A DNA stretch of 64,000 nucleotides from Rhytidiadelphus loreus (Eukaryota; Streptophyta; Bryopsida; Hypnales; Hylocomiaceae). The DNA lies in contig OX344761.1 of NCBI GenBank assembly GCA_947034895.1, positions 30,020,863-30,084,862 on the forward strand, written 5' to 3'. Under the pieces are notes generated by a model. The model was not told where the DNA came from. It worked only from the letters and a program-made list of their open reading frames with translations, and made no database searches. This document shows, piece after piece, positions 1-64,000 of the stretch. Numbering within the stretch: the first letter of the stretch is position 1; each line of letters starts with the position of its first letter. A program made the position numbers and the translations under genes.

Positions 1-336
1 AGCATGTAATGCACTATTGTTGGGAAGGGCCGAAGGGGTGAACGGCCCTCGCCAATCTCTCCAGCTTCCACATTCAAGCATCACATGATTAGGATTGTAC
101 GGCATTTCACACTTATAGTACCTAAAACAGCACATTAAAAAACTAGTGCATTAGAACACTAAAATTATGGCACTACTTCCTAAGGAAATTGAAATGCAAA
201 ATTTCAACAAGTGATAAGTAAGAGAAATTGCACAAGACTCTATACAAGAGCACAAACTTCAAAACAAATTGCAAAACATTGAAATAATATTTAATAAAAA
301 TGGATTGAAATGCAATTAAAAGCATGTTACAACTTT
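1..336. other. AT-rich flank, no gene seen
   Basis: I see no supported gene here. It lies 3' of the decayed minus-strand gene that follows and could contain its 3' end. Short ORFs on either strand lack recognisable protein features. Confidence 0.4.
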
Positions 337-1365
337 TCACAAACTTTGAACTCCACTCGACGTCCCCCAATGATGTCCTTTATGACAAACAAATGTAGCC
401 ACAAATTGCAATCTCTCATCAAAATTCAACTTTTTCAACATACTATATGTGGAAAAAGGCTTAGGGTTTTCCAACACATTTTTTTCAATCATGAATGCGT
501 CTAATTTTGAATACATTACATCAATGCCACTTAATCTCGTCTCCTTCATAACTAACATCTCATCATCACCATCTTCCCTTTATGGACCTCGAACTCCATC
601 CTCCCCCTCTAAACCTTGAACAATATCCTCTACAAAATCCTCCCCTTTTGAATCCTCAACAACATCCTCTCCCAATGTACCTTCCGGGAACCACATCGGG
701 TTTGCTTGTGATTCGTGTGTTCCAAGATCTTGCAATTGATTTGATGTTCTAGCATCAGAAGATGCCTATGGTATCTCATCCACTATCCTCTCTTGCAACC
801 GTCTCTCTTTTTGCCTTTTATACTTCAAATGTTTTTAAATTTGAGTATAAATATTTTCTTTTGTCCATTTATAAGTGTCATTTCTATCTTTGAATTTCAA
901 TTCATATAAACCATTGATGTTGTCATCTATTTTTTTTTATAGCTTCCCTTATTCTAAAGTAAACGTGCCTTGAGGAAAAACTCCATTGTCTTGTCCATCC
1001 TTAATCCATTTTTTCACTTGCTTACTATTATCTTTAAGATTACTATGTTGGATAGAACAATGATTGTGTAGTGATAATTTGCCATGCACCTTCTCATTTC
1101 TTCTATTTTTAATAGGAAGGGAATTGAAAATTGTCTTATACAATGGTGACTTTAGGGTAGGGTTTTCATGTAGAGATACTGTATGAAGGGGACCTCTAAA
1201 ATCTATAATGGTATTGATTGTTGCTTCTTCATTTTGTTGTGCCTCTTCACCTCTCTCCAAACTAACCTCACACTCATTTCTAGACATTCCACATTTCTGT
1301 CAAAAATTAGCAAAATCATTTGGAAATTTGAAACCACATTTTGAACAAAAAAGTTCTCTCGCCAT
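337..1365 (-). pseudogene. decayed zinc-ribbon protein gene
   Basis: Read on the minus strand from an ATG at 1365, the first 26 codons form a zinc-ribbon-like motif: CSKCG, then a second knuckle NF-stop-QKCG in which a TGA stands where a Cys codon is expected (about 1300-1302). The frame then stays open to a TAA at 949-951. Protein-like sequence resumes in another frame around 950-830 (LKFKDRNDTYKWTKENIY) and breaks again at a TAA. It continues as acidic sequence with further stops, and ends in an open stretch at 558-337 (MYSKLDAFMIEKN...). The TAA near 949 could lie in an intron, but the other stops look like decay. The layout (N-terminal zinc ribbon, KWT-type middle, helical C-terminus) may belong to a DNA-binding or transposon-accessory protein. 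I cannot name the family. Confidence 0.45.
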
Positions 1366-3377
1366 GTTAAAAAAAAACTCCTACAAAAATTGCCAATTCA
1401 TTGCATAAACAATTTTAATTGTGAGACATGACACAAAGGGACTACTTTTTGAGTTAGTTTACCAACTTGTGAAACAAAATGCTCAATTTCCTTTATTTGT
1501 GTTGCTCTTCAAGGCCTACTTTGTGTCTTTTCTTTGTTGCCCTTCTTCCCTTCCGCAATATTCAATCATTTAGTCGATTGAATACATTTGATACCAATTT
1601 CAATCAATCATATTATGAAAAATATAAATTCAAACGGATTCAAATGTTATATCATAGAAATCAATGAAGAACATTGCATATCTTCATTATAACCTAATCA
1701 AAATAAAATTGGACAAAATAAAGTTTCTATGTGACTTATTTAAAAAGAATTAAAAAAACATGAGATTGATTTCAAAGAGAATATTCATTAAGTCAAAACG
1801 TTCAAAACAATCGAAAGTGCACACTTGCCTATTGAGCAAAGATAACCAATGTGCAATGGTACTAACGTTACAAATGACCAAGTATAAGAGCCATCATAAT
1901 TTGAAGAGTTATAAGTAGGAAAATCTCTGTAGGCATTACTTAAGATTGTAGGCATTAATTGTAGGCATTACACAAGACCAAATAAGACTTGCATTGCACA
2001 TTTGATCAATAATAAGAGAAAAAATGCTACATTCATTAACTATCAATTAAAAACAACATCATTCATAGGGTGTTAGTTGTTTGCATGTCTTGTCTTGTTA
2101 GGAGTACTAAAGTTGCATATGCTATTGTTGTTGTTGCAATTTAAGTCCACATAAGCAAACTTAGAACAATTTGGATATAATTGAAGCACACAATATAAAC
2201 CCTCATAAACAAATTCAAATATAATTGAAACAAACAAGGGTTGAACATCAAACCATAGATGTATGGAACATCCATCTCCAGTCTCTCAAATTTGCTTCTC
2301 TTGTACCAACACACCAGAGAAACTCCTATAAACAAATTCCAAATTTTGAAATAGAGGAAAAACATAGAGAATCAATTTGAGTTTGCATTGACTACAAAAT
2401 TTGAATAGGATAATCAAAAGTGCACACAGATTGCACTCAAATTCCAAATTTACTTTATGTCATAAAGTGATCGACTATTTATGTTTTTGGTTGTCTCAAA
2501 GTTTGCTCTTCTACTCTAAGCATATCTATAAAACAACTACTCTATACGATCAAAATTCATATAAACTCTCAAATACACTAAATCACAAAAAAGTAACAAT
2601 CATACCTTTTTGCTCTTCTCCTTTTTACTCTTGGTGATTTCTTAATTGTTGACTTAGAGAAACTAAAGGTGCAATGTAAGATGTCCAATCCTGTCATTTC
2701 TCAAACTCAGTCATTCCTAAAATTTGCAACTTTTAACTTTAATGATCTTAATGTACATAATACTTTGGGCTACAAATTCTTGCACATACTTGAAAATCAA
2801 TCGAGAAAACAAAAAAGCAAACAATTAGAAGGCAATGTGTAGAGAGAGAAGAAATTGTTACCTTGTTGAGCTCTGGATCGTCCACTTTTCCTAAACCCAC
2901 AACCCACAAATGAAAGGGCAAACTTGGAAGGGAGAAACTGGACAACTAAAGAACTTCTACAAAGTCAAGTTCACTTATCTCTACACATCAATGTCTTCGG
3001 TATAGCATTTCGGCGCTACTTTATTTTGAATTGCACCCCTCAATGAGCAACAAGTCACCTTCTTGGATTTGGGAGGGACTACCCTCCCCGCTAAAATGCA
3101 AGAAGGTGAGTGGTCACTTTCTTTGATTTTGGAGGGAGAGTCTCCTTCTAAAATATAGGACTATGGTTGGTCATTGAATGGATGTGTGAGTGTGTCACTA
3201 CTCTAAACTAATTTTCAATGGATGATAGGGTGTTAAACTATATAGTAAGGTTAATAATTTTATGAATAACTTATTTTGCCATTCAAAAGATATTATAGTG
3301 AAAAAAAAAAAATGAAATTTTCCTCTTCCATAATGACCACTCCATTCTTATGCAATCAAAATCAAGCATACTAAATT
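1366..3377. other. AT-rich intergenic DNA
   Basis: No gene is supported. The ORFs present are short and compositionally biased. A short GC-rich patch with a small palindrome (GGAGGGACTACCCTCC, about 3070-3086) lies in a repeated TTGGATTTGGGAGGG / TTGATTTTGGAGGG context near 3050-3140. It is probably part of a small repeat. Confidence 0.4.
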
Positions 3378-3623
3378 ATGGTCAATTTTGTTAAAATGGC
3401 AATCTTCCATTAAAATGGCACAAATGAAACCACTGAAAAAATAAAAACAATGGAAAGATTGTCCAAGGGGAGTGGAAATGCGTGAACTAGGAGTGATTTG
3501 AATGTGCTAGGCATAAAATTGGCACATGTATGATCCTATCGTGGCACACTTATTCTCCATTTGTAGAAAATATTCCATTAAAATGGCATGCGGAATACTG
3601 CCATTTTAACGAAATTGACGATA
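3378..3623. repeat. foldback MITE, TCAATTTTGTTAAAATGGC ends
   Basis: The left end (GTCAATTTTGTTAAAATGGC) is the inverted complement of the right end (GCCATTTTAACGAAATTGAC). Internal copies of TTCCATTAAAATGGC are also present. The same end sequence recurs at 43076-43243 and twice in 44871-45452, so this is one family of small non-autonomous elements. No coding capacity. Confidence 0.6.
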
Positions 3624-5395
3624 ATTCTAGTTTCATAAAAGTAAAACTACATCTTCTATGAAATTTTTAATTTAATTTTCATTATTTTATATATTATTTC
3701 ATTGAAAACAACTTATGAGCTCTTCAAATTTTATTGTATAGATACAATGACTTCAGAAACTAAGTCTATGTTGTGTTCAGTTTCAATTCATGCGCCATAT
3801 GTTGAAAATGAGTGGACAAAATCCAAATGAGCAAACATCAATGTTGTAGTATTTTTTGTGTTCTACAATTCTAAAAAATCTTGAAGGAAAAATCAATTAC
3901 GAATTGGAAGTAAACGGATTCCAAAGCTAACCACCCCATAGACTCAATTGCTGAGGTGGGTTTCAAAATCACTCCAAAAATTGCCTATGCTTTTCTTTAG
4001 TCTTGATGACTTGAATATTTTATTGCATGTTCTTGTACACCATTTAGACCCACCTCCATTGGTATTGTAAAAAGTTTACATATATGTGCTTGAAAACAAT
4101 TATATAGACAAAAATGTAGATAATATTAATTTGAATGGAATTTAAAGTTTCTTGATGAATCAAAGACTTGAGATTAATTTTCCTCTACAATCATAGATGA
4201 TTTATAGGTTGCAATTTGAACCATTTTTGTATGTACTTTGAATAGTTTTGAAGATATTTGCAATTAATACAAATGATTTTTAATGCGCATATAGCAACCA
4301 AAACAATTGTTTTTACCACAATTTTTTTGAATTTGACATATTAGTTTGTAAGAGTTGTATATAGTACATTATCTTAGATTGTAAGTAATTTAATATGATT
4401 TTACAACAAAAAAAAATACCACAATTTTGTCAATATGTCTTAATTCTATTTTTATCAAATGTATTTGTCAGTATTTTGTCATATATGTTTTTGTTATTAG
4501 ACTATTATATACTAACTATATATATTTAATGCATTAGTGAATTATTGAATTTCAAATTTCAAATACTCATTCAAAATAATTCAAAATAACTCAAAATTGG
4601 GACATCCATGTGCACATCTTTCATATTAGCCCCTAAATGCCCTGAGTACCAAATTCTAGTCTATTCAATACTTTGAAGTTAAATAAAATCTAACCAAATT
4701 ACTATTTGTAGTAGTTTCCATTTAAAAAAATACGATTTAGAAAATGAATGATTCTTATTTTTCTATTCTGACAATTTTTTGTGCAAGGGTGTCCATTGCA
4801 ATTCTTGATTTTTTAGTGTTTATGGCTTTTGAAAAATGAGGCTCAATTACACTAGATGTTGAAGAGATTTTCACATTAGAAATGATTTGGCCAAAAATTT
4901 GAACCATTGTATAATACATGAAAAGACAAGATTTTTTTTAATCAAGTTATGCATGTTATGCCCTTTACATCATATTTTATAGGTGACCTATTTTTAAGGA
5001 TTGACATGTGAAAGAAGATTGAAAGTCCACAAATTTCTTTCAAAATTTTAAGTTTATAATCTTTCAATGGAAAAGTGATATTTTTTGTTTTTATTTTCTA
5101 TGTGGTCTCTAAAATATGCAGTTTGAATTTGTATGGTTTCAATTCAAAACTGAGAATTGATAAAATTTATCAAAATGTTAGTTTATATTCAATGCAGAGC
5201 AAATTCTAGGAAGTTTAAAAAAGACATTGGACATTTACGGATTAGGTTACACCCCTTTATTTTAATGCACAAAGCATTGCAAGGTTTTTGTTTGAATATG
5301 CAATGTTAAAGTTTTGTTTTTCAAAATCATAATATAATATAATATTTTAATTTTAATTTAATTTAAAAATTCATTTCTTTCACACCATAGGCTCA
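3624..5395. other. AT-rich intergenic DNA left of the giant hAT element
   Basis: Very AT-rich, with many short homopolymers. I see no gene, RNA gene or structured repeat. It is the left flank of the large hAT insertion. Confidence 0.4.
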
Positions 5396-5403
5396 AATGC
5401 TAC
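5396..5403. repeat. 8-bp target-site duplication, left copy
   Basis: AATGCTAC directly precedes the TAGGGTT end. An identical AATGCTAC lies at 23339-23346, directly after the inverted TAGGGTT end. Eight base pairs is the diagnostic duplication length of hAT transposons. Confidence 0.8.
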
Positions 5404-5610
5404 TAGGGTTGACGAATTGGAGCGTCCAGCCCAAAATCATGTCCAAAAAGCGGACGTCCGGACGCGAGGACGTCCAGATGTGACGGACGCGGGGGACGCT
5501 GGGTAAAACGGAGCCGTCCGTCCGATTTACCTCGGGGTAAATTCCGGCGTCGGAATTCCGACGCTGCCTTGGCCGTCGGAATTCTGACGCAGTCGCAGCT
5601 GTCCTCCTGA
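5404..5610. promoter_or_regulatory. left-end subterminal GTCGGA/GTCCGA motif cluster
   Basis: A GC-rich island in AT-rich DNA with repeated CGTCC, CGGACG, CGTCGGAATTCCGACG and GCCGTCCGTCCGA. hAT transposases bind short subterminal repeats in both element ends (known for Ac), so these are candidate transposase-binding sites. A mirror cluster lies at the right end (23050-23338). Confidence 0.6.
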
Positions 5611-5961
5611 ATTGCACCCCTGGTTGAAACAGGATTAACAATCATATCATCATGATCCTCTAGCCTTTCAAAAGCATTTCAATTACCACAAGTATGAAGC
5701 CAAATTTTTTAATTTTTTTCATCATCTTGCAATATATCATGCTTCATTGTAGAAAAGCAACATACAAATGACACAATCAATTGATATTTTGGATTGAAAT
5801 CATCTTTGGTTAAGTGCCCCCTTCAAAAATAATGGTATTACCACCATCAATAAGTTTAGGAGTATTACAATCAAAGTCTCTAACAATCAATTGTCAGTAT
5901 GACAATCTGTGCTTTATGTAATATGAGCACATGAACATTTAAGCCTATGTCCTTTCTATTT

Positions 5962-6522
5962 CTAAGGATTGTAATCAAAATCTCCTTTCACCTCTGCCCC
6001 ACTACTCTCACACCCATTTCCCAATCTTGCGTCTTCGTCGTCGGATGTGTCTTCCATATCATCTGATGAAGAGCCTAGACATGTCGTTCTTCCCTCTTGT
6101 ACTTGCGTGGATGAAAGGCTTCTTCTTCGTTTGTCCTTTTTGAGTTCTTCTTTTACTCTTAATAAGGATTTCCCATTTTGTTCCTTAATGCCAACAACAC
6201 TTTTCAATTTCCTCTTTGAAACATGTGGACGTATATCAAGAGGGTTTCCAATGGCTCTTGTTTTTTTCAACGGGGATATTGCAAAAGGTTGCATGACTCT
6301 CTTCTTATTGGCTCTAGGTGATCCCCCGCCCTCTAATTTTATTGTTGAGGGCCCTCCACTGCCTCCATGAATGATTATCTTCGGTGAGATTGAAGATTGT
6401 GGTTTAGGCACTGACATTGTTGGGGGCCGTCGTGGTGGTGCATTACGAGAATGCCGAATGAACATTGAAGCCAATGTCTCATCCTTGTCATCGTCCGTGG
6501 ACGATAAAATACCTTGACTAGG
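5962..6522 (-). CDS. ORF continuing the transposase frame past an in-frame TAG
   Basis: Directly after the TAG at 6525-6523 the same frame remains open for 187 codons, beginning PSQGILSSTDDDKDETLASMF and ending in DFDYNP. The segment is basic and Pro/Ser-rich, with Lys/Arg clusters (KRKLKS, KKDKRRR) that resemble nuclear-localisation signals, then an acidic tail (SSDDMEDTSDDEDA). There is no ATG at its start; the first ATG is 19 codons in. The likeliest reading is that it was the C-terminus of the transposase, cut off by a recent nonsense change or joined by readthrough or splicing. A short GT-AG removal (6526-6484, 43 nt) would bypass the stop, but it is very short for a plant intron and enters a different frame. 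I do not recognise a named domain. Confidence 0.5.
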   Translation of the reverse strand, partial: PSQGILSSTDDDKDETLASMFIRHSRNAPPRRPPTMSVPKPQSSISPKIIIHGGSGGPSTIKLEGGGSPRANKKRVMQPFAISPLKKTRAIGNPLDIRPHVSKRKLKSVVGIKEQNGKSLLRVKEELKKDKRRRSLSSTQVQEGRTTCLGSSSDDMEDTSDDEDARLGNGCESSGAEVKGDFDYNP

Positions 6523-9285
6523 CTACCTTTCTTTTGAAATATTTGCAATCCGTTTTCCAAGCCCTAAGCTCCCAACGCCATCCAAAATTTGACTAGGGGT
6601 TTTCAATTGTGCACGTGGAGGGATGCTAGATGGTGGTACTTCAAAATCTTGCATGAGTTCCTTCTTGACTTCTCCATTGATGCACAAAATTGGACTTCTA
6701 AACCCCACCACACATAGATCAACATTCTTCTCCGCTTCATTTGCCTTAGGGATTGGAATACTTGGGTGACCACTGTTCGCACTTGCCAATACAATGGTTG
6801 ACTCAACACTCGTGTTGCCAACGTTCATTTTGACATTCACCTCCCAAGGCTCACGTCCTCCCGTGCCGATGTGTTTGTCATTTTCTTCCGCTCGCAACAC
6901 TCCTCTAAACGGAGACTCAAGTGGAAAAAGATCTTTATCCATTCTTTGCGTCCCATCATTGGGAATCGTTCTCTCATTGGCCTCTATATAAGCGTCTTCT
7001 TTTTCCGATAGAACTTTTTCGCTACTCATGAACCCACTTCCATCCACAAATCTAGCTATGGAAGGTACATCTTCATCATACCCATCATTATCCTCATCCA
7101 ATGGAAGGTCATAGATGTCTCGATCATTGGCTCGAAGATCTTCATTGGGCCGACTTGGACTATCGAACATTTCATCATCAAAATTGTGCCCGTCGTAATT
7201 CATGGCATCTTCGTCATCCAATAGAGGCCCAACTGACCCACCATCCTCCTCGTCGTCCGAGATAAACCCCTCTGAATCTTCCGAATCCACGTTGTCATCG
7301 TACCACTTCTTCTCATCCTTTTCCTTTGATGCTGCCAAGACCTTGGAATTGGTGTACACATACACCAAGTCTGCCGCCCTTTGCGTTGTCAACTTGTTCC
7401 GAGATTTGTTGTGAACAAAAGAATAACTACTCCAATTTCGTTCACATGAAGACGAGGATACCGGTTGTGCCAAAATTCGCTTGGCTATTGGAGCAATGAG
7501 CTTTCCACATGCACCTTCAAAATCCCACCAAGCATGCGCCGACAATTGTTGCTCATCCGGATTTAACATGTTGTGAAACGGAGGTTCCCTATGACGGAAG
7601 GCTACAAATTCTTTTACCACCGAGGCGTACTCTCTTTGTTTGCAAATTTTCATTAGAACACGCTTGCATGCGTCCATTGCATCTTGATCATCGGCTAGAT
7701 CCTTATCATGCAGAAGGTATGGATTCAAAAGAGCTCCTGCATAATGTAAATCTGTCTCCCCCATTCCACGGTGTTTGAAAAAGGATCGCTCCAATGGTTC
7801 GGTGAGGTTTGTTGCCAAACAAAAAGGAGGCCCTTCTAGGCTAAGGACATGTTTCTCTAAATTCCTCATAATATGCAACACCTTACCCATGCATGGCGTC
7901 TTTGCATCCAAATCACGTAGACCATATACAACGGGGGCCACCAATTCTCGCAAATTTGTCCACCGGTTCCAATAATGCTCCTCTAGAATGAACCTCTTCA
8001 CATCACGAGACTTCGTGCGAGATTTGGCTTTGCCATTGTCGTTGAGTGTATTCACATATGCCACCCACTGTGGATCCACCACACTTTGTTGCAATGCTCT
8101 TTTGACTTCCAACAAACGATCAATCATGATAAACACGGAGGCAAACCTTGTTTCCACCGGCTTCAACAAACTGTACTTTGTCTCATACTTCCGAAATATA
8201 GCAAGTGGCATGTGTCTTTTCTTGAAGAAATTCACTACGGTTTGGGCTCTCTTTACCGACTCTTCAATCCATTTCTCCTTTCCCCAATCTTTGAGCAACA
8301 AATTCAAGGCATGCACCACGCATCCTTGAAAAAAAATGTGTGGATATTTAGTGGATACCAAATTCCATGCTGCCGGATTCACTGGAGCATTGTCTGCGCT
8401 CACTTGCACCACATTCGTAGAACCCACCTGCTCTATGAATTTTTCTAAAATTGTGGCCAAATATTGTACTGTCTTTTCCACCCCACTAGTATCCACCGAT
8501 CCAAGGAATTGCTCACCCGTTGAAGATACAAGCATGACATTAATCAGTGGACGGTTTGTAACTGAGCTCCATCCATCAATGGACAATGTTGCTCCAAACT
8601 TCCTGACGCTGTCTTCGGTTCTTCTATGCACCTTCTCCACGACATTTGCCTTGGCTTGATCAAGCAATTTATGCCGTAGATCATGATATGATGGCGGAGT
8701 GTAGGCCTTACCATACTCGGAGGTTTTTTTCACCGCTTCTCTGAAAGCTACGTTTCGGGCCACTGAAAAGGGTATATTTGCCGCGTAGAAGAAATTGGCC
8801 CACACTGCATTCAAATTCTGTTTTTTGGTTTCTTGAAAGCCATCCAAAAGCCTACTTTGTGTTGGAGGCCTACTACTTGAGGCCCTGCGAATGTCACGTC
8901 CGCTACATGTTTGCATACTTGGAGTTACTTCGGAACCCCCTCCAATGACTTCTTCCGGTGTTGTACAAGAATCTTCTTGCGTAGAACGTGGCATGCCCCT
9001 CCCATTTGACATATCGCTTTCAACCATAGGCAAGTTGTTGACATCCACATTTCCACGAACAGGTCTTTGTGGAAATGCCCCATTGCATCGAAGAAATAGA
9101 CTTCGAGTTTCCGCTGACAATTTGGGACACAAACTCACTCCCCTATCACGAGAACCGGGAATCGATTCATATCCTAAGTGACTCAACATACGGCTCGTTT
9201 TCTTTGAAAACACGTTGTCGCAAGCCTTGCATTGTATTTTACTCGCCGAAAGGACGACATACCAAGAGGCAAGATCCTTGCTCAT
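6523..9285 (-). CDS. hAT-superfamily transposase (BED-like zinc finger, DUF659, hAT dimerisation)
   Basis: A 920-residue protein from the first ATG at 9285; the open frame extends five codons upstream to a TTG at 9300. It catalyses cut-and-paste transposition of hAT elements in the nucleus. Near the N-terminus a BED-type finger can be read (C19-x2-C22, H36, C53). The DUF659 region (about 155-345) has SIDGW with D237, SADNA with D298, and the conserved GCVVHALNLLLKDW block. ETRFAS follows near 378-383. The C-terminal hAT block SSSSCERNWS (E615) should carry the third acidic catalytic residue. Residues about 655-920 are an unusual long acidic and low-complexity extension. It ends at a single TAG beyond which the frame continues (see 5962-6522). 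It lies within an element bounded by hAT-type ends. The catalytic domain shows no break. Confidence 0.92.
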   Translation of the reverse strand: MSKDLASWYVVLSASKIQCKACDNVFSKKTSRMLSHLGYESIPGSRDRGVSLCPKLSAETRSLFLRCNGAFPQRPVRGNVDVNNLPMVESDMSNGRGMPRSTQEDSCTTPEEVIGGGSEVTPSMQTCSGRDIRRASSSRPPTQSRLLDGFQETKKQNLNAVWANFFYAANIPFSVARNVAFREAVKKTSEYGKAYTPPSYHDLRHKLLDQAKANVVEKVHRRTEDSVRKFGATLSIDGWSSVTNRPLINVMLVSSTGEQFLGSVDTSGVEKTVQYLATILEKFIEQVGSTNVVQVSADNAPVNPAAWNLVSTKYPHIFFQGCVVHALNLLLKDWGKEKWIEESVKRAQTVVNFFKKRHMPLAIFRKYETKYSLLKPVETRFASVFIMIDRLLEVKRALQQSVVDPQWVAYVNTLNDNGKAKSRTKSRDVKRFILEEHYWNRWTNLRELVAPVVYGLRDLDAKTPCMGKVLHIMRNLEKHVLSLEGPPFCLATNLTEPLERSFFKHRGMGETDLHYAGALLNPYLLHDKDLADDQDAMDACKRVLMKICKQREYASVVKEFVAFRHREPPFHNMLNPDEQQLSAHAWWDFEGACGKLIAPIAKRILAQPVSSSSCERNWSSYSFVHNKSRNKLTTQRAADLVYVYTNSKVLAASKEKDEKKWYDDNVDSEDSEGFISDDEEDGGSVGPLLDDEDAMNYDGHNFDDEMFDSPSRPNEDLRANDRDIYDLPLDEDNDGYDEDVPSIARFVDGSGFMSSEKVLSEKEDAYIEANERTIPNDGTQRMDKDLFPLESPFRGVLRAEENDKHIGTGGREPWEVNVKMNVGNTSVESTIVLASANSGHPSIPIPKANEAEKNVDLCVVGFRSPILCINGEVKKELMQDFEVPPSSIPPRAQLKTPSQILDGVGSLGLGKRIANISKER

Positions 9286-9523
9286 GGTCACAAATTCCAA
9301 ACTTGAACTTCTTCAAATTCGCAAGTTTTGGAAAATGTAAACACAAGTGAACCAATGTTTAAAATTGGGTTTACGGTCGTGCACAAAGCCTTGAAATTCA
9401 AGGCCCCCCTTCCACCAAACGATGCATTACCAAGCAAGGGACACAAAATAAATTGCAGCTCCTAGCCCTTGGAAATCGTAGTGTTCAGTGGATTTGGAGT
9501 GCCTTCATACGCCTTGTTTCTTC

Positions 9524-9890
9524 TACTTATACTTTGCAGCTGAATACAGGTGGCGCTGACCGTTATTCAGAAAGATGAATTTTAAAAACAGTATCAATGG
9601 ACTCATTCTCCCCAGAATGGCCTGTCTGATTTGACCATCCCGTCCGAACATTCCGTCGGATCGGGCCAGGCCGTCGGATCGAGCCAGCTCGTCGGAACAG
9701 GCCAGCCCGTCCGAACAGGCCGTTGGAACAGGCCGTTGGAACAGGCCGTTGGAACAGGCCGTCGGAACAGGCCGTCGGAACAGGCCGTTGGAACAGGCCG
9801 TCCGAACTGGCCGTCCGAACAGGCCGTCGGATCTGGCCAGCCCGTCCGAATTGGCCGTCGGATCAGCACGTCCGATCTTTTTATCCGGAT
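9524..9890 (-). promoter_or_regulatory. transposase-gene promoter with GTCGGA/GTCCGA cluster and 13-bp tandem repeat
   Basis: A TATAAGTA box (9524-9531, minus strand) lies about 240 bp upstream of the transposase ATG. About 100 bp further upstream is a GC-rich cluster (9636-9890). Its core repeats with a 13-bp period, unit GCCGTCGGAACAG with G/T, G/C and A/T variants, at least six units. The order cluster, TATA, 200-300 nt leader, ATG recurs before the other element genes. The ORFs running through the cluster are repeat artefacts. Confidence 0.6.
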
Positions 9891-9950
9891 TCGGGACTTC
9901 TCGTAGTTCAGTTTCAAATAGAACTGTTTCACACTTTCAGCACAAGTGTC

Positions 9951-10024
9951 CAAGGCTTATCCAAACATTTGGACTTGCCTTCTTCCAATCGGGGAGGTCG
10001 CGGGTTCAAATCCCGGCTCTGATT
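9951..10024 (+). other. tRNA-like relic with a good box B
   Basis: GGTCGCGGGTTCAAATCCCG forms a T-arm-like hairpin, and GGTTCAAATCC matches the pol III box B consensus. Upstream sequence (about 9951-9995) can be loosely folded into D- and anticodon-like arms, but no clean acceptor stem closes. It may be a tRNA- or SINE-derived remnant inside the hAT element. It is not called as a functional tRNA. Confidence 0.25.
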
Positions 10025-10497
10025 AATACCTTCAAGCATGTGAGTGGTGCACAACACTAGTTGTGCAAAGCAATACTAATAAGTTTGTAGGAATTGATTA
10101 GAGCCTTTTGTGCCAAAAAATTTTGGAGTTCATATTTTTGCAATGAAATAATGTTACAATGGAAAAAATACTACATATTCTATGAACAAATCATTATATC
10201 ATAGCGAAAGAAGAAAAAGCGACATTTGACCAACCGATTCAACAAACTAGCATGCATTGAAAGATCCATACATATCATGAACATTGGAATACAAATAAAT
10301 AAATATAGTTATATATTTATATATATTTATATATATATATATATATAAAAGACATACATACGTAGATATTAAAGGCAAAACAAGACATGCCGTGATTACA
10401 ATTATTTACTACTATTTTCACCTCGTGACATTAAAACAAAAGTCTATCGAGTATAGAGTTCTATTTCTTCTATTGCAATAGACCTATTGGTCCATTT
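10025..10497. other. non-coding spacer with a TA-rich microsatellite
   Basis: AT-rich spacer between the transposase promoter and the 3' end of the RING ORF. It includes an alternating ATAT tract at about 10305-10347. No gene seen. Confidence 0.5.
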
Positions 10498-11907
10498 CTA
10501 TTTAATTCTATCATTGTTGCCATCTCCCGAACCACCAGACAGACCAGAGGACCCCTCTGTATTGCGTTGCGCCACTTGAGCGGCAATCCTTGGACTTCCG
10601 CGACGAGAAATTCCCCCAGGGCTTGTTGAGCTTAAGAACCGATTTGATTTGGTTGCCCTGTCCACAACGACAAATTGTCGTATTGTTTCCGGTGAATAGT
10701 CATCGTCATCTTCAATCTTCCGCTTCTGTTTGCGCTTCGGAGTCAAATCCACATCCATCGCCTTTAAGGCTCTCAGAGCAGCATCCACTCGATTTACCAA
10801 CACATTCACCATATGGTCATCACTAGGGTTGTTTACCCTAAACCCTTCGGTGACTCCTTCCAATAGGAACGCCCTCCATTGACCTATGATGTCGGCCACC
10901 CTCCTATCAAATGCCCCGGCCACCTCCACGAACGAATCTCCTTTGTTTGATTCTCCATCCGTTTCCACCTGAACACGAATTGATGCAACTTCTTCCAGCT
11001 TAGATAAGAACAGTGCCCTGCCTATGGGAACGTGATTGTATGCCTCGTACTGTTCACTGAAGCCAAGAGGATGCTCCACCTCTATCCAATTGCCATTTGG
11101 CCCTTTCTGTACTTCTTTTTCGAGAAACCGGAAAAATTTATGGTATTGCATGCTCCAATGCCCTCCCATACTGCGACAAAACAATTCACGAGCCTCGCCA
11201 TCATCAATGGCACGAGCCCGCAATTCCACTTCTATATTTTGGGTCATCCACATGAAGGAATCCACTGGTTGCATGGATGCATCATACAATTCATGCTTCT
11301 GTTCCTTTGGATCCCATATGAGGGGTTTCCCCCAATGCGAATAATTCTGAAATTTGTATGGCCCTTGGTCAAGTGGAAGAGTCCATCTATTGTATTCGTG
11401 GCCGGGGGGCATACCTTCCAAGATGCCAAACATCTCGTAGAACCTCGGACTCAAAGGAGAACGGCACTCGGCACAAGCGGATCGAAACAGAGATGCTTGC
11501 ACAACGCATTTGATATGAAAAACGTGGTGACAATGGCCCATGGTGAAGGCTCCTTCAGGCCCAAAAGGACCTTGGCAAATGCTACAATGACCCTTCAACA
11601 TTTCATTGCCTGGATTAGAACCATGCACAACTATCTTCTCGTTCTTCTTAATGTGTGCTGAAAGCGTTGTGTAAGGAGTCCATCCTTCTTCTACTTCAAA
11701 AGTCCAATTGATGTCGCGATTGTGGGCTAGCGATTCCTTCTTGGCGTGGTTCAACCGCTCGTACATGGCATCCATGTCTCCCCAACATGTCATTGGCATA
11801 GACCCCCAAGAATGTTGCTCGACCGCACTTTTGAATTTCTTCAAAGCAGCCTTAACGACATTGCAATCTTCATCCGACTTCATTGCAAGGGTGCGAACCC
11901 CGATCAT
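10498..11907 (-). CDS. RING-H2 finger protein of the giant hAT element
   Basis: A 469-residue ORF from an ATG at 11907 (alternative ATG at 11883). A canonical RING-H2 can be read: C108-x2-C111, C126-x-H128-x2-H131-x2-C134, C145-x2-C148. Such fingers recruit ubiquitin-conjugating enzymes, so an E3 ligase role is likely. The rest (150-385) is globular with Trp/Tyr-rich stretches (NRWTLPLDQGPYKFQNYSHWGKP) and matches nothing I can name. A KRKQKRK cluster at 391-397 suggests nuclear targeting, and the tail is Ser/Gly-rich. The ORF is in the same frame as the coiled-coil ORF upstream (11935-13752). They are separated only by one TAA and nine sense codons, and no separate promoter cluster lies between them. 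It could therefore be the C-terminal half of one ~1,080-residue protein, or the second ORF of one transcript. The start is uncertain. Confidence 0.8.
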   Translation of the reverse strand: MIGVRTLAMKSDEDCNVVKAALKKFKSAVEQHSWGSMPMTCWGDMDAMYERLNHAKKESLAHNRDINWTFEVEEGWTPYTTLSAHIKKNEKIVVHGSNPGNEMLKGHCSICQGPFGPEGAFTMGHCHHVFHIKCVVQASLFRSACAECRSPLSPRFYEMFGILEGMPPGHEYNRWTLPLDQGPYKFQNYSHWGKPLIWDPKEQKHELYDASMQPVDSFMWMTQNIEVELRARAIDDGEARELFCRSMGGHWSMQYHKFFRFLEKEVQKGPNGNWIEVEHPLGFSEQYEAYNHVPIGRALFLSKLEEVASIRVQVETDGESNKGDSFVEVAGAFDRRVADIIGQWRAFLLEGVTEGFRVNNPSDDHMVNVLVNRVDAALRALKAMDVDLTPKRKQKRKIEDDDDYSPETIRQFVVVDRATKSNRFLSSTSPGGISRRGSPRIAAQVAQRNTEGSSGLSGGSGDGNNDRIK

Positions 11908-11934
11908 TGCCCGAGATGCTAAAGACGGTTTGTC

Positions 11935-13752
11935 TTAAAGTTGTTGTATCCATGTCAACCACCGAGACTCCGATCCACTCGCCGGTAGACATTCATCCAT
12001 GTTCTCCACTCGTTTCATCCGGTCCAACCTCGATTGAAGAAGGGCATTTTCTTGGTTTACCTCATTCAATCTTTGATTCAACTCGCTCCAAGTTGGAACC
12101 TCATCCACCTTTCTGGTCTCAAGCTCCTCCACTGCTTTGGCCTTCTCAAATGGAAGAGAGAGTTGATCGCTTTCTTGAGTTTCTTGCGACGTCGATAGTT
12201 GGATCTCCACTGTAGAGAGGCCCTTTTCTTCATTTCGTTCCTTCAAATATTTCTCGCTATACTTCTTCCTTGACGCCACCAATTGCCTTCCCAATGACTC
12301 ACAATTTTCAACGACCCTTCCATACTTTTTACTCCACTCGTCATTCTTCTGCTCCAGCTCCACGATTGTCTTCAAGTAGTTGTACTTCTCATCAAGAAGT
12401 GTTAGCGCTCCACTAGCAAACTTGTGAAAAGCCAATCCACCCTTCAATAGTGGATGCGATAATGTGGATAAATTTCTGGCCAATTCCATAGCCAACGGGG
12501 CCATTTCCGCTACAGCTTCAGCAGAACATGTTATTGCTTGAGCGGATGTCACAAAATCGTGAAGCCCAAGTTTGTTTTCGGTTGCCGTAGAGCACTCGGC
12601 CTCGTTCACGGGTTCACCTTCTCTCGATCCATCCATTTGAGGTGGGTACTCAACTCCGCACCTAAGTATGATTTCAAGATGCTCCGGATTTGGGATTTGA
12701 CCCACATATTGCAATCTTCTTGGAGTTAAAGTGCACAAGAGCGGATACTTGCGCACAATCTCCTCGCCATCAATATTGGAGGTCGTTGCCACGTTTTGAA
12801 GTCGCTCTACGAACAGACCTGACGGTTGAACTTCACGGATCGGGCTCAATATTGGACTAGGTGGTGTTGGCGAGTCCACGTTTGGAGGAACGTACTTCAA
12901 ATTATCTAGAGCATCGCTGACTATAAGCCGTTCAATTGTAGCATTTGCTCTTGCAACTTTGTCTTCATCCATGTCTTCTCGCGACGAGGAAGAGGGGGCA
13001 ACTTCTTTCACAAGGTTGTGCTTGTTTGGAGCAATGCTTTGCTCACCCGTGATTGGTACATGAACCGAGGTGGGTAAACAAGTCTCCGGATCCTTGAAAT
13101 TGACCTTCCGAAATACACCTCCCGAAGAGGCATTGATGGCCTCCGCTCCTAGTTGTGTGGGGTCCAACTGTACTGCGTCGCCTACACCCTGTGAAACCTT
13201 CATTGTAGGCGTTCTAGTATTTTTTAATACTATTTTAGATTCAGCCGTTTGTGCCCCGTGGTTGTATAAATCGGGAATATCCTTTTGATTTTTCGGAAGT
13301 TGAAGCGGCAATTGCGATGTCGTTGGAAACGTGCTCCAATCCACCTTCCGACCCAATATGAGTTCTGCATACACCATAGATGCCGTGCTGTAATTTATGT
13401 ATCCTTTACTCCTTGCCTTGTTGCCAAAAAGGGCCTTCCACACCTCGTCTGATCGATGTACAAAATGACTATCCTTGCAAGTCCACGGCTTACAATTGAA
13501 ATATCTTGTGTGGGCTGCGTGGCAATCCCGAGGCCACAACTTGTCAATGTGGTACATTTTGACAAATTGTTTGCACATTTTAGAGCTCCAATATTCAACC
13601 TCCACTTTCTCCCAGTCAGGCTCCGCTTTGATGTTCGGATCATCTAAAATGTCATACTGCAACGCATGTCCGGCCCCCCTTGTTTTAATTTTCTTCGGTG
13701 GAGGTTGTGTTGAAGTCGTCCCAATAGCCCCTCCATCACCTTCCGCGGCCAT
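11935..13752 (-). CDS. coiled-coil protein with the domain shared by the 17128-18132 protein
   Basis: A 605-residue ORF from an ATG at 13752. The N-terminus has a basic patch (PPPKKIKTR). Residues about 55-140 form a domain also found in the 17128-18132 protein. The common pattern is W..K.CK.(F/Y)VKM.H..K.W.R, then TC...HF.HR..EV, then NYS...MV..E..L...VDW. The middle is Pro/Ser-rich and low in predicted order. Residues about 470-595 are Glu/Lys/Leu-rich with heptad-like spacing, as in a coiled coil (LEQKNDEWSKKYGRVVENCE and on). I recognise no named family. It ends at a TAA after QQL, beyond which the same frame runs on into the RING ORF. Its leader and motif cluster (13966-14300) probably drive both ORFs. 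A DNA- or protein-binding partner of the transposase is possible, but that is a guess. Confidence 0.75.
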   Translation of the reverse strand: MAAEGDGGAIGTTSTQPPPKKIKTRGAGHALQYDILDDPNIKAEPDWEKVEVEYWSSKMCKQFVKMYHIDKLWPRDCHAAHTRYFNCKPWTCKDSHFVHRSDEVWKALFGNKARSKGYINYSTASMVYAELILGRKVDWSTFPTTSQLPLQLPKNQKDIPDLYNHGAQTAESKIVLKNTRTPTMKVSQGVGDAVQLDPTQLGAEAINASSGGVFRKVNFKDPETCLPTSVHVPITGEQSIAPNKHNLVKEVAPSSSSREDMDEDKVARANATIERLIVSDALDNLKYVPPNVDSPTPPSPILSPIREVQPSGLFVERLQNVATTSNIDGEEIVRKYPLLCTLTPRRLQYVGQIPNPEHLEIILRCGVEYPPQMDGSREGEPVNEAECSTATENKLGLHDFVTSAQAITCSAEAVAEMAPLAMELARNLSTLSHPLLKGGLAFHKFASGALTLLDEKYNYLKTIVELEQKNDEWSKKYGRVVENCESLGRQLVASRKKYSEKYLKERNEEKGLSTVEIQLSTSQETQESDQLSLPFEKAKAVEELETRKVDEVPTWSELNQRLNEVNQENALLQSRLDRMKRVENMDECLPASGSESRWLTWIQQL

Positions 13753-13965
13753 GCTTGGTACTTTGAATTGAAGAGCAATTCAAAGTAAAAAATTCGGTCA
13801 ATTGAAATATACGTGTAGGTAATTTAAATCTGCCAAAGTCACACCGTAATAAAATATGTTGGACCCCTTCTCTCCACCAAGTAAGAGCAACTAGCGCCAA
13901 AGGCAACAGCAACACATTTGACTTGGCAAGCTTGGAGAGAAGAAGTGAAAAGAAATGAAGGGCCC

Positions 13966-14300
13966 GTCCGATCATATAGCCGTCCGAAACCAACCCTAAT
14001 ACCGGTTTGGTTCCGGACCGCGATCCGTCCGACTTTGGGCCGTCGGATCGGACCTGGTCGTCCGATCGGGCGGACCGAACAGGCCATCGCTGTCTGATTA
14101 GGCCGTCGGAAGAGGCCGTCCGATGAGGGCGTCGGAAGAGGCCGTCGGATCGAACACGCTGGGGTCGTCGGATCGGGCCGTCGGATCGGGGCGTCGGAAG
14201 ACCAAGTTTGGGAGTCGCCTGCGCCCGATCAGGCGGATCGAACAGGCCGTGGCCGTCGGATCAGGCTGTCGGATCAGGCCGTCGGATGGATTTTAGGTCT
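13966..14300 (-). promoter_or_regulatory. motif cluster and TATA upstream of the coiled-coil/RING unit
   Basis: Dense GCCGTCGGATC, GCCGTCCGATC and GTCGGAAGAGGCC units, with TATATGA on the minus strand at 13972-13978, about 220 bp before the ATG at 13752. The architecture is the same as in front of the transposase, kinase-like and Gly/Tyr-rich genes. Confidence 0.55.
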
Positions 14301-14502
14301 TCAGGTCTCCGATCAGGCCATCGTCTCCTCTGCACGGACCTGCTGAACTGTCATCCTCCAACTGTGTACGCATTGTTCAAACAACGGATCCTTGAAATAG
14401 TTAAATCACTGTAAAAAATAATCAATGAAATGTAGAAAGCATCCAATGTGTGAAAGCTTATTGTTCATTTTCTTCCCTATATTGTGAGATTGTTTTTAAT
14501 GC

Positions 14503-14539
14503 TAAACCCTAGACCCTAAACCCTAAACCCTAAACCCTA
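14503..14539. repeat. interstitial telomere-type repeat (CCCTAAA)n
   Basis: About five units of CCCTAAA, one with a substitution (CCCTAGA), in the middle of the hAT element between its divergent gene groups. CCCTAAA is the common plant telomere unit. Unrelated DNA on both sides shows this is not a chromosome end. Confidence 0.8.
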
Positions 14540-16600
14540 CAAATTATTAAATTTCCATATAAAATATTCACGTGCTCAACAAAAAATTGGTGCAGCATGC
14601 GGCATCACTTTTACGATTTCACCGAGTATTCCCACCATCCCAATATCCACTAGTAGCAATTTTGGCTCGCCCTCTATACATGGTTACATGGATACATTAT
14701 TACATTGCAATTTGAAGACATTTATTTTTTTGGATCCACAAAGTACATGACTTCTTCTATGATTTTAAGATATGATTTAAAAAGTCAATGTGGAAATGTT
14801 GGTTGAAAATTGAAATGTAATTTGAATGTAGAGACCATTGTGTAATTGATCCATTGAACTTGTAGTCTACATGTGATAATTTAAATGTACTATACATGTG
14901 AACCTTGTCGACTAATTAGTTCTTCATTTCTATGTTTCCGGGTATGAATTATTACATGGCAACGTGGAAATTCATAAAGTGAAAGGTTGTCCCACAAAAT
15001 TGACAACTGAATATGATGATGAGATGATCACTCATGTACGAGAATTAATAGAAGGAGAACGTCACATATGATCATTTGAAAGTTTTTTATTTACTTGTAA
15101 AATGTACTACTCATTCATGAATTCATGACATTGTAATATGGAAATTTTTTCACCATATACCCTATATTGATATATTTTTTCATTTCATTGAGAAGGGGGA
15201 GAGAGGGGCCAACTTGAAGGCCTTCACCAATTTTTCTAAAGTTGAATTCATTAATCTATTAATTTAGGTTTCATTAATTATATGTATGACGAAATGTTAA
15301 GCTTTCATACCTTGCAGTATTGCACAAAAATATATTATATTATAGAATCATGGATAATCTCTTTATTCAAAGTTCTAGCCTATTAGAGCATGTTCTTGAG
15401 TGTTGCCAAAATAAATCTATAAATCGGTAGAGTTCATTTCTGCATGCAATTGCTAGTGAGATTGATAACTATTAACTAGAGAAGAAGTTCTACATGTTTT
15501 TGTGGAACTGAAAGAGAGTGGGCACATTTGAGCAAAAAATAAATATTTCTTCAAATAAATTATGGAAAGGTAGTTTTTCTACTTTTACATGGTCAACAAT
15601 TATGGAATCTCTCTTTCTTTACTCAAAAAATGCAGTTGTAAGTGCCCCATAAGGCCATAACCGTCTTGGGGGGTGCACTTAGTTCTACTATATTACTATA
15701 ACAAATCACGTGTGAACAAGTGGTTCTCTAATAAACTATAATTTCAACCTAAAATTTTGAACATTGTTTAATAATGACTATAGCTTTCTATTGCCAAATT
15801 TTCAACTCAAATAAAATATGAAATGATTTCTAGAAGAGGTTGAAACTTGAAAATGAACTAAAATGGCATGTTTTTCAATTGAAATAATTATAGAGGACAC
15901 ATTTAGATGACCATTGAGTCAATATTCAATTCAAAATGAGCTTTCAATAATGAGTTATTTTTAGGAATTTTTTGTTCATTTTTTAGACAATTTTGTCTTA
16001 TATAATAGAGGGGTGTGAAAGCTATTTTTCAGTTCTACAGTGTATCTTTTTACTTCAAAAGTTTGTAACTAATTATTATTAACAAATAAAAATATCAATA
16101 ATTCAAAACATAAACTTTTAAAGTAGGAAAATCTATTCATATTTTTTTAATTTTGTTGTATTTAAAATTCAAAAAGTATATAGGGGGTCCAAAGTTTTGT
16201 TCGCACTTGGTTTCTAATGGACACTCTAAATGACCCCCCGAGATAACCGTAGTTCATGAATTTCTACAATTATTTCAAGAAAGCGAATTAGAGGATGTAC
16301 ATGATTTATTAAAAAAATTACGCATTTCGAAGCAATGGGATCCTAATTTTTCAAGGGCATAGCCAAACCCTTATGAATTTGGGAATTCAAAAATTCCATA
16401 CTTCTTTCTTCTTATTATTTTCCTTCTACATGTTATACAAGGGTTTAGTGTGTTACAAGCAACATTTTAGATCGTACGGTTCAGTCCCCAAATTTTTTAC
16501 GTGCTCACAGGGGGGGCCAAAAAAGGATACGCTGAATTGCCCCCTTCGTTGCCCCTGCTGCAGGGCAAAGCCTGCAATTTCGAAAGGGGCAAAACTTCCC
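14540..16600. other. non-coding centre of the giant hAT element
   Basis: About 2 kb of AT-rich DNA between the minus-strand genes and the plus-strand genes. No long ORF, RNA gene or terminal repeat recognised. It may include remnants of older insertions. Confidence 0.4.
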
Positions 16601-16624
16601 TTGTTCTCCAAAATTCTCCTCGCC

Positions 16625-16850
16625 GGACGGCCCCTCCGCCCTTCCGACGCCCCGTTCGATCTGCCGACGCCCCGTCCGAGCTGTTCATCTGCATGTCGGT
16701 GCGTCCGCACTTTCTCGGTGACCCTGCGATCCGTCGTGCGACAGTTTCGGGTCGCACGATGGGGGCGTCGAAAAACAGGCCATCGGATTCGGACGGACCC
16801 TAAAGCGCCGTCGGAAGCCATAAATAGCGTTTCCGACGCCTCATTTTTCC
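16625..16850 (+). promoter_or_regulatory. motif cluster and TATA upstream of the Gly/Tyr-rich gene
   Basis: A GC-rich block with CCTTCCGACGCCCCGTTCGA, CCGACGCCCCGTCCGA, GGGGGCGTCGAAAA and GCCGTCGGAAGCC units. CATAAATAGC (16819-16828) is a plausible TATA box about 300 bp before the ATG at 17128. The units here are more diverged from the GTCGGATC form than elsewhere. Confidence 0.5.
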
Positions 16851-17127
16851 ACAGCCGTTTCCCTCCCGAAGTGGGTTTTCCAGTGCCCGATGTGAATCTG
16901 TGGCTTTGCGCGCCCCTTTCGGTTTGGTGTGTGAACGGTTGTGCTTGGATACTTGGTGGTTTTAAGTGATTTGGTTTGAATAATTTCTTGTATGCGAGGA
17001 ATTGTGAATTAGAAAACCGTTTCACTCCATTGCATTTGAATTTTGAAGTGAGAAGAACTTGGTGCACTTGGTGCAATATTTTGGGAAAATTCGGACATCA
17101 ATTATCTTCATTGTAATCAAGGTTATC

Positions 17128-18132
17128 ATGTCTCGCCCTAAACCATCAAGTAAGAGTAAGAAAGGGAAATCTCAAGATATGAATTGGGTTGACTGGGAAA
17201 ACCCTAATTGCGTAGCTGAAGATGGATGGGAAGAAGAGCCAAAGAAAGTTTGGGACTGCACCACATGCAAGAAGTACGTGAAGATGATTCACCTCTCTAA
17301 AATGTGGTCACGAGAACGTGCTGAAGGCCAAGTTCGTCGATGGGAAGGACAAATGTCCACATGTACGAGCCGACACTTTCTTCACCGTTATGAAGAAGTA
17401 ACGCGTTCAACGGGTTTACGTGACTCCAAACCTAATATAATGAACTATTCTAACATGGCTATGGTTTGGGTAGAGATTGTACTCCACAAAGATGTGGATT
17501 GGCGTACCATTTATGAGAAACATGTGGATAGTTTGAATCGGAATGATGCAATGATTTATACTAGCTGGACTGCTGCAAGTGATTGCCAGCCAGAGTGGTC
17601 CAATCGAGGGCAGTTTGGATTTCCTGTAGTTGTGGTGCCACATGGAGAAGATGAATGGTCGAGTGACGGTGATGAGGGTGAAGCTCCAGCACCAGTGACA
17701 TTGGGAGAGGAGCACGAGCGTAAAAAAGATCGAGAAGACATTGAATACGAACAACAAATGCAAGAAGCGATGCGTAGAAGCGTAGAGGACCGTGGTCGAC
17801 AAGATGGGTATGATGGATTCTACCAACGTGACCGTGGTGCATATGACCCACCACATGGGTCATATGCTTCACACTATGGCCATGACCCCCAACATGGCTC
17901 TCAAAACGTTGGAGGCTCTTATTATGGCGGTTCAACTCAAAGAGGATCACTCCACGGTGATTCAATTCCTCCTTCAACTTTTGGAGGTCATTCCTCCGCA
18001 AATTATGGACAAGGAGGTGGGCAAAGCGGATATGTTCCCGACTACTATGGCGGAGGACCATATCTCGGTGTTTATGGTGGTGGTCCTATAGGCCCAAGTC
18101 AGAGAGATGACACGGATTCAGATTCCGAATGA
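17128..18132 (+). CDS. Gly/Tyr-rich protein sharing a new-looking domain with the coiled-coil protein
   Basis: A 334-residue protein. The ATG at 17128 (MSRPKPSSKSKKGK) is chosen over an upstream ATG at 17059 because the basic, Ser/Lys-rich start resembles the other cargo proteins and the upstream codons look like leader. Residues about 42-126 align with residues 55-140 of the 11935-13752 protein: W..TCKKYVKMIHLSKMWSR, TC.SRHFLHRYEEV, MNYSNMAMVWVEIVLHKDVDW. The conserved Cys and His could bind metal, but there is no classical finger spacing. Residues about 205-260 are charged (RKKDREDIEYEQQMQEAMRR, likely helical). The C-terminal quarter is disordered and rich in Gly, Tyr, Ser and His (YYGGS, GQGGGQSGY), ending in an acidic DDTDSDSE. 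Intact, with its own upstream motif cluster. No named family recognised. Confidence 0.75.
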   Translation: MSRPKPSSKSKKGKSQDMNWVDWENPNCVAEDGWEEEPKKVWDCTTCKKYVKMIHLSKMWSRERAEGQVRRWEGQMSTCTSRHFLHRYEEVTRSTGLRDSKPNIMNYSNMAMVWVEIVLHKDVDWRTIYEKHVDSLNRNDAMIYTSWTAASDCQPEWSNRGQFGFPVVVVPHGEDEWSSDGDEGEAPAPVTLGEEHERKKDREDIEYEQQMQEAMRRSVEDRGRQDGYDGFYQRDRGAYDPPHGSYASHYGHDPQHGSQNVGGSYYGGSTQRGSLHGDSIPPSTFGGHSSANYGQGGGQSGYVPDYYGGGPYLGVYGGGPIGPSQRDDTDSDSE

Positions 18133-18968
18133 AGCCGAATCAAACACTAATACACTATTGTATTGTTTGTCTTACAATATGGGCTCTAAATTTAGATTTA
18201 GTTGTTTTCCATACAATGATGCAATATAGAATGTAGCAAGCATAGTGTAATGGTGTCAATGAGTGGTCGTCCGTCGTCACGTACAATGCAAAACCGCTAC
18301 AATTGCGATGTATTGAAATATATTATTAGAATGATAGATTTCTCATGTTCATGATATTATTGAATGCCATTGCTATGCAATGGATCAAGCCATGGTGTTT
18401 TGGAAGCTAAGTATAACAATGGCCCAGCTTTTACCATTATGTTTTTGTTGGTGTCCGTGCGCAATTTTTTTTGCACCATAACCTATTAACTTCTAAATGG
18501 GTGAGACCGAGCAACCCAAAAAATCCACTAGAAATTTGAATCAAAAATGATTTTTTTTTTCTTGTATATTATATTGGATTTTTCTAAATGGGTTGCTTTG
18601 ATTCATTCCAATTGGATTCATGATGCGAAAGTTATGGATTTTCTTGTTTTGTGGGCTATCATAGAATTATCTTGAAAGAAATTCTTTTCTTCCACTTGGA
18701 ATGCTAATTCATGATTTTAAGTTACAAACTTTGAATGTTCGTATCGTGGAAAGTATAATCTAAATGAAAATTTTCATTATATCATTAGCTTGAGTGAAGA
18801 ATATTGCATGCAAATTCTCCATTTGTTTCAAGCAAAAAAAAAAAGAATATTGGATGCATTGGTTTAAAAGAAATATTTTTATTAAAATAAATAAAAATCT
18901 CCATATAAACTCTTCGAAATTGTTGCAAAAATGTGAGTCCGAAAATGGGCTTCTTAGGAAGTAAAGGA
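18133..18968. other. spacer with a copy of an interspersed repeat
   Basis: Non-coding. About 18470-18700 resembles repeat sequence also seen inside the TTAA-flanked elements at 50293-51236 and 52187-53121 (for example TTTGATTCATTCCAATTGGA and GCGAAAGTTATGGA), so an older insertion probably lies here. Confidence 0.4.
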
Positions 18969-18972
18969 TTAA

Positions 18973-19525
18973 CCCTTTAGGGCCTAAGGAGCCCCAAGCA
19001 AACTCTTGAATTCTTTTGGAATCAAATTTTCATATCAAAATTTTATCATTTAATTTAAGTTATTATTTTTCACAAATAACCATTCATGTCTTCTATCAGA
19101 TCTGAATTTTTTAAATTTTTTGGGAAAAGTATGAAAATTATAAGATTTTCTAGAGTTTCTATCTTTGAAAAATCGTAGTAATTACAAAAGAGCTCACTTT
19201 ACGATGAAATTTTTATAGAAAATAGGAAAAATTATAATGAACATTATGGTGAAGTTTTCATGCTCCCTTTCGTTATATACAAATAAATTTGATAGAGAAA
19301 CATGTCCCATAGTGTATTTTGAAACTTTCTAAATCCCAACTTCAAATTGCCATAGATAAGTCATTATTGCTCCAAATTTGATGGCCAATGGCTCATTGGA
19401 AGCGAAATTCCCGTGCCCTCACATCTCATTTACACCTCACAGTCAAATGAGGTTAGGAAAGTGTTTTAATTTCCAAAATTCTGTTTAAAACGACCAAATT
19501 TGGCATGCTCGGCCCCCCTAAAGGG
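18973..19525. mobile_element. 553-bp TTAA-flanked non-autonomous element (piggyBac-like)
   Basis: Flanked by TTAA at 18969-18972 and 19526-19529. The left end is CCCTTTAGGGCC and the reverse-complemented right end CCCTTTAGGGGGGCC. A TTAA duplication plus termini starting CCC is the piggyBac signature. It lies inside the giant hAT element, just upstream of the kinase-like gene's motif cluster, so it inserted later. Non-coding. Confidence 0.55.
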
Positions 19526-19554
19526 TTAAGGGGTGAAAATACCATTTATCGTAG

Positions 19555-19765
19555 CCGTCTGATCTGTCGGCCTGCCGCGCTGTCCGATCTGTCGAACTGC
19601 CGCGCCGTCCGATCTGTCGCACGGCAACCCGTCCGCCTCGCGGGGGCCGTCGGATCGATCGGCCGTCCGATCTGTCGGCCGCGTCGTGGGCGTCGGATTT
19701 CCGACGCGGACCGTGCGTCGGAAAAGGGCGTCGAAAAGGTATAAGAGAGTCGGACGGGCCCGTCT
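19555..19765 (+). promoter_or_regulatory. motif cluster and TATA upstream of the kinase-like gene
   Basis: A GC-rich cluster with GCCGTCCGATCTGTCG units, GGGCGTCGGATTTCCGACGC and TATAAGAG (19740-19747), 240 bp before the ATG at 19980. It has the same arrangement as the other element promoters. Confidence 0.55.
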
Positions 19766-19979
19766 GATCCTCACTTTTGTTTTCCCCCTTGCATATTGCA
19801 AGAGTGAAGCGGAGAGCTTGGTGGTTCATGCCCCCATTGGTTCCTCTTCTTGGGAAAGCAAGAGTGCGATTTTGGGGGCCCCTTATTGCCATTTTTTTCA
19901 GTTTTGGTTCGAGTTTCACTTGAACTTGAAATTATCATTTCATTTTGCGAATATTCATTCGTACAAGAAGTTCATCACG

Positions 19980-21476
19980 ATGCCACGAACAAAGAAGGCT
20001 GCAAAGAGGAAACAAATGGAGCATGAAGGAGGTTCACACAATGAAGCAAGTAGGGACATTCCCTCTGATGCATGCAAGAGATTTTTGATCAAGTTGATCG
20101 TCAATTTCTATGAGTCGGAAACGACGATGTCACTACACAACAAATATGTTAGGTACAACGAGGAGTGCTCGCAAAAATTCAAGGCGGACATGTGGCAACT
20201 GATGATGAATGCGCTTAGCGTTCCGGAATGGCACCACAAGACGGAGAAGAAAGGCTTTCCAAAATTCTTGGAGAATAGGGTCCACGATGCATTGTGGAAT
20301 GCATCAATGGTGCTAGCAAGGTACGGCTCTCAATATCGGGAAAATGATGAGGATTTTCGTGAAGTCATTCTGAAAGCTGACTTGTTTGTTGCACGATGCA
20401 AGCCGTTTGCAAAGAGCCGTAACAGACGAGGATCTTTGGGTTGGTGGAATAGCACTGATGGAGTGGCTGAACTGGATCGGGGCAGACAACACCTCATAGC
20501 ACTTCCCGACACAGCACGAGTAATCGCTCAAGACCAAAAAACCATGAAGGGTAGATATGCAACAATTCGTAGGGTTCGAATTGAAGGGTGTCTAGGGATA
20601 GCTACATTTTGGGAGTTTGCAGCAAAGCTATTCAATCAACACCGCACACAACCTCATCTTGCGAGATTGGAACACCAGAACGAGTCAATGGCAGTGCGGA
20701 TTCCACATCCTGGAGTTATACGGTTTGCTGCAGTTCATGGAACAACAAATGAAGGGTATTCGTATTGGTGGAATGGCGGAACACTACGGCACATGATGCA
20801 CTTGGATAATGATTATCCAGACAACATTGCCATTCGGTTGCACTATTCGAGGCCAACAGAGGTAGAGTTGATTGAAGCTTACCGTCTTGGACGATTTAGG
20901 AAGAAGCGCACGCAACTTGCATGGGCATTATTGCACATCATGAATGCGGTGCACATTTTTGGACATCTTCACAATGACATCTCTCCAGACAACATAATGT
21001 TTCACTTTCCTGAAGACGAGTCATGCGTGTACATTGGAGTCTGCGATTGGGGCATGACTACCGTAGCTTCTGAACCAATGAAGTCTTTGTACACGTTTAC
21101 ATGTGCGAGGGACATGGAGGAGGCTTTGAGAAAGAGGTGGTGGGTGGACCCGAAGATTGCATATGTGCACAAAAGAGATGCAGATGGGTCAATCATTCCA
21201 AATCTATCATGTGCATCAGAAGAATATGCGGTTTGTAAACTCGCTCAACGCATCAATAAGGATTGCATGTCTGAAGAATACTACAAGTTGCATCGGGAAT
21301 CAGCTGAACTGACGAAGTTGAGTCACCACGTTTTGGCCCTTATGTTTCACTCATACATGGAGCGGCCTTGCAGTGAAGGTTCGAATTACCGTGGCGGTTT
21401 GTCTCACATCATCAATTTCTTTTCCGGTCGGTGCAATTGGCCTGTGCCGGATGAGCACTTTCGCCATTCATATTAG
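19980..21476 (+). CDS. protein-kinase-like protein carried by the giant hAT element
   Basis: A 498-residue protein from the ATG at 19980 (MPRTKKAAKRKQ, basic and probably nuclear). The frame is open 98 codons upstream, but that part lies in the promoter cluster. Residues 191-360 read as a kinase fold. There is a glycine-loop-like GRYATIRRVRIEG and a candidate VAIK lysine in FAAKLF (K216). HPGVIRFAAVHG and GGTLRHMM correspond to the beta4-hinge region. The catalytic loop is HNDISPDN (D333, N338, where HRD is usual), and DWG (D356) replaces DFG. H-x-D-I-S-P-x-N loops occur in kinase-like families outside the main eukaryotic set, such as fungal FunK1-type proteins. Lysine, loop Asp/Asn and DxG Asp are all present, so catalysis is possible. 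The ~185-residue N-terminal part has no match I know. The substrate is unknown; phosphorylating transposase or chromatin proteins is a guess. Confidence 0.75.
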   Translation: MPRTKKAAKRKQMEHEGGSHNEASRDIPSDACKRFLIKLIVNFYESETTMSLHNKYVRYNEECSQKFKADMWQLMMNALSVPEWHHKTEKKGFPKFLENRVHDALWNASMVLARYGSQYRENDEDFREVILKADLFVARCKPFAKSRNRRGSLGWWNSTDGVAELDRGRQHLIALPDTARVIAQDQKTMKGRYATIRRVRIEGCLGIATFWEFAAKLFNQHRTQPHLARLEHQNESMAVRIPHPGVIRFAAVHGTTNEGYSYWWNGGTLRHMMHLDNDYPDNIAIRLHYSRPTEVELIEAYRLGRFRKKRTQLAWALLHIMNAVHIFGHLHNDISPDNIMFHFPEDESCVYIGVCDWGMTTVASEPMKSLYTFTCARDMEEALRKRWWVDPKIAYVHKRDADGSIIPNLSCASEEYAVCKLAQRINKDCMSEEYYKLHRESAELTKLSHHVLALMFHSYMERPCSEGSNYRGGLSHIINFFSGRCNWPVPDEHFRHSY

Positions 21477-23040
21477 TAGTTCAACGTACTTTATAGTAGC
21501 ATAGAACTATAGAGGTATGTAGTAAATATAGAATGAGGATGTACGCGTGCACACTATATAGTGCCTAATTATGCAATGTCAATGTATGACCATATATGTG
21601 GAATATGATAATTATATATTTTGAAAGTTCGGTGTATTTGAGTAAGTAATGCTTATGATTTTTTGTCACATGAAACTATGAAAGATACATATGACTTGAA
21701 TGAAAAAGGCACTACTTGTTGTTGTTGAATGCTGAGGTAGCAATTAGCAAAGGTGTGTGGAGATTGTTTTCATTTTAAGCTTTGTAAACCCCATCGTCCA
21801 AGCAGCTTCAAACTTCAGAAGGTCATAGGAATCTCAGATTTTGAAATTTTCCCAAACAAAAATTTCTTGCTTGTCAAATATAAGTATGCCTTTGTATCCA
21901 TCGTTCGGATTTTCAAAATCTCAAAGTATGTGGTGGGAAAACTGATTCAAAGATGACTTAGTGCATTGTCAATATTTGGGACATTGTGGCATAATGGCAT
22001 TGCAAAAAAATTTTGGAGGTGTTAGGTGTGTTGGATTTCTTTGAAAATTGGTATGCATATGCCCAACTTCAATACCTACAAGAAATTTTTTTAATTTTAT
22101 GGTGTGTAGTGCAAAAAAATTGAGCATGAGGCGGTCAAAGGCATCTGAAATTCTGGGGCATAGTGAAAAAAAAAAAAAAAAAGACTTTGAATGCAAATAT
22201 CTCTTTATCCGTACGGTGAAAACTCCCAAAAAGTTTACCACACCCTCTCATACAAGTTCACTTCAAGATCTTACGGTTACATTTTCAAAGAAAACATTTT
22301 CACAACATCGTGAATGATTGCAACTGGAATGGCATTTTTCAGTGATTTTGGACCCAAAAAATGGCTCGGTCCTTTAGGGCCTAAGAAAGAAATGGTTAGA
22401 ATAAAAATGCGTTGAATTCTACAGTTGGGAACAATACAGAATTTTTAAGAATTTTAATTTTTTCCGAAGTCAAATTACTTTCATGAGTTCAAATGGGGAT
22501 TCTTTCAGTACTCCCTAAAGTACAAGAATGGGTTAATTTTTGGGCCTAAATCCTTGTTAATTAAAAAAATGACATTTCTATAAAACCCTAAAAAAATAGT
22601 ACCATCGTGCATTTCGACGCTATTTAGTATTTAGACCTTGACCCTTTTTCTTTTTCTTTTTGTTAGAATAATTTCCATGACCGTCAATAGGGACCTTAAA
22701 CAAAACTTATTGTATACCGAAGTTCAATAATGGGTTCTATTTCTTTTCATAGCTCATTTGAACCCCTAAAGGACAAAGCGTCCCTTCCGTTGACAAATGG
22801 ATTTCAGGTTGATACCTATGGGCTGAATTTGTCTCCTGATTTTCTTAAATTTCTTTTTAAGATAGAAAAATGGAAAACCTTTGTGAAAATATAATTTTTT
22901 TCTCAATCGGTACCCCTCTACAAAAGTTATGCCCATGTAACTCAAAACTTGGGAGATCGGGCAACACAAAGATTTTTCAGAATTAAAATTTTTTATTTCT
23001 AAATTTTTTTAACTCATACATTATACTTTTGTCAAGGAAA
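21477..23040. other. right-hand spacer of the giant element, repeat-rich
   Basis: No gene. It contains fragments typical of the TTAA-flanked family: CCTTTAGGGCCTAAG near 22371, AACCCCTAAAGGAC near 22750, and the recurring core AAAATATAATTTTTTTCTCAATCGG near 22888-22915. Nested or decayed small elements are likely, but I could not pair their ends. Confidence 0.4.
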
Positions 23041-23049
23041 AGGGCTGGA

Positions 23050-23338
23050 TTAAACCACGCCGTCAGATCAGGCCGTCGGATCGGATGTGGCCATCCGATC
23101 AGACCGTCGGAAGAGGATATCCGATCAGCCCGTCCGATAAGGCCGTCGGATCAGACCTGGCCGTCGGAAGACCATACCCGATCGGACCGTTCGATTAGGC
23201 CGTCGGATCGAACCTGGCCGTCGGATCGGGAGTGGCCGTCCGATCGGCCAGGCCGTCGAAAGGTAACTTTTTATTTACCCTAGGTAAAAAACAGAAAAAC
23301 TGGACGTCCGGGGGGGTCCGGACGTCCTGGTAACCCTA
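23050..23338. promoter_or_regulatory. right-end motif cluster and terminus of the giant hAT
   Basis: A dense run of GGCCGTCGGATC, GGCCGTCCGATC and related units (23050-23265) is followed by GGACGTCC, then GTCCGGACGTCC (23316-23327) and the terminus GGTAACCCTA. It mirrors the left-end cluster and is the likely transposase-binding region. Confidence 0.6.
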
Positions 23339-23346
23339 AATGCTAC
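23339..23346. repeat. 8-bp target-site duplication, right copy
   Basis: AATGCTAC, identical to 5396-5403. Confidence 0.8.
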
Positions 23347-24704
23347 GAAATAAAGTACATGCACATCTCCTTGGCGAGAGCTTTCCAAAGGTACCAATAC
23401 GCTCATCTCCCTAGAACCTTGAGTAATTCTAAGATAATTTTGATTGATTATATATAAAAAATATATAATTCTTTTGAATAAGTTTAAAATTTTATTTTAT
23501 TGTTTTGTGTTTTTTTTAATTGGCCAATAACTTTTTTACCGGGCACCAATTGAAATAGAAATTAAATTCCTATGAAGCTAAGATGTTGTATATCTTCTGA
23601 AAAAAATTCAAAAAAATTTATCTAAAAATTGAGGTGAATGGAACTTGCCTAAAATTGTTTTTGTTCCTAAGGGAACTATGGGACTATAGGGGTTCAATAA
23701 ATTTAGAAAACACTAAAGAGAAGTATAGAGAATAAATCTCATGAACACTCTTTAAAAATGTAAAAAATAAATCTATAAGACACTTTAGATTTATTTAGAG
23801 AATGAAACCATGAATGAAACCACTCCATGTGTATTATAAAAAAAATAGTGTACTCTTTTGTCGTTGCCACATCCAAAATAAAAATAAAAGTAATTTTTAA
23901 AAATTTAAAAATTCAATGAATTTTGCATTGTAGATCCAATCTTCATGAAACAAAGCCCATGCACTCTTTCTAGCTTAGGCCTTTCCAATGGTATAAAGAA
24001 TGCAATCAAGGGATGTACAATCTACAAGATTTCAACATATCAAACAAAACAAAGAAGCAACCTAACTTCATAGATGGATGGACTTTATTATGTTTAGGGT
24101 ATGTTATTTTTATTACATTTTAAATATAGATTTAATGAGCATTAAATAATTTTGGAGTAAATGTGTACATTCAAGACATTTTACTTTGTGAATGATCACG
24201 GTAGCTCCAATTCAACAAATAAATGTCAATAGCTAGAAATGAAGATCTTGAACGTCTAAAGTCCTAGAGTAGTTTTTTTGTCCAAAAACACTCAAAAGTT
24301 CTATTTCTATTGCTTTCACCCCAAAAAACAGATAAATTGAATTTCTTTAAATTTCTTTTTGTTTTTTTACTTGACTTCTTAGATCATGTGGTATTCATTT
24401 CATAAAGTTTGATCATGTAGATTGAAAGAAATTAGTATTTAAAGTTGGAGAAGAAGTTTTTTTTAACATTGTCTTGCAATTGTACAATGCATGACTTTGA
24501 TTGGCATTTGAGGAATTTTTTTGCACTACAGACTTTGAATTTAGGAGAAAAATTACAAAATATAAAAACTTGATTTTCATTTTTTAAAATTGTTAAATAG
24601 ATGTAGGTTTAAGATTTTACTTAAAACTAAATTGTTAATAGCTCTAAAATGATATTGAAACACAATAATTCCAATGTTCACAGACATTTTTCTAGCAAGC
24701 ATTT
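23347..24704. other. AT-rich intergenic DNA
   Basis: No gene seen. About 23510-23600 (AACTTTTTTACCGGGCACCAATTG) matches the repeat core shared by the TTAA-flanked elements. Confidence 0.4.
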
Positions 24705-24708
24705 TTAA

Positions 24709-25150
24709 CCCTTTGACCCTTTCAAACTATTTTCTTAGAAAAATTGTGAAAATTGCACTCAAAATGAATCCTATAAATTATTTTTTGAAGAAAATGCTTA
24801 AATTGCTTAAAAAACAAGATTGTCCATCACTTTCTCATTACTTGTCCAAATAGAAGGAATTGAAGGTTCACATGTAGAAAGAAAATATAGTGTGTGAGAA
24901 AAAAAAACTTAAAATTTTTATTTTGACTTTTCGTGGGTTTTTTTGTCATGCTTGCTGACCTATATTTTTGGCTTATTGTGCCATAACTTTTGCTATTGGG
25001 CACCATTTGAAATAAACTTTGTATTCTCACAAAGCTTATATATTTTTCTAACTCCAATTTTTTTTAGGAAAATTACAATGAATATTGGCCCCATATGAGC
25101 CTATCCGCAATCGCATTTTGGCTCTTGTAGGGTGAGTGGGACCTTAAAGG
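24709..25150. mobile_element. 442-bp TTAA-flanked element
   Basis: TTAA at 24705-24708 and 25151-25154. Ends CCCTTTGACCC and, inverted, CCTTTAAGGTCCC. The internal core GCCATAACTTTTGCTATTGG (about 24980) recurs in other members. The terminal match is only moderate. Confidence 0.45.
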
Positions 25151-25364
25151 TTAAGAAAGTAAAAGATGCAATTAATTTTAAATGATTAGAAAATGTAAAA
25201 GATTTCTTAAATACAAAAGATGTCCACTATATAAACTTTGGTTAATTGTTGGTTAAAAAACATATTTTCAATTGCCTCATTCATTTCAATCTCCTTTTTA
25301 ACATTTCTAAACTCATCTAATCTTCAAATTTTTTTTCCTTTATTTATAATTTTGTTTTTCTCTA

Positions 25365-28300
25365 ATGGATCGACAACGTGATTGCTCACTTGATTGACAA
25401 GTACGTTGTGAATGTCGTAAGTGTAGGCAATTTACTGTACGCAATATTGCAATTGGTTACAAAATGATTGATCATAAGACTGAACAAGCTCATCAAAAGG
25501 ATTGAAGAACAATTACAAGAAGAAATGAATATGCAGGCAACTGGATCAATAGAAAGTAATTTTGCTATTGATGATGACTTATCAATGCCAAAAGATGTTG
25601 AACTAGAAAAGGAAAGTGCCTTTGCAAGCCTCCATGAATGTTGAAGGAGAACTTAGTCAGATGATTGCCTTGATCATCTAAAAGAAGTATTGAAAACAAA
25701 GTCATAAAGGTGCAAGAAGTATGGAATAGCAAAGGAATACCCTTAGAATTATTTGGACACCTTCTGAACAATGACAATTAAGTTGACTTTAAGTAAATAT
25801 CAAGATGGACTTGGCACACTTTTAAGAAAGATGCCTCTACATTGGACAGGTAGTCTTGAAGGTCCATCTTCAACATTGTCATCTTTCAAACGTTTGATAA
25901 GTTTGTATAAAAGATGGGGGCTTGTGGAGCCAAACTAATGGCCCCGGCCGATGGCGGATGTGTTTGGGCACCAAGGACTACATTCATGAGCCTAAAATTT
26001 TACCCCCAACAGAAGAAGATACATATAATGGAAGCATCTTTATATACAATGTTCATGTCTTCCTCCAAGAGACAAACGTACGTGCATAAATTGTGCAATA
26101 AGTTGTACACATTGTGGAAAAACAAGGCCTCAAATGATTGCATTTAACAATCTTTCAATTTCAAAGCCATTGTCATCCGTCATGGAATCCAAAACCTTGT
26201 GCTACAAAATGTTAACAATGTGGTGGAATCGACATAGATGGTTGACAACAAATAAAATTCCTAAATGAATTTCACAGTTATGGAATGGCAAAAAGGTTAG
26301 AGAATACCAAAAAATTTGGAATCCACAAAGCAAATGGAAAATTGCCAATAAGATGTCAGAATGATGAGTGCCAAATGTTATATTTTTCATTTCCAAAAAA
26401 AAGTGATGAACTACTTTCAAGATAGAATAATGAAAGTGGATATTATAACTTCATTTGTTGAAACTTGAAAGTGTAAAAATGTTATAAAAGCACTGAAAGT
26501 CTTAGAAATGGGGATCCTTGTAATATAGCTGTAGGAGCACATTGGGATGGATTCAATGTCTCGGGTAAGAAGAAACAAGGTTGTTTGGCTATGGAAATTA
26601 GTGTTTTGAATGTAGGAATTTCATCTTATATATTACTACTACATATTATTCATTTTGTTGGGAGGTCGTGAGTCCTATATTGTCAAACGAATGAAAAAAA
26701 TATTTATACTTTCATTCAACCATTTGTTGAAGAATTTGAGAGTTTGTTCGTGCAGGGTATTAATTGTCGATACAATTATCCAAGTTGACGTATTAGTAGC
26801 ATTCTTCCAAACCCAAGAACCCCAATGATAAGGCTTATATTGATGTTACTCACCGGCGATCATCCAGCATAATGTAAAATCTCCAATTTGAAATCTTCAG
26901 GATGTAGGAGATGCAAAATGGATTCGACACTTAACTTATATGGACAATACGTTTATGGAAACAATGCAATGCAAGTGCAATATCCACTTGCAAGACAAAG
27001 TGCTTCACAACTTCATGCAAATGTTCACCGTTGGCAAATATTAAAAAATGACACAAATGCAAGAACACAACATAGTATGGAATCTGGAATATCAAGTAAT
27101 TCCAAATTATGGCATTTGTATCATCTTTATAGGTTTGACTTGTCACGTGACTTGGTCTTTGACAAGATGTCCATCACTGGCCTAAACTTATTCAAAAACT
27201 ATACCATGACTTTATTCCATGAGATTGAAGGATATCAAAATAAACGTACTTTAATAGAGACGGTTATGTCATGTTGTAATTTTGTAAACGAGGCTTGTAC
27301 ATTTGAACTAAAACAAGGGAAATGGCCTTATGACCCTGTTAATGACCATGGGAGATATACTGCTGAAGAACATTTTGTTCTATGGATGTTACCCATCATA
27401 TTCAACAAGTTAGATGGTAAATTCTCTGAAGAATGGTGTTTGGTAGGACGCTTACTTGTAGACATTGGGCATTACTTCTTTCTTTGCACTAGAAGTGAAG
27501 GATGGACCTACATGTTGTTCAGCTACTTTTTCAGAAATGGCACATACATTCAAAAGCACTCAATGGCCCAAATGGAAGGCCATTAGAACATGTAGCAAGA
27601 GCAGGTCACATTCTAGAAGTTGTGAGGCGGTTCGGCTACTCAAATGTCTTTAAGTGCTTTCCGTTTAAGCAAGAGGTTCAAAAATATCAAAACATCAAGA
27701 TGAACCAAAAATCAGTGGAAGCAACATTTATAAAGTCATTAGATGGGATTTGGCCCATCTAGAGGGCCATGAATTCCCGATTGCAGGGCGCGCCAACGCA
27801 ACAGTATGACGTGGCGAAGCGACTGCCACATCTGACTCATTGGAGAAAAGAAAAGAAAAACTTACTTCCATTTTTTCATTTCAGAAGCAAATCTTGTTTT
27901 TGGTAATCAACACTCGACGCTCCCTCGCTGCATTGGAAACAAGTTCAAGAATGGGCCTGAAACGGCCCTCCAGTGCAATTGAAAAACATCTAATGATTGT
28001 TCATGTAGATTGTTTCAAAAGGTAAAAATTTGTTTGCAAGTTGAAGGTGATGGATTGGAAAGCACTGAAAGAGCATTGGCCCAAGTGCATGATGTAATGA
28101 TGTTTCTAGAAGGTACAATTGACAACCACAAAGACGGTCATTAGAGGAGATTTTAGCCTTAAAGAAGACCGTAAGTTATCATTAGGAACCTCCCATCCGC
28201 TAGTGGTACTTCTTCATAAAAGGTGTATGGGAAGAATTATATATAAAACTGGTGATGAAGTAGTTGTGGTGAATGATGAGGTACATGGAACCCATATAAA

Positions 28301-28535
28301 GGTAGAATAAGAGAAATTTCTAGTCATGAGCATAATGGGCACATAGAAGTGTATTTTTAGTAGACTATAACCAACATTATCCACAAATAGTGAATGGAAT
28401 ACAAATGGATAAGGTCGATCCAATCATTGGCATAAATTTAATCAAGAATGATTTATTTGTTGAATTTGACAACACATGCATGAGACCTATGTATTGCATT
28501 ATGTACAAGTTTATGTGCATAAAAAATCCAAAATA
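25365..28535 (+). pseudogene. decayed TNP2-type transposase (CACTA-like)
   Basis: Protein-like sequence runs through several plus-strand frames with many stops and shifts. Near 25395 a Cys-rich start (CECRKCRQFTVR) resembles the N-terminus of plant TNP2-like proteins. Around 26820-26910, LTGDHPA...CKISNLKSSGCRRCK matches the conserved block before the cysteine cluster of the tnp2 family (Pfam Transposase_21). The longest open piece (26888-27586) contains SGISSNSKLWHLYHLYRFDL and LSRDLVFDKMSITGL, the S.lw.L...D.MH-type region. Further remnants, SSGCR-downstream and GDEVVVVNDEVHG near 28240-28290, suggest the C-terminal half. It is clearly inactive. Element ends were not found. Confidence 0.55.
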
Positions 28536-30960
28536 AGGCCGAAACCAAAATCTAGCATATGAAGTGCAAGACCTTAGGAGATGAGATAAATTAATAAGCA
28601 TGTAAGGTAGTATTGCTATGGCTTGAGAATAATGTATTTTTGAACCTATTACGTTAAGAGAAATTTTATTTTTGGCCAGTGTTGGATGCTTGCTAATGCA
28701 TTCTCAATTATATAGAAATAGTTTGTAATTGTACAAAAGGTTTAGTATTAGTTAAATGTGGATGGAAAGTTATACTTTCCTATTGACATTTTTTTGGAAG
28801 CCTAAATTTTTTGAAACCTATGACCAAAATTACCTTGAAGGGTTAACTAATCATGTTTAATATTATAAAACGTTGTAAAGTGAATTTTGCTTTGCTTTTG
28901 TGTTTTAACCTTTTGAAGACCAAACAATGTATACATATTAGAGTTGTGTTATAAATTTTTTGATGAATAACAAAAATGAAAATCATACACAAGTCATAGT
29001 GGTGAACGTGTATAGATAACATTTATTTGGTAGGACTCTTTTTCCTTTTAAGTTTTAAAATTGTAATTTGAAGGTTTTCTTTTGAAATTAATTTTGAATC
29101 TGTTTTGTAAAATTTTTAGAGGTCCTAAGCATAGCATATTCAAAATGAAGAAGTTATCTAATGCAATACCTTGTTCACAAATATCATCTTAATAAGTGAA
29201 TCATCTATACTTAAACATAAAACTATGTAGAGTCATGTATGAAGTAAATTTGTAATGGATGCCTTAAAAAAATTTATACAAAATTAGGAGAATACCCTAT
29301 TCATGGATATTCCAAAGTAAATGAATTAGATTCTTGGATCAAAAGTTATCTTGCTTGAATAAATCCAAGGTGATTGAACAATTTTGGCATCTTCATTTCC
29401 TTTAGGAATTCAATATTTAGATAAATTTTTAAATGATTTAGTATGTGATTTTATTGAAAAAAATTACAATTTAGTACAAGAATATCATTCTAAAAGGACT
29501 TGAACTCTCCAAAGAACACGGAGGTACATTGGTAAAATAATATTTTCTTCACAAGACGAATACTATCATTATAAAATATTTAGTATTAGAGTTCTTGAGA
29601 TTTTTCCTACATATTCCAAATGTTTACCTTTTTCTAAGTTTTTTACCTTTTAACCATTTCATTTCAAATAACAAATACACTCATTTCAAAAGAAACAATC
29701 AAAAATTGCCAAAAATTGTTAGGCACATTTGTTCCTAGATACACATTCTCTCATGATTGGATTGCAAGGTCATATAGATTGTAGGGTAAGCTAGAATTTT
29801 TACTTTTTTTTTTACTTTTCTATGAGTATATTGACCTAAAAAAATTTAGAATTCAATAGTGGAAGCACATTAATTCATGTAGAGCTATAAAGCTCAAAGT
29901 TTGTTGATCTTATTAGGAAGAATGAAAAATAATAAAAGATTGATTTCAAGTACTATAATCTTTCAATCCATGGGATAAAATGGTATACAATTTTTTCCAT
30001 ACATTTCTATAATAATGTATTGAAGTTTTGTATAGTACTAATTCAATAAATAGAGTTTTTATTTTCAAATTTGGGAAATGCACTTAGTCCCTAAAAGACT
30101 AAACAACGGGTTTTTTTTTGGGCAATATAGGAATTTTGGGTAGGTCATCAAAAAAGGAATTTTCATTTTTTCTACGTTGAAATTTTCACACATGATTGTT
30201 GTCGAGTAGTTGAAAGGTGCAACAACTTTTGTAACTTTTGACTATATGGTTAAAAAGGTATTGTACGATATGTAGATTCTTTTTCAACTTGAGCAACCCA
30301 AGGGACTCAAAAAACCCAATGTTTTTGAAAAAAATAATTTAATATTGTTTTTTTAGATTTTTGTGTATGTAGAAAGCTTTGGATTGATCATTCCATTTCA
30401 ATTAATGAGATGAAAGTTAGTTGTGATGAATTTTAGTTTGTAGGCAGTGATGGAATCTCCACTTTAATTAAAAAAAATACAAAAACTTTTGTTCACTAAA
30501 TGTTCTAAAAGTAAAAATAAAATTTAGAAGATCGTGTATATTGTTTATTACAACATTACAACCATTAGACATGGTATTTTCCTAATCCCATATCTAAATT
30601 TGTATGAATTTAGTATTTCAAATCATTCTCTACTCTTTTCTACTTACTTTTTTTTTCCAACCATGAGTATGAATTTTTTTTGGAATTTTAATAAATATAA
30701 TCCCAACTAATTTCTTCACCATATTATGAATTATGATTAAAAAATTTAATTTTTTTTACGTTTCTTTAGAAATTCAAAGGAATTAAAAAAAAAATTCCAA
30801 TTTTTTTTGAAAATTTTATGACTTGTAGCACACATACCGGTATGACTCAAGTCTTCTCAGTTCAGTGACGAAAAATTGGACACTTCAAATTTTATGTGAA
30901 GGGCAGGTGAAAGATACTGCATAAATTAATTTCCAAACAATCATACAGTATAGAAAACAC
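28536..30960. other. AT-rich intergenic DNA with diffuse repeat remnants
   Basis: No gene seen. Ends resembling the TTAA-flanked family occur singly (GAAGGG followed by TTAA at 28843-28846; TTAA then CCTTTTGAAGACC near 28896), but I could not pair them with confidence. About 30180-30250 resembles the interior of the 59641-60311 element in the opposite orientation. Confidence 0.4.
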
Positions 30961-31350
30961 GCCCCTCGTATTCTTCATAGTTCAAGTGTGGTTAGATTTG
31001 GGGAGTCATGCTCGGCGGGGGTATTTTCGTGTTTTTAATAGTTCGCTGTTTTCGTGACAATGGCTGAGAAGCAATGGTGGTTGTGATTTGAGAGAGTGGT
31101 TTGAGAAAGTGGTTTGAAGGCATGTGTGCAGTTTTTGAGGATATGGAAGCTGAATGTTGGTGCTCATACTTCCATTTGACTGTGACTTTGTTGGAGTGAT
31201 GGTCGGCGGGAGGGTTTTCGTTTTTCTTTTGGAATTGTTTGCTTGGTTGGACAAGAGGCTGAGGTGCAATCATGGTTGTTCTGTGCAGAAGGTGATTTGA
31301 GATAGTGAGTTTGAGAAAGTGTGTTTTGAAGATTTGGTGGAGCGCCAGCC

Positions 31351-32295
31351 ATGGGGTGCAGTAATTTATTGACCGGGTTTCTGAATCTGGCGACGTTCAT
31401 ATTGTCCATCCCGATCATTGCCTTCGGAGTATGGCTCTCGAAAACGCACGATACCGTGTGTGTACGTTTCTTGCAATATCCGATAATCGTGATCGGAGTG
31501 TTCATCCTGCTGATGTCCCTAGCCGGGATGATTGGTGCCTGGTGCGACAAGAGGTTCCTCATGTTGATCTACCTCTTCGTGATGTTTCTCCTGATCGTCC
31601 TCCTCTTCTGCTTCACCATTTTCGCGTTTGTGGTGACCAATTCGGGTGCGGGAAATGCGGTCTCTGGGAAAGGATACAAGGAGTACAAGCTGGGTGATTA
31701 TTCCACTTGGTTGCAAAAAAGGGTAGACGATCCTACTTACTGGGCCAAGATCAAGAGTTGCATAGCGGATTCCAAGGTGTGCAGCGATTTGAGCAAGAAA
31801 TACGCAAACGAGGCGCTTTTCGACAAAGCATCTCTTACTCCTCTTGAGGTACGTTTTCTTTTCCAGAATTTTATCCCCGACCGATTTTGTCGGTCGAAGT
31901 TTGTAAGACTTTTATGCTCTTTTACGATTGTTCGTGAGGCGAAGGCAACGTGTGAAACTTCGTTTTCTAACTTCGTTTGTTCTGTTTCTCCTCGACAGTC
32001 TGGATGCTGCAAGCCCCCCACGTCCTGCGGTTTCACGTACGTGAGCCCCATTATGTGGACTGGAACTTCAACTGGTACCGACTCGGATTGCTTAAAGTGG
32101 AATAATAATGCGACAATGTTGTGTACGGATTGCAACTCTTGCCGCGGAGGAGTGCTGCAGAACGTGAAGTCGAACTGGCGTAAAGTTGCGATTGCCAACA
32201 TTATTGTGCTGGTGTTCCTCATCTTCGTGTATTCGTGTGGATGTTGCGCGTATAGAAACAGCAAGAGGGAGGGGTATTCGAAGGGTTACCCGTAA
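31351..32295 (+). CDS. plant tetraspanin (two exons; 31351-31848 and 31999-32295)
   Basis: Spliced, this gives 264 residues, the usual size of plant tetraspanins. These are four-pass membrane proteins of the plasma membrane and endosomes that organise membrane microdomains. Segments: TM1 about 8-29, TM2 about 43-64, TM3 about 70-95, TM4 about 228-250. The large extracellular loop has the plant signature GCCKPP (168-173), further conserved cysteines (C137, C144, C176, C197) and LCTDCNSCRGGVLQNVK. The cytoplasmic tail ends YSKGYP. The unspliced frame stays open across the intron (see 31849-31998). The splice is inferred from GTACG/GACAG sites and because it joins LTPLE directly to SGCCKPP, as in other plant tetraspanins. 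Base composition is richer in GC than the surroundings. Confidence 0.9.
   Translation: MGCSNLLTGFLNLATFILSIPIIAFGVWLSKTHDTVCVRFLQYPIIVIGVFILLMSLAGMIGAWCDKRFLMLIYLFVMFLLIVLLFCFTIFAFVVTNSGAGNAVSGKGYKEYKLGDYSTWLQKRVDDPTYWAKIKSCIADSKVCSDLSKKYANEALFDKASLTPLEVRFLFQNFIPDRFCRSKFVRLLCSFTIVREAKATCETSFSNFVCSVSPRQSGCCKPPTSCGFTYVSPIMWTGTSTGTDSDCLKWNNNATMLCTDCNSCRGGVLQNVKSNWRKVAIANIIVLVFLIFVYSCGCCAYRNSKREGYSKGYP
31849..31998 (+). other. in-frame, stop-free 150-nt intron of the tetraspanin gene
   Basis: It begins GTACGTTTTC after CTTGAG and ends CTCCTCGACAG before TCTGGATGC. The length is divisible by three, the phase is zero and no stop occurs, so retention would add 50 residues (VRFLFQNFIPDRF and on) just before GCCKPP. 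The insert has no counterpart in tetraspanins I know. Confidence 0.8.
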
Positions 32296-34192
32296 GCTCT
32301 GGAGGCATCTGTCAATTGAACTCGGGCAAGTGAAGGTATTCACCAGGGCTGGCGGATATCTTTTGTGAATACAGAAGAGTTCTGTTGGGTATGTACAGAA
32401 CAAGATGAAATGAACTCGGACCCCACCAAGCAGATGGAACCGGAGACAGACTTGATGTAGTTTACCGTTAGTCATCTCTAGCTATAATCTTGCTTTCCAA
32501 AGTGCCTGCTGAGAATTTTGGCTTGAATCTCTGTGGGCAGACCGAACTTCATTTTGCTATCACATATGCCCTTAGCTCTGGTTCGAGTACTCAAATGCAA
32601 GCTTTGCTTTGTCGAGGTGAATGAAAATGTTCATCACTTCTGTGTCGCTGTTTCCCTCTGGTGAAAGTTGAATTCAGTCGGGAGTAAAATATATGCATGA
32701 TTCAAGAATAATTCCTTCTCCTCGATTATACCCGGCTTTCGTTCTGCGTGAGTAATGCTTGAGGTTTCGATGACTTTGTTTTTGTGTATGTTGAATCCTT
32801 TTGCAGCCTAGTTGTGGTTTGACTTCATTTGTGTTATATTCTATGTTTGCTGAAGAGCTGTATACGATGTTGGTAAGCTGTGTGTCCGTCTGAGGAACTT
32901 GGGTTGATTACATTTATTCTAAATTCGTGCAGTTTGATAGGAAGTTATCAACGATTTTACATATGTCGGTCTACATGACCGTGAGGATGTGATCTAAGGA
33001 AGATGTTATTTTGTTGCGATGTTATCTCTCTCAGTGAATTCCACTCACTCGATGAATACAATTGTGCTCCTTTTTCAAAGTGAGTGCCTCTACCATCATA
33101 TGATAGCGCCAGCTCAAGTATCATTTCAGTGAATCATATACTTGGCAGAAACGCTCACGATTTCCATGGTACGTGATTCATTTGCCTCCAGACCGTAGAC
33201 CTTGAGCAATACAAATTTGGGTTTCCAATTGCCCTCGCCTTCCTCAAATCTTTATTTCAATGATTATAATGCTCACGATTCGAACATTATTCAACATTTC
33301 TGCAGTCGGGTTCCATAGTGCTCACCAAGTTGTCAACAAGAGGTCAGTGCTCGAAGATTGGCATCGAAGATTGGCATGATACATAAAAGTGAGGCCGTCA
33401 TGATATGAGTCATATCATATGCCAACGATGATTGAGGAATTTCCAGATACTCCATGGTGTGCTAGAGCCCCGTTTGCTTCTACTTTCATTTTCGGATCTG
33501 AATTTAGGCAAATTGTGTTCCAGTAAACGAGCGTTCATAACGACTCTAGAAATACACAGTGATACCAGATTTGCGTTCCATTATTGATACCAGGCTCAAC
33601 TCAGATTTGGTGCAATGATCTGAGCCTAATACAGTGCAGATTCCCAGCCATTTAATTATTCTCATAGTCTCTAACTTAATCCCCTGTCTGTGATAGAGAG
33701 ATTCTGCCTCGAGATTAAACCATGACTCTCAATAGCCCTATTCATGTGAAGGTGTATTAGAAGAACCAATTAATCAAGTCCTACAAGTAACTAAGCGGCA
33801 AAAGAATTGATTTTCATTGTTCAATTATACATCCATATTTCCTTGCCAACAAGTAATTACAGTAAGTTACATGCGATTCTACGCATGCAAACGTGAAATC
33901 TAATGTGTAATCTTAACCTAAAGTCTTATAATCCACAACAAATCTATCGTCGTCATTCACAGGCGAACAAATAATATATAAAGTTCGTTCTTTCCTGAAA
34001 GTACTCATCACAGCACTAACGTGATCTTCAGTCTACATATCTGACCGGCCAGGCAAACGTCAACTACAGTAACAAGTTTCGGACCTGCAACTACAAATCG
34101 TTCGTGGACGCATAGTTAAGATACTAACTATATAATTATCCCAGTGGGTAATAACGGTTAGACCACGATTGATGGCACGCCAGTGATCCGCT
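32296..34192. other. tetraspanin 3' UTR and intergenic DNA
   Basis: The first few hundred bases are probably tetraspanin 3' UTR. The remainder is more balanced in composition than other spacers, but has no long ORF or recognisable RNA gene. Confidence 0.45.
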
Positions 34193-35863
34193 TCATGGTT
34201 TCATATGCAAGCTGGGTCTGTAAGCGAATCCCAATTTCTCCTCCCCGAACTGATGAATAGTGCCGTCGTCCAGAACTATGATCTGCGTCTGCGACTGGCC
34301 GGACACCACATCGAACGACAGAACGTAGTCCTCACACGCCACCCAGATCACGCTGCCTCGCGCCTCGCAGCTGAACCAGTTGCGAAAGAGAAAACGTTTC
34401 TGGCTGAGGATAGACACCAAACGCCGAACACGAGAGTGATAATCAATTCGGTTGAGAGGAACCTGGATCCGCAGGACTCCACAATCCACTCCGTGATCTT
34501 GCAGTTGCATGATGTAAAAACAAAGGGGCATGAAAGCAAGCTTTCTGCCAAACTCGTCTTCACTTACGAGAGCCTCCGACTTCCAACGGTGGCTGAGCTC
34601 AGACTCTCCGATGAGCCAGGCGTCGTGAAGCTTTGCCGGAAGGACCGCATACAAGCCTCCCATGCATTCCAAGATCTCGATGAACGGCATTATACTCATA
34701 TCGTAGGAAAACTTCTCGATGGCATACTTGAGGTATGGGATATGGAACTTCCGTAGAGTGTACTGTTGGACAACTCGCCAGTTCCCTGCTTCTGCGTTGA
34801 CTTCGAAGAGCCGCAGAGTACCCGCGTCAATGGCTTTCTGGCACGGCTCCATACCTGCATTGTCAGGGATTGTGGATTCTACGTCTGCGAAGTAGAGACG
34901 CCCACCCAGATGTGCACTTGCAGAAGTGTACTCCCATGAAACATAAAACAAGAAATTTAACGAGGGAATACGTCGACCCCATGGACGCTCCTGCGGAAAT
35001 CGCAAACAACTCCAGCTGTTGGTGGTGGACGTGTAAACGGCCACAAAGTCGCTGAGAGTGAGAATCACTTGGTAACAGTTGGTCTCTTCATTGACCACCA
35101 GGCTCGCTTGTACGCCATTCTGATAGGCAAAGTCCCACGACACCAATCCCAGCAGTCGACAATTAGCTGCCGGGAGTTCCCTGCATTCTCTCGTCAGCGG
35201 GTTGCACACCAGCAGGCGTTTCCAGGACTGGGGCGTGCGATTCCTCATCTGCGCATTCGACGTTCCCGCCGCCAGTTTCGTGGTATCCGAGATCGACTTG
35301 GGGTTGGGATCGGCAAGCACGGGGTTCAGGCGCTTGCTGCGGCGAATCGGGACAACGCCATTCCTGCCCTTGATGAGGAGCAGGCCGCCTGCGCTGGCAA
35401 TGATGTCGTCTCGAGGGTTGCTGAAGTGGAGCCATTCGTGCGGGAGATGTGCCATGGGAGGGAGCGGGAGCGCCCTTTCCGATGCCTGTTGTGCGCTCGA
35501 GTGCCAGATTCCAGACCAAGATGACCATATATCCTTCACTGGGAGCGAGTACAGAAGTGCTTCGAGTTGATCTGAGCCCGTCGAGAGCGAAGGAATTGCT
35601 CTCTGAGGCAGAAGATTCTGCTTCTTGACAATGATCGGGAAGTACCAGTCTCGGGTGTCGTCCAGCGTCCGAGCCTTTGAGATGCGTGCGACGTTGTACG
35701 AATTCCACATTGACCATCTTGGGCAATTGAGTTGAGTCAACCTGCGGACCGAGAGGAAGGGCATCTGGTGCCACACTGTCAAGTCGCCGATGGTGATCAT
35801 CTCCGATTCGGAATGATGAGTCTGCTCATCAAGGTCCGTCCTGCTGGCGTCCAGGGTCGACAT
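34193..35863 (-). CDS. F-box/kelch-like protein, paralogue of the 39862-42050 gene
   Basis: A 556-residue single-exon ORF from an ATG at 35863. Near the start, LTVWHQMPFLSVRRLTQLNCPRWSMWNSYNVARISKART has the layout of a divergent F-box (short hydrophobic helices, then a C..W motif). LLVCNPLTRECRELP follows; this is the block that usually opens the kelch/galactose-oxidase beta-propeller region of plant F-box proteins. Later blades include FVAVYTSTTNSW, GGRLYFADV, CMGGLYAVLPAKLHDAW and a C-terminal LGFAYRPSLHMKP. Such proteins act as substrate receptors of SCF ubiquitin ligases; the partner is unknown. The paralogue lies head-to-head 4 kb away and ends with the same FAYRPSxHMKP motif. ACTCACAG directly upstream of the ATG is acceptor-like, so a non-coding or short coding first exon, as in the paralogue, is possible. 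Confidence 0.8.
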   Translation of the reverse strand: MSTLDASRTDLDEQTHHSESEMITIGDLTVWHQMPFLSVRRLTQLNCPRWSMWNSYNVARISKARTLDDTRDWYFPIIVKKQNLLPQRAIPSLSTGSDQLEALLYSLPVKDIWSSWSGIWHSSAQQASERALPLPPMAHLPHEWLHFSNPRDDIIASAGGLLLIKGRNGVVPIRRSKRLNPVLADPNPKSISDTTKLAAGTSNAQMRNRTPQSWKRLLVCNPLTRECRELPAANCRLLGLVSWDFAYQNGVQASLVVNEETNCYQVILTLSDFVAVYTSTTNSWSCLRFPQERPWGRRIPSLNFLFYVSWEYTSASAHLGGRLYFADVESTIPDNAGMEPCQKAIDAGTLRLFEVNAEAGNWRVVQQYTLRKFHIPYLKYAIEKFSYDMSIMPFIEILECMGGLYAVLPAKLHDAWLIGESELSHRWKSEALVSEDEFGRKLAFMPLCFYIMQLQDHGVDCGVLRIQVPLNRIDYHSRVRRLVSILSQKRFLFRNWFSCEARGSVIWVACEDYVLSFDVVSGQSQTQIIVLDDGTIHQFGEEKLGFAYRPSLHMKP

Positions 35864-37775
35864 ATCTGTGAGTCCATTCCACGGAATGGATACATATCCA
35901 GTACGTCAGTAACTCACTACTGATGGGGTTGATCGAATTCGGGATTTAGGGTTCAATGCATTGGGAGTAGAACATGGAAAAGACTGAGCTAGCCATACTG
36001 AATGCGAACGTACTGCAATTTATCATGCTACCGCACTAAGTACTCCTGAAGATCCTTATCGTTTTTACAAACTCTACTCGAAAGCAGGAAAATAATGAGA
36101 AATCACCGTGGAGCTAGATTCAAGCAAACGTGAGACTAATGTAAGCTACCCTGACAGGAAAAGGTAGGCCAATTCCCTCGGTGAGAATAAAGAATGCATC
36201 AGTGAGACGAAAATAGCCTACACAACAACAGCGACTGAATAGAATACCCGAAATAACGTGACGGTAGATCGGTACCCCAATAGGCAACAGCTTAGGCTAA
36301 ACCCAGAATTAAAAGAATTGCGAACTTTTTTACCGTGTCTGTGGTTAATTACGAGAAATACTGGATCTTATTCCGCACCTGCAACTTCCGACGGAGGATC
36401 GTAACTTGGACGTGAAAAGCTGATGATGAGCTACTGGCGCCCTCGCCTACGTACACCAGCTAGAGATTGCAAGCCTGAGAACAAGAAGCAGGACGACGAA
36501 AAATCATGAAGTCTTCGCAACTACTTTTTAAGAAAATGCTTAGAACGATCGATCACTTGATCGTAACAACAATTCTTACTATGCGAGCTAGCAATCCTAT
36601 ATTCCTATGAGAAAAGTGGATTGCTCACCGCCTCACCGGAGAGAGAATGGCAGGAAAGAACTGGGTCCGACAACAAGTTTAGAAGCCTGGGACTTGAGAC
36701 ACGAGGTAGACCATCGACAGCCAACAACGGCAACAACTGCAAATCCAGCTGAAAGGAATTCGAACGATGAAACTGCAGCGGGAGAGAAGTACTGGAGGTC
36801 TTTAAACCCGCAGCCCTAACCTCCCGACGAGTCCATAGTTTGGATGCCTCGTCAGGACGTCAGACGGTGCTCCAACTTTTTTTTCTTCCAAATAGTTTCT
36901 CAAACATCCATCTTTACAATTAAAATTATCATTCGGTGGTAAAATTTGAGGTAATAGAGATATAATTCATTTAATTAAGTATACAAACTTTGCGCCAAAA
37001 TACATGTGGAATTTAGAATCGAGTGTTTTTATTTAATATCTCTTGATTTTGCTGATAATCCTTGAATGTACAGAGATGAGATCATTAATTTGCAAAGTTT
37101 GTAAGAGGATTAGCACTTAAACGTGTCAAAGTTAAAGCTTCGGGAATCAGCATTGATACCTTCGGAAGTACAGAAGCACATTTTTTTCAAATTTAAGATT
37201 TTATGTATTGTGTATCAATTATATTAATAAATATAAATGAAAGTAATTTCATTGCAACCAAATCTTGGTAGTACTTTTGCAATGATACCTTGTTAGTCAA
37301 GTTTTCTCTAATATTTTGGTGATATGTAAGAAGCAGAGTAGCTCAGTTGTAGAGGTTCTTCTAATCTACAAATTTTGGAATTTTAAGAGTTTACCATAGA
37401 GAAAATGAAATAGAGTTTACTACTTAGTAGCTTCAATTGAGATTGTTAACTTTGTTTCGATTTTCTTTTGTATGTTTTGAACTTGGACTTGAATTATTAA
37501 ATGATTAATGATAATAGTGAAAGAATTGATGATTCTAGAGGAGAAATGAAAGCATGGATAATTTCAATATGAAGTGCGTTGACTGACTTGACTCTATTGT
37601 ATACACTTTCAATCTTTCATCTACAATATAATGAGGGTTGGATACTTGGGTTTGCACATCTAAATGATGTGACAGAGCCTTAGAAGCCTCTTAGAATATT
37701 CTGATTTTTTTTTTATGAATTTCAAACCATACCAACATCATTGCACACCATAGTCCGCATATAGCTAAGATGTTT
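35864..37775. other. divergent 5' flank of the F-box-like gene and intergenic DNA
   Basis: About 35864-36850 is more GC-balanced than the rest and should hold the leader and promoter of the minus-strand gene. A short plus-strand ORF at 36607-36819 has no recognisable features. Beyond 36850 the DNA is AT-rich with no gene. Confidence 0.45.
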
Positions 37776-38081
37776 CATTAGAAGAGATTTCAGTCTCCTG
37801 GAAGGCCGTTTCAAACACTTCCCGGCGCTGGTTCCCAGCAGTCCCTACGAACGCTAGCGCTGCCACGTCACCGTTTTAAATAAATTTAAAAAAAAATTAA
37901 AATAAAAATTTCCTCTTAAAATGCAAAAAGAAATCGAAAAAAAAAATTATTTTAATTATTTTTTTCAAAAAATGACTTGGCAATCTCCAATCCACGTCAC
38001 TACGCTACGGGAACGCAGTTCCCGCATTGGGAACAGGCTGGGAACTTGCAGCCCTCCAGCAGCCAAAAATCTCCTCTAATG
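37776..38081. mobile_element. CATTAG-ended MITE, 306 bp
   Basis: The left end CATTAGAAGAGATTTCAG pairs with the right end AAATCTCCTCTAATG. GC-rich arms flank an AT-rich centre, the build shared with 44454-44769, 51875-52181 and 53341-53599. No target duplication longer than the TA inside the ends is visible. Confidence 0.55.
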
Positions 38082-38222
38082 GTTAGCCTTCACATTTTGA
38101 AATCCTTATTTCTTTAGTTTTTCAACATGCGTGCCATGCCTTATTTGGACTAGGAATTCTGGAATTCTTCTTAAGAATTAAGACCCCCTCTTCCAAGTTC
38201 TACATCTTGAATTTGTGGTTGG

Positions 38223-38630
38223 CAAAGTTGTCTCCGTCACGTCCAGACGTCAGGATTCTTCCCAGCGTCTGCCAAGATGAAATCAGCTGAGAACCATTAA
38301 CAAAAGATGAATAACAACTAGAGAAATGGATGGACGGGTTGGACGGCAAAGGCTGTGTGGACGGACTAGGTGGATGGGAGGACAAGATGGACTCTAGACG
38401 AAAGGGTTGGACTCCCGTTTAGAGACAGAATGTCCGTCCAAGAGACGGGTGTTCGTTTTGTGACGAAATGACCGTCTAGACGACGGAGCGACGGACAAGC
38501 ACCGCAGACTACGTCCAAACGTCGTCGACAGCTAGACAAACTTCATCTGTGCTAGCATTGGCGACAGATTCTGACACGTCATAACATCCGGACGTGAAAA
38601 GCCCACATCACGTCCAGATAGACAACCCTG
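38223..38630. mobile_element. 408-bp non-autonomous hAT element
   Basis: The left end is CAAAGTTGTCT and the reverse-complemented right end CAGGGTTGTCT. Flanking 8-mers GTGGTTGG (38215-38222) and GTAGTTGG (38631-38638) differ at one base, an aged 8-bp hAT duplication. The interior is full of GACG/CGTC units (CACGTCCAGACGTC, GGACGGACT, CCGTCCAAGAGACGG), similar in flavour to the giant element's subterminal motif. No coding capacity. Confidence 0.65.
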
Positions 38631-39640
38631 GTAGTTGGGACACTATCAATTTGGAGAAGCCATATCTTTTTTATTACTTATAACTTAGATCCTCACATTA
38701 TTTAGATTTTAGATCCAAAAATGTGTGCTTTGACTGATTTCATCATCTTTTTAAGCATAATTTTATATGGCATACTACGTCACCACCCACTTCATGTTTT
38801 CATCTTGACTTCAAAGCAGTGGAAATCATTTTCTACATTGCACATTTGAAATAAAATACCCTTTAATCCCTTAACGCCTTGATCCTTTAAATTCTTTTTA
38901 TTGTACATCTTTGCTTAAATATCTTTCTACAAAAATATTATTTACTGCAATTTCATGAACTTAATCATTAAGGAAGGTTGTCTTTTCAAAATTCAAGTGT
39001 TACATTGGATGAATGAAAAGTTTGGTGGACAAAATAGAGTCTCAAAGCCCTTTGTTCATCGTCCAGAATATGGACGTCGGAACGTTGAAGGGTTAAGATA
39101 ACTACACCTAAAATCAAATGCTTTCTAAAAACGCACACTAGTGATTCTTGCCTAAAATGTACTCCTACTATTCATAAAACTCTATGATCACTTTTAGGAA
39201 TACCTATGTTCAATGCTTTGAAAATTCGTAGTTTATTATACGGTGTACAAAAAATGCATTCTAGGAAAATCTAGAATCCCCTTTTCACTGCCAACGAGAC
39301 TTCACAAAAAAAATTCCAAAATAATAATGGGAACCATGCTGAATTGCTTATTTGTGCAATTTTAGGTGTAGTTACCTTACCACCTTAAGTAATTCATGTT
39401 GTTTGTGCATTTGTGGAAAATCTTGAGAATGATGGTATTGCTCGTGAATGGTGGGCACTCCAGTCAATTAAGTGAGTCAATTTGAAAAACCAGCTGGCAT
39501 AATCTCAGCGGCGGCTTCGGTCGCCGGGACGGCCATTCAAACTCAAGAAACATGATCGATCGGAATCGGCGACATACTTAGCAGTCGATCACAAAACCTA
39601 ACCTAGTTTATATTGTTCCCAACAGCGAGGCTTCGGCCAG
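38631..39640. other. intergenic DNA with a possible small TTAA-flanked element
   Basis: TTAA at 38871-38874 and 39093-39096 bracket about 218 bp ending CGTTGAAGGG, which fits the TTAA/CCC family weakly (left end CGCCTTGATCC). No gene seen. Confidence 0.35.
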
Positions 39641-39650
39641 GTCCGGGGGC

Positions 39651-39660
39651 AAATATATAG
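39651..39660 (+). promoter_or_regulatory. TATA box of the plus-strand F-box-like gene
   Basis: AAATATATAG in a locally GC-rich stretch, followed by pyrimidine-rich sequence (CCATCCTCTTTCAATTCCC) typical of a plant leader. It lies about 200 bp before the proposed ATG at 39862. Confidence 0.5.
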
Positions 39661-39861
39661 ATCAGAGAGAGCCATTCCCATCCTCTTTCAATTCCCAATT
39701 CTCTTCTACAGTTTGCGTTTCTCTCCGGGAGTCGGATTAGTTATTGTCTTCTTGCCGAGCGAGCGCTTCAGTTTTTTTTCTCAGGACGACACGTTACCAT
39801 TTCCAGTTGTCATCGAGGATTGAGCCTGCTTTCGGCTTCGGGTTCGACTACCTTTGCAGCA

Positions 39862-42050
39862 ATGGACTGGGTCTCGCAGGTAATTTGCAGTAACTGAGAA
39901 TTTATTCAGTGCAATGTGTACTCTTTTGAAACTCAAGTTAATTTGCATTCGTCTCATGATACTACGCTGCTTTTCTCTCATGTGTGAGAACCCGATCAGT
40001 ATATATCGATCATGCTTTCCATGGTAGCTTCACCGCTTAATTTTCTTCAAGCTGCTTGCATTCCAGTTAGTTAATTAGGTCCATTGCGTGCAGGTAGGTG
40101 CAGATAGATAAATATCTCGAGAGTATCTGTGTGAGGAAGATAAAGAGTTATATTGGTTAATGGATGCAGAAAAAGAGAACCCTAGCGAGACTGTATTCCG
40201 ATTATTGGCATCGCATGTTCACATGCACATTCGCCTTGTGCAGTACTGTCTTGTAAGTCGCGATATTGCGGACAGAATATATTTATATTAACATTAACGT
40301 TCTAACGCCCTAGATTTGTATTTGTATTCCTTGTAACTGACAGATCGAAAAGTTGGGCGACATCATCGACCTTACCATGAATGACCCAGATGATGAGCAG
40401 ACTCATTCGGAAGCTGATTTGGCCACCATCGGCGACTTGACGGTGTGGCACCAGATGCCCCACCTCCCAGCCCGCCGTCTGATTCAGCTCAACTGCGAAA
40501 GATGGTCAGTGTGGAATCCCAGCCACAAAGCACGCATCGCAAAAGCTCGCAGCTTGGACGACTCCCGCGACTGGTACTTCCCGATCTTCACCAAGAGGTG
40601 GATCCCCAACCCCGTGGAAGTTGTACCTCCTGAGCGCTTCTGGGCATGGTCCGGAATCTGGCACGAGAGCGCCCATCACGCGTATACTTCACGAGCCCTC
40701 ACCCTTCCTCCCATGTCCTACTTGCGGCAGGACTGGCGCTATGCCAGCTTCATGCTCCACCACATTGTTGCCAGTGAAGGTGGTCTGCTCCTTATTTGGA
40801 CCAGGAGAGCGGAAGAGTTGATCCCGAGACGCCGCAGCCCTCGACTGAACAAGCCCGTAGCCGGAACCAACGTTCCCGACACCTCAGCTCCGGAATGGCG
40901 CACCGCGAATGAATCTGACCATTGGAAGAATGTGTCCCCTCATTGGACTCGTCTGCTAGTGTGCAACCCGTTGACGAAAGAATACAGGGAACTCCCGGCA
41001 CCGAATTGTGAAGACAGAGAGTGGCAGTCATGGCGACTTGATCATTCTCACAGCGTGCAGATACGCATGGTGGTCGACGACGAGGCCAACAGTTACCAAT
41101 TGATTCTACTTCTCGTGAACTTCATGGCGGTTTACAAGTCCACCACCAACAGTTGGAATTGTGTGCGCTTACAGGAGAGGCGTCCATGGTGTCGAAGAGT
41201 TAACCCGTGGTTATATTATAGTGCAGCCGTACGTGTGGGTGGGCGTATCTACGTAGCAGACATACGGACAAATGTCAATGCGAACGCAGGCTTCGCCGCC
41301 TTGCGTACCGACCCCATCTCCGACCCAACTCCAGCCGGTACTCTCTGCCTATACGATGTCGACGCAGAAGCTGGGACGTGGCATCTTCTCCACGAGTACA
41401 CTCTCCGCAAGTACCACTTGCCGGTCCTGAATCAGTACCCGGAATTGTTCACCTTTGACATGAGTGTCGTCAACAACGTGGAGCTCGTGGGATGCATGGG
41501 AGACTTGTATGCTATTGTTCCAGCCAGGCTACACGATGTCGTGACTGTGGGACAGAAGCAAACGCCCCTCTGGAAGAACGAGCTTTGCAACTTTGGTACT
41601 CGTGGACTGAAGCGAAAGTGCCGCCGGAGTTTCGAGCTCAAGGAACCAAGGGAGCTGGCGATGCGTGCGGTGGGAGTCGAGCATATGCCACTGGTGTTCT
41701 ACGTTATGCAACTGCGAGCACGGGAAGGGGTGTTCGGGGACGGGGTGGATCATTCGGTCCTCCGGATTGATGTTCCAGAAATTTGGAATGTAGAGGCTTT
41801 TCGAGATTGTATGACTCGTAAGCAAAGAATGTACTATGTGACTCATCCGCATCACTCGGGGGGTCCCAATTGGTTCAAATGCGAGGCGCGAGGGAGCGTG
41901 ATCTGGGTGTCATATGAGGACTATCTGCTGTCGTACGATGTGGTGTTGCGAAAGTCCACGACGCAAATGATTCCTGTTGACAGCAGCGGTGACAGGGCTA
42001 ATCGTGTAAGGAGACTCGCTTACAGGCCAAGCTTCCATATGAAGCCCTGA
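39862..42050 (+). CDS. F-box/kelch-like protein with an 18-nt first coding exon (39862-39879, 40344-42050)
   Basis: The large ORF has no ATG at its start: it opens with TTG after an acceptor-like TTGTAACTGACAG. A clean solution is exon 1 = ATG GAC TGG GTC TCG CAG (39862-39879) before GTAATT, an intron of 464 nt (39880-40343), and exon 2 from 40344 in phase 0. This gives 574 residues starting MDWVSQIEKLGDIIDL. It has the same organisation as the 34193-35863 protein: divergent F-box (LTVWHQMPHLPARRLIQLNCERW), LLVCNPLTKEYRELP, FMAVYKSTTNSW, VGGRIYVADI, CMGDLYAIVPARLHD and LAYRPSFHMKP. It is probably an SCF-type ubiquitin-ligase receptor. If the short exon is wrong, translation could begin at the ATG in LTMNDPDD (about 40377). 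Confidence 0.75.
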
Positions 42051-43075
42051 AACTGGGAGGTAGCAGTGGCAAGTTGAAAGCTTTGTGTGCAATTACACAG
42101 TCTCACCAAGGTGATGAGGCTGGTGATACATGACAACAAGAGCAACTTTCATTAAAATTGCAATCTTTTCTAAAGTTTTTGGTTAATAGATCAGTGAATA
42201 ATCATGGATTCTTCAAGCTTATGGATATGATAGGGGTGTGCACCTGTGCCTAGCTACATAATCAGCCCTGCGAGACATGCGTGATTAACATCAAATTAAA
42301 TGGATTTTAAGATTGAATGTGAGATTTTTGAAATGTATTGAAATCTTCCTAATTAATTGTACCTGATTTTTGTTTGATTATTCCCTGGTTTATTCTGGAT
42401 GTATTCTAGAAAATAATACTCTTAGGTTAAACTTGAAATCCTAGCTCTGGAGATACTCTTGCCATTATGAGCGCACACCCTGCGCTTAATCAACACATAA
42501 AATTGCTTGGGAATTCCGGAATTGGGACCCTGAAGGCTGGCAGTCACATTTTAGTTCGCAGTTACAGGCTTGCAGCTCGTAGGACTGAACTCAATTTTGT
42601 TGAAGTTTGCGCTCTCAGTTTCGTGCAATTTTCTGATGAGCGTGATGCTGAGGTTGTCGTGAGAAGTTGCAAGAAATTAAGGTAGAATTATTTTACTGTG
42701 TTCATCATTGATCGACTTTGGAGTGTGGTTCTAGAATTTCAGCCATGTCTTGCACATGACCATTATCTGTCTAGTATGCACTGTATTTGCAGAACTAAAA
42801 AAATGGTGGCAAATAATTGCGGCAAGTTAGCAACATTCAAATAAATTCTGGGATTGGGGACAAATTCTGTAGATATTTGAAGGACTGTAATCTTTTACCG
42901 GTTTTCATGTGGCACAATATAATGCAGAGTTACACTGTCATTACATTGGCCTACAATTAAATTGCTAGTGGTGACTGCTATGTGGGCATTGGAGAAGCCG
43001 GCAAGCTAGTGTGAGGAATGTTGCAGTTTTCATTGGTTGCCCCAAGTGCCCCGGAACCTGCATTTGCATACAGAA
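42051..43075. other. F-box-like gene 3' flank
   Basis: Probably 3' UTR for the first part. A 72-codon ORF at 42467-42685 starts with ATG but has no recognisable features and is left out as a gene. Nothing else seen. Confidence 0.4.
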
Positions 43076-43243
43076 AGTCAATTTTGTTAAATTGGTGATA
43101 TTCTAAAAAACAAAAAATTGTGATATATATCTTCACAAAGGTTTAATTTTCAACCATAAACTAGGACAGATATAGATTTGGTTTGAGGCCTGAATTGTGC
43201 CAAAGTAATCATGGAATATTGTCAAATTAACAAAATTGACTTT
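43076..43243. repeat. small foldback repeat, GTCAATTTTGTTAAATTGG ends
   Basis: The left end AGTCAATTTTGTTAAATTGG pairs with the right end TCAAATTAACAAAATTGACT. It belongs to the same family as 3378-3623 and 44871-45452. Confidence 0.5.
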
Positions 43244-43467
43244 ACAAGAGATTGGACCTTTTGCACCATGCCATACCTACCATTCTACCAATGAGACACT
43301 AACCTTGCCCAAGTTGATCATTGTCCTACACTTTGGCATTTTTGCTTGATAATGGTTCAATTGTTCTCATTATTTTCTTTGGTCTAAAATTGAGCAATAT
43401 CATGAGGCTTTGAAGAAGAAGTCAATGTTGTATCGGATTCTATTCTACCATTGATATATCTCCAAAC

Positions 43468-44020
43468 CATTAGAGAAAATTGGACTGTCCAAAGGGCTAC
43501 TAGGGTTTGATAAGCCAAGCTATTTTTGGAGCCCTATAGACTATAGAGCTACTCAAAGGATGGAATCTCTAACGAAAAGGAGATTTACCTTGTGTAAATA
43601 TTGGGATTGACAAGGAGTATATCCCAATTTCCTATTCCATATAAGAATATATCATGTGGCCCAGTTCCATAATTATAAGAACACATTCTTAAACTAGACC
43701 AATTTAAAACTATAAAACATATCAATCCATGTGGATTTTAGGCAATGTGACCAATTGAATTGGCCAACTATGTTACAATCAACTAAATTAGCTAGTACTC
43801 TATCTTTGGAAGTAATCATATCATACAATCTATTTTGAATACAAAAGAACAATTGTCACAACCCTCCTCCATTTAAATACTAATATTCATGTACTAATGC
43901 TCTGATACTTCAATTGGATGTATCAATGATGATATACTTGTATGGGTGAAATAAATGTAATCTTAGGTCCCTTTTGGCACAACTTAGCAACCCTGTAGAA
44001 AGTCCAAATTTTCTCTAATG
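43468..44020. mobile_element. CATTAG-ended element, 553 bp
   Basis: The left end CATTAGAGAAAATTGGACTG matches the reverse complement of the right end, CATTAGAGAAAATTTGGACT, with one base inserted. It is a member of the CATTAGA family. Non-coding. Confidence 0.55.
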
Positions 44021-44453
44021 CGCTTGTAATATCCATTTGCAAATATATTGAGAACTTAGACTATTCAAGAGATAAATAATTAATTAACAAATTACATAAT
44101 TATATCAATATATTACTTACATGATTTTTTCTTGATTCTTAAGTACAATATATTATTTAAGTACAGTTCTGTGCACATCAAGGGATGATACATAGTAATT
44201 GACAATTGATTATAGTATGAAGAATAGAGAGCCTAAAACACAAGTCATATATGAAAGTTTAGTTTATTTTGTTCATTTATACACTCTATATTTTGATTTT
44301 TCTATATTATAACCATAACTCTATTATAAAAAATATATGTAAAATGGCTATGTTACCTTTTTACTATTCCTAAGTGAACAAGAAACCTCAATTCAATTCC
44401 AACCAACATTTTTTTGAAATACATGTAGTTACCTTGCATATTGAAGAGGAATG

Positions 44454-44769
44454 CATTAGATAAGAATTGAGGCCTGTGAGAGACCTTCCGGCCATGGTTC
44501 TCTGTACTGCAAACCATGGCCGGACAGTCTGATTAATTAATTATTATAAAAAATTATAAAAAAAGATTTTTTTATTTTTTATTTTTTTTATTTTTTTATT
44601 TTTAATAAAGATTTTTAAAAAGATTTTTTAAACTAATTCATTAATGCAATTCAACCTAACAGTCTTTGTGCCAGGTCGAACTGTTGGTTCTGCGACATTC
44701 CCACAGTCCGGGAATGTCGGAGAACTCGAGGTCTCCCAAAGTCCCAATGGCCTAAAAACTCTTCTAATG
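44454..44769. mobile_element. CATTAG-ended MITE with serial hairpins, 316 bp
   Basis: Left end CATTAGATAAGAATTGAGGCC, right end GGCCTAAAAACTCTTCTAATG. Its arms contain three consecutive perfect or near-perfect hairpins: GGCCATGGTT/AACCATGGCC, a CAGTC..CCTGGCA-type stem, and a CGACATTCCC/GGGAATGTCG stem. It is homologous along its whole length to 51875-52181. Confidence 0.65.
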
Positions 44770-44870
44770 CCATAAGTTTGTCATTCTACAATGTAGGTCA
44801 AATGTATTAGAATGATCCCTTTAGAGATTAAATTGCCATAATACATTGTTGAAATGACAAAAGATATTAA

Positions 44871-45452
44871 TGGGCAATTTCGTTAAAATGGCACCATTCC
44901 ACTACTTTGGCAGTTTTTACAGTTCAAATTGGATGGTCTAAAATGTACAATTGTTCTACATGTTTGAAATTTATATTTTTATTAGATATCTAAAATCTAC
45001 ACCAGTCCTAGATTTCTAAAATCTATACTTGTCCTAAATGTCACTTTCATAGCTTAAAGTGGGCAATCTAAATATGACACATGGAATATTGCCATTTTAA
45101 CAAAATTACCCATATTAGCACAAATGAACCAATGGGCAATTTTGTTAAAATGGCGATATTCCATGTGCCATTTTCAGACCGCCTGCTCTAAACTGTAAAA
45201 GTAACATCTAGTACGACTATAGATTTTAGAAATCTTTGATTTATATAGATTTCATAGATCTAGGACATGTATAGATTTCAGATTTCAGGGACTGCATTTT
45301 TAAAGTGACATCTAGGACATGAGTAGATTTCAGACATCTAGAAAAGATATAGATTTCAAACATCTAGGACAATTTTACATTTCAGACCACCCGATTTGAA
45401 CTGTGAAAAATGCCAAAATAGTGGAATGGCGCCATTTTAACGAAATTGCCCA
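44871..45452. repeat. double foldback element, TGGGCAATTTCGTTAAAATG ends
   Basis: The outer ends TGGGCAATTTCGTTAAAATG and CATTTTAACGAAATTGCCCA are perfect inverted repeats. An internal pair (right end at about 45090-45113, new left end at 45133) divides it into two adjacent foldback units. Both contain runs of TAGATTTCAGA/CATCTAGGAC-type short repeats. Confidence 0.6.
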
Positions 45453-45654
45453 TAGCCCCATACCAATAGTACATTACCAATTGTGCACATCAAGATTTCA
45501 AATCCTTGCTTAGTTGTAACCACAAAGAACATCAATTTTGTTAAATTGGCAATATTCTATTAGTTTGACACAATTTAGGTAAAGAATTATGAAACCCAAA
45601 TCTATACAAGTTCTAGTTTGTAGCCTAAAATTAGTTGTTTGTAAACATATGTGT

Positions 45655-46700
45655 TACAGCCCTATGCCATTTCAACTTCAAAATTTTATAACTAATTCCT
45701 CAAAGCTTCAAAAAATATGAAACAACTTTGGTTAATTAGATGCCAATTCCACTTGTCTTTCAAGGAAAATTTACTGAAAATTATTTCAAGAAGCTTTGCC
45801 TCCCCAAAATTCAATTTCAATGAACTCTTAAGTGGGCGATTTCTGGACCTGTTACCTTCATCCTCAAAACATTAGACCTAGCTAACATTGCCAAATCTTC
45901 ATGTGATATATCAAGAGGCCTAATTTGGAACTGCCCCGAACAACACTTTCCAAATGAATCCCATTGCATTCCCGATCTACAGAATTAAGAGTATCTCCTG
46001 CAATCCTCTTGCTTTCCCCGTTCCGCCATTCAAGATTTGTCCAATGAAGAGGAGAGGGCCACTTGTATCTCCACCAGTGCAACTCCATAGTTCATGTGTG
46101 ATGCGTCCAACCAATCACAAGTCACACATTTTGTTTTTATTATGACAACTTGCTAATCCCAAGATAATTTGTAGCAGAAAAAGCCGACTTATGCCCCTAT
46201 AGAAATGGTTTTTTGAGAGAACTTGGAGAAGGCCCCACTTCATAAATGCTATAATTTATTGCTTTTCATCCAAATTCTAAGGGGAGGGGATATTTGGAGG
46301 GCTTGTTTGAGATGCTCTACGAACTCAGCAACTTGATTTGGTGCACGTAGAAGTTAAGTTAACGCTGCCATCGATCGATGCTGTCTTGAGGATTTACAGG
46401 GAATTAATAGCATGCAGCTTCGCTATGAGTCTGTCCGTGTAAATTTAGAAAGTAATTATGAAAACTTAGCACTTCAAGTTTTGTGACAAATTAAGGTAGG
46501 TGTGTGTAAAAGTGACCCTTTAAGAGCTAATTTGCATTTTGGGGGAATCTAAAATGCTTAAAATAATTTTCAGTAAATTTTTGTGGTAAGAAAAATGGAA
46601 TTGGCATCTAACCCAAGTTGTTTCATATTTTTTGGATCTTCATGGAATTAGTTACAAATTTTTGAAGTTGAAAACACAGTGGTTTCTAAAAGTGACCCCC
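45655..46700. repeat. inverted repeat (foldback), arms about 140 bp
   Basis: Sequence at 45658-45795 (TTCAACTTCAAAATTTTATAAC and on) recurs inverted at 46565-46690. The loop (45.8-46.56 kb) is more GC-balanced around 45880-46140 and 46310-46440, with short ORFs on both strands but no recognisable protein. Related arm fragments also occur near 46900 and 54110-54210. Confidence 0.45.
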
Positions 46701-47544
46701 TCCTGAAATGTACACTTCTGGTACATATCAGAGGCAAAATGTACCAGATCGCTTTTAGAGACAAGTCACTTTTACAGCCCCCTATCTTAGAGTATTAAGT
46801 GCCATTTTAATTCTTTAGTTCTATGACAAATTCAACGTTCCAGATTTCATGTTGATCAAGGTGTTTGGAGGGCTTGCACACCTCCAGACATATTTCTTGA
46901 AAGACAAATGGAAGTTGTATCTAATTTTCTATTATCGTAACTTCCTAGAACTCTAACAACTTGGTGAAAGAATAAATAATTAAAATGGCACTTAAACTTT
47001 TGGAAAATTATTGACCTAGTTTGCTATTATATATGTACAAAAGGATTGACTAATTCATAGAAAATAAAATTCAATTTGTTCCACAGTCACAATCCTACAT
47101 CTCTTCTTTGTCATAACTGTAAACATATATTGCAAAGTTTTTTGCCTCACCATTTTGACCATTTTAAAGTACAATTATACAATCACTCACAAACAAAATA
47201 TATCTCTCACACACAATAAACTCTGACACTTAACAAAACCTTGATACACAAAGTAGAGAGTTTAGGGTTTGGAAGTCAAGACAAGAATTTAGGTAAAAGC
47301 GTTTGCTTTAAATAAAAATTGTAGCTACCATCCCAAAATTGGAAGAACAACTTGAATGAATGCCTAATTTATTTTATTTATATTTTGAAATATATTCAAT
47401 TTCAATATATTATTTTTTCGATTGTCTAACTATTATTTTGACTTTAATTAATTATTAGACAAAAATTTGCCTAGGCTACTAGGAAGCTATGGTAGTTATG
47501 TTTAATGGACTAATGTAGGATCAGATAGGAATTTTTGAAGTAAA
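46701..47544. other. AT-rich intergenic DNA
   Basis: No gene seen apart from a further fragment of the foldback arm near 46895-46940. Confidence 0.4.
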
Positions 47545-47715
47545 CATTAGAGAAATTCTCAGCCCTCTAGAAGGTCGCTCCATAGTGACCAAACCAATCT
47601 ATTAATTGCATAAGAATTAGTAGGGGCATATAGCCGCAGTGCATTGTCAGAGTGGGTGAATATCACGAAAGACATCAAAATTCCAATAATGAAAGTGTAA
47701 TAGAAGTCGGTTTAA

Positions 47716-48120
47716 CCCATTAAGGACTGGTCGACCATTTTGTGGTCGATTTGGGTCCTTTTTGGTTTGTAGAGAGAGCATGTCAACAAATTTGATGACG
47801 TGGCAAAGGGGACGGATTTGGGGAATTGAGAAGTGAAGAGTTTAGGATAATAACTAGGCCAATCTGAGGTGGCATGTGGCCAAAGGGTTGAAAAAACCAA
47901 GACAACAGGGGCTGAAATTACACCAAGATTTGCTAAAAATTCTTACTTCACAATGCACCTTCACCAAAAAATTTAATGCTAAACCCTATATCATGTGCAA
48001 CACTTCCATCCATACGGTTAGATCTCCGATAGGCACTTGCATTCAAAAGTTTTAAAATTGCTCCCAATTGGCCATACAAAGGATTGCCCACCCCCCAAAT
48101 CAACCACGGTCCTTAATGGG
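47716..48120. mobile_element. 405-bp TTAA-flanked element (piggyBac-like MITE)
   Basis: TTAA at 47712-47715 and 48121-48124. Terminal inverted repeat CCCATTAAGGAC, perfect over 12 bases at both ends. Non-coding. Confidence 0.65.
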
Positions 48121-48285
48121 TTAATAATCAACCGCATGAACATACAAGGTGATTAATTGGGAAATTAAGCAAATTCAATGAAATTAAGCAAAATGAAGTG
48201 AATTTTCAAGCTAGTTGCCAAAAAAATTAGGAAACTCTTACATTTTCCAACTAGCTTTTAAAGTCACTTAATTTAGGATGTTTAA

Positions 48286-49392
48286 CCCCTAAACGTCTGG
48301 ATTCATCTCTAAAATTGACGATTTGAGAAAAAACATTATAAACTACAATTTGGAAGAATATTTTGGAATTGGTATACAAATGAAAGCTATAGATTTTGAT
48401 TTTTAAATTCTATCCGTATGGTTAGATCTACTAATTCTATCACCAATCTTTTTCTATAAATTTTGAAAAGAAAATTTCAGAATTCTTTATAAATTCAATT
48501 ACAAGTAAAATATTATCATTTTTTGAGTAAAACTTGTTGGAATGGATTTGAAATAAGGTTCTCTTCATATGGTGAATTTTTGAAATTTTTGTGAGCTTTA
48601 CATCTTTGACCTCATTTTTGCACATCTAGTTTTGAACTAAAGTCAATGCAAATTGACCACTTGACAGGTAAACCAGCCTATGATAGGCAGAATGGCTGGT
48701 TTGCCATGTTCACATTTTTGAACAAAATAAAAAAAAATTCTATGAAGATAAACATGAGGAATGCAGAGAGCAAGTGAAATTTTATTTTTTGGACAAAAAA
48801 TGAATTTTTTATGAATTTTTGAAGTCTGTTGTGCAATTGGCTTTAAAGAGTCTATAGACTACCCCAAATCAACAGAAAAGTGTTTCCATGATGGTCATCT
48901 AACCACCTAATGTAGTCAAAACATTTTCTAACATGGCTCCAAGATTTCCTAATATGGACATGACATGAAAGAATTACAAAATAACTTTTTACTACCAGTT
49001 TACACTAAAAATGGGTATGTGTCCTAAGACAGTTACCAATAACTTCATGACCATTTCCCAAGGCTTTGATTATGGCCACAAAGTAATCAAATGCAGTTCT
49101 AACCCCATTTATTGGAAAAAGTTTGTCATGGGTTGATTTAAGACTGTAATCGGTAGTTCTCTAGGAGCCTGTCATAGGAGATTTGCCTATCATAGGTTGG
49201 TTTACCTTACTTCCACATTTGTAATTTTAGAAATGTATATATTCTAGTAACACCAAATCCAACCAATGGATAGGACAACTTAATAAAGTATCACCAAAAA
49301 TTAGGATGACTTTCATCCAAGCAAGAATGAGACAAAAACAAGGATCTAAATTTGTTCATTGTCCAAAAAATGAACATCAGAACGCTCCAAGG
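48286..49392. mobile_element. 1.1-kb TTAA-flanked element with an inferred empty site
   Basis: TTAA at 48282-48285 and 49393-49396. Ends CCCCTAAACGTCTGGATTCA and, inverted, CCTTGGAGCGTTCTGATGTT, diverged but alignable. The host foldback's other arm (about 50000-50030) carries the same flanking sequence uninterrupted, which shows that exactly this segment plus one TTAA was inserted. Confidence 0.65.
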
Positions 49393-49398
49393 TTAATG

Positions 49399-50012
49399 AT
49401 AAGAAGAGAATTTCTTTATGTACACATGGGATGGTAGGAGGTAGAATAACCCATGTGGGATATGTAGTTTAGAATTTGTAGTTTTTCAACCACTCATAGT
49501 TAAGTTTAAAATAGGAATTGTGTTAAAACTAGAATTTTAGACCTCATTTAGGCGTAGTAGAATAATTTTTATCAAAAACCTTTGAACTAAATAAATTTGA
49601 AAAACCAAGCTAATTTTCATGTACAAAAATCCGTTTGAAGTTTAGAATCTCCAATAAAATGTTATGGGCAAAATTTGGAGAAGGTTTTTGAAAATGTCAA
49701 AGAAAATCTCCCTTTCAACCCCTTTCAGAATTTGTCCATAACTTTTTATTGGAGGCTCTAAACATCAAATGGATTTTTGGAAATGAAAACTAGTTTGATT
49801 TTTCAACTTTTTTTAGTTCAAAGGTTTCTGAAAAAATTCATTTTACTATGCCTAAATGGGGTTTTAAATTATAGTTTTAACACAATTCCTACTTTAAACT
49901 TAACTATGAGCGGTTGAGAAATTACAAATTCTAATTAAACTACATATCCCACATGGGTTGTTCTACCTCCTACCACCTCATGTGTACATAAAGAGATTCT
50001 CTTCTCATTATT
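49399..50012. repeat. long imperfect hairpin, arms about 290 nt
   Basis: AAGAAGAGAATTTCTTTATG and the following ~290 bases recur inverted up to GAGATTCTCTTCTCATTA near 50010, with a short loop near 49695-49720. Transcription would give a long double-stranded RNA, a possible small-RNA source. It is the inner part of the 47545-50278 foldback. Confidence 0.65.
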
Positions 50013-50292
50013 GAACACCCTAAATTAATTGGCTTTAGAAGCTAGTTGGAAAACGTCAGTTTTTTTATTTTTTTGGCAACTAGCCCTTGAAAATTCACTT
50101 CATTTGGCTTAATTTTCATTTTCATATTATAATTTACCACTGACAGTCGTTGGACATTGCAATTTCTGGTGATCGACTATAGGGGAAAAACAAATCATTA
50201 AGCAAAGTTAAATGTAATCTTGGGGTCTTTTCACATGCTCTAGAGTGGCCCTCCGGAGGGCTGAGAATTTCTCTAATGATGGTCATAATTAA

Positions 50293-51236
50293 CCCTGAAA
50301 GTCCCATTGTCCCCTCGAGGGACATTTTTTAATTTGGGCAGGTTCCCATTGGCTGAAAATTTATTCTAATTTTTTGAAACTTTTTTTGAAGATAGTAAAG
50401 CTAATAAGCTTTGTGGAAATATAATTTTTATTTCAATCGGTGCTTGGAAGCAAAAGTTATATCACAAAAAGCCTAGAACTAAACTTGGTGGGCAACACAA
50501 AAAATATTGCAAAAATCGGAAATAAATTAAAAAAAAAAAAATTCTCAAAGATTATGTTTTTGTCTACATCTAAAGCTTTGATTCATTCCATTTTGATTAG
50601 TGATGTGAAAGTTATGAACAATCTTATAATTCGGGCAATCTAAGCATCTTTTTGAAAAAATAATTTATAGGATTCATTTCATAATGCAATTTTCAATTTT
50701 TTTCAATTTTTTTTTTTGAAAAGGTTAAGTTTGCTTCCTAGAACAATCTCACCATTGGAGTTATTGTATTTAAATCCCATCTAAGAGCTATTAACAATTT
50801 AGTTTTTTTTCAATCTTGAACCTACTTCTACTTGACAATTTTTTTAAGCAACCTTTGCAAAGTTTGCAACAACATCCTGAATTTATAACATATTATTTTC
50901 TAAAATTTTCGAGACTTGAATTTTAAATTCAAAAAATACTCTGTGATACTACACACTAATAGGAAATGAACATAATAGTTGTTAGTAATAAAATGAAAGA
51001 TATTGAAATTCAAAAAAATGCCTTAAGTTTAGAGTCAATTTTTTTTCAAGGGTCATTAGTTAGAGATGCACTTAAACATTAATATATAGCACTTTTGTTC
51101 AAGAATATACAATAAAATAGTTGAATGATTTGTATTGTCATCTAAAATAATCATTTGGAGGACACCACAAGACCAAATTGTAGCATTTCAAGAATTTCAA
51201 TTATTTGTAGTCCCAAAAACAAAAAGTCTTTTAGGG
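50293..51236. mobile_element. 944-bp TTAA-flanked element
   Basis: TTAA at 50289-50292; ATAA at 51237-51240 (one change). Ends CCCTGAAAGTCCC and, inverted, CCCTAAAAGAC. The interior is the reverse complement of the 52187-53121 element over long stretches (for example CTTTGATTCATTCCATTTTG and CAATCGGTGCTTGGAAGC), so the two are inverted copies of one family. Confidence 0.55.
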
Positions 51237-51874
51237 ATAATTTTTTCCATTTCTACCCTTGTAGATATGCGCAAAATCTCTAAATTTTAATGAAACATTA
51301 AAAAAATAGTAAAAAAATAGTTTAAAAATTGAATGAACTTAGTACATAATTGCTTCAATCGCCAAAATATTGGTGATCATTTGTTTTGGAACTTCTTTAA
51401 AAAATGTTAAAATAAATTGTAAAAAAATAAGACTAGTTTATTCAATGGAAAAAAATTATTCACAAGGAAGTATAAGGAATGAGCTCTACCATCATTAAAC
51501 CCAAAAGGCTAATTGGCTATTGAATGGACAATCATTTGAAAATCCAAGTAGGTTTCTATGAAGTCAATTTTGTTCAAATGTTCATGAAATTAGTTGACAC
51601 AAGGTAATCTCTTGGTGGAAATATAATTCTTTTTCCAATCGGGTGCTTGAATCAAAATTTATGCTACCTTGAACTTTTTTGGCAATAAAGGCAATTGGGG
51701 CATCCCTAGGCTCATCCCTAAGGCCTCGCCTAGGGCATCTTTGCAAATTATAATGCTCATCAAAATTTAAAATTTAGCATGTACAATATGGAGCTAATGA
51801 AGTATGGCATTCTATTTTTTTTAAATTCAATTCTCAAATCACATTCTAAGAAGAGTCAAACTATGTTGGGTAGT
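51237..51874. other. AT-rich DNA with a repeat-core fragment
   Basis: About 51600-51670 (GGAAATATAATTCTTTTTCC, then AATCGGGTGCTTG) is another copy of the core found in the TTAA-flanked family. No gene. Confidence 0.4.
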
Positions 51875-52181
51875 CATTAGATTAGATTTCAGGCCTGCGA
51901 GAGACCTTCTGGCCATGGTTCCCCATGCTGCGAACCATGGCCGGACAGTCTCATTAATTAATTATTAAAAAAATAAAAATAAAAAATAAAAAATTTAAAA
52001 ATTTAAAAATAATATTTTTATTTTAAAAAATTATTTAAAAAATTATTTTTTAATTAATTAATTAATGCAGTCCGACCTGGCAGTCTCTGTGCCAGGTCGG
52101 ACTGCTGTTCTCCGACGTTCCCACAGTCCGGGAACGTCGGAGAACTCAGGGTCTCTCACTGGCCTGAAATCTGATGTAATG
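51875..52181. mobile_element. CATTAG-ended MITE with serial hairpins, 307 bp
   Basis: Left end CATTAGATTAGATTTCAGGCC, right end GGCCTGAAATCTGATGTAATG. Three strong hairpins: GGCCATGGTT/AACCATGGCC; GCAGTCCGACCTGGCA/TGCCAGGTCGGACTGC; TCTCCGACGTTCCC/GGGAACGTCGGAGA. A poly-A/T centre separates the first from the other two. It abuts the next TTAA-flanked element. Confidence 0.7.
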
Positions 52182-52186
52182 TTTAA

Positions 52187-53121
52187 CCTCTAAAAGACCA
52201 AGGCCTTTTTTCTGCCAAAAAACATTCAAAACTGCCATATTTATAGCAAGGAGTAAAAAAAATTGAAAATTGTTTTATTTTCATATCTAACCGTAGGATC
52301 TTACACCTAACTAGTATGAGAGTGTGTGTAAAAAATTTCAGAATTTTTGACCGCTCAGATTGAAAGATATCTGCGTTTAAAGTGGAAAAAACAAGTTTTT
52401 CAGCACATTGCGGGACTAGATTTTTTGACTTTGAACATTTTTAACTTAAAATTTTTACACTAAAGAGTTTTGAGCTTTAAATCTTTATAGTGTATAATTG
52501 AGTTGAGAGTCTAGGTAAGAAAAAAAAATTCAAAAAAAAATTAATTATCATTCTTAAAAAAATTGTTAAGTAGAAGTAAATATGAGATAGAAGGAAAATC
52601 TAAAATCTTCATATATTTTAGATGGAATTAAAATGCACCAATCCCAATGGTGAGATTGTTCTAGAAAGTAAATCAGACCATGCAAAAAAAAAAAATTTGA
52701 AAAATTTGAAAAATTGCATTCAGAAATGAATCCTACAAGTTATTTTTTTCAAAAAGATGCTCTAATTGCCCGAACAACAAGAATGTCCATAACTTTCTCA
52801 TAATATATCCAAATGAAATGAATCAAAGCTTTACAGATAGGCAAAAATATAATCTATGAGAAAAAATAAAATAAAAAATAAAATTCAAATTTTTGTCCAT
52901 TTTGGGGGGCTGCCCGAGCTGCCCGCCGTCCCCTTGTTTGAGCTTATTTGGTCATAACTATTTTTCCCGGGCACCGATTTCGAAAAAAATTATATTCCCA
53001 CGAAGATAATCAACTTTTCTACCTCCAAAAAAAATTTCAGAATATTAGGAGAAAATTTCAGCTCGTAGGTACCTGCCCGAAAACGCATTTGTCCCCCGAA
53101 GGGACAATGGTCTTTTAGGGG
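52187..53121. mobile_element. 935-bp TTAA-flanked element
   Basis: TTAA at 52183-52186 and 53122-53125. Ends CCTCTAAAAGACCAAGG and, inverted, CCCCTAAAAGACCATTG. Non-coding; the inverted relative is 50293-51236. Confidence 0.6.
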
Positions 53122-53340
53122 TTAAGAAAAAAACACTTTCTTCTAACTTCAAGCCCTATTATCTTGTAATTTGTGAAGTCAAAGTTTTTGAAATTTTTTC
53201 ACATATTCTAATTGTTTGTTTGTAACTTTTCACTTTTTGAATTTCAAATAAAAAATTTCTTCATTGCACAAGAAATCATCAAAAAATGACTAGTGCATTG
53301 ACAATTTACTTAACCTCCTTACATTGCAAGGTGATTTAGA

Positions 53341-53599
53341 CATTTGGGGAGATTTCAGCTACTTGGAAGACTGTTTCTGGGCTGATCCCATCGTTGGTAA
53401 CCAGTCCTATACAATCAAAATATCATAATAATAAATTTAAATTAAAAAGTTAAAAAATTAAAAAATTATATTAAAAAATTATATTAAAAAATTATATTTG
53501 ACGTGGTTGTCTCCTAGCCACATTAGATCAGTGTTCCCACAGCGTTCCCGCAGTCCGGGAACTCACAGTCTCTTAAAATGCAGGAATCTCTCCTAATCG
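53341..53599. mobile_element. CATTAG-family MITE, 259 bp, diverged
   Basis: The left end CATTTGGGGAGATTTCAG and the reverse-complemented right end CGATTAGGAGAGATTCCTG align with the family consensus. It has GC-rich arms around an AT-rich centre and the GTTCCCGCAGTCCGGGAAC hairpin also seen in its relatives. Confidence 0.5.
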
Positions 53600-56557
53600 T
53601 AAGTTAGACATCTTAGTTGTATTTGAAATTTTATGTGACTGAACCTTACATCAAATACTTCTTATGATTGGTGAAAATTCTTATTTTTATGTAGAGTAAA
53701 ATTTTTACTCTAAGTGAGCTCAAAATTTGCTAACTTTGTTTTGTAGGAATAAAAATAAAAGGTTGTTTTCTCCAACTATAATCCTTCAATCCATGTAGTC
53801 AAATGGGTTGAATTTTTTCCACACATTGATTTACTTGTTTAATACACTTTTGTATAGTTGGAATATTTTTAAAGTTTGAATTTTGAATTTTGAACAATGC
53901 ATCAAAAATGATAGTTTTAGACTTTACCTCTTTCAAAACACCCTCCAACCTTTAGGGGTTAGGGTAGGACGTCCTAAAACAAATATGGCTCTAAAAACAT
54001 CCTTTAACCACAAGGTACATTTTTCTTTCTTTGATGCACCATCATTGTACAATTAATGTCCATTTTGGAGGTGGATGCTTTTAGTGACCATTAGGTTTTA
54101 ACTTAAAAAAAATTGTAACAAATTCTACAAAGGTCCAAAAAATATATAATGACTTGAGTTAGATGACAATTCCATTTTAGTTCTATGAAAATTTAATGAA
54201 AAATATTTCAATGAGTTAATATTCTCCTAAAATGCAATCATCTCTCAACCCTCTCAACCCCAAAGGGTCTTTCTTCTAAAATCATTTCTACACTTCCATT
54301 GCTAAAGATCAACAAAAAATGTTTCTTAGAGGCAAGTTTTCAAATATTTGATTCTAGGCTGTTGTTCATTCTAAACAATCTCCAATTTTCAAAAAAGTTG
54401 GCCCTCTAGATTTTTAGATAGTATTTGTAATCAAAATTCAATTTTTACACAAATAGTGGTTTTTGCAAAATGACTTTGGAGGGCCATTTCTGAAAATCTT
54501 CACAAATGAAAAATTTGCTTTTTTTGACCAAATGCAATGATGAATAGTTTAGAATATGCATGCCAATTTTCACAAATATTAGAGAAATGAAAGATTCTTT
54601 ACAAAGCTTTGTAATCAATAGGGAACAAGCCCATTTGAATACCACTTGAATAATCCCATTAAGTCCATTTACTTGAACTTGTCCACTTGCACTACCCATG
54701 AAATATTTTTTTCTTGAGATGACCTCTCATTGGCTAAGTCTCTCTCCCAAGACAATCCATAGTGAGCATTCCTTGAAGATGGAATTTTTGTCCAAATCAA
54801 GAGTTTTCTTTAGCTATGGAAAAATGAACTTTATGAGAAATATATGAAATTTCAAAAACAGTATTTTAGGATGATCTGAGAAGCCCCAGACTGAGTTGGA
54901 CAACAACCATAAAATGGTTGATTGGGTTTCAGTTTGACAATTAGGGGTCCTCCTACCAAACTTATGTTCTGAAACCTGGGCATGAAATTCTTTGAATCTT
55001 GTATTAGAAAGTTAAATATATCGTTCTTAAGTTTATATCCTTCAGTTTAAAGAACATGCCCTCCATCCATGTGCAGTGTATGCTCAAGTCCAGCATGCAA
55101 AACAGTTATCATAGAAGTAAATTGGTATTTGAAAACTAAAATAGAAAAAACTAAGTACAACACATATATATGTTAAAATAATATATTATATATAAGACTT
55201 AAGCTTACAAGTCTTTTGGGCATTTTCAAGGAAACATAAAAATATTTTTCACCTGCAATACTGGTAGATAATTTTTAGTGTGCTGGAAACAATGAACTCC
55301 AGTATAAGAAACAATATTATAGAGTAGGCACACAAACTTAAGGTATCCTAGAAATTTTGAGATAGTCAAATCTTGGTGATTATAAACAATGCATAATATA
55401 CAAAATTTTACCAAATATTTTTCAAAGTTTTAGAAACCAAGTTGCACCACTCTGGCTCTCTAAGTTTGCAACAAAACTTAGCAAAATTGAATTTTCCAGG
55501 AAGGTGATCCCAGTACAGTAGCTCCAGTCTGAGGGTAAATAAAAGCAATCAATAACAATCCCCAATGCATTAGCTCAAGTAAAATTAGCATCAATAACCA
55601 TAATGCCAAGTCCAGTTTTCAAGGCAAATTTGTCACTCCATTGGATAGTCAAAAAAGTGTTACAACTCATAACACAGCCCCTCTTTCTACACCCTTAGTG
55701 TCTGTGATGTCTGTGATGAACTATTAGACTTGGCATTATGTCCAATAATGCTCTCAAGTGTCCCGACTTTTCTAGTCCATAATCACTGTAATCCAAAGAA
55801 GAATGTTGGAAAACATTTTTCAAAACATCAACAGCAACTCTGTAAGGAAATATCAGTTCTAAGAAATTGCATCTCTGCCAACAGGAATTACAATGTCATT
55901 GACACAAAATAGAAACAACAAGCCTATCAGCAATGATCTTCACCCACTATTGCCATCTACAAACAAAAGCATTTAACCCATAAACAACACAGAGAACATG
56001 TTTCGGTTGATGTTTCGGTTGATGAATGACAATGAATCTCTCCATGTAGGAAAGAAATGCAACTATTCATCCTCCAAAATTTGTGTGGAAAGGGAAGATC
56101 ATCTACAGTAGGTTTGTCTACCAATGAGTACTTTTTCATTTTTTTAAGCCAACAATTCACACAATGACAAAACAGATGATTTCCACAGTGACCGGCCCGG
56201 CGTTCAAGGGTTGAACAGACACGTCGTAAGGCAAACTGTATCATGCCCCGCCAACCATAAATCTCAACTCAAAGCCACCACACTTGGTCCCCGCCGATGT
56301 CACTGATTGCAATCAAAGGTGACAAAATAAAATACTTCCAAGACATCAGTGAAGAATGGCATCATGAAACACTCTTGTATGGAGATATAATCGCACAAAC
56401 CAAGTGCACATGCAAGAAAAGATTATGAACATCACTACTTGGGAGATCCCCCCTAAACTGCACATATGCCTGCTAATAAAAAGGCAACTAAATGTCCAAG
56501 GTATATAATACCAAATAATGCAGGAAACACAAACGAACAGCCAAAGCCGGTGCACTT
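53600..56557. other. AT-rich intergenic DNA and 3' flank of the YIP4-like gene
   Basis: No gene supported. About 54110-54210 resembles the foldback arm at 45.7 kb. From about 55440 to 56557 the composition is more balanced; this side is downstream of the minus-strand YIP4-like gene and may include its 3' UTR. An 95-codon minus-strand ORF at 55957-56244 looks fortuitous. Confidence 0.4.
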
Positions 56558-57658
56558 TTAATCATTCGCCAACACCAGAAACCCCACTGTGATGTACAGC
56601 AGGAGCACTGGATACACCGCCAGAGCTTTCCGGCTCGAAGGTACTGCTGTGCTCACAAACGGATAAGCAGCCCATGAACTCCATGCCAGAGCAACCAGCA
56701 CCACCAAGCTCCGGAACAATTTTGTGCTGTTGACTTGGCACACCAGTGCACTAACGTCGAGCGGAAACAAACAGTACCCCAGTACACTCAAGCTCTGGAA
56801 GAAAATGATGCTACCCCCTAAAAGTTGCACGTTCAGCGTCAGCACTATGGCTCCTGCAGACAGTGTAGCGAACACCACGGCGAACACCTTCGACTTGTTC
56901 TCCGTTGCTGAGTATGACAGCGTCAAAGCAAGAAAGATAATGAAGAAGAAAGGGCCCCACAAATCCCAATCCCTCAATGCCTTGCCAGGGTCTTCACGGT
57001 ACGGGTTGGGCAGCACCACATCCTTAAGATTGTTTGCCACTCGCATCAGATCCCTCTTCAGTGTTTCCCATACTGGCTCCGTCAAAGTGTTGTACTGAGG
57101 TCCTCCACCAAAACCTGCAACCAAAATTGCTGAATGTCAAGAACACCAGACCCCGGGAGATCCATATCAAGCCTACAAAGATCACATCTATCTGTTACAT
57201 TTCAACTCCGGTAACCCACTTGAAGATAACAAGAAGCACCAACACAATCACACAACAACCTTCACCGCCATCACAACAGGCCGACGACACAAATGACCAA
57301 AATTGTGCACAGATCTATGGAGAAACATAAGTGAACTCATTCTACAATCAAAATGAAAGACATGATTGAATCTGCAGTAGATGTAAGGTGTCCGACTTGA
57401 CATCCCAAGTTTGTCGGGGTGAGACCCGACCAACAGACCTGTTGAAAGTGTAGGCCCAGGTGGTGCAGGGGTGGAAAATGCTTGGCTGCTGCTCGAAACA
57501 GACGATGGTGGCAGCAGGGGCGCAGACACAGGAATCGTCGGAGGACTTGATGTGTTTCGCGCTGGAGGCACTGACTGCGGTACCTCCAGAGTGGCCGGCT
57601 CTACACTGATGTGGAACAGGCTCTCGATTTCATCGATATCCGACTGAGAAGACGCCAT
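56558..57658 (-). CDS. YIP4: YIP4/YIPF6-like Golgi membrane protein (two exons; 57658-57439 and 57114-56558)
   Basis: Spliced, this gives 258 residues starting [15 protein letters not shown]. In Arabidopsis the YIP4 proteins work with ECHIDNA at the trans-Golgi network in secretion and in cell-wall and auxin-carrier traffic; the same role is inferred here. The cytosolic N-terminus (1-75) is Pro/Ser-rich. Then comes the strongly conserved block [37 protein letters not shown] and about five membrane segments (about 126-142, 149-168, 172-190, 208-226, 238-255), including [17 protein letters not shown] and [11 protein letters not shown]. The intron (57438-57115, 324 nt) is inferred: donor ACAG|GTCTG and acceptor TTGCAG split a Gly codon and join GPTLST to GFGGGPQYN. 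The exon 2 frame has no ATG of its own. Gene identity is very likely; the donor is slightly less certain. Confidence 0.9.
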
Positions 57659-59636
57659 TCCAGATGTCGTCACATACAACGGCCTACAGCTGCTTCAGAG
57701 AATGGCACCACTGGAAGCAGGACGCACTCACTCAGATACTTCGAATCAGTCTATCAACCCCTGGAGGACACCAAGCGCACACAATAGAATATGCATCAAT
57801 CATCCAGCAAGACAAGCGGCCGATACTCTCAGGTCGCATTCTCGTACTCCTAGAAAAGCATGAATACACGCACATAGAAATAAAAATAAAAATTCAAAAA
57901 ATGAATACCGCTATGTTCAGATCCTGACGCTCTACGAGCCACTTCTTTCGTGAATGCAAACAAAGTCAACCGCTCCTGAGAATCTTAAGCTCACTCAATT
58001 CCGCTTCCGGTTAGGGTTTGAGAACATCCATCAGCCACGCACTAATTAACTTTACCCTCAAACAGCGGCATACACGGCGGGGCTTAATACAGATGAAGAT
58101 CTCCGCAAGAGTCCAGGAAAGCTAGAAATCATAACTAAAGTGACACACGAGATCTAGCATACCCCATGACCTCACGAAATTTAAAGAACCAATTAAACTT
58201 GCCTGGCCCGCATTCCCAGACACCGAACCATCGCCTGTAAATTTAATCCCAAATGCTCTCCATAAGCAATTAGGTCCTCCGCATGCGAATCTAAGGAATA
58301 TAAAATTCAGTTGAGCTAGGCTTGTCTCACACTCCATGAAAAGGAGTCTTCGAAAAACACCTTAACCCTAGAAAGCGGACCTACCTAAAATCCTCCTTGA
58401 GGACAAAAATCTTTGGAGCAAATGCACAGTAACAGTTTCTGTAATACAGCATCTAGTCATTTTCCGTTCCTTTCACGAAAGTCGTCCAACCACGGAAAGC
58501 TCCCCCGAAGCCAAACACCTCAAGAATATCTTCACCTCGACTGTAGATGACAGAAAACTGACTGGAATAAAAACAAGCAAAGAAGTTTGATATCACTCCG
58601 AACACTCAACTTCGCAACAAACCTAAGGACATTCTGATAGAAACCTGCCAGATCACACCACAGTCGATGCCACCGACACCCGGATCTACCCTACCACTGA
58701 CGAAAAATTTCGACAGAAACACATTCCATGAGACCTGCTGTCCACGCACTCGTGATCCGCATCCAAACCCTAAGTTGCGAAATTCGTTGAAAACAGCAGA
58801 TCTGAGGCTACAGAAGCGAAATGAAACGCAAATGAGAGGCAAGTATTATCAAATGGCAACCAGTTCGAAAGCTTAGAACTCACGGGAGGGGTCTCCCAGG
58901 ATCCGATGCTCCTCCGATGCGGAAGCTGCAGGAGGTGGCGATGGCGTCCCAATGCAAGACGACGCAACAAAATTATCGAGCAGAGACCACTTCGCCTTCT
59001 CCACACCATACCCTACTTGTGACGAAGATCACGAGACTGACGAGTATCATCCAGTTCTTACGTTATCATCCGTTTTTTCCCCTGACACGGGCAGATCTCA
59101 TCCAGAGCCGAAAGGTTTGGGGTGGTGGAGGCACAACACCCTAAACCAATGTTGAAAATATTAACATCCACATTTTCCAAAATGTTTAGGACGTGTACAT
59201 GAATGAAGAAAATGGTTTGGGGTGCTAATGGTTTGGGGTACACAAAAATGTCTTTGAATCTCGTTTCGATCATTTATATCTTTGTCTTGGTAACCTTGAA
59301 AATTAATTATTTTTTGTGCAATTGTATTTGGTAGTATGCAATAAATAGCTAAATTCCTATTGTTCTTTGTGCTACCAATGATAACCAATTGAAAGATATG
59401 GCCTTGAGCTTCAAAGATTTGGTAAAGGTAAATGTAACCTTTACATGGATATTGGATCCCCTAAACAATGGTTGTTGAGAATGGCTTTAAAGAATGGCAT
59501 GATTTGTATTTTGTAAATTTTTTGTTACGAGAAGCAAATTCTTGAAGGATTCCTAAAGAACTTTCTTATAGTAGACTTGACAAACAATCTACGTGAACTC
59601 TCTCTTGTGATATATATGTGTGTCCAAATAAGTGAC
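57659..59636. other. 5' flank of the YIP4-like gene and intergenic DNA
   Basis: 57659 to about 59130 is clearly richer in GC than its surroundings and should hold the leader (perhaps with a 5' UTR intron) and promoter of the YIP4-like gene. Short ORFs on both strands show no conserved features. Short GGTTTGGGGT repeats occur near 59115-59240. AT-rich from about 59250. Confidence 0.45.
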
Positions 59637-59640
59637 TTAA

Positions 59641-60311
59641 CCCTAAAGGTTTTTTACTATGTTTTTATCAAAAATGCTCCGAAAATGCTCTAGTACAAGT
59701 ACCAAATTTTAGAAGAAAAAAAAACATTTTTGGACACATGTAACCATAGAATCTTGTAGTACATTGGTTTGAAAAGATGTGGAAAAATTCAAATAATTTG
59801 GAATTGTACAACATATAGGAAAAATATCGTAAGTAGAAAGAAATAGAAAATGATTCAAAATACTAAATTGTTACTAAGAATTTAGTTATTGAATTGAAAA
59901 ATACGAGTCCCAATGGTTGTAATGTTGTAATAAACAATCTACATCCTATGATTTTATTTTTTCAAAAATATTGAATATTGATTAAATAAATTTAAACTCT
60001 TCATAACCTTCATCTCATTATTAAAAAAAATGGAATGATTCAAAGCTTTCCATGTATATATAAATATAAAAACCAGTTTCAAAAAAAAATTCTTAAAAAA
60101 GTGATTTTTTTAGCTACCCTCTAAGCAATGAAAATTTCAAATCATACCATAATTTTTTAACCATGTAGTCAAAAGTTATGAAATTTTTTGCACCTTAAAG
60201 CTTGTCCTCGGGCACATGTTGTGTGAAAATCTCAAAGAATTTTTTTTTCCATTTATAGTGAGTTGTCTAAAATCACTATGTACCAAAAAATACAGTTTGA
60301 TACTTTAAGGG
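59641..60311. mobile_element. 671-bp TTAA-flanked element
   Basis: TTAA at 59637-59640 and 60312-60315. Ends CCCTAAAGG and, inverted, CCCTTAAAG. Non-coding. Member of the CCC-ended family. Confidence 0.5.
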
Positions 60312-60829
60312 TTAATTGTCAAGTATTTTTTGTTCGTTCTTATTGGAAGTATTATAGATTTTATTTTATGCATTTTTTGACCTCTTGTGAATAAAATACA
60401 TAAAATTTCAAAGTGTTGAAATATTGATATTGAAATGTTGATGTTGTGTTGATGTTAAAAACAATTATAATTAAAAACAACCTATATTCTCGTGGTTAAC
60501 CGTAAAACACAAATTTATAAATAAATTTACATCTTAAATAAATCTTCAACTCTCAAAAGGTCAATATTTTATTGAAACATTCTTATTAGTAGGAATCAAA
60601 CATAAATTTATAAATAAATTTTCCTCTAAAATAACTCTTCAACTCTTAAGGTCAAGTTTATTTTTATTCCATTGAAAACCAATAGGTTGGAACCATTTAG
60701 CCAATTTTTGAATGACCATTGAAATTTGTATATTCACATATAATTATACTTAGGGTCTACCGTTTGCACCCATGTAGCCGGGGCTTTGGAGGCACCATGA
60801 TTTAAATGAATGAAACTAGGGCAAAAATG

Positions 60830-61430
60830 AGACAATGAAGTTAAAACAAAAATAATGGAATTTCAAAGTTACAAGACTAAAATTGAAGCCCACACTATCT
60901 TTTCAATTGAAGGAGTTCAAAATTTCTGAGAAACCAATAATACCTTTGGGATTCAATTAAATTTAAAAATTAAAGGCTAAAAGAATTTGTAATTAAAAAA
61001 ATAAAATATTAGAGTTAAAAGGTTTTAAAGTTAATTATAGTATATTTGTATTGAAAAATATAGGGTGCACTTTATGATTATGGGGTCTATTAGAAGTCAC
61101 AACAAAGAAAATGGTGGTATGAAGCCATGATAAAAATAATGAAATTTTGAAGTTACACAACTAAAATGGAAGCCCATAAAGAATTTAATGTCTTTTCAAC
61201 TCAAAGAATTGAAACATTTTTGTAGGAACCAATGGAAACCTTTGAGGTCCAATTAATTTGAAAACCAAGGTTAGAAGTATTTGGAATTTAAAAAAATATC
61301 TATAAGAATTAAAAGGGTCCATTTTGTGCTATCAATTCAAGTGTCTTTTCAATTGAGGAGGTTGAAATGTAATTTGTAGGACCAATAGAATTTTTTTGGA
61401 TTCAATTAATTTCCGAAAGAAGGCCATAAA
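60830..61430. repeat. three diverged tandem copies of a 200-300-bp unit
   Basis: Each copy carries, in order, AATGgAATTTcAAAGTTACA-like sequence (first two copies), then CTTTTCAATTGAAGGAGTT / CTTTTCAACTCAAAGAATT / CTTTTCAATTGAGGAGGTT, then GAAACCAATAATACCTTTGG-like sequence and TTCAATTAATTT. Differences are many, so the duplication is old. Confidence 0.5.
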
Positions 61431-63394
61431 AATTTAGATTTAAATTTGGATTTCAAGAAAATAAGAGAATTGAAAGGGTCCATTTTGTATTCACAAGGTT
61501 TGGATCTTTGAGGTTTCTATATTGACAACTATAGACTCTTCACAATTGCCAAGACTTCCATTTCAAATAAATTCTAGAGATTTTTTTCCATTAGAGCCTA
61601 AACCTATAATTATTTTTCAAACTTCATTTTGCAAGTACTTATAAATGTGATTTTTGGTATTTATTTTTCAAAGATGTCAATTACATGTCTTATATTAGTT
61701 GTAAAAAATTCACATTATTTGGAATTTTTTTTGAAATTACTATGAATTTTAAAATAAAAATTGAGACAATTCATATCAAATGCAATTGATGCTCAAAATT
61801 TTTGAAAATCTCTCTAGGTTTACATATAAGTGTGGAACATCATGGTGCATATTTTTTTATTGTGTCATTCTAAAATTAAAAAATCAGCATTCCATAGTTG
61901 CAAATCCATTTTCTCAAATTGCTAATCAATATTTCAAAATAATTATATATTTTAAGTAGAATTACAAATAACAAATAGTCAAAAAGTATCAATTAAAAAT
62001 TTGATTTCCAATAGAAATTTTATATGTACTTGTCTAGCTCCAATATTTGTGTACAACTTTCTATCATGAGGTCACCTGCCTTCAAAATTAGGCCTTGAAG
62101 CCTTTCAATTGGGCAGGCATTATTGGTAGCATGGAGATTAGAAGAGCCTTAGATAAATAATGCAATTTTAGATGAATGGGCTTGTGTAACTTCATTTCAT
62201 GATTTTAGTTGTATGGCATCAAATTTCCATGATTTCAGTCATGTTTATTCACACCTATTGCCTTCTCTATTTGTCAATACAAAAATACCTAAAGGTCTTC
62301 ACTAATATGAAAAAAGTATTAATTTTAGACTTTGATATTTGGAGGTATAAATGTATAATATGTCACATAAAAATGATGGAAATAGGAGTTTCTACCTCAT
62401 GTTGCATTTAAGGTACTAGACCTATTTGAAAGTTGAGATACAATTTCTTTATATTTATTTTTATTTACTATTTTTCACTTTGAAAAGTGTGAGGGAGAAC
62501 AATATCAATTGAAAAATAAAACTATTTTTTCCACAAAGTATGAATAAGTTATGAAATTTTGAAGTGTGTTATTTTATAATCCACAAGTGGCATTACGTCA
62601 CCCAACCAACAAAAAACAAACCCATTGAGGTCATCTCTCATCTAAAATGGCCACAATGTTATTATAAATTCGTTACAACATTGAGGCCCTAATGTGGCCA
62701 TCTCCTTTGATGCTTTTACTTTCAAAAGGTACAATCAAAATCATATTCTTGCCAATAAGTCACTTCTAAATTGTTGCTTGCTCACTCTAATATTATTACT
62801 TTCACACCTCAGTAATGTTGATGAGGTCATTTATTAAAAAGTAGAGCAATTGGACTTGTTCCATGCCCATAATGGGACCATGGTTTGTTTTTAGGTAATT
62901 AAATGCCAAAAAATTTCAAAAAAAAACCGGGTAGCTTCAAGCCTACAGAAAAAAGGGGATAAATATATTAAAAAATGCCAAACTATAATGATGTCCCTAT
63001 ACATTGTTGCCACAATGTTTCCAAAACTTCATTTCATCCATTGTGTAGAGTCAGCATATACAAAAATTGCATACAAAAATTACATACTCAAAATTGGCCT
63101 CCTTCAATTCAAACCCCTAGAATGAAGGAGCTATAAAACTCATAACCTTCTTGAAAGAAAAGTCACATAACCATTTGTCCAAAAACATAAAAAAAAAACA
63201 TCAGACCATACATAGACTAGTTTAAATAGTCATATGACATGAACAAGGTCAACAATGTACTCAAAAGAGGTTGTCAAGGGTATTAGTTTCCGCCCTCTCT
63301 CAAAAAATTTAAAGGCTATTGATTGTTTAAAAAAAAGAATGCTTACCTTCGAAATCGCCGTTGATTTTGTAAGATTTAATTTGATCTGTCTAGA

Positions 63395-63535
63395 TATCAA
63401 TACGGATACGGATACAATATTGTATACAAATACATAGTGAATATTGAATGTAGATACGGATATAGATACGGCACAATATTGAATATGAATACAAATACAA
63501 GTATGGAATACGAGATACAGATACAAGATATGGGA
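63395..63535. repeat. GATACGGATA/ATACAAATAC minisatellite-like tract
   Basis: Short degenerate hexamer-like units (GATACG, GATACA, AATACA) recur over about 140 bp. The ORFs through it are artefacts of the repeat. Confidence 0.5.
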
Positions 63536-63868
63536 TGTTGTTTGTCCCATATTGTTTGTCAATTACATTTTTTTCTGAAAATTACAAGAGGATAGGGGGG
63601 AGGGTATGAAAATTTAAAAATATAAAAATTAATTTTTTTGAGCTCATTAAGACATTTGTGTCACAATGCAATGAGCTCAGAAGATGCTGTAATTGCATTA
63701 ACATATCTTAGGTCAATATAAAATTCACCCCTAAAGAGTTAGGAAATCTACTTTGTGGATGTATGTTCAAGTACATTGAATAATTTTTATGTCTATTCTT
63801 TAAAGTTTAAACTAGATTGGTCTTTTGTCTTTCATAATTTTTGTGCAAGGTTTCAAATCAATTCATAT

Positions 63869-64000
63869 CACTACTAGAAAATGCTGAAATTTCAACACAA
63901 CTTTGTTGATTCGGTCGCGTTGTTCCGGTCACTGTACAACCAAACTCTGTTGAAATATCAACAGAGTTTGGTTGTACAGTGACCGGAACAACGCGACCGA
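63869..64000 (+). mobile_element. left end of a CACTA (En/Spm-type) transposon, cut by the window
   Basis: CACTACTAGAAAA is a classic plant CACTA terminal sequence. It is followed at once by a perfect palindrome (63911-64000), consistent with the structured subterminal repeats of this superfamily. The three bases before it are candidates for the 3-bp target duplication. The other end is outside the window. Confidence 0.7.
63911..64000. repeat. perfect inverted repeat, 43-bp arms, 4-nt loop
   Basis: 63911-63953 is the exact reverse complement of 63958-64000, with AATA between. It begins TCGGTCGCGTTGTTCCGGTC. The window ends exactly at the arm end, so the arm may be longer. Confidence 0.9.

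What the first reader, a model, noticed from the sequence alone, without database searches (positions are those of the whole stretch)
5396..23346. A 17.9-kb hAT transposon with five long ORFs and intact target duplication
The sequence shows TAGGGTT inverted ends, an identical AATGCTAC on each side, inverted GGACGTCCGGAC subterminal motifs and an intact hAT catalytic domain inside. hAT elements are known for 8-bp duplications and for lengths of a few kb. A unit this long that carries a RING-H2 protein, a kinase-like protein and two proteins sharing a domain would be a multi-gene giant hAT. Two cargo genes are full-length and each unit has its own promoter, so this is not random gene capture debris. 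I infer that the cargo helps the element (regulation, chromatin, evasion of silencing).
Basis: partly seen in the sequence, partly recalled or inferred. Interest (0 to 1): 0.92.

Follow-up and report, generated by a model that had tools for sequence, protein, structure and literature searches.

The report
Giant hAT transposon carrying four genes
An 18,000-letter jumping gene of the hAT class, likely from a moss or a near relative, belongs to a family that has inserted whole at many places in its genome and carries, besides its transposase, three extra genes that bear the mark of natural selection and likely help it to persist.

Summary
The unit is 17,935 bp (5404-23338), with TAGGGTT ends and AATGCTAC on both sides. 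Its own genome (407 Mb) holds a large family of it. In 19 of 20 main-family copies whose two ends I could read, 8-bp flanks match with at most one mismatch; ends of different copies paired as a control gave 0 of 210 (106). The 17 left-right pairs found in capped lists are 17.1-50 kb; none is short. It has four genes, not five: the 614-aa ORF and the RING-H2 ORF are one gene of about 1,084 codons split by a stop here, and the transposase frame is also cut early. ORF4 and the kinase-like gene are open. A second family keeps all four genes in another order in three loci read (kinase, ORF4 and transposase mostly 60-68% identical), with dN/dS 0.18-0.36 between families; two further loci of it show ORF4 and kinase only. 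CGTCSGA arrays lie in both ends and upstream of all four genes. I read this as an autonomous giant hAT with a maintained accessory-gene set. What the set does is inferred. One plant survey's longest hAT consensus was 7.1 kb.

The parts
5396..5403 (.). left target-site duplication AATGCTAC
5404..5410 (+). left terminal inverted repeat TAGGGTT (CAGGGTT in all 20 left ends)
5452..5475 (.). two GGACGTCC palindromes, left subterminal
5526..5541 (.). TTTACC..GGTAAA palindrome, left subterminal; only two in the window, one per end
6523..9285 (-). hAT transposase frame, 920 aa, DUF659 + hAT dimerisation; ends in a premature TAG (6523-6525)
5962..6522 (-). rest of the transposase frame after the TAG, ending in the conserved C-terminal motif SSGAEVKGD.DY
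9640..9877 (.). CGTCSGA array upstream of the transposase gene
10498..13752 (-). one gene of about 1,084 codons: N-terminal domain shared with ORF4, predicted coiled coil, RING-H2; split by an in-frame TAA at 11935-11937 in this copy
13964..14288 (.). CGTCSGA array upstream of the RING gene
14300..16600 (.). largely AT-rich central spacer between the two divergent gene pairs
16643..16838 (.). CGTCSGA sites upstream of ORF4
17128..18132 (+). ORF4, 334 aa, open; shares a 128-aa domain (31% identity) with the RING gene's N-terminus
19555..19769 (.). CGTCSGA array upstream of the kinase-like gene
19980..21476 (+). divergent protein kinase-like gene, 498 aa, open; Lys216, Glu235, Asp333, Asn338 and Asp356 invariant in 18 of 18 aligned proteins
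23060..23245 (.). CGTCSGA array in the right subterminal region
23274..23288 (.). TTTACC..GGTAAA palindrome, right subterminal
23302..23327 (.). two GGACGTCC palindromes, right subterminal
23332..23338 (-). right terminal inverted repeat AACCCTA
23339..23346 (.). right target-site duplication AATGCTAC

Best explanation
This is one copy of a family of hAT DNA transposons about 18 kb long that have inserted whole with 8-bp target duplications and carry four genes: a DUF659-type transposase, a long RING-H2 protein, a small protein sharing that protein's N-terminal domain, and a divergent kinase-like protein. The window's copy is likely no longer able to move by itself, because its transposase and RING frames each hold a premature stop. 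How it works, inferred: the transposase is predicted to bind the CGTCSGA/GGACGTCC repeats at both ends; because CGTCSGA arrays also sit upstream of all four genes, it (or the shared-domain proteins) would also set the output of the whole gene set, tying cargo expression to transposase level. The RING protein (a predicted ubiquitin ligase) and the kinase are predicted to modify host proteins or the transposase, most likely to blunt silencing or to favour repair and reinsertion of an unusually long DNA. Shown: the unit, its ends, the duplications, the copy number, gene collinearity, a gene set kept in two families, purifying selection between them, and the shared arrays. Not shown: DNA binding, expression, any enzymatic activity, any benefit from the cargo.
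For: Ends and duplication in the window. Own genome, capped lists: 87 kinase rows, 53 transposase rows, 143 ORF4 rows, 40 left and 40 right ends scored. Duplications: 15 of 15 copies with both ends read (13 exact, 2 with one mismatch; 5 of the 20 sampled gave no right end), plus the window and 3 of 4 further copies; control 0 of 210. Collinearity: 38 of 50 transposase places have the kinase in the window's arrangement within 60 kb (19 at 13.1-14.2 kb) against 2 pairs in another arrangement; 28 of 40 left ends; 35 of 40 right ends; 74 of 96 main-family ORF4 places, 0 wrong pairs. Seven siblings align at 95.9-98.4% in segments over 1 kb of the stretches fetched. Second family: the same four genes, reordered, in three loci; dN/dS between families: kinase 0.18-0.19, transposase 0.25-0.26, RING 0.30-0.31, ORF4 0.32-0.36. 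Distant relatives: RING and transposase hits on contigs of identical length (17649, 8444, 7321), kinase and transposase on 27639; about 0.02 chance matches expected. Arrays: 51 of 53 sites in ends and upstream zones. The kinase model matches protein kinases, with weak TM-scores.
Against: Within the main family dN/dS is 0.72 for ORF4 (21 pairs) and 0.49 for RING (10 pairs); between two second-family ORF4 copies dN (0.026) exceeds dS (0.014), so recent selection on ORF4 is weak or absent. Two further second-family loci have ORF4 and kinase, but homology stops in the array upstream of RING and no RING or transposase follows in the stretch fetched: shortened or interrupted copies exist. The arrays are thinner in the second family, with 1 site upstream of its transposase, and ORF4 has moved. 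12 of 50 transposase places and 12 of 40 left ends lack a listed kinase, though the lists are capped. One main copy (89) and one second-family copy (84) with both ends read show no duplication. RING genome-wide was not counted (search unanswered). The RING model is poor, pLDDT 43.7 (81). No RNA, methylation or binding data were available.
Confidence: 0.8

Rival explanations
1. Passenger model: the element is a real giant hAT, but RING, ORF4 and kinase are captured host genes that ride along and do nothing for it.
For: DNA transposons capture genes; dN/dS of ORF4 within families is 0.72 or above, many copies carry stops, and two second-family loci have only ORF4 and kinase in the stretch read.
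Against: All four genes persist in a second family with the order changed, with dN/dS of the same range as the transposase's (kinase lower, RING and ORF4 somewhat higher). RING and transposase relatives at 31-60% identity share contig lengths. The genes are long single frames, not fragments.
Confidence: 0.15
2. Composite of several nested or adjacent elements: the internal CGTCSGA arrays are relics of other elements' ends and the outer ends are a chance pair.
For: Arrays inside resemble the right-end array.
Against: No other end pair with identical 8-bp flanks in the window; the same outer ends flank the same gene set in many copies with their own duplications.
Confidence: 0.02
3. Host gene cluster spread by segmental duplication, with hAT-like ends by coincidence.
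For: At least one pair of copies on C4 (71.68 and 71.77 Mb) looks like a segmental duplicate, with the same gene spacing and the same transposase score.
Against: Distinct 8-bp duplications and different flanks in the copies read; in seven siblings homology stops at the right end.
Confidence: 0.01
4. The shared arrays are not transposase sites but host-factor or CpG-island promoters; the cargo is regulated by the host, and only the end palindromes GGACGTCC are bound by transposase.
For: Within the unit GGACGTCC is confined to the ends, while CGTCSGA is at both ends and promoters; the zones are GC- and CpG-rich; arrays are sparse at the second family's transposase.
Against: The repeat (47 sites on one strand, 6 on the other) is in the right end too, where no gene starts.
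Confidence: 0.35

Closest known systems
Plant hAT elements (consensus set of PMC6027215; Ac and Tam3)
   Same: Target duplication, [T/C]AGNGNNG-type ends, hAT transposase (PMC6027215, passages seen; Ac and Tam3 otherwise recalled)
   Different: The longest plant consensus in that survey is 7,144 bp (Gulliver) and it found no hAT in the moss Physcomitrella; this unit is 17.9 kb with three accessory genes.
ToxhAT (now ToxTA) of wheat-pathogen fungi, PMC12506042
   Same: 14-kb DNA transposon with cargo genes, once called hAT (passages seen)
   Different: That paper finds a TA duplication and 74-bp ends and reclassifies it as a likely non-autonomous Tc1/Mariner; here 8-bp duplications and an encoded hAT transposase.
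Pack-MULEs (PMC6431247, passages seen)
   Same: DNA transposon ends enclosing non-transposase genes
   Different: Those hold gene fragments and use a transposase in trans; here long genes conserved together with the transposase.
MuDR/MURB, CACTA TnpA/TnpD, VANDAL VANC (recalled, not read here)
   Same: Plant DNA transposons with an accessory gene that acts on the element's own sequence
   Different: Other superfamilies and few accessory genes; here RING, kinase and shared-domain proteins in a hAT.
Starships (PMC12506042 passages; PMC11623301 listing only)
   Same: Giant eukaryotic DNA transposons with cargo
   Different: Tyrosine-recombinase captain at one edge; none seen here.

Membership tests
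hAT superfamily | 8-bp target-site duplication | tested here: met
   19 of 20 main-family copies with both ends read, at most one mismatch; control 0 of 210
hAT superfamily | short inverted ends beginning [T/C]AGNG | tested here: met
   TAGGG at both ends in the window, CAGGG in 20 of 20 left ends. The full pattern [T/C]AGNGNNG of PMC6027215 is met by the left end; the right end differs at the last base (A). Perfect inverted stretch 7 bp; that paper asks for 8, PMC12506042 for 5-27
hAT superfamily | transposase with hAT dimerisation domain | tested here: met
   PF05699 E 1.2e-8, PF04937 E 2.6e-36; 45 of 45 homologues listed carry one or both
hAT superfamily | acidic catalytic triad and CERNWS motif (residue roles recalled) | tested here: met
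   D237, D298 and E615 invariant in the nine-sequence alignment
hAT superfamily | usual length of a few kb and a single gene | tested here: not met
   17,935 bp, four genes; a habit of the family, not a defining feature
Starship | tyrosine-recombinase (DUF3435) captain gene at one edge | tested here: not met
   Pfam scan of the five ORFs listed none
Pack-TYPE gene-capturing element | no own transposase, gene fragments inside | tested here: not met
   own transposase and full-length genes in the family
ToxhAT/ToxTA type | TA duplication and 74-bp ends | tested here: not met
   8-bp duplications, 7-bp perfect ends
RING-H2 E3 ligase | RING-H2 domain | tested here: met
   PF13639 in 15 of 15 aligned proteins at E up to 0.01, but below Pfam's own cut-off in the window's copy; ligase activity not testable
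Protein kinase | catalytic Lys, Glu, Asp, Asn, Asp (roles recalled) | tested here: met
   K216, E235, D333, N338, D356 invariant in 18 of 18; Pkinase in 17 of 18 at E up to 0.01, the window's copy below the cut-off; model matches kinases with TM-scores of about 0.2-0.5

The most novel reading that the evidence does not exclude
A bryophyte-wide lineage of giant, multi-gene hAT transposons that carries its own post-translational toolkit (a ubiquitin-ligase-like RING protein and a kinase) under one transposase-linked regulatory repeat, acting as a built-in counter to host silencing or as a repair-steering module: the first hAT known to keep accessory genes by selection, comparable to accessory modules of bacterial transposons.
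Probability: 0.45. Interest if true: 0.88.

Novelty: new variant of a known kind. Interest (0 to 1): 0.82.

Why it matters
hAT elements are known as small cut-and-paste transposons with a single gene (recalled). A hAT family of about 18 kb with three accessory genes kept in two diverged families, and with matching target duplications in about twenty copies read, shows that this superfamily can evolve into multi-gene elements. It makes testable whether plant DNA transposons encode ubiquitin and kinase functions against host silencing. It would also explain high-copy kinase genes in moss gene sets, such as the Ceratodon cluster of 126 sequences, as transposon genes.

Tried and rejected
Chance ends: rejected. 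Five separate genes: rejected in favour of four. Introns: none needed, frames are continuous. Stop-codon readthrough in place of nonsense mutations: not favoured, since sibling copies are open at these places. Relatives in viral or bacterial contigs: viral-contig scans with the RING, kinase and transposase alignments gave none; genome contigs gave none for the transposase and one 28% bacterial stretch for the kinase. Rfam and tRNA scans of the window: nothing. Fold of the RING protein: poor. Paper searches for multi-gene or giant hATs, hATs of mosses and cargo genes (10) listed no paper whose title or abstract describes such an element; the library is partial. A late check of the 24 ORF4 places at 64-68% identity: two were fetched; both are second-family sequence with kinase beside ORF4, and neither shows RING or transposase in the stretch. 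On this I lowered the best explanation from 0.82 to 0.80 and raised the passenger rival from 0.13 to 0.15. An empty site and a genome-wide RING count were wanted, but the machine did not answer.
Full report
What is there. The window holds a unit of 17,935 bp (5404-23338) between two copies of AATGCTAC. It is the only pair of TAGGGTT ends in the window, up to 25 kb apart, with identical 8-bp flanks. Each end also has two GGACGTCC palindromes and one TTTACC(N2-6)GGTAAA palindrome; elsewhere the window has one further GGACGTCC and no further TTTACC..GGTAAA.

Genes. Two genes point left (transposase, RING) and two point right (ORF4, kinase-like), with a largely AT-rich spacer between the pairs. 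The transposase has DUF659 and the hAT dimerisation domain. The transposase frame ends at a TAG, but the 186 codons that follow align with the C-termini of relatives, including the motif SSGAEVKGD.DY, and 28 of 53 rows in the own genome extend to 1098-1118 aa, inner stops being read through by the tool. So two of four genes are broken in this copy; ORF4 and kinase are open. ORF4 and the RING gene's N-terminus share a 128-aa domain, 31% identical. The kinase-like protein keeps the Lys, Glu, Asp, Asn and Asp of kinases in 18 of 18 aligned proteins (residue roles recalled), and its model (mean pLDDT 79) matches kinases in the PDB with weak TM-scores. The RING model is poor.

A family in the same genome. 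The window lies in a 407-Mb assembly. Searches there have capped score lists, so counts are lower bounds: 87 rows for the kinase, 53 for the transposase, 143 for ORF4, and 40 scored places each for the left and right ends. By hand count, 40 main-family rows and 5 of 6 second-family rows of the kinase are full length (495 residues or more) without a stop, 12 of 53 rows cover residues 1-920 without a stop, the window's among them. Arrangement: of 50 transposase places (three split fragments dropped), 38 have a kinase in the window's arrangement within 60 kb, 19 of them at 13.1-14.2 kb and the rest at 10-49 kb, against 2 pairs in another arrangement. 28 of 40 left ends, 35 of 40 right ends (111; 34 within 5 kb) and 74 of 96 main-family ORF4 places (136; 65 at 2.3-4.5 kb, no wrong pairs; the 24 places at 64-68% and split fragments left out) have the kinase as expected. 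Of 17 left-right pairs, 11 are 17.1-18.4 kb and 6 are 21-50 kb, presumably with nested insertions; 23 of 40 right ends found no left partner in the capped list. The RING gene was seen in 7 of 7 sibling copies sampled, whole in four and in part in three.

Target duplications. I fetched both ends of 20 of the 28 copies with left end and kinase (103, 104). The right end was found in 15, and all 15 have matching 8-bp flanks (13 exact, 2 with one mismatch); where a stretch offered more than one candidate right end the script took the best match. Pairing left flanks with right flanks of other copies gave 0 of 210 (106). Adding the window (exact) and four copies (2 exact, 1 with one mismatch, 1 with none) gives 19 of 20. 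Three of the seven first copies (c4_530k, c3_71M, c3_66.9M) were dropped because their left end was not reached. In the second family, of three copies with both ends read, one has a one-mismatch duplication, one an exact duplication around an inner CAGGG as left end (read by eye; the script did not flag it), and one has none.

A second family. Six kinase rows are 68% identical. Three of these loci were read: they hold transposase, RING, kinase and ORF4, but ORF4 is moved beyond the kinase and inverted. Identity to the window is 67.9-68.1% (kinase), 60-66% (transposase), 60-69% by segment (ORF4) and 44-59% by segment (RING). Between the two families dN/dS (Nei-Gojobori, own script) is 0.18-0.19 for the kinase, 0.25-0.26 for the transposase, 0.30-0.31 for RING and 0.32-0.36 for ORF4; synonymous changes are near saturation for some, so these are rough. 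Within the main family it is 0.30 for the kinase (28 pairs), 0.49 for RING (10) and 0.72 for ORF4; between two second-family copies of ORF4 dN is larger than dS (97). ORF4 also has 24 places at 64-68% identity, all without a stop. I fetched two of them: both are 95-98% identical to the second-family loci over most of their shared length and hold the kinase next to ORF4, which the capped kinase list had missed, but the likeness stops in the array upstream of RING and no RING or transposase follows in the 1.9-2.3 kb fetched beyond. Whether these are shortened elements or interrupted copies is open.

Beyond this genome. The database gave no genomic context, but it gave contig lengths. RING and transposase homologues share the exact lengths 17649, 8444 and 7321, and kinase and transposase share 27639. 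Near misses of 1-500 bp among contigs of at least 7 kb number 20 over 1000 offsets, so about 0.02 exact matches are expected by chance; two pairs of kinase rows also share short lengths, 2564 and 2291. If 7,321 bp is one contig, the two genes on it (1061 and 985 aa) must be neighbours. Two kinase homologues come from Ceratodon purpureus, a moss, one from a cluster of 126 sequences whose locus tag suggests the V chromosome. I infer that the host is a bryophyte; no call names it.

Control sequences. CGTCSGA sites: 53 in the unit, 51 of them in six zones (600 bp upstream of each of the four start codons, and the two ends) that make up 2,968 of 17,935 bp (131); 6 in the rest of the window (52). 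47 are on one strand and 6 on the other (131). In three second-family copies the sites upstream are 5-7 (RING), 3-5 (ORF4), 2-3 (kinase) and 1 (transposase) (108).

Mechanism, inferred. hAT transposases need repeated subterminal motifs (recalled; Kat1 abstract in the listing). The same repeat at ends and promoters would let one protein control both cutting and expression. RING and kinase proteins act on other proteins; for a long element the likeliest gain is weaker silencing or better repair after excision. None of this is shown here.

What is known. A survey of 276 plant hAT sequences found none in the moss Physcomitrella, a longest consensus of 7,144 bp, and the end pattern [T/C]AGNGNNG (PMC6027215, passages). 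The review 'Giant Transposons in Eukaryotes' does not contain the word hAT in the text held (PMC6431247, term search). ToxhAT, a 14-kb cargo element, has been reclassified as likely Tc1/Mariner with a TA duplication (PMC12506042, passages). My ten searches listed no paper on a multi-gene hAT by title or abstract; the library is partial.

Noticed in passing
window 9985-10025: GGGGAGGTCGCGGGTTCAAATCCCGGCTCT, a tRNA T-arm-like stretch, perhaps a SINE remnant inside the unit; ARAGORN and Rfam call nothing there.
   Followed up: partly
window 14505-14540: A short run of the plant telomere repeat (CCCTAAA) in the central spacer of the unit.
   Followed up: no
window 34193-35905 (-) and 40341-42050 (+): Two similar single-frame genes of about 570 aa, by eye like F-box/kelch-type proteins, in opposite orientation 4.4 kb apart.
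   Followed up: no
window 31330-32295 and 56558-57136: By eye a tetraspanin-like and a YIP-like gene to the right of the unit; not checked.
   Followed up: no
G000 C2:41162800-41182799 (L024, L025): A second-family copy whose left end is an inner CAGGG about 23 bp inside the usual end, with an exact 8-bp duplication: possible alternative end use by the transposase.
   Followed up: partly
G000 C4:71.68 and 71.77 Mb: Two copies with the same gene spacing and transposase score, probably one segmental duplication.
   Followed up: no
G000 C4:74819500-74829499 (L075) and C4:74316500-74325499 (L076): Second-family sequence with ORF4 and kinase that stops in the array upstream of RING, at about the same point in both; perhaps a shortened derivative. 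24 of 24 ORF4 places at 64-68% identity have no stop.
   Followed up: partly
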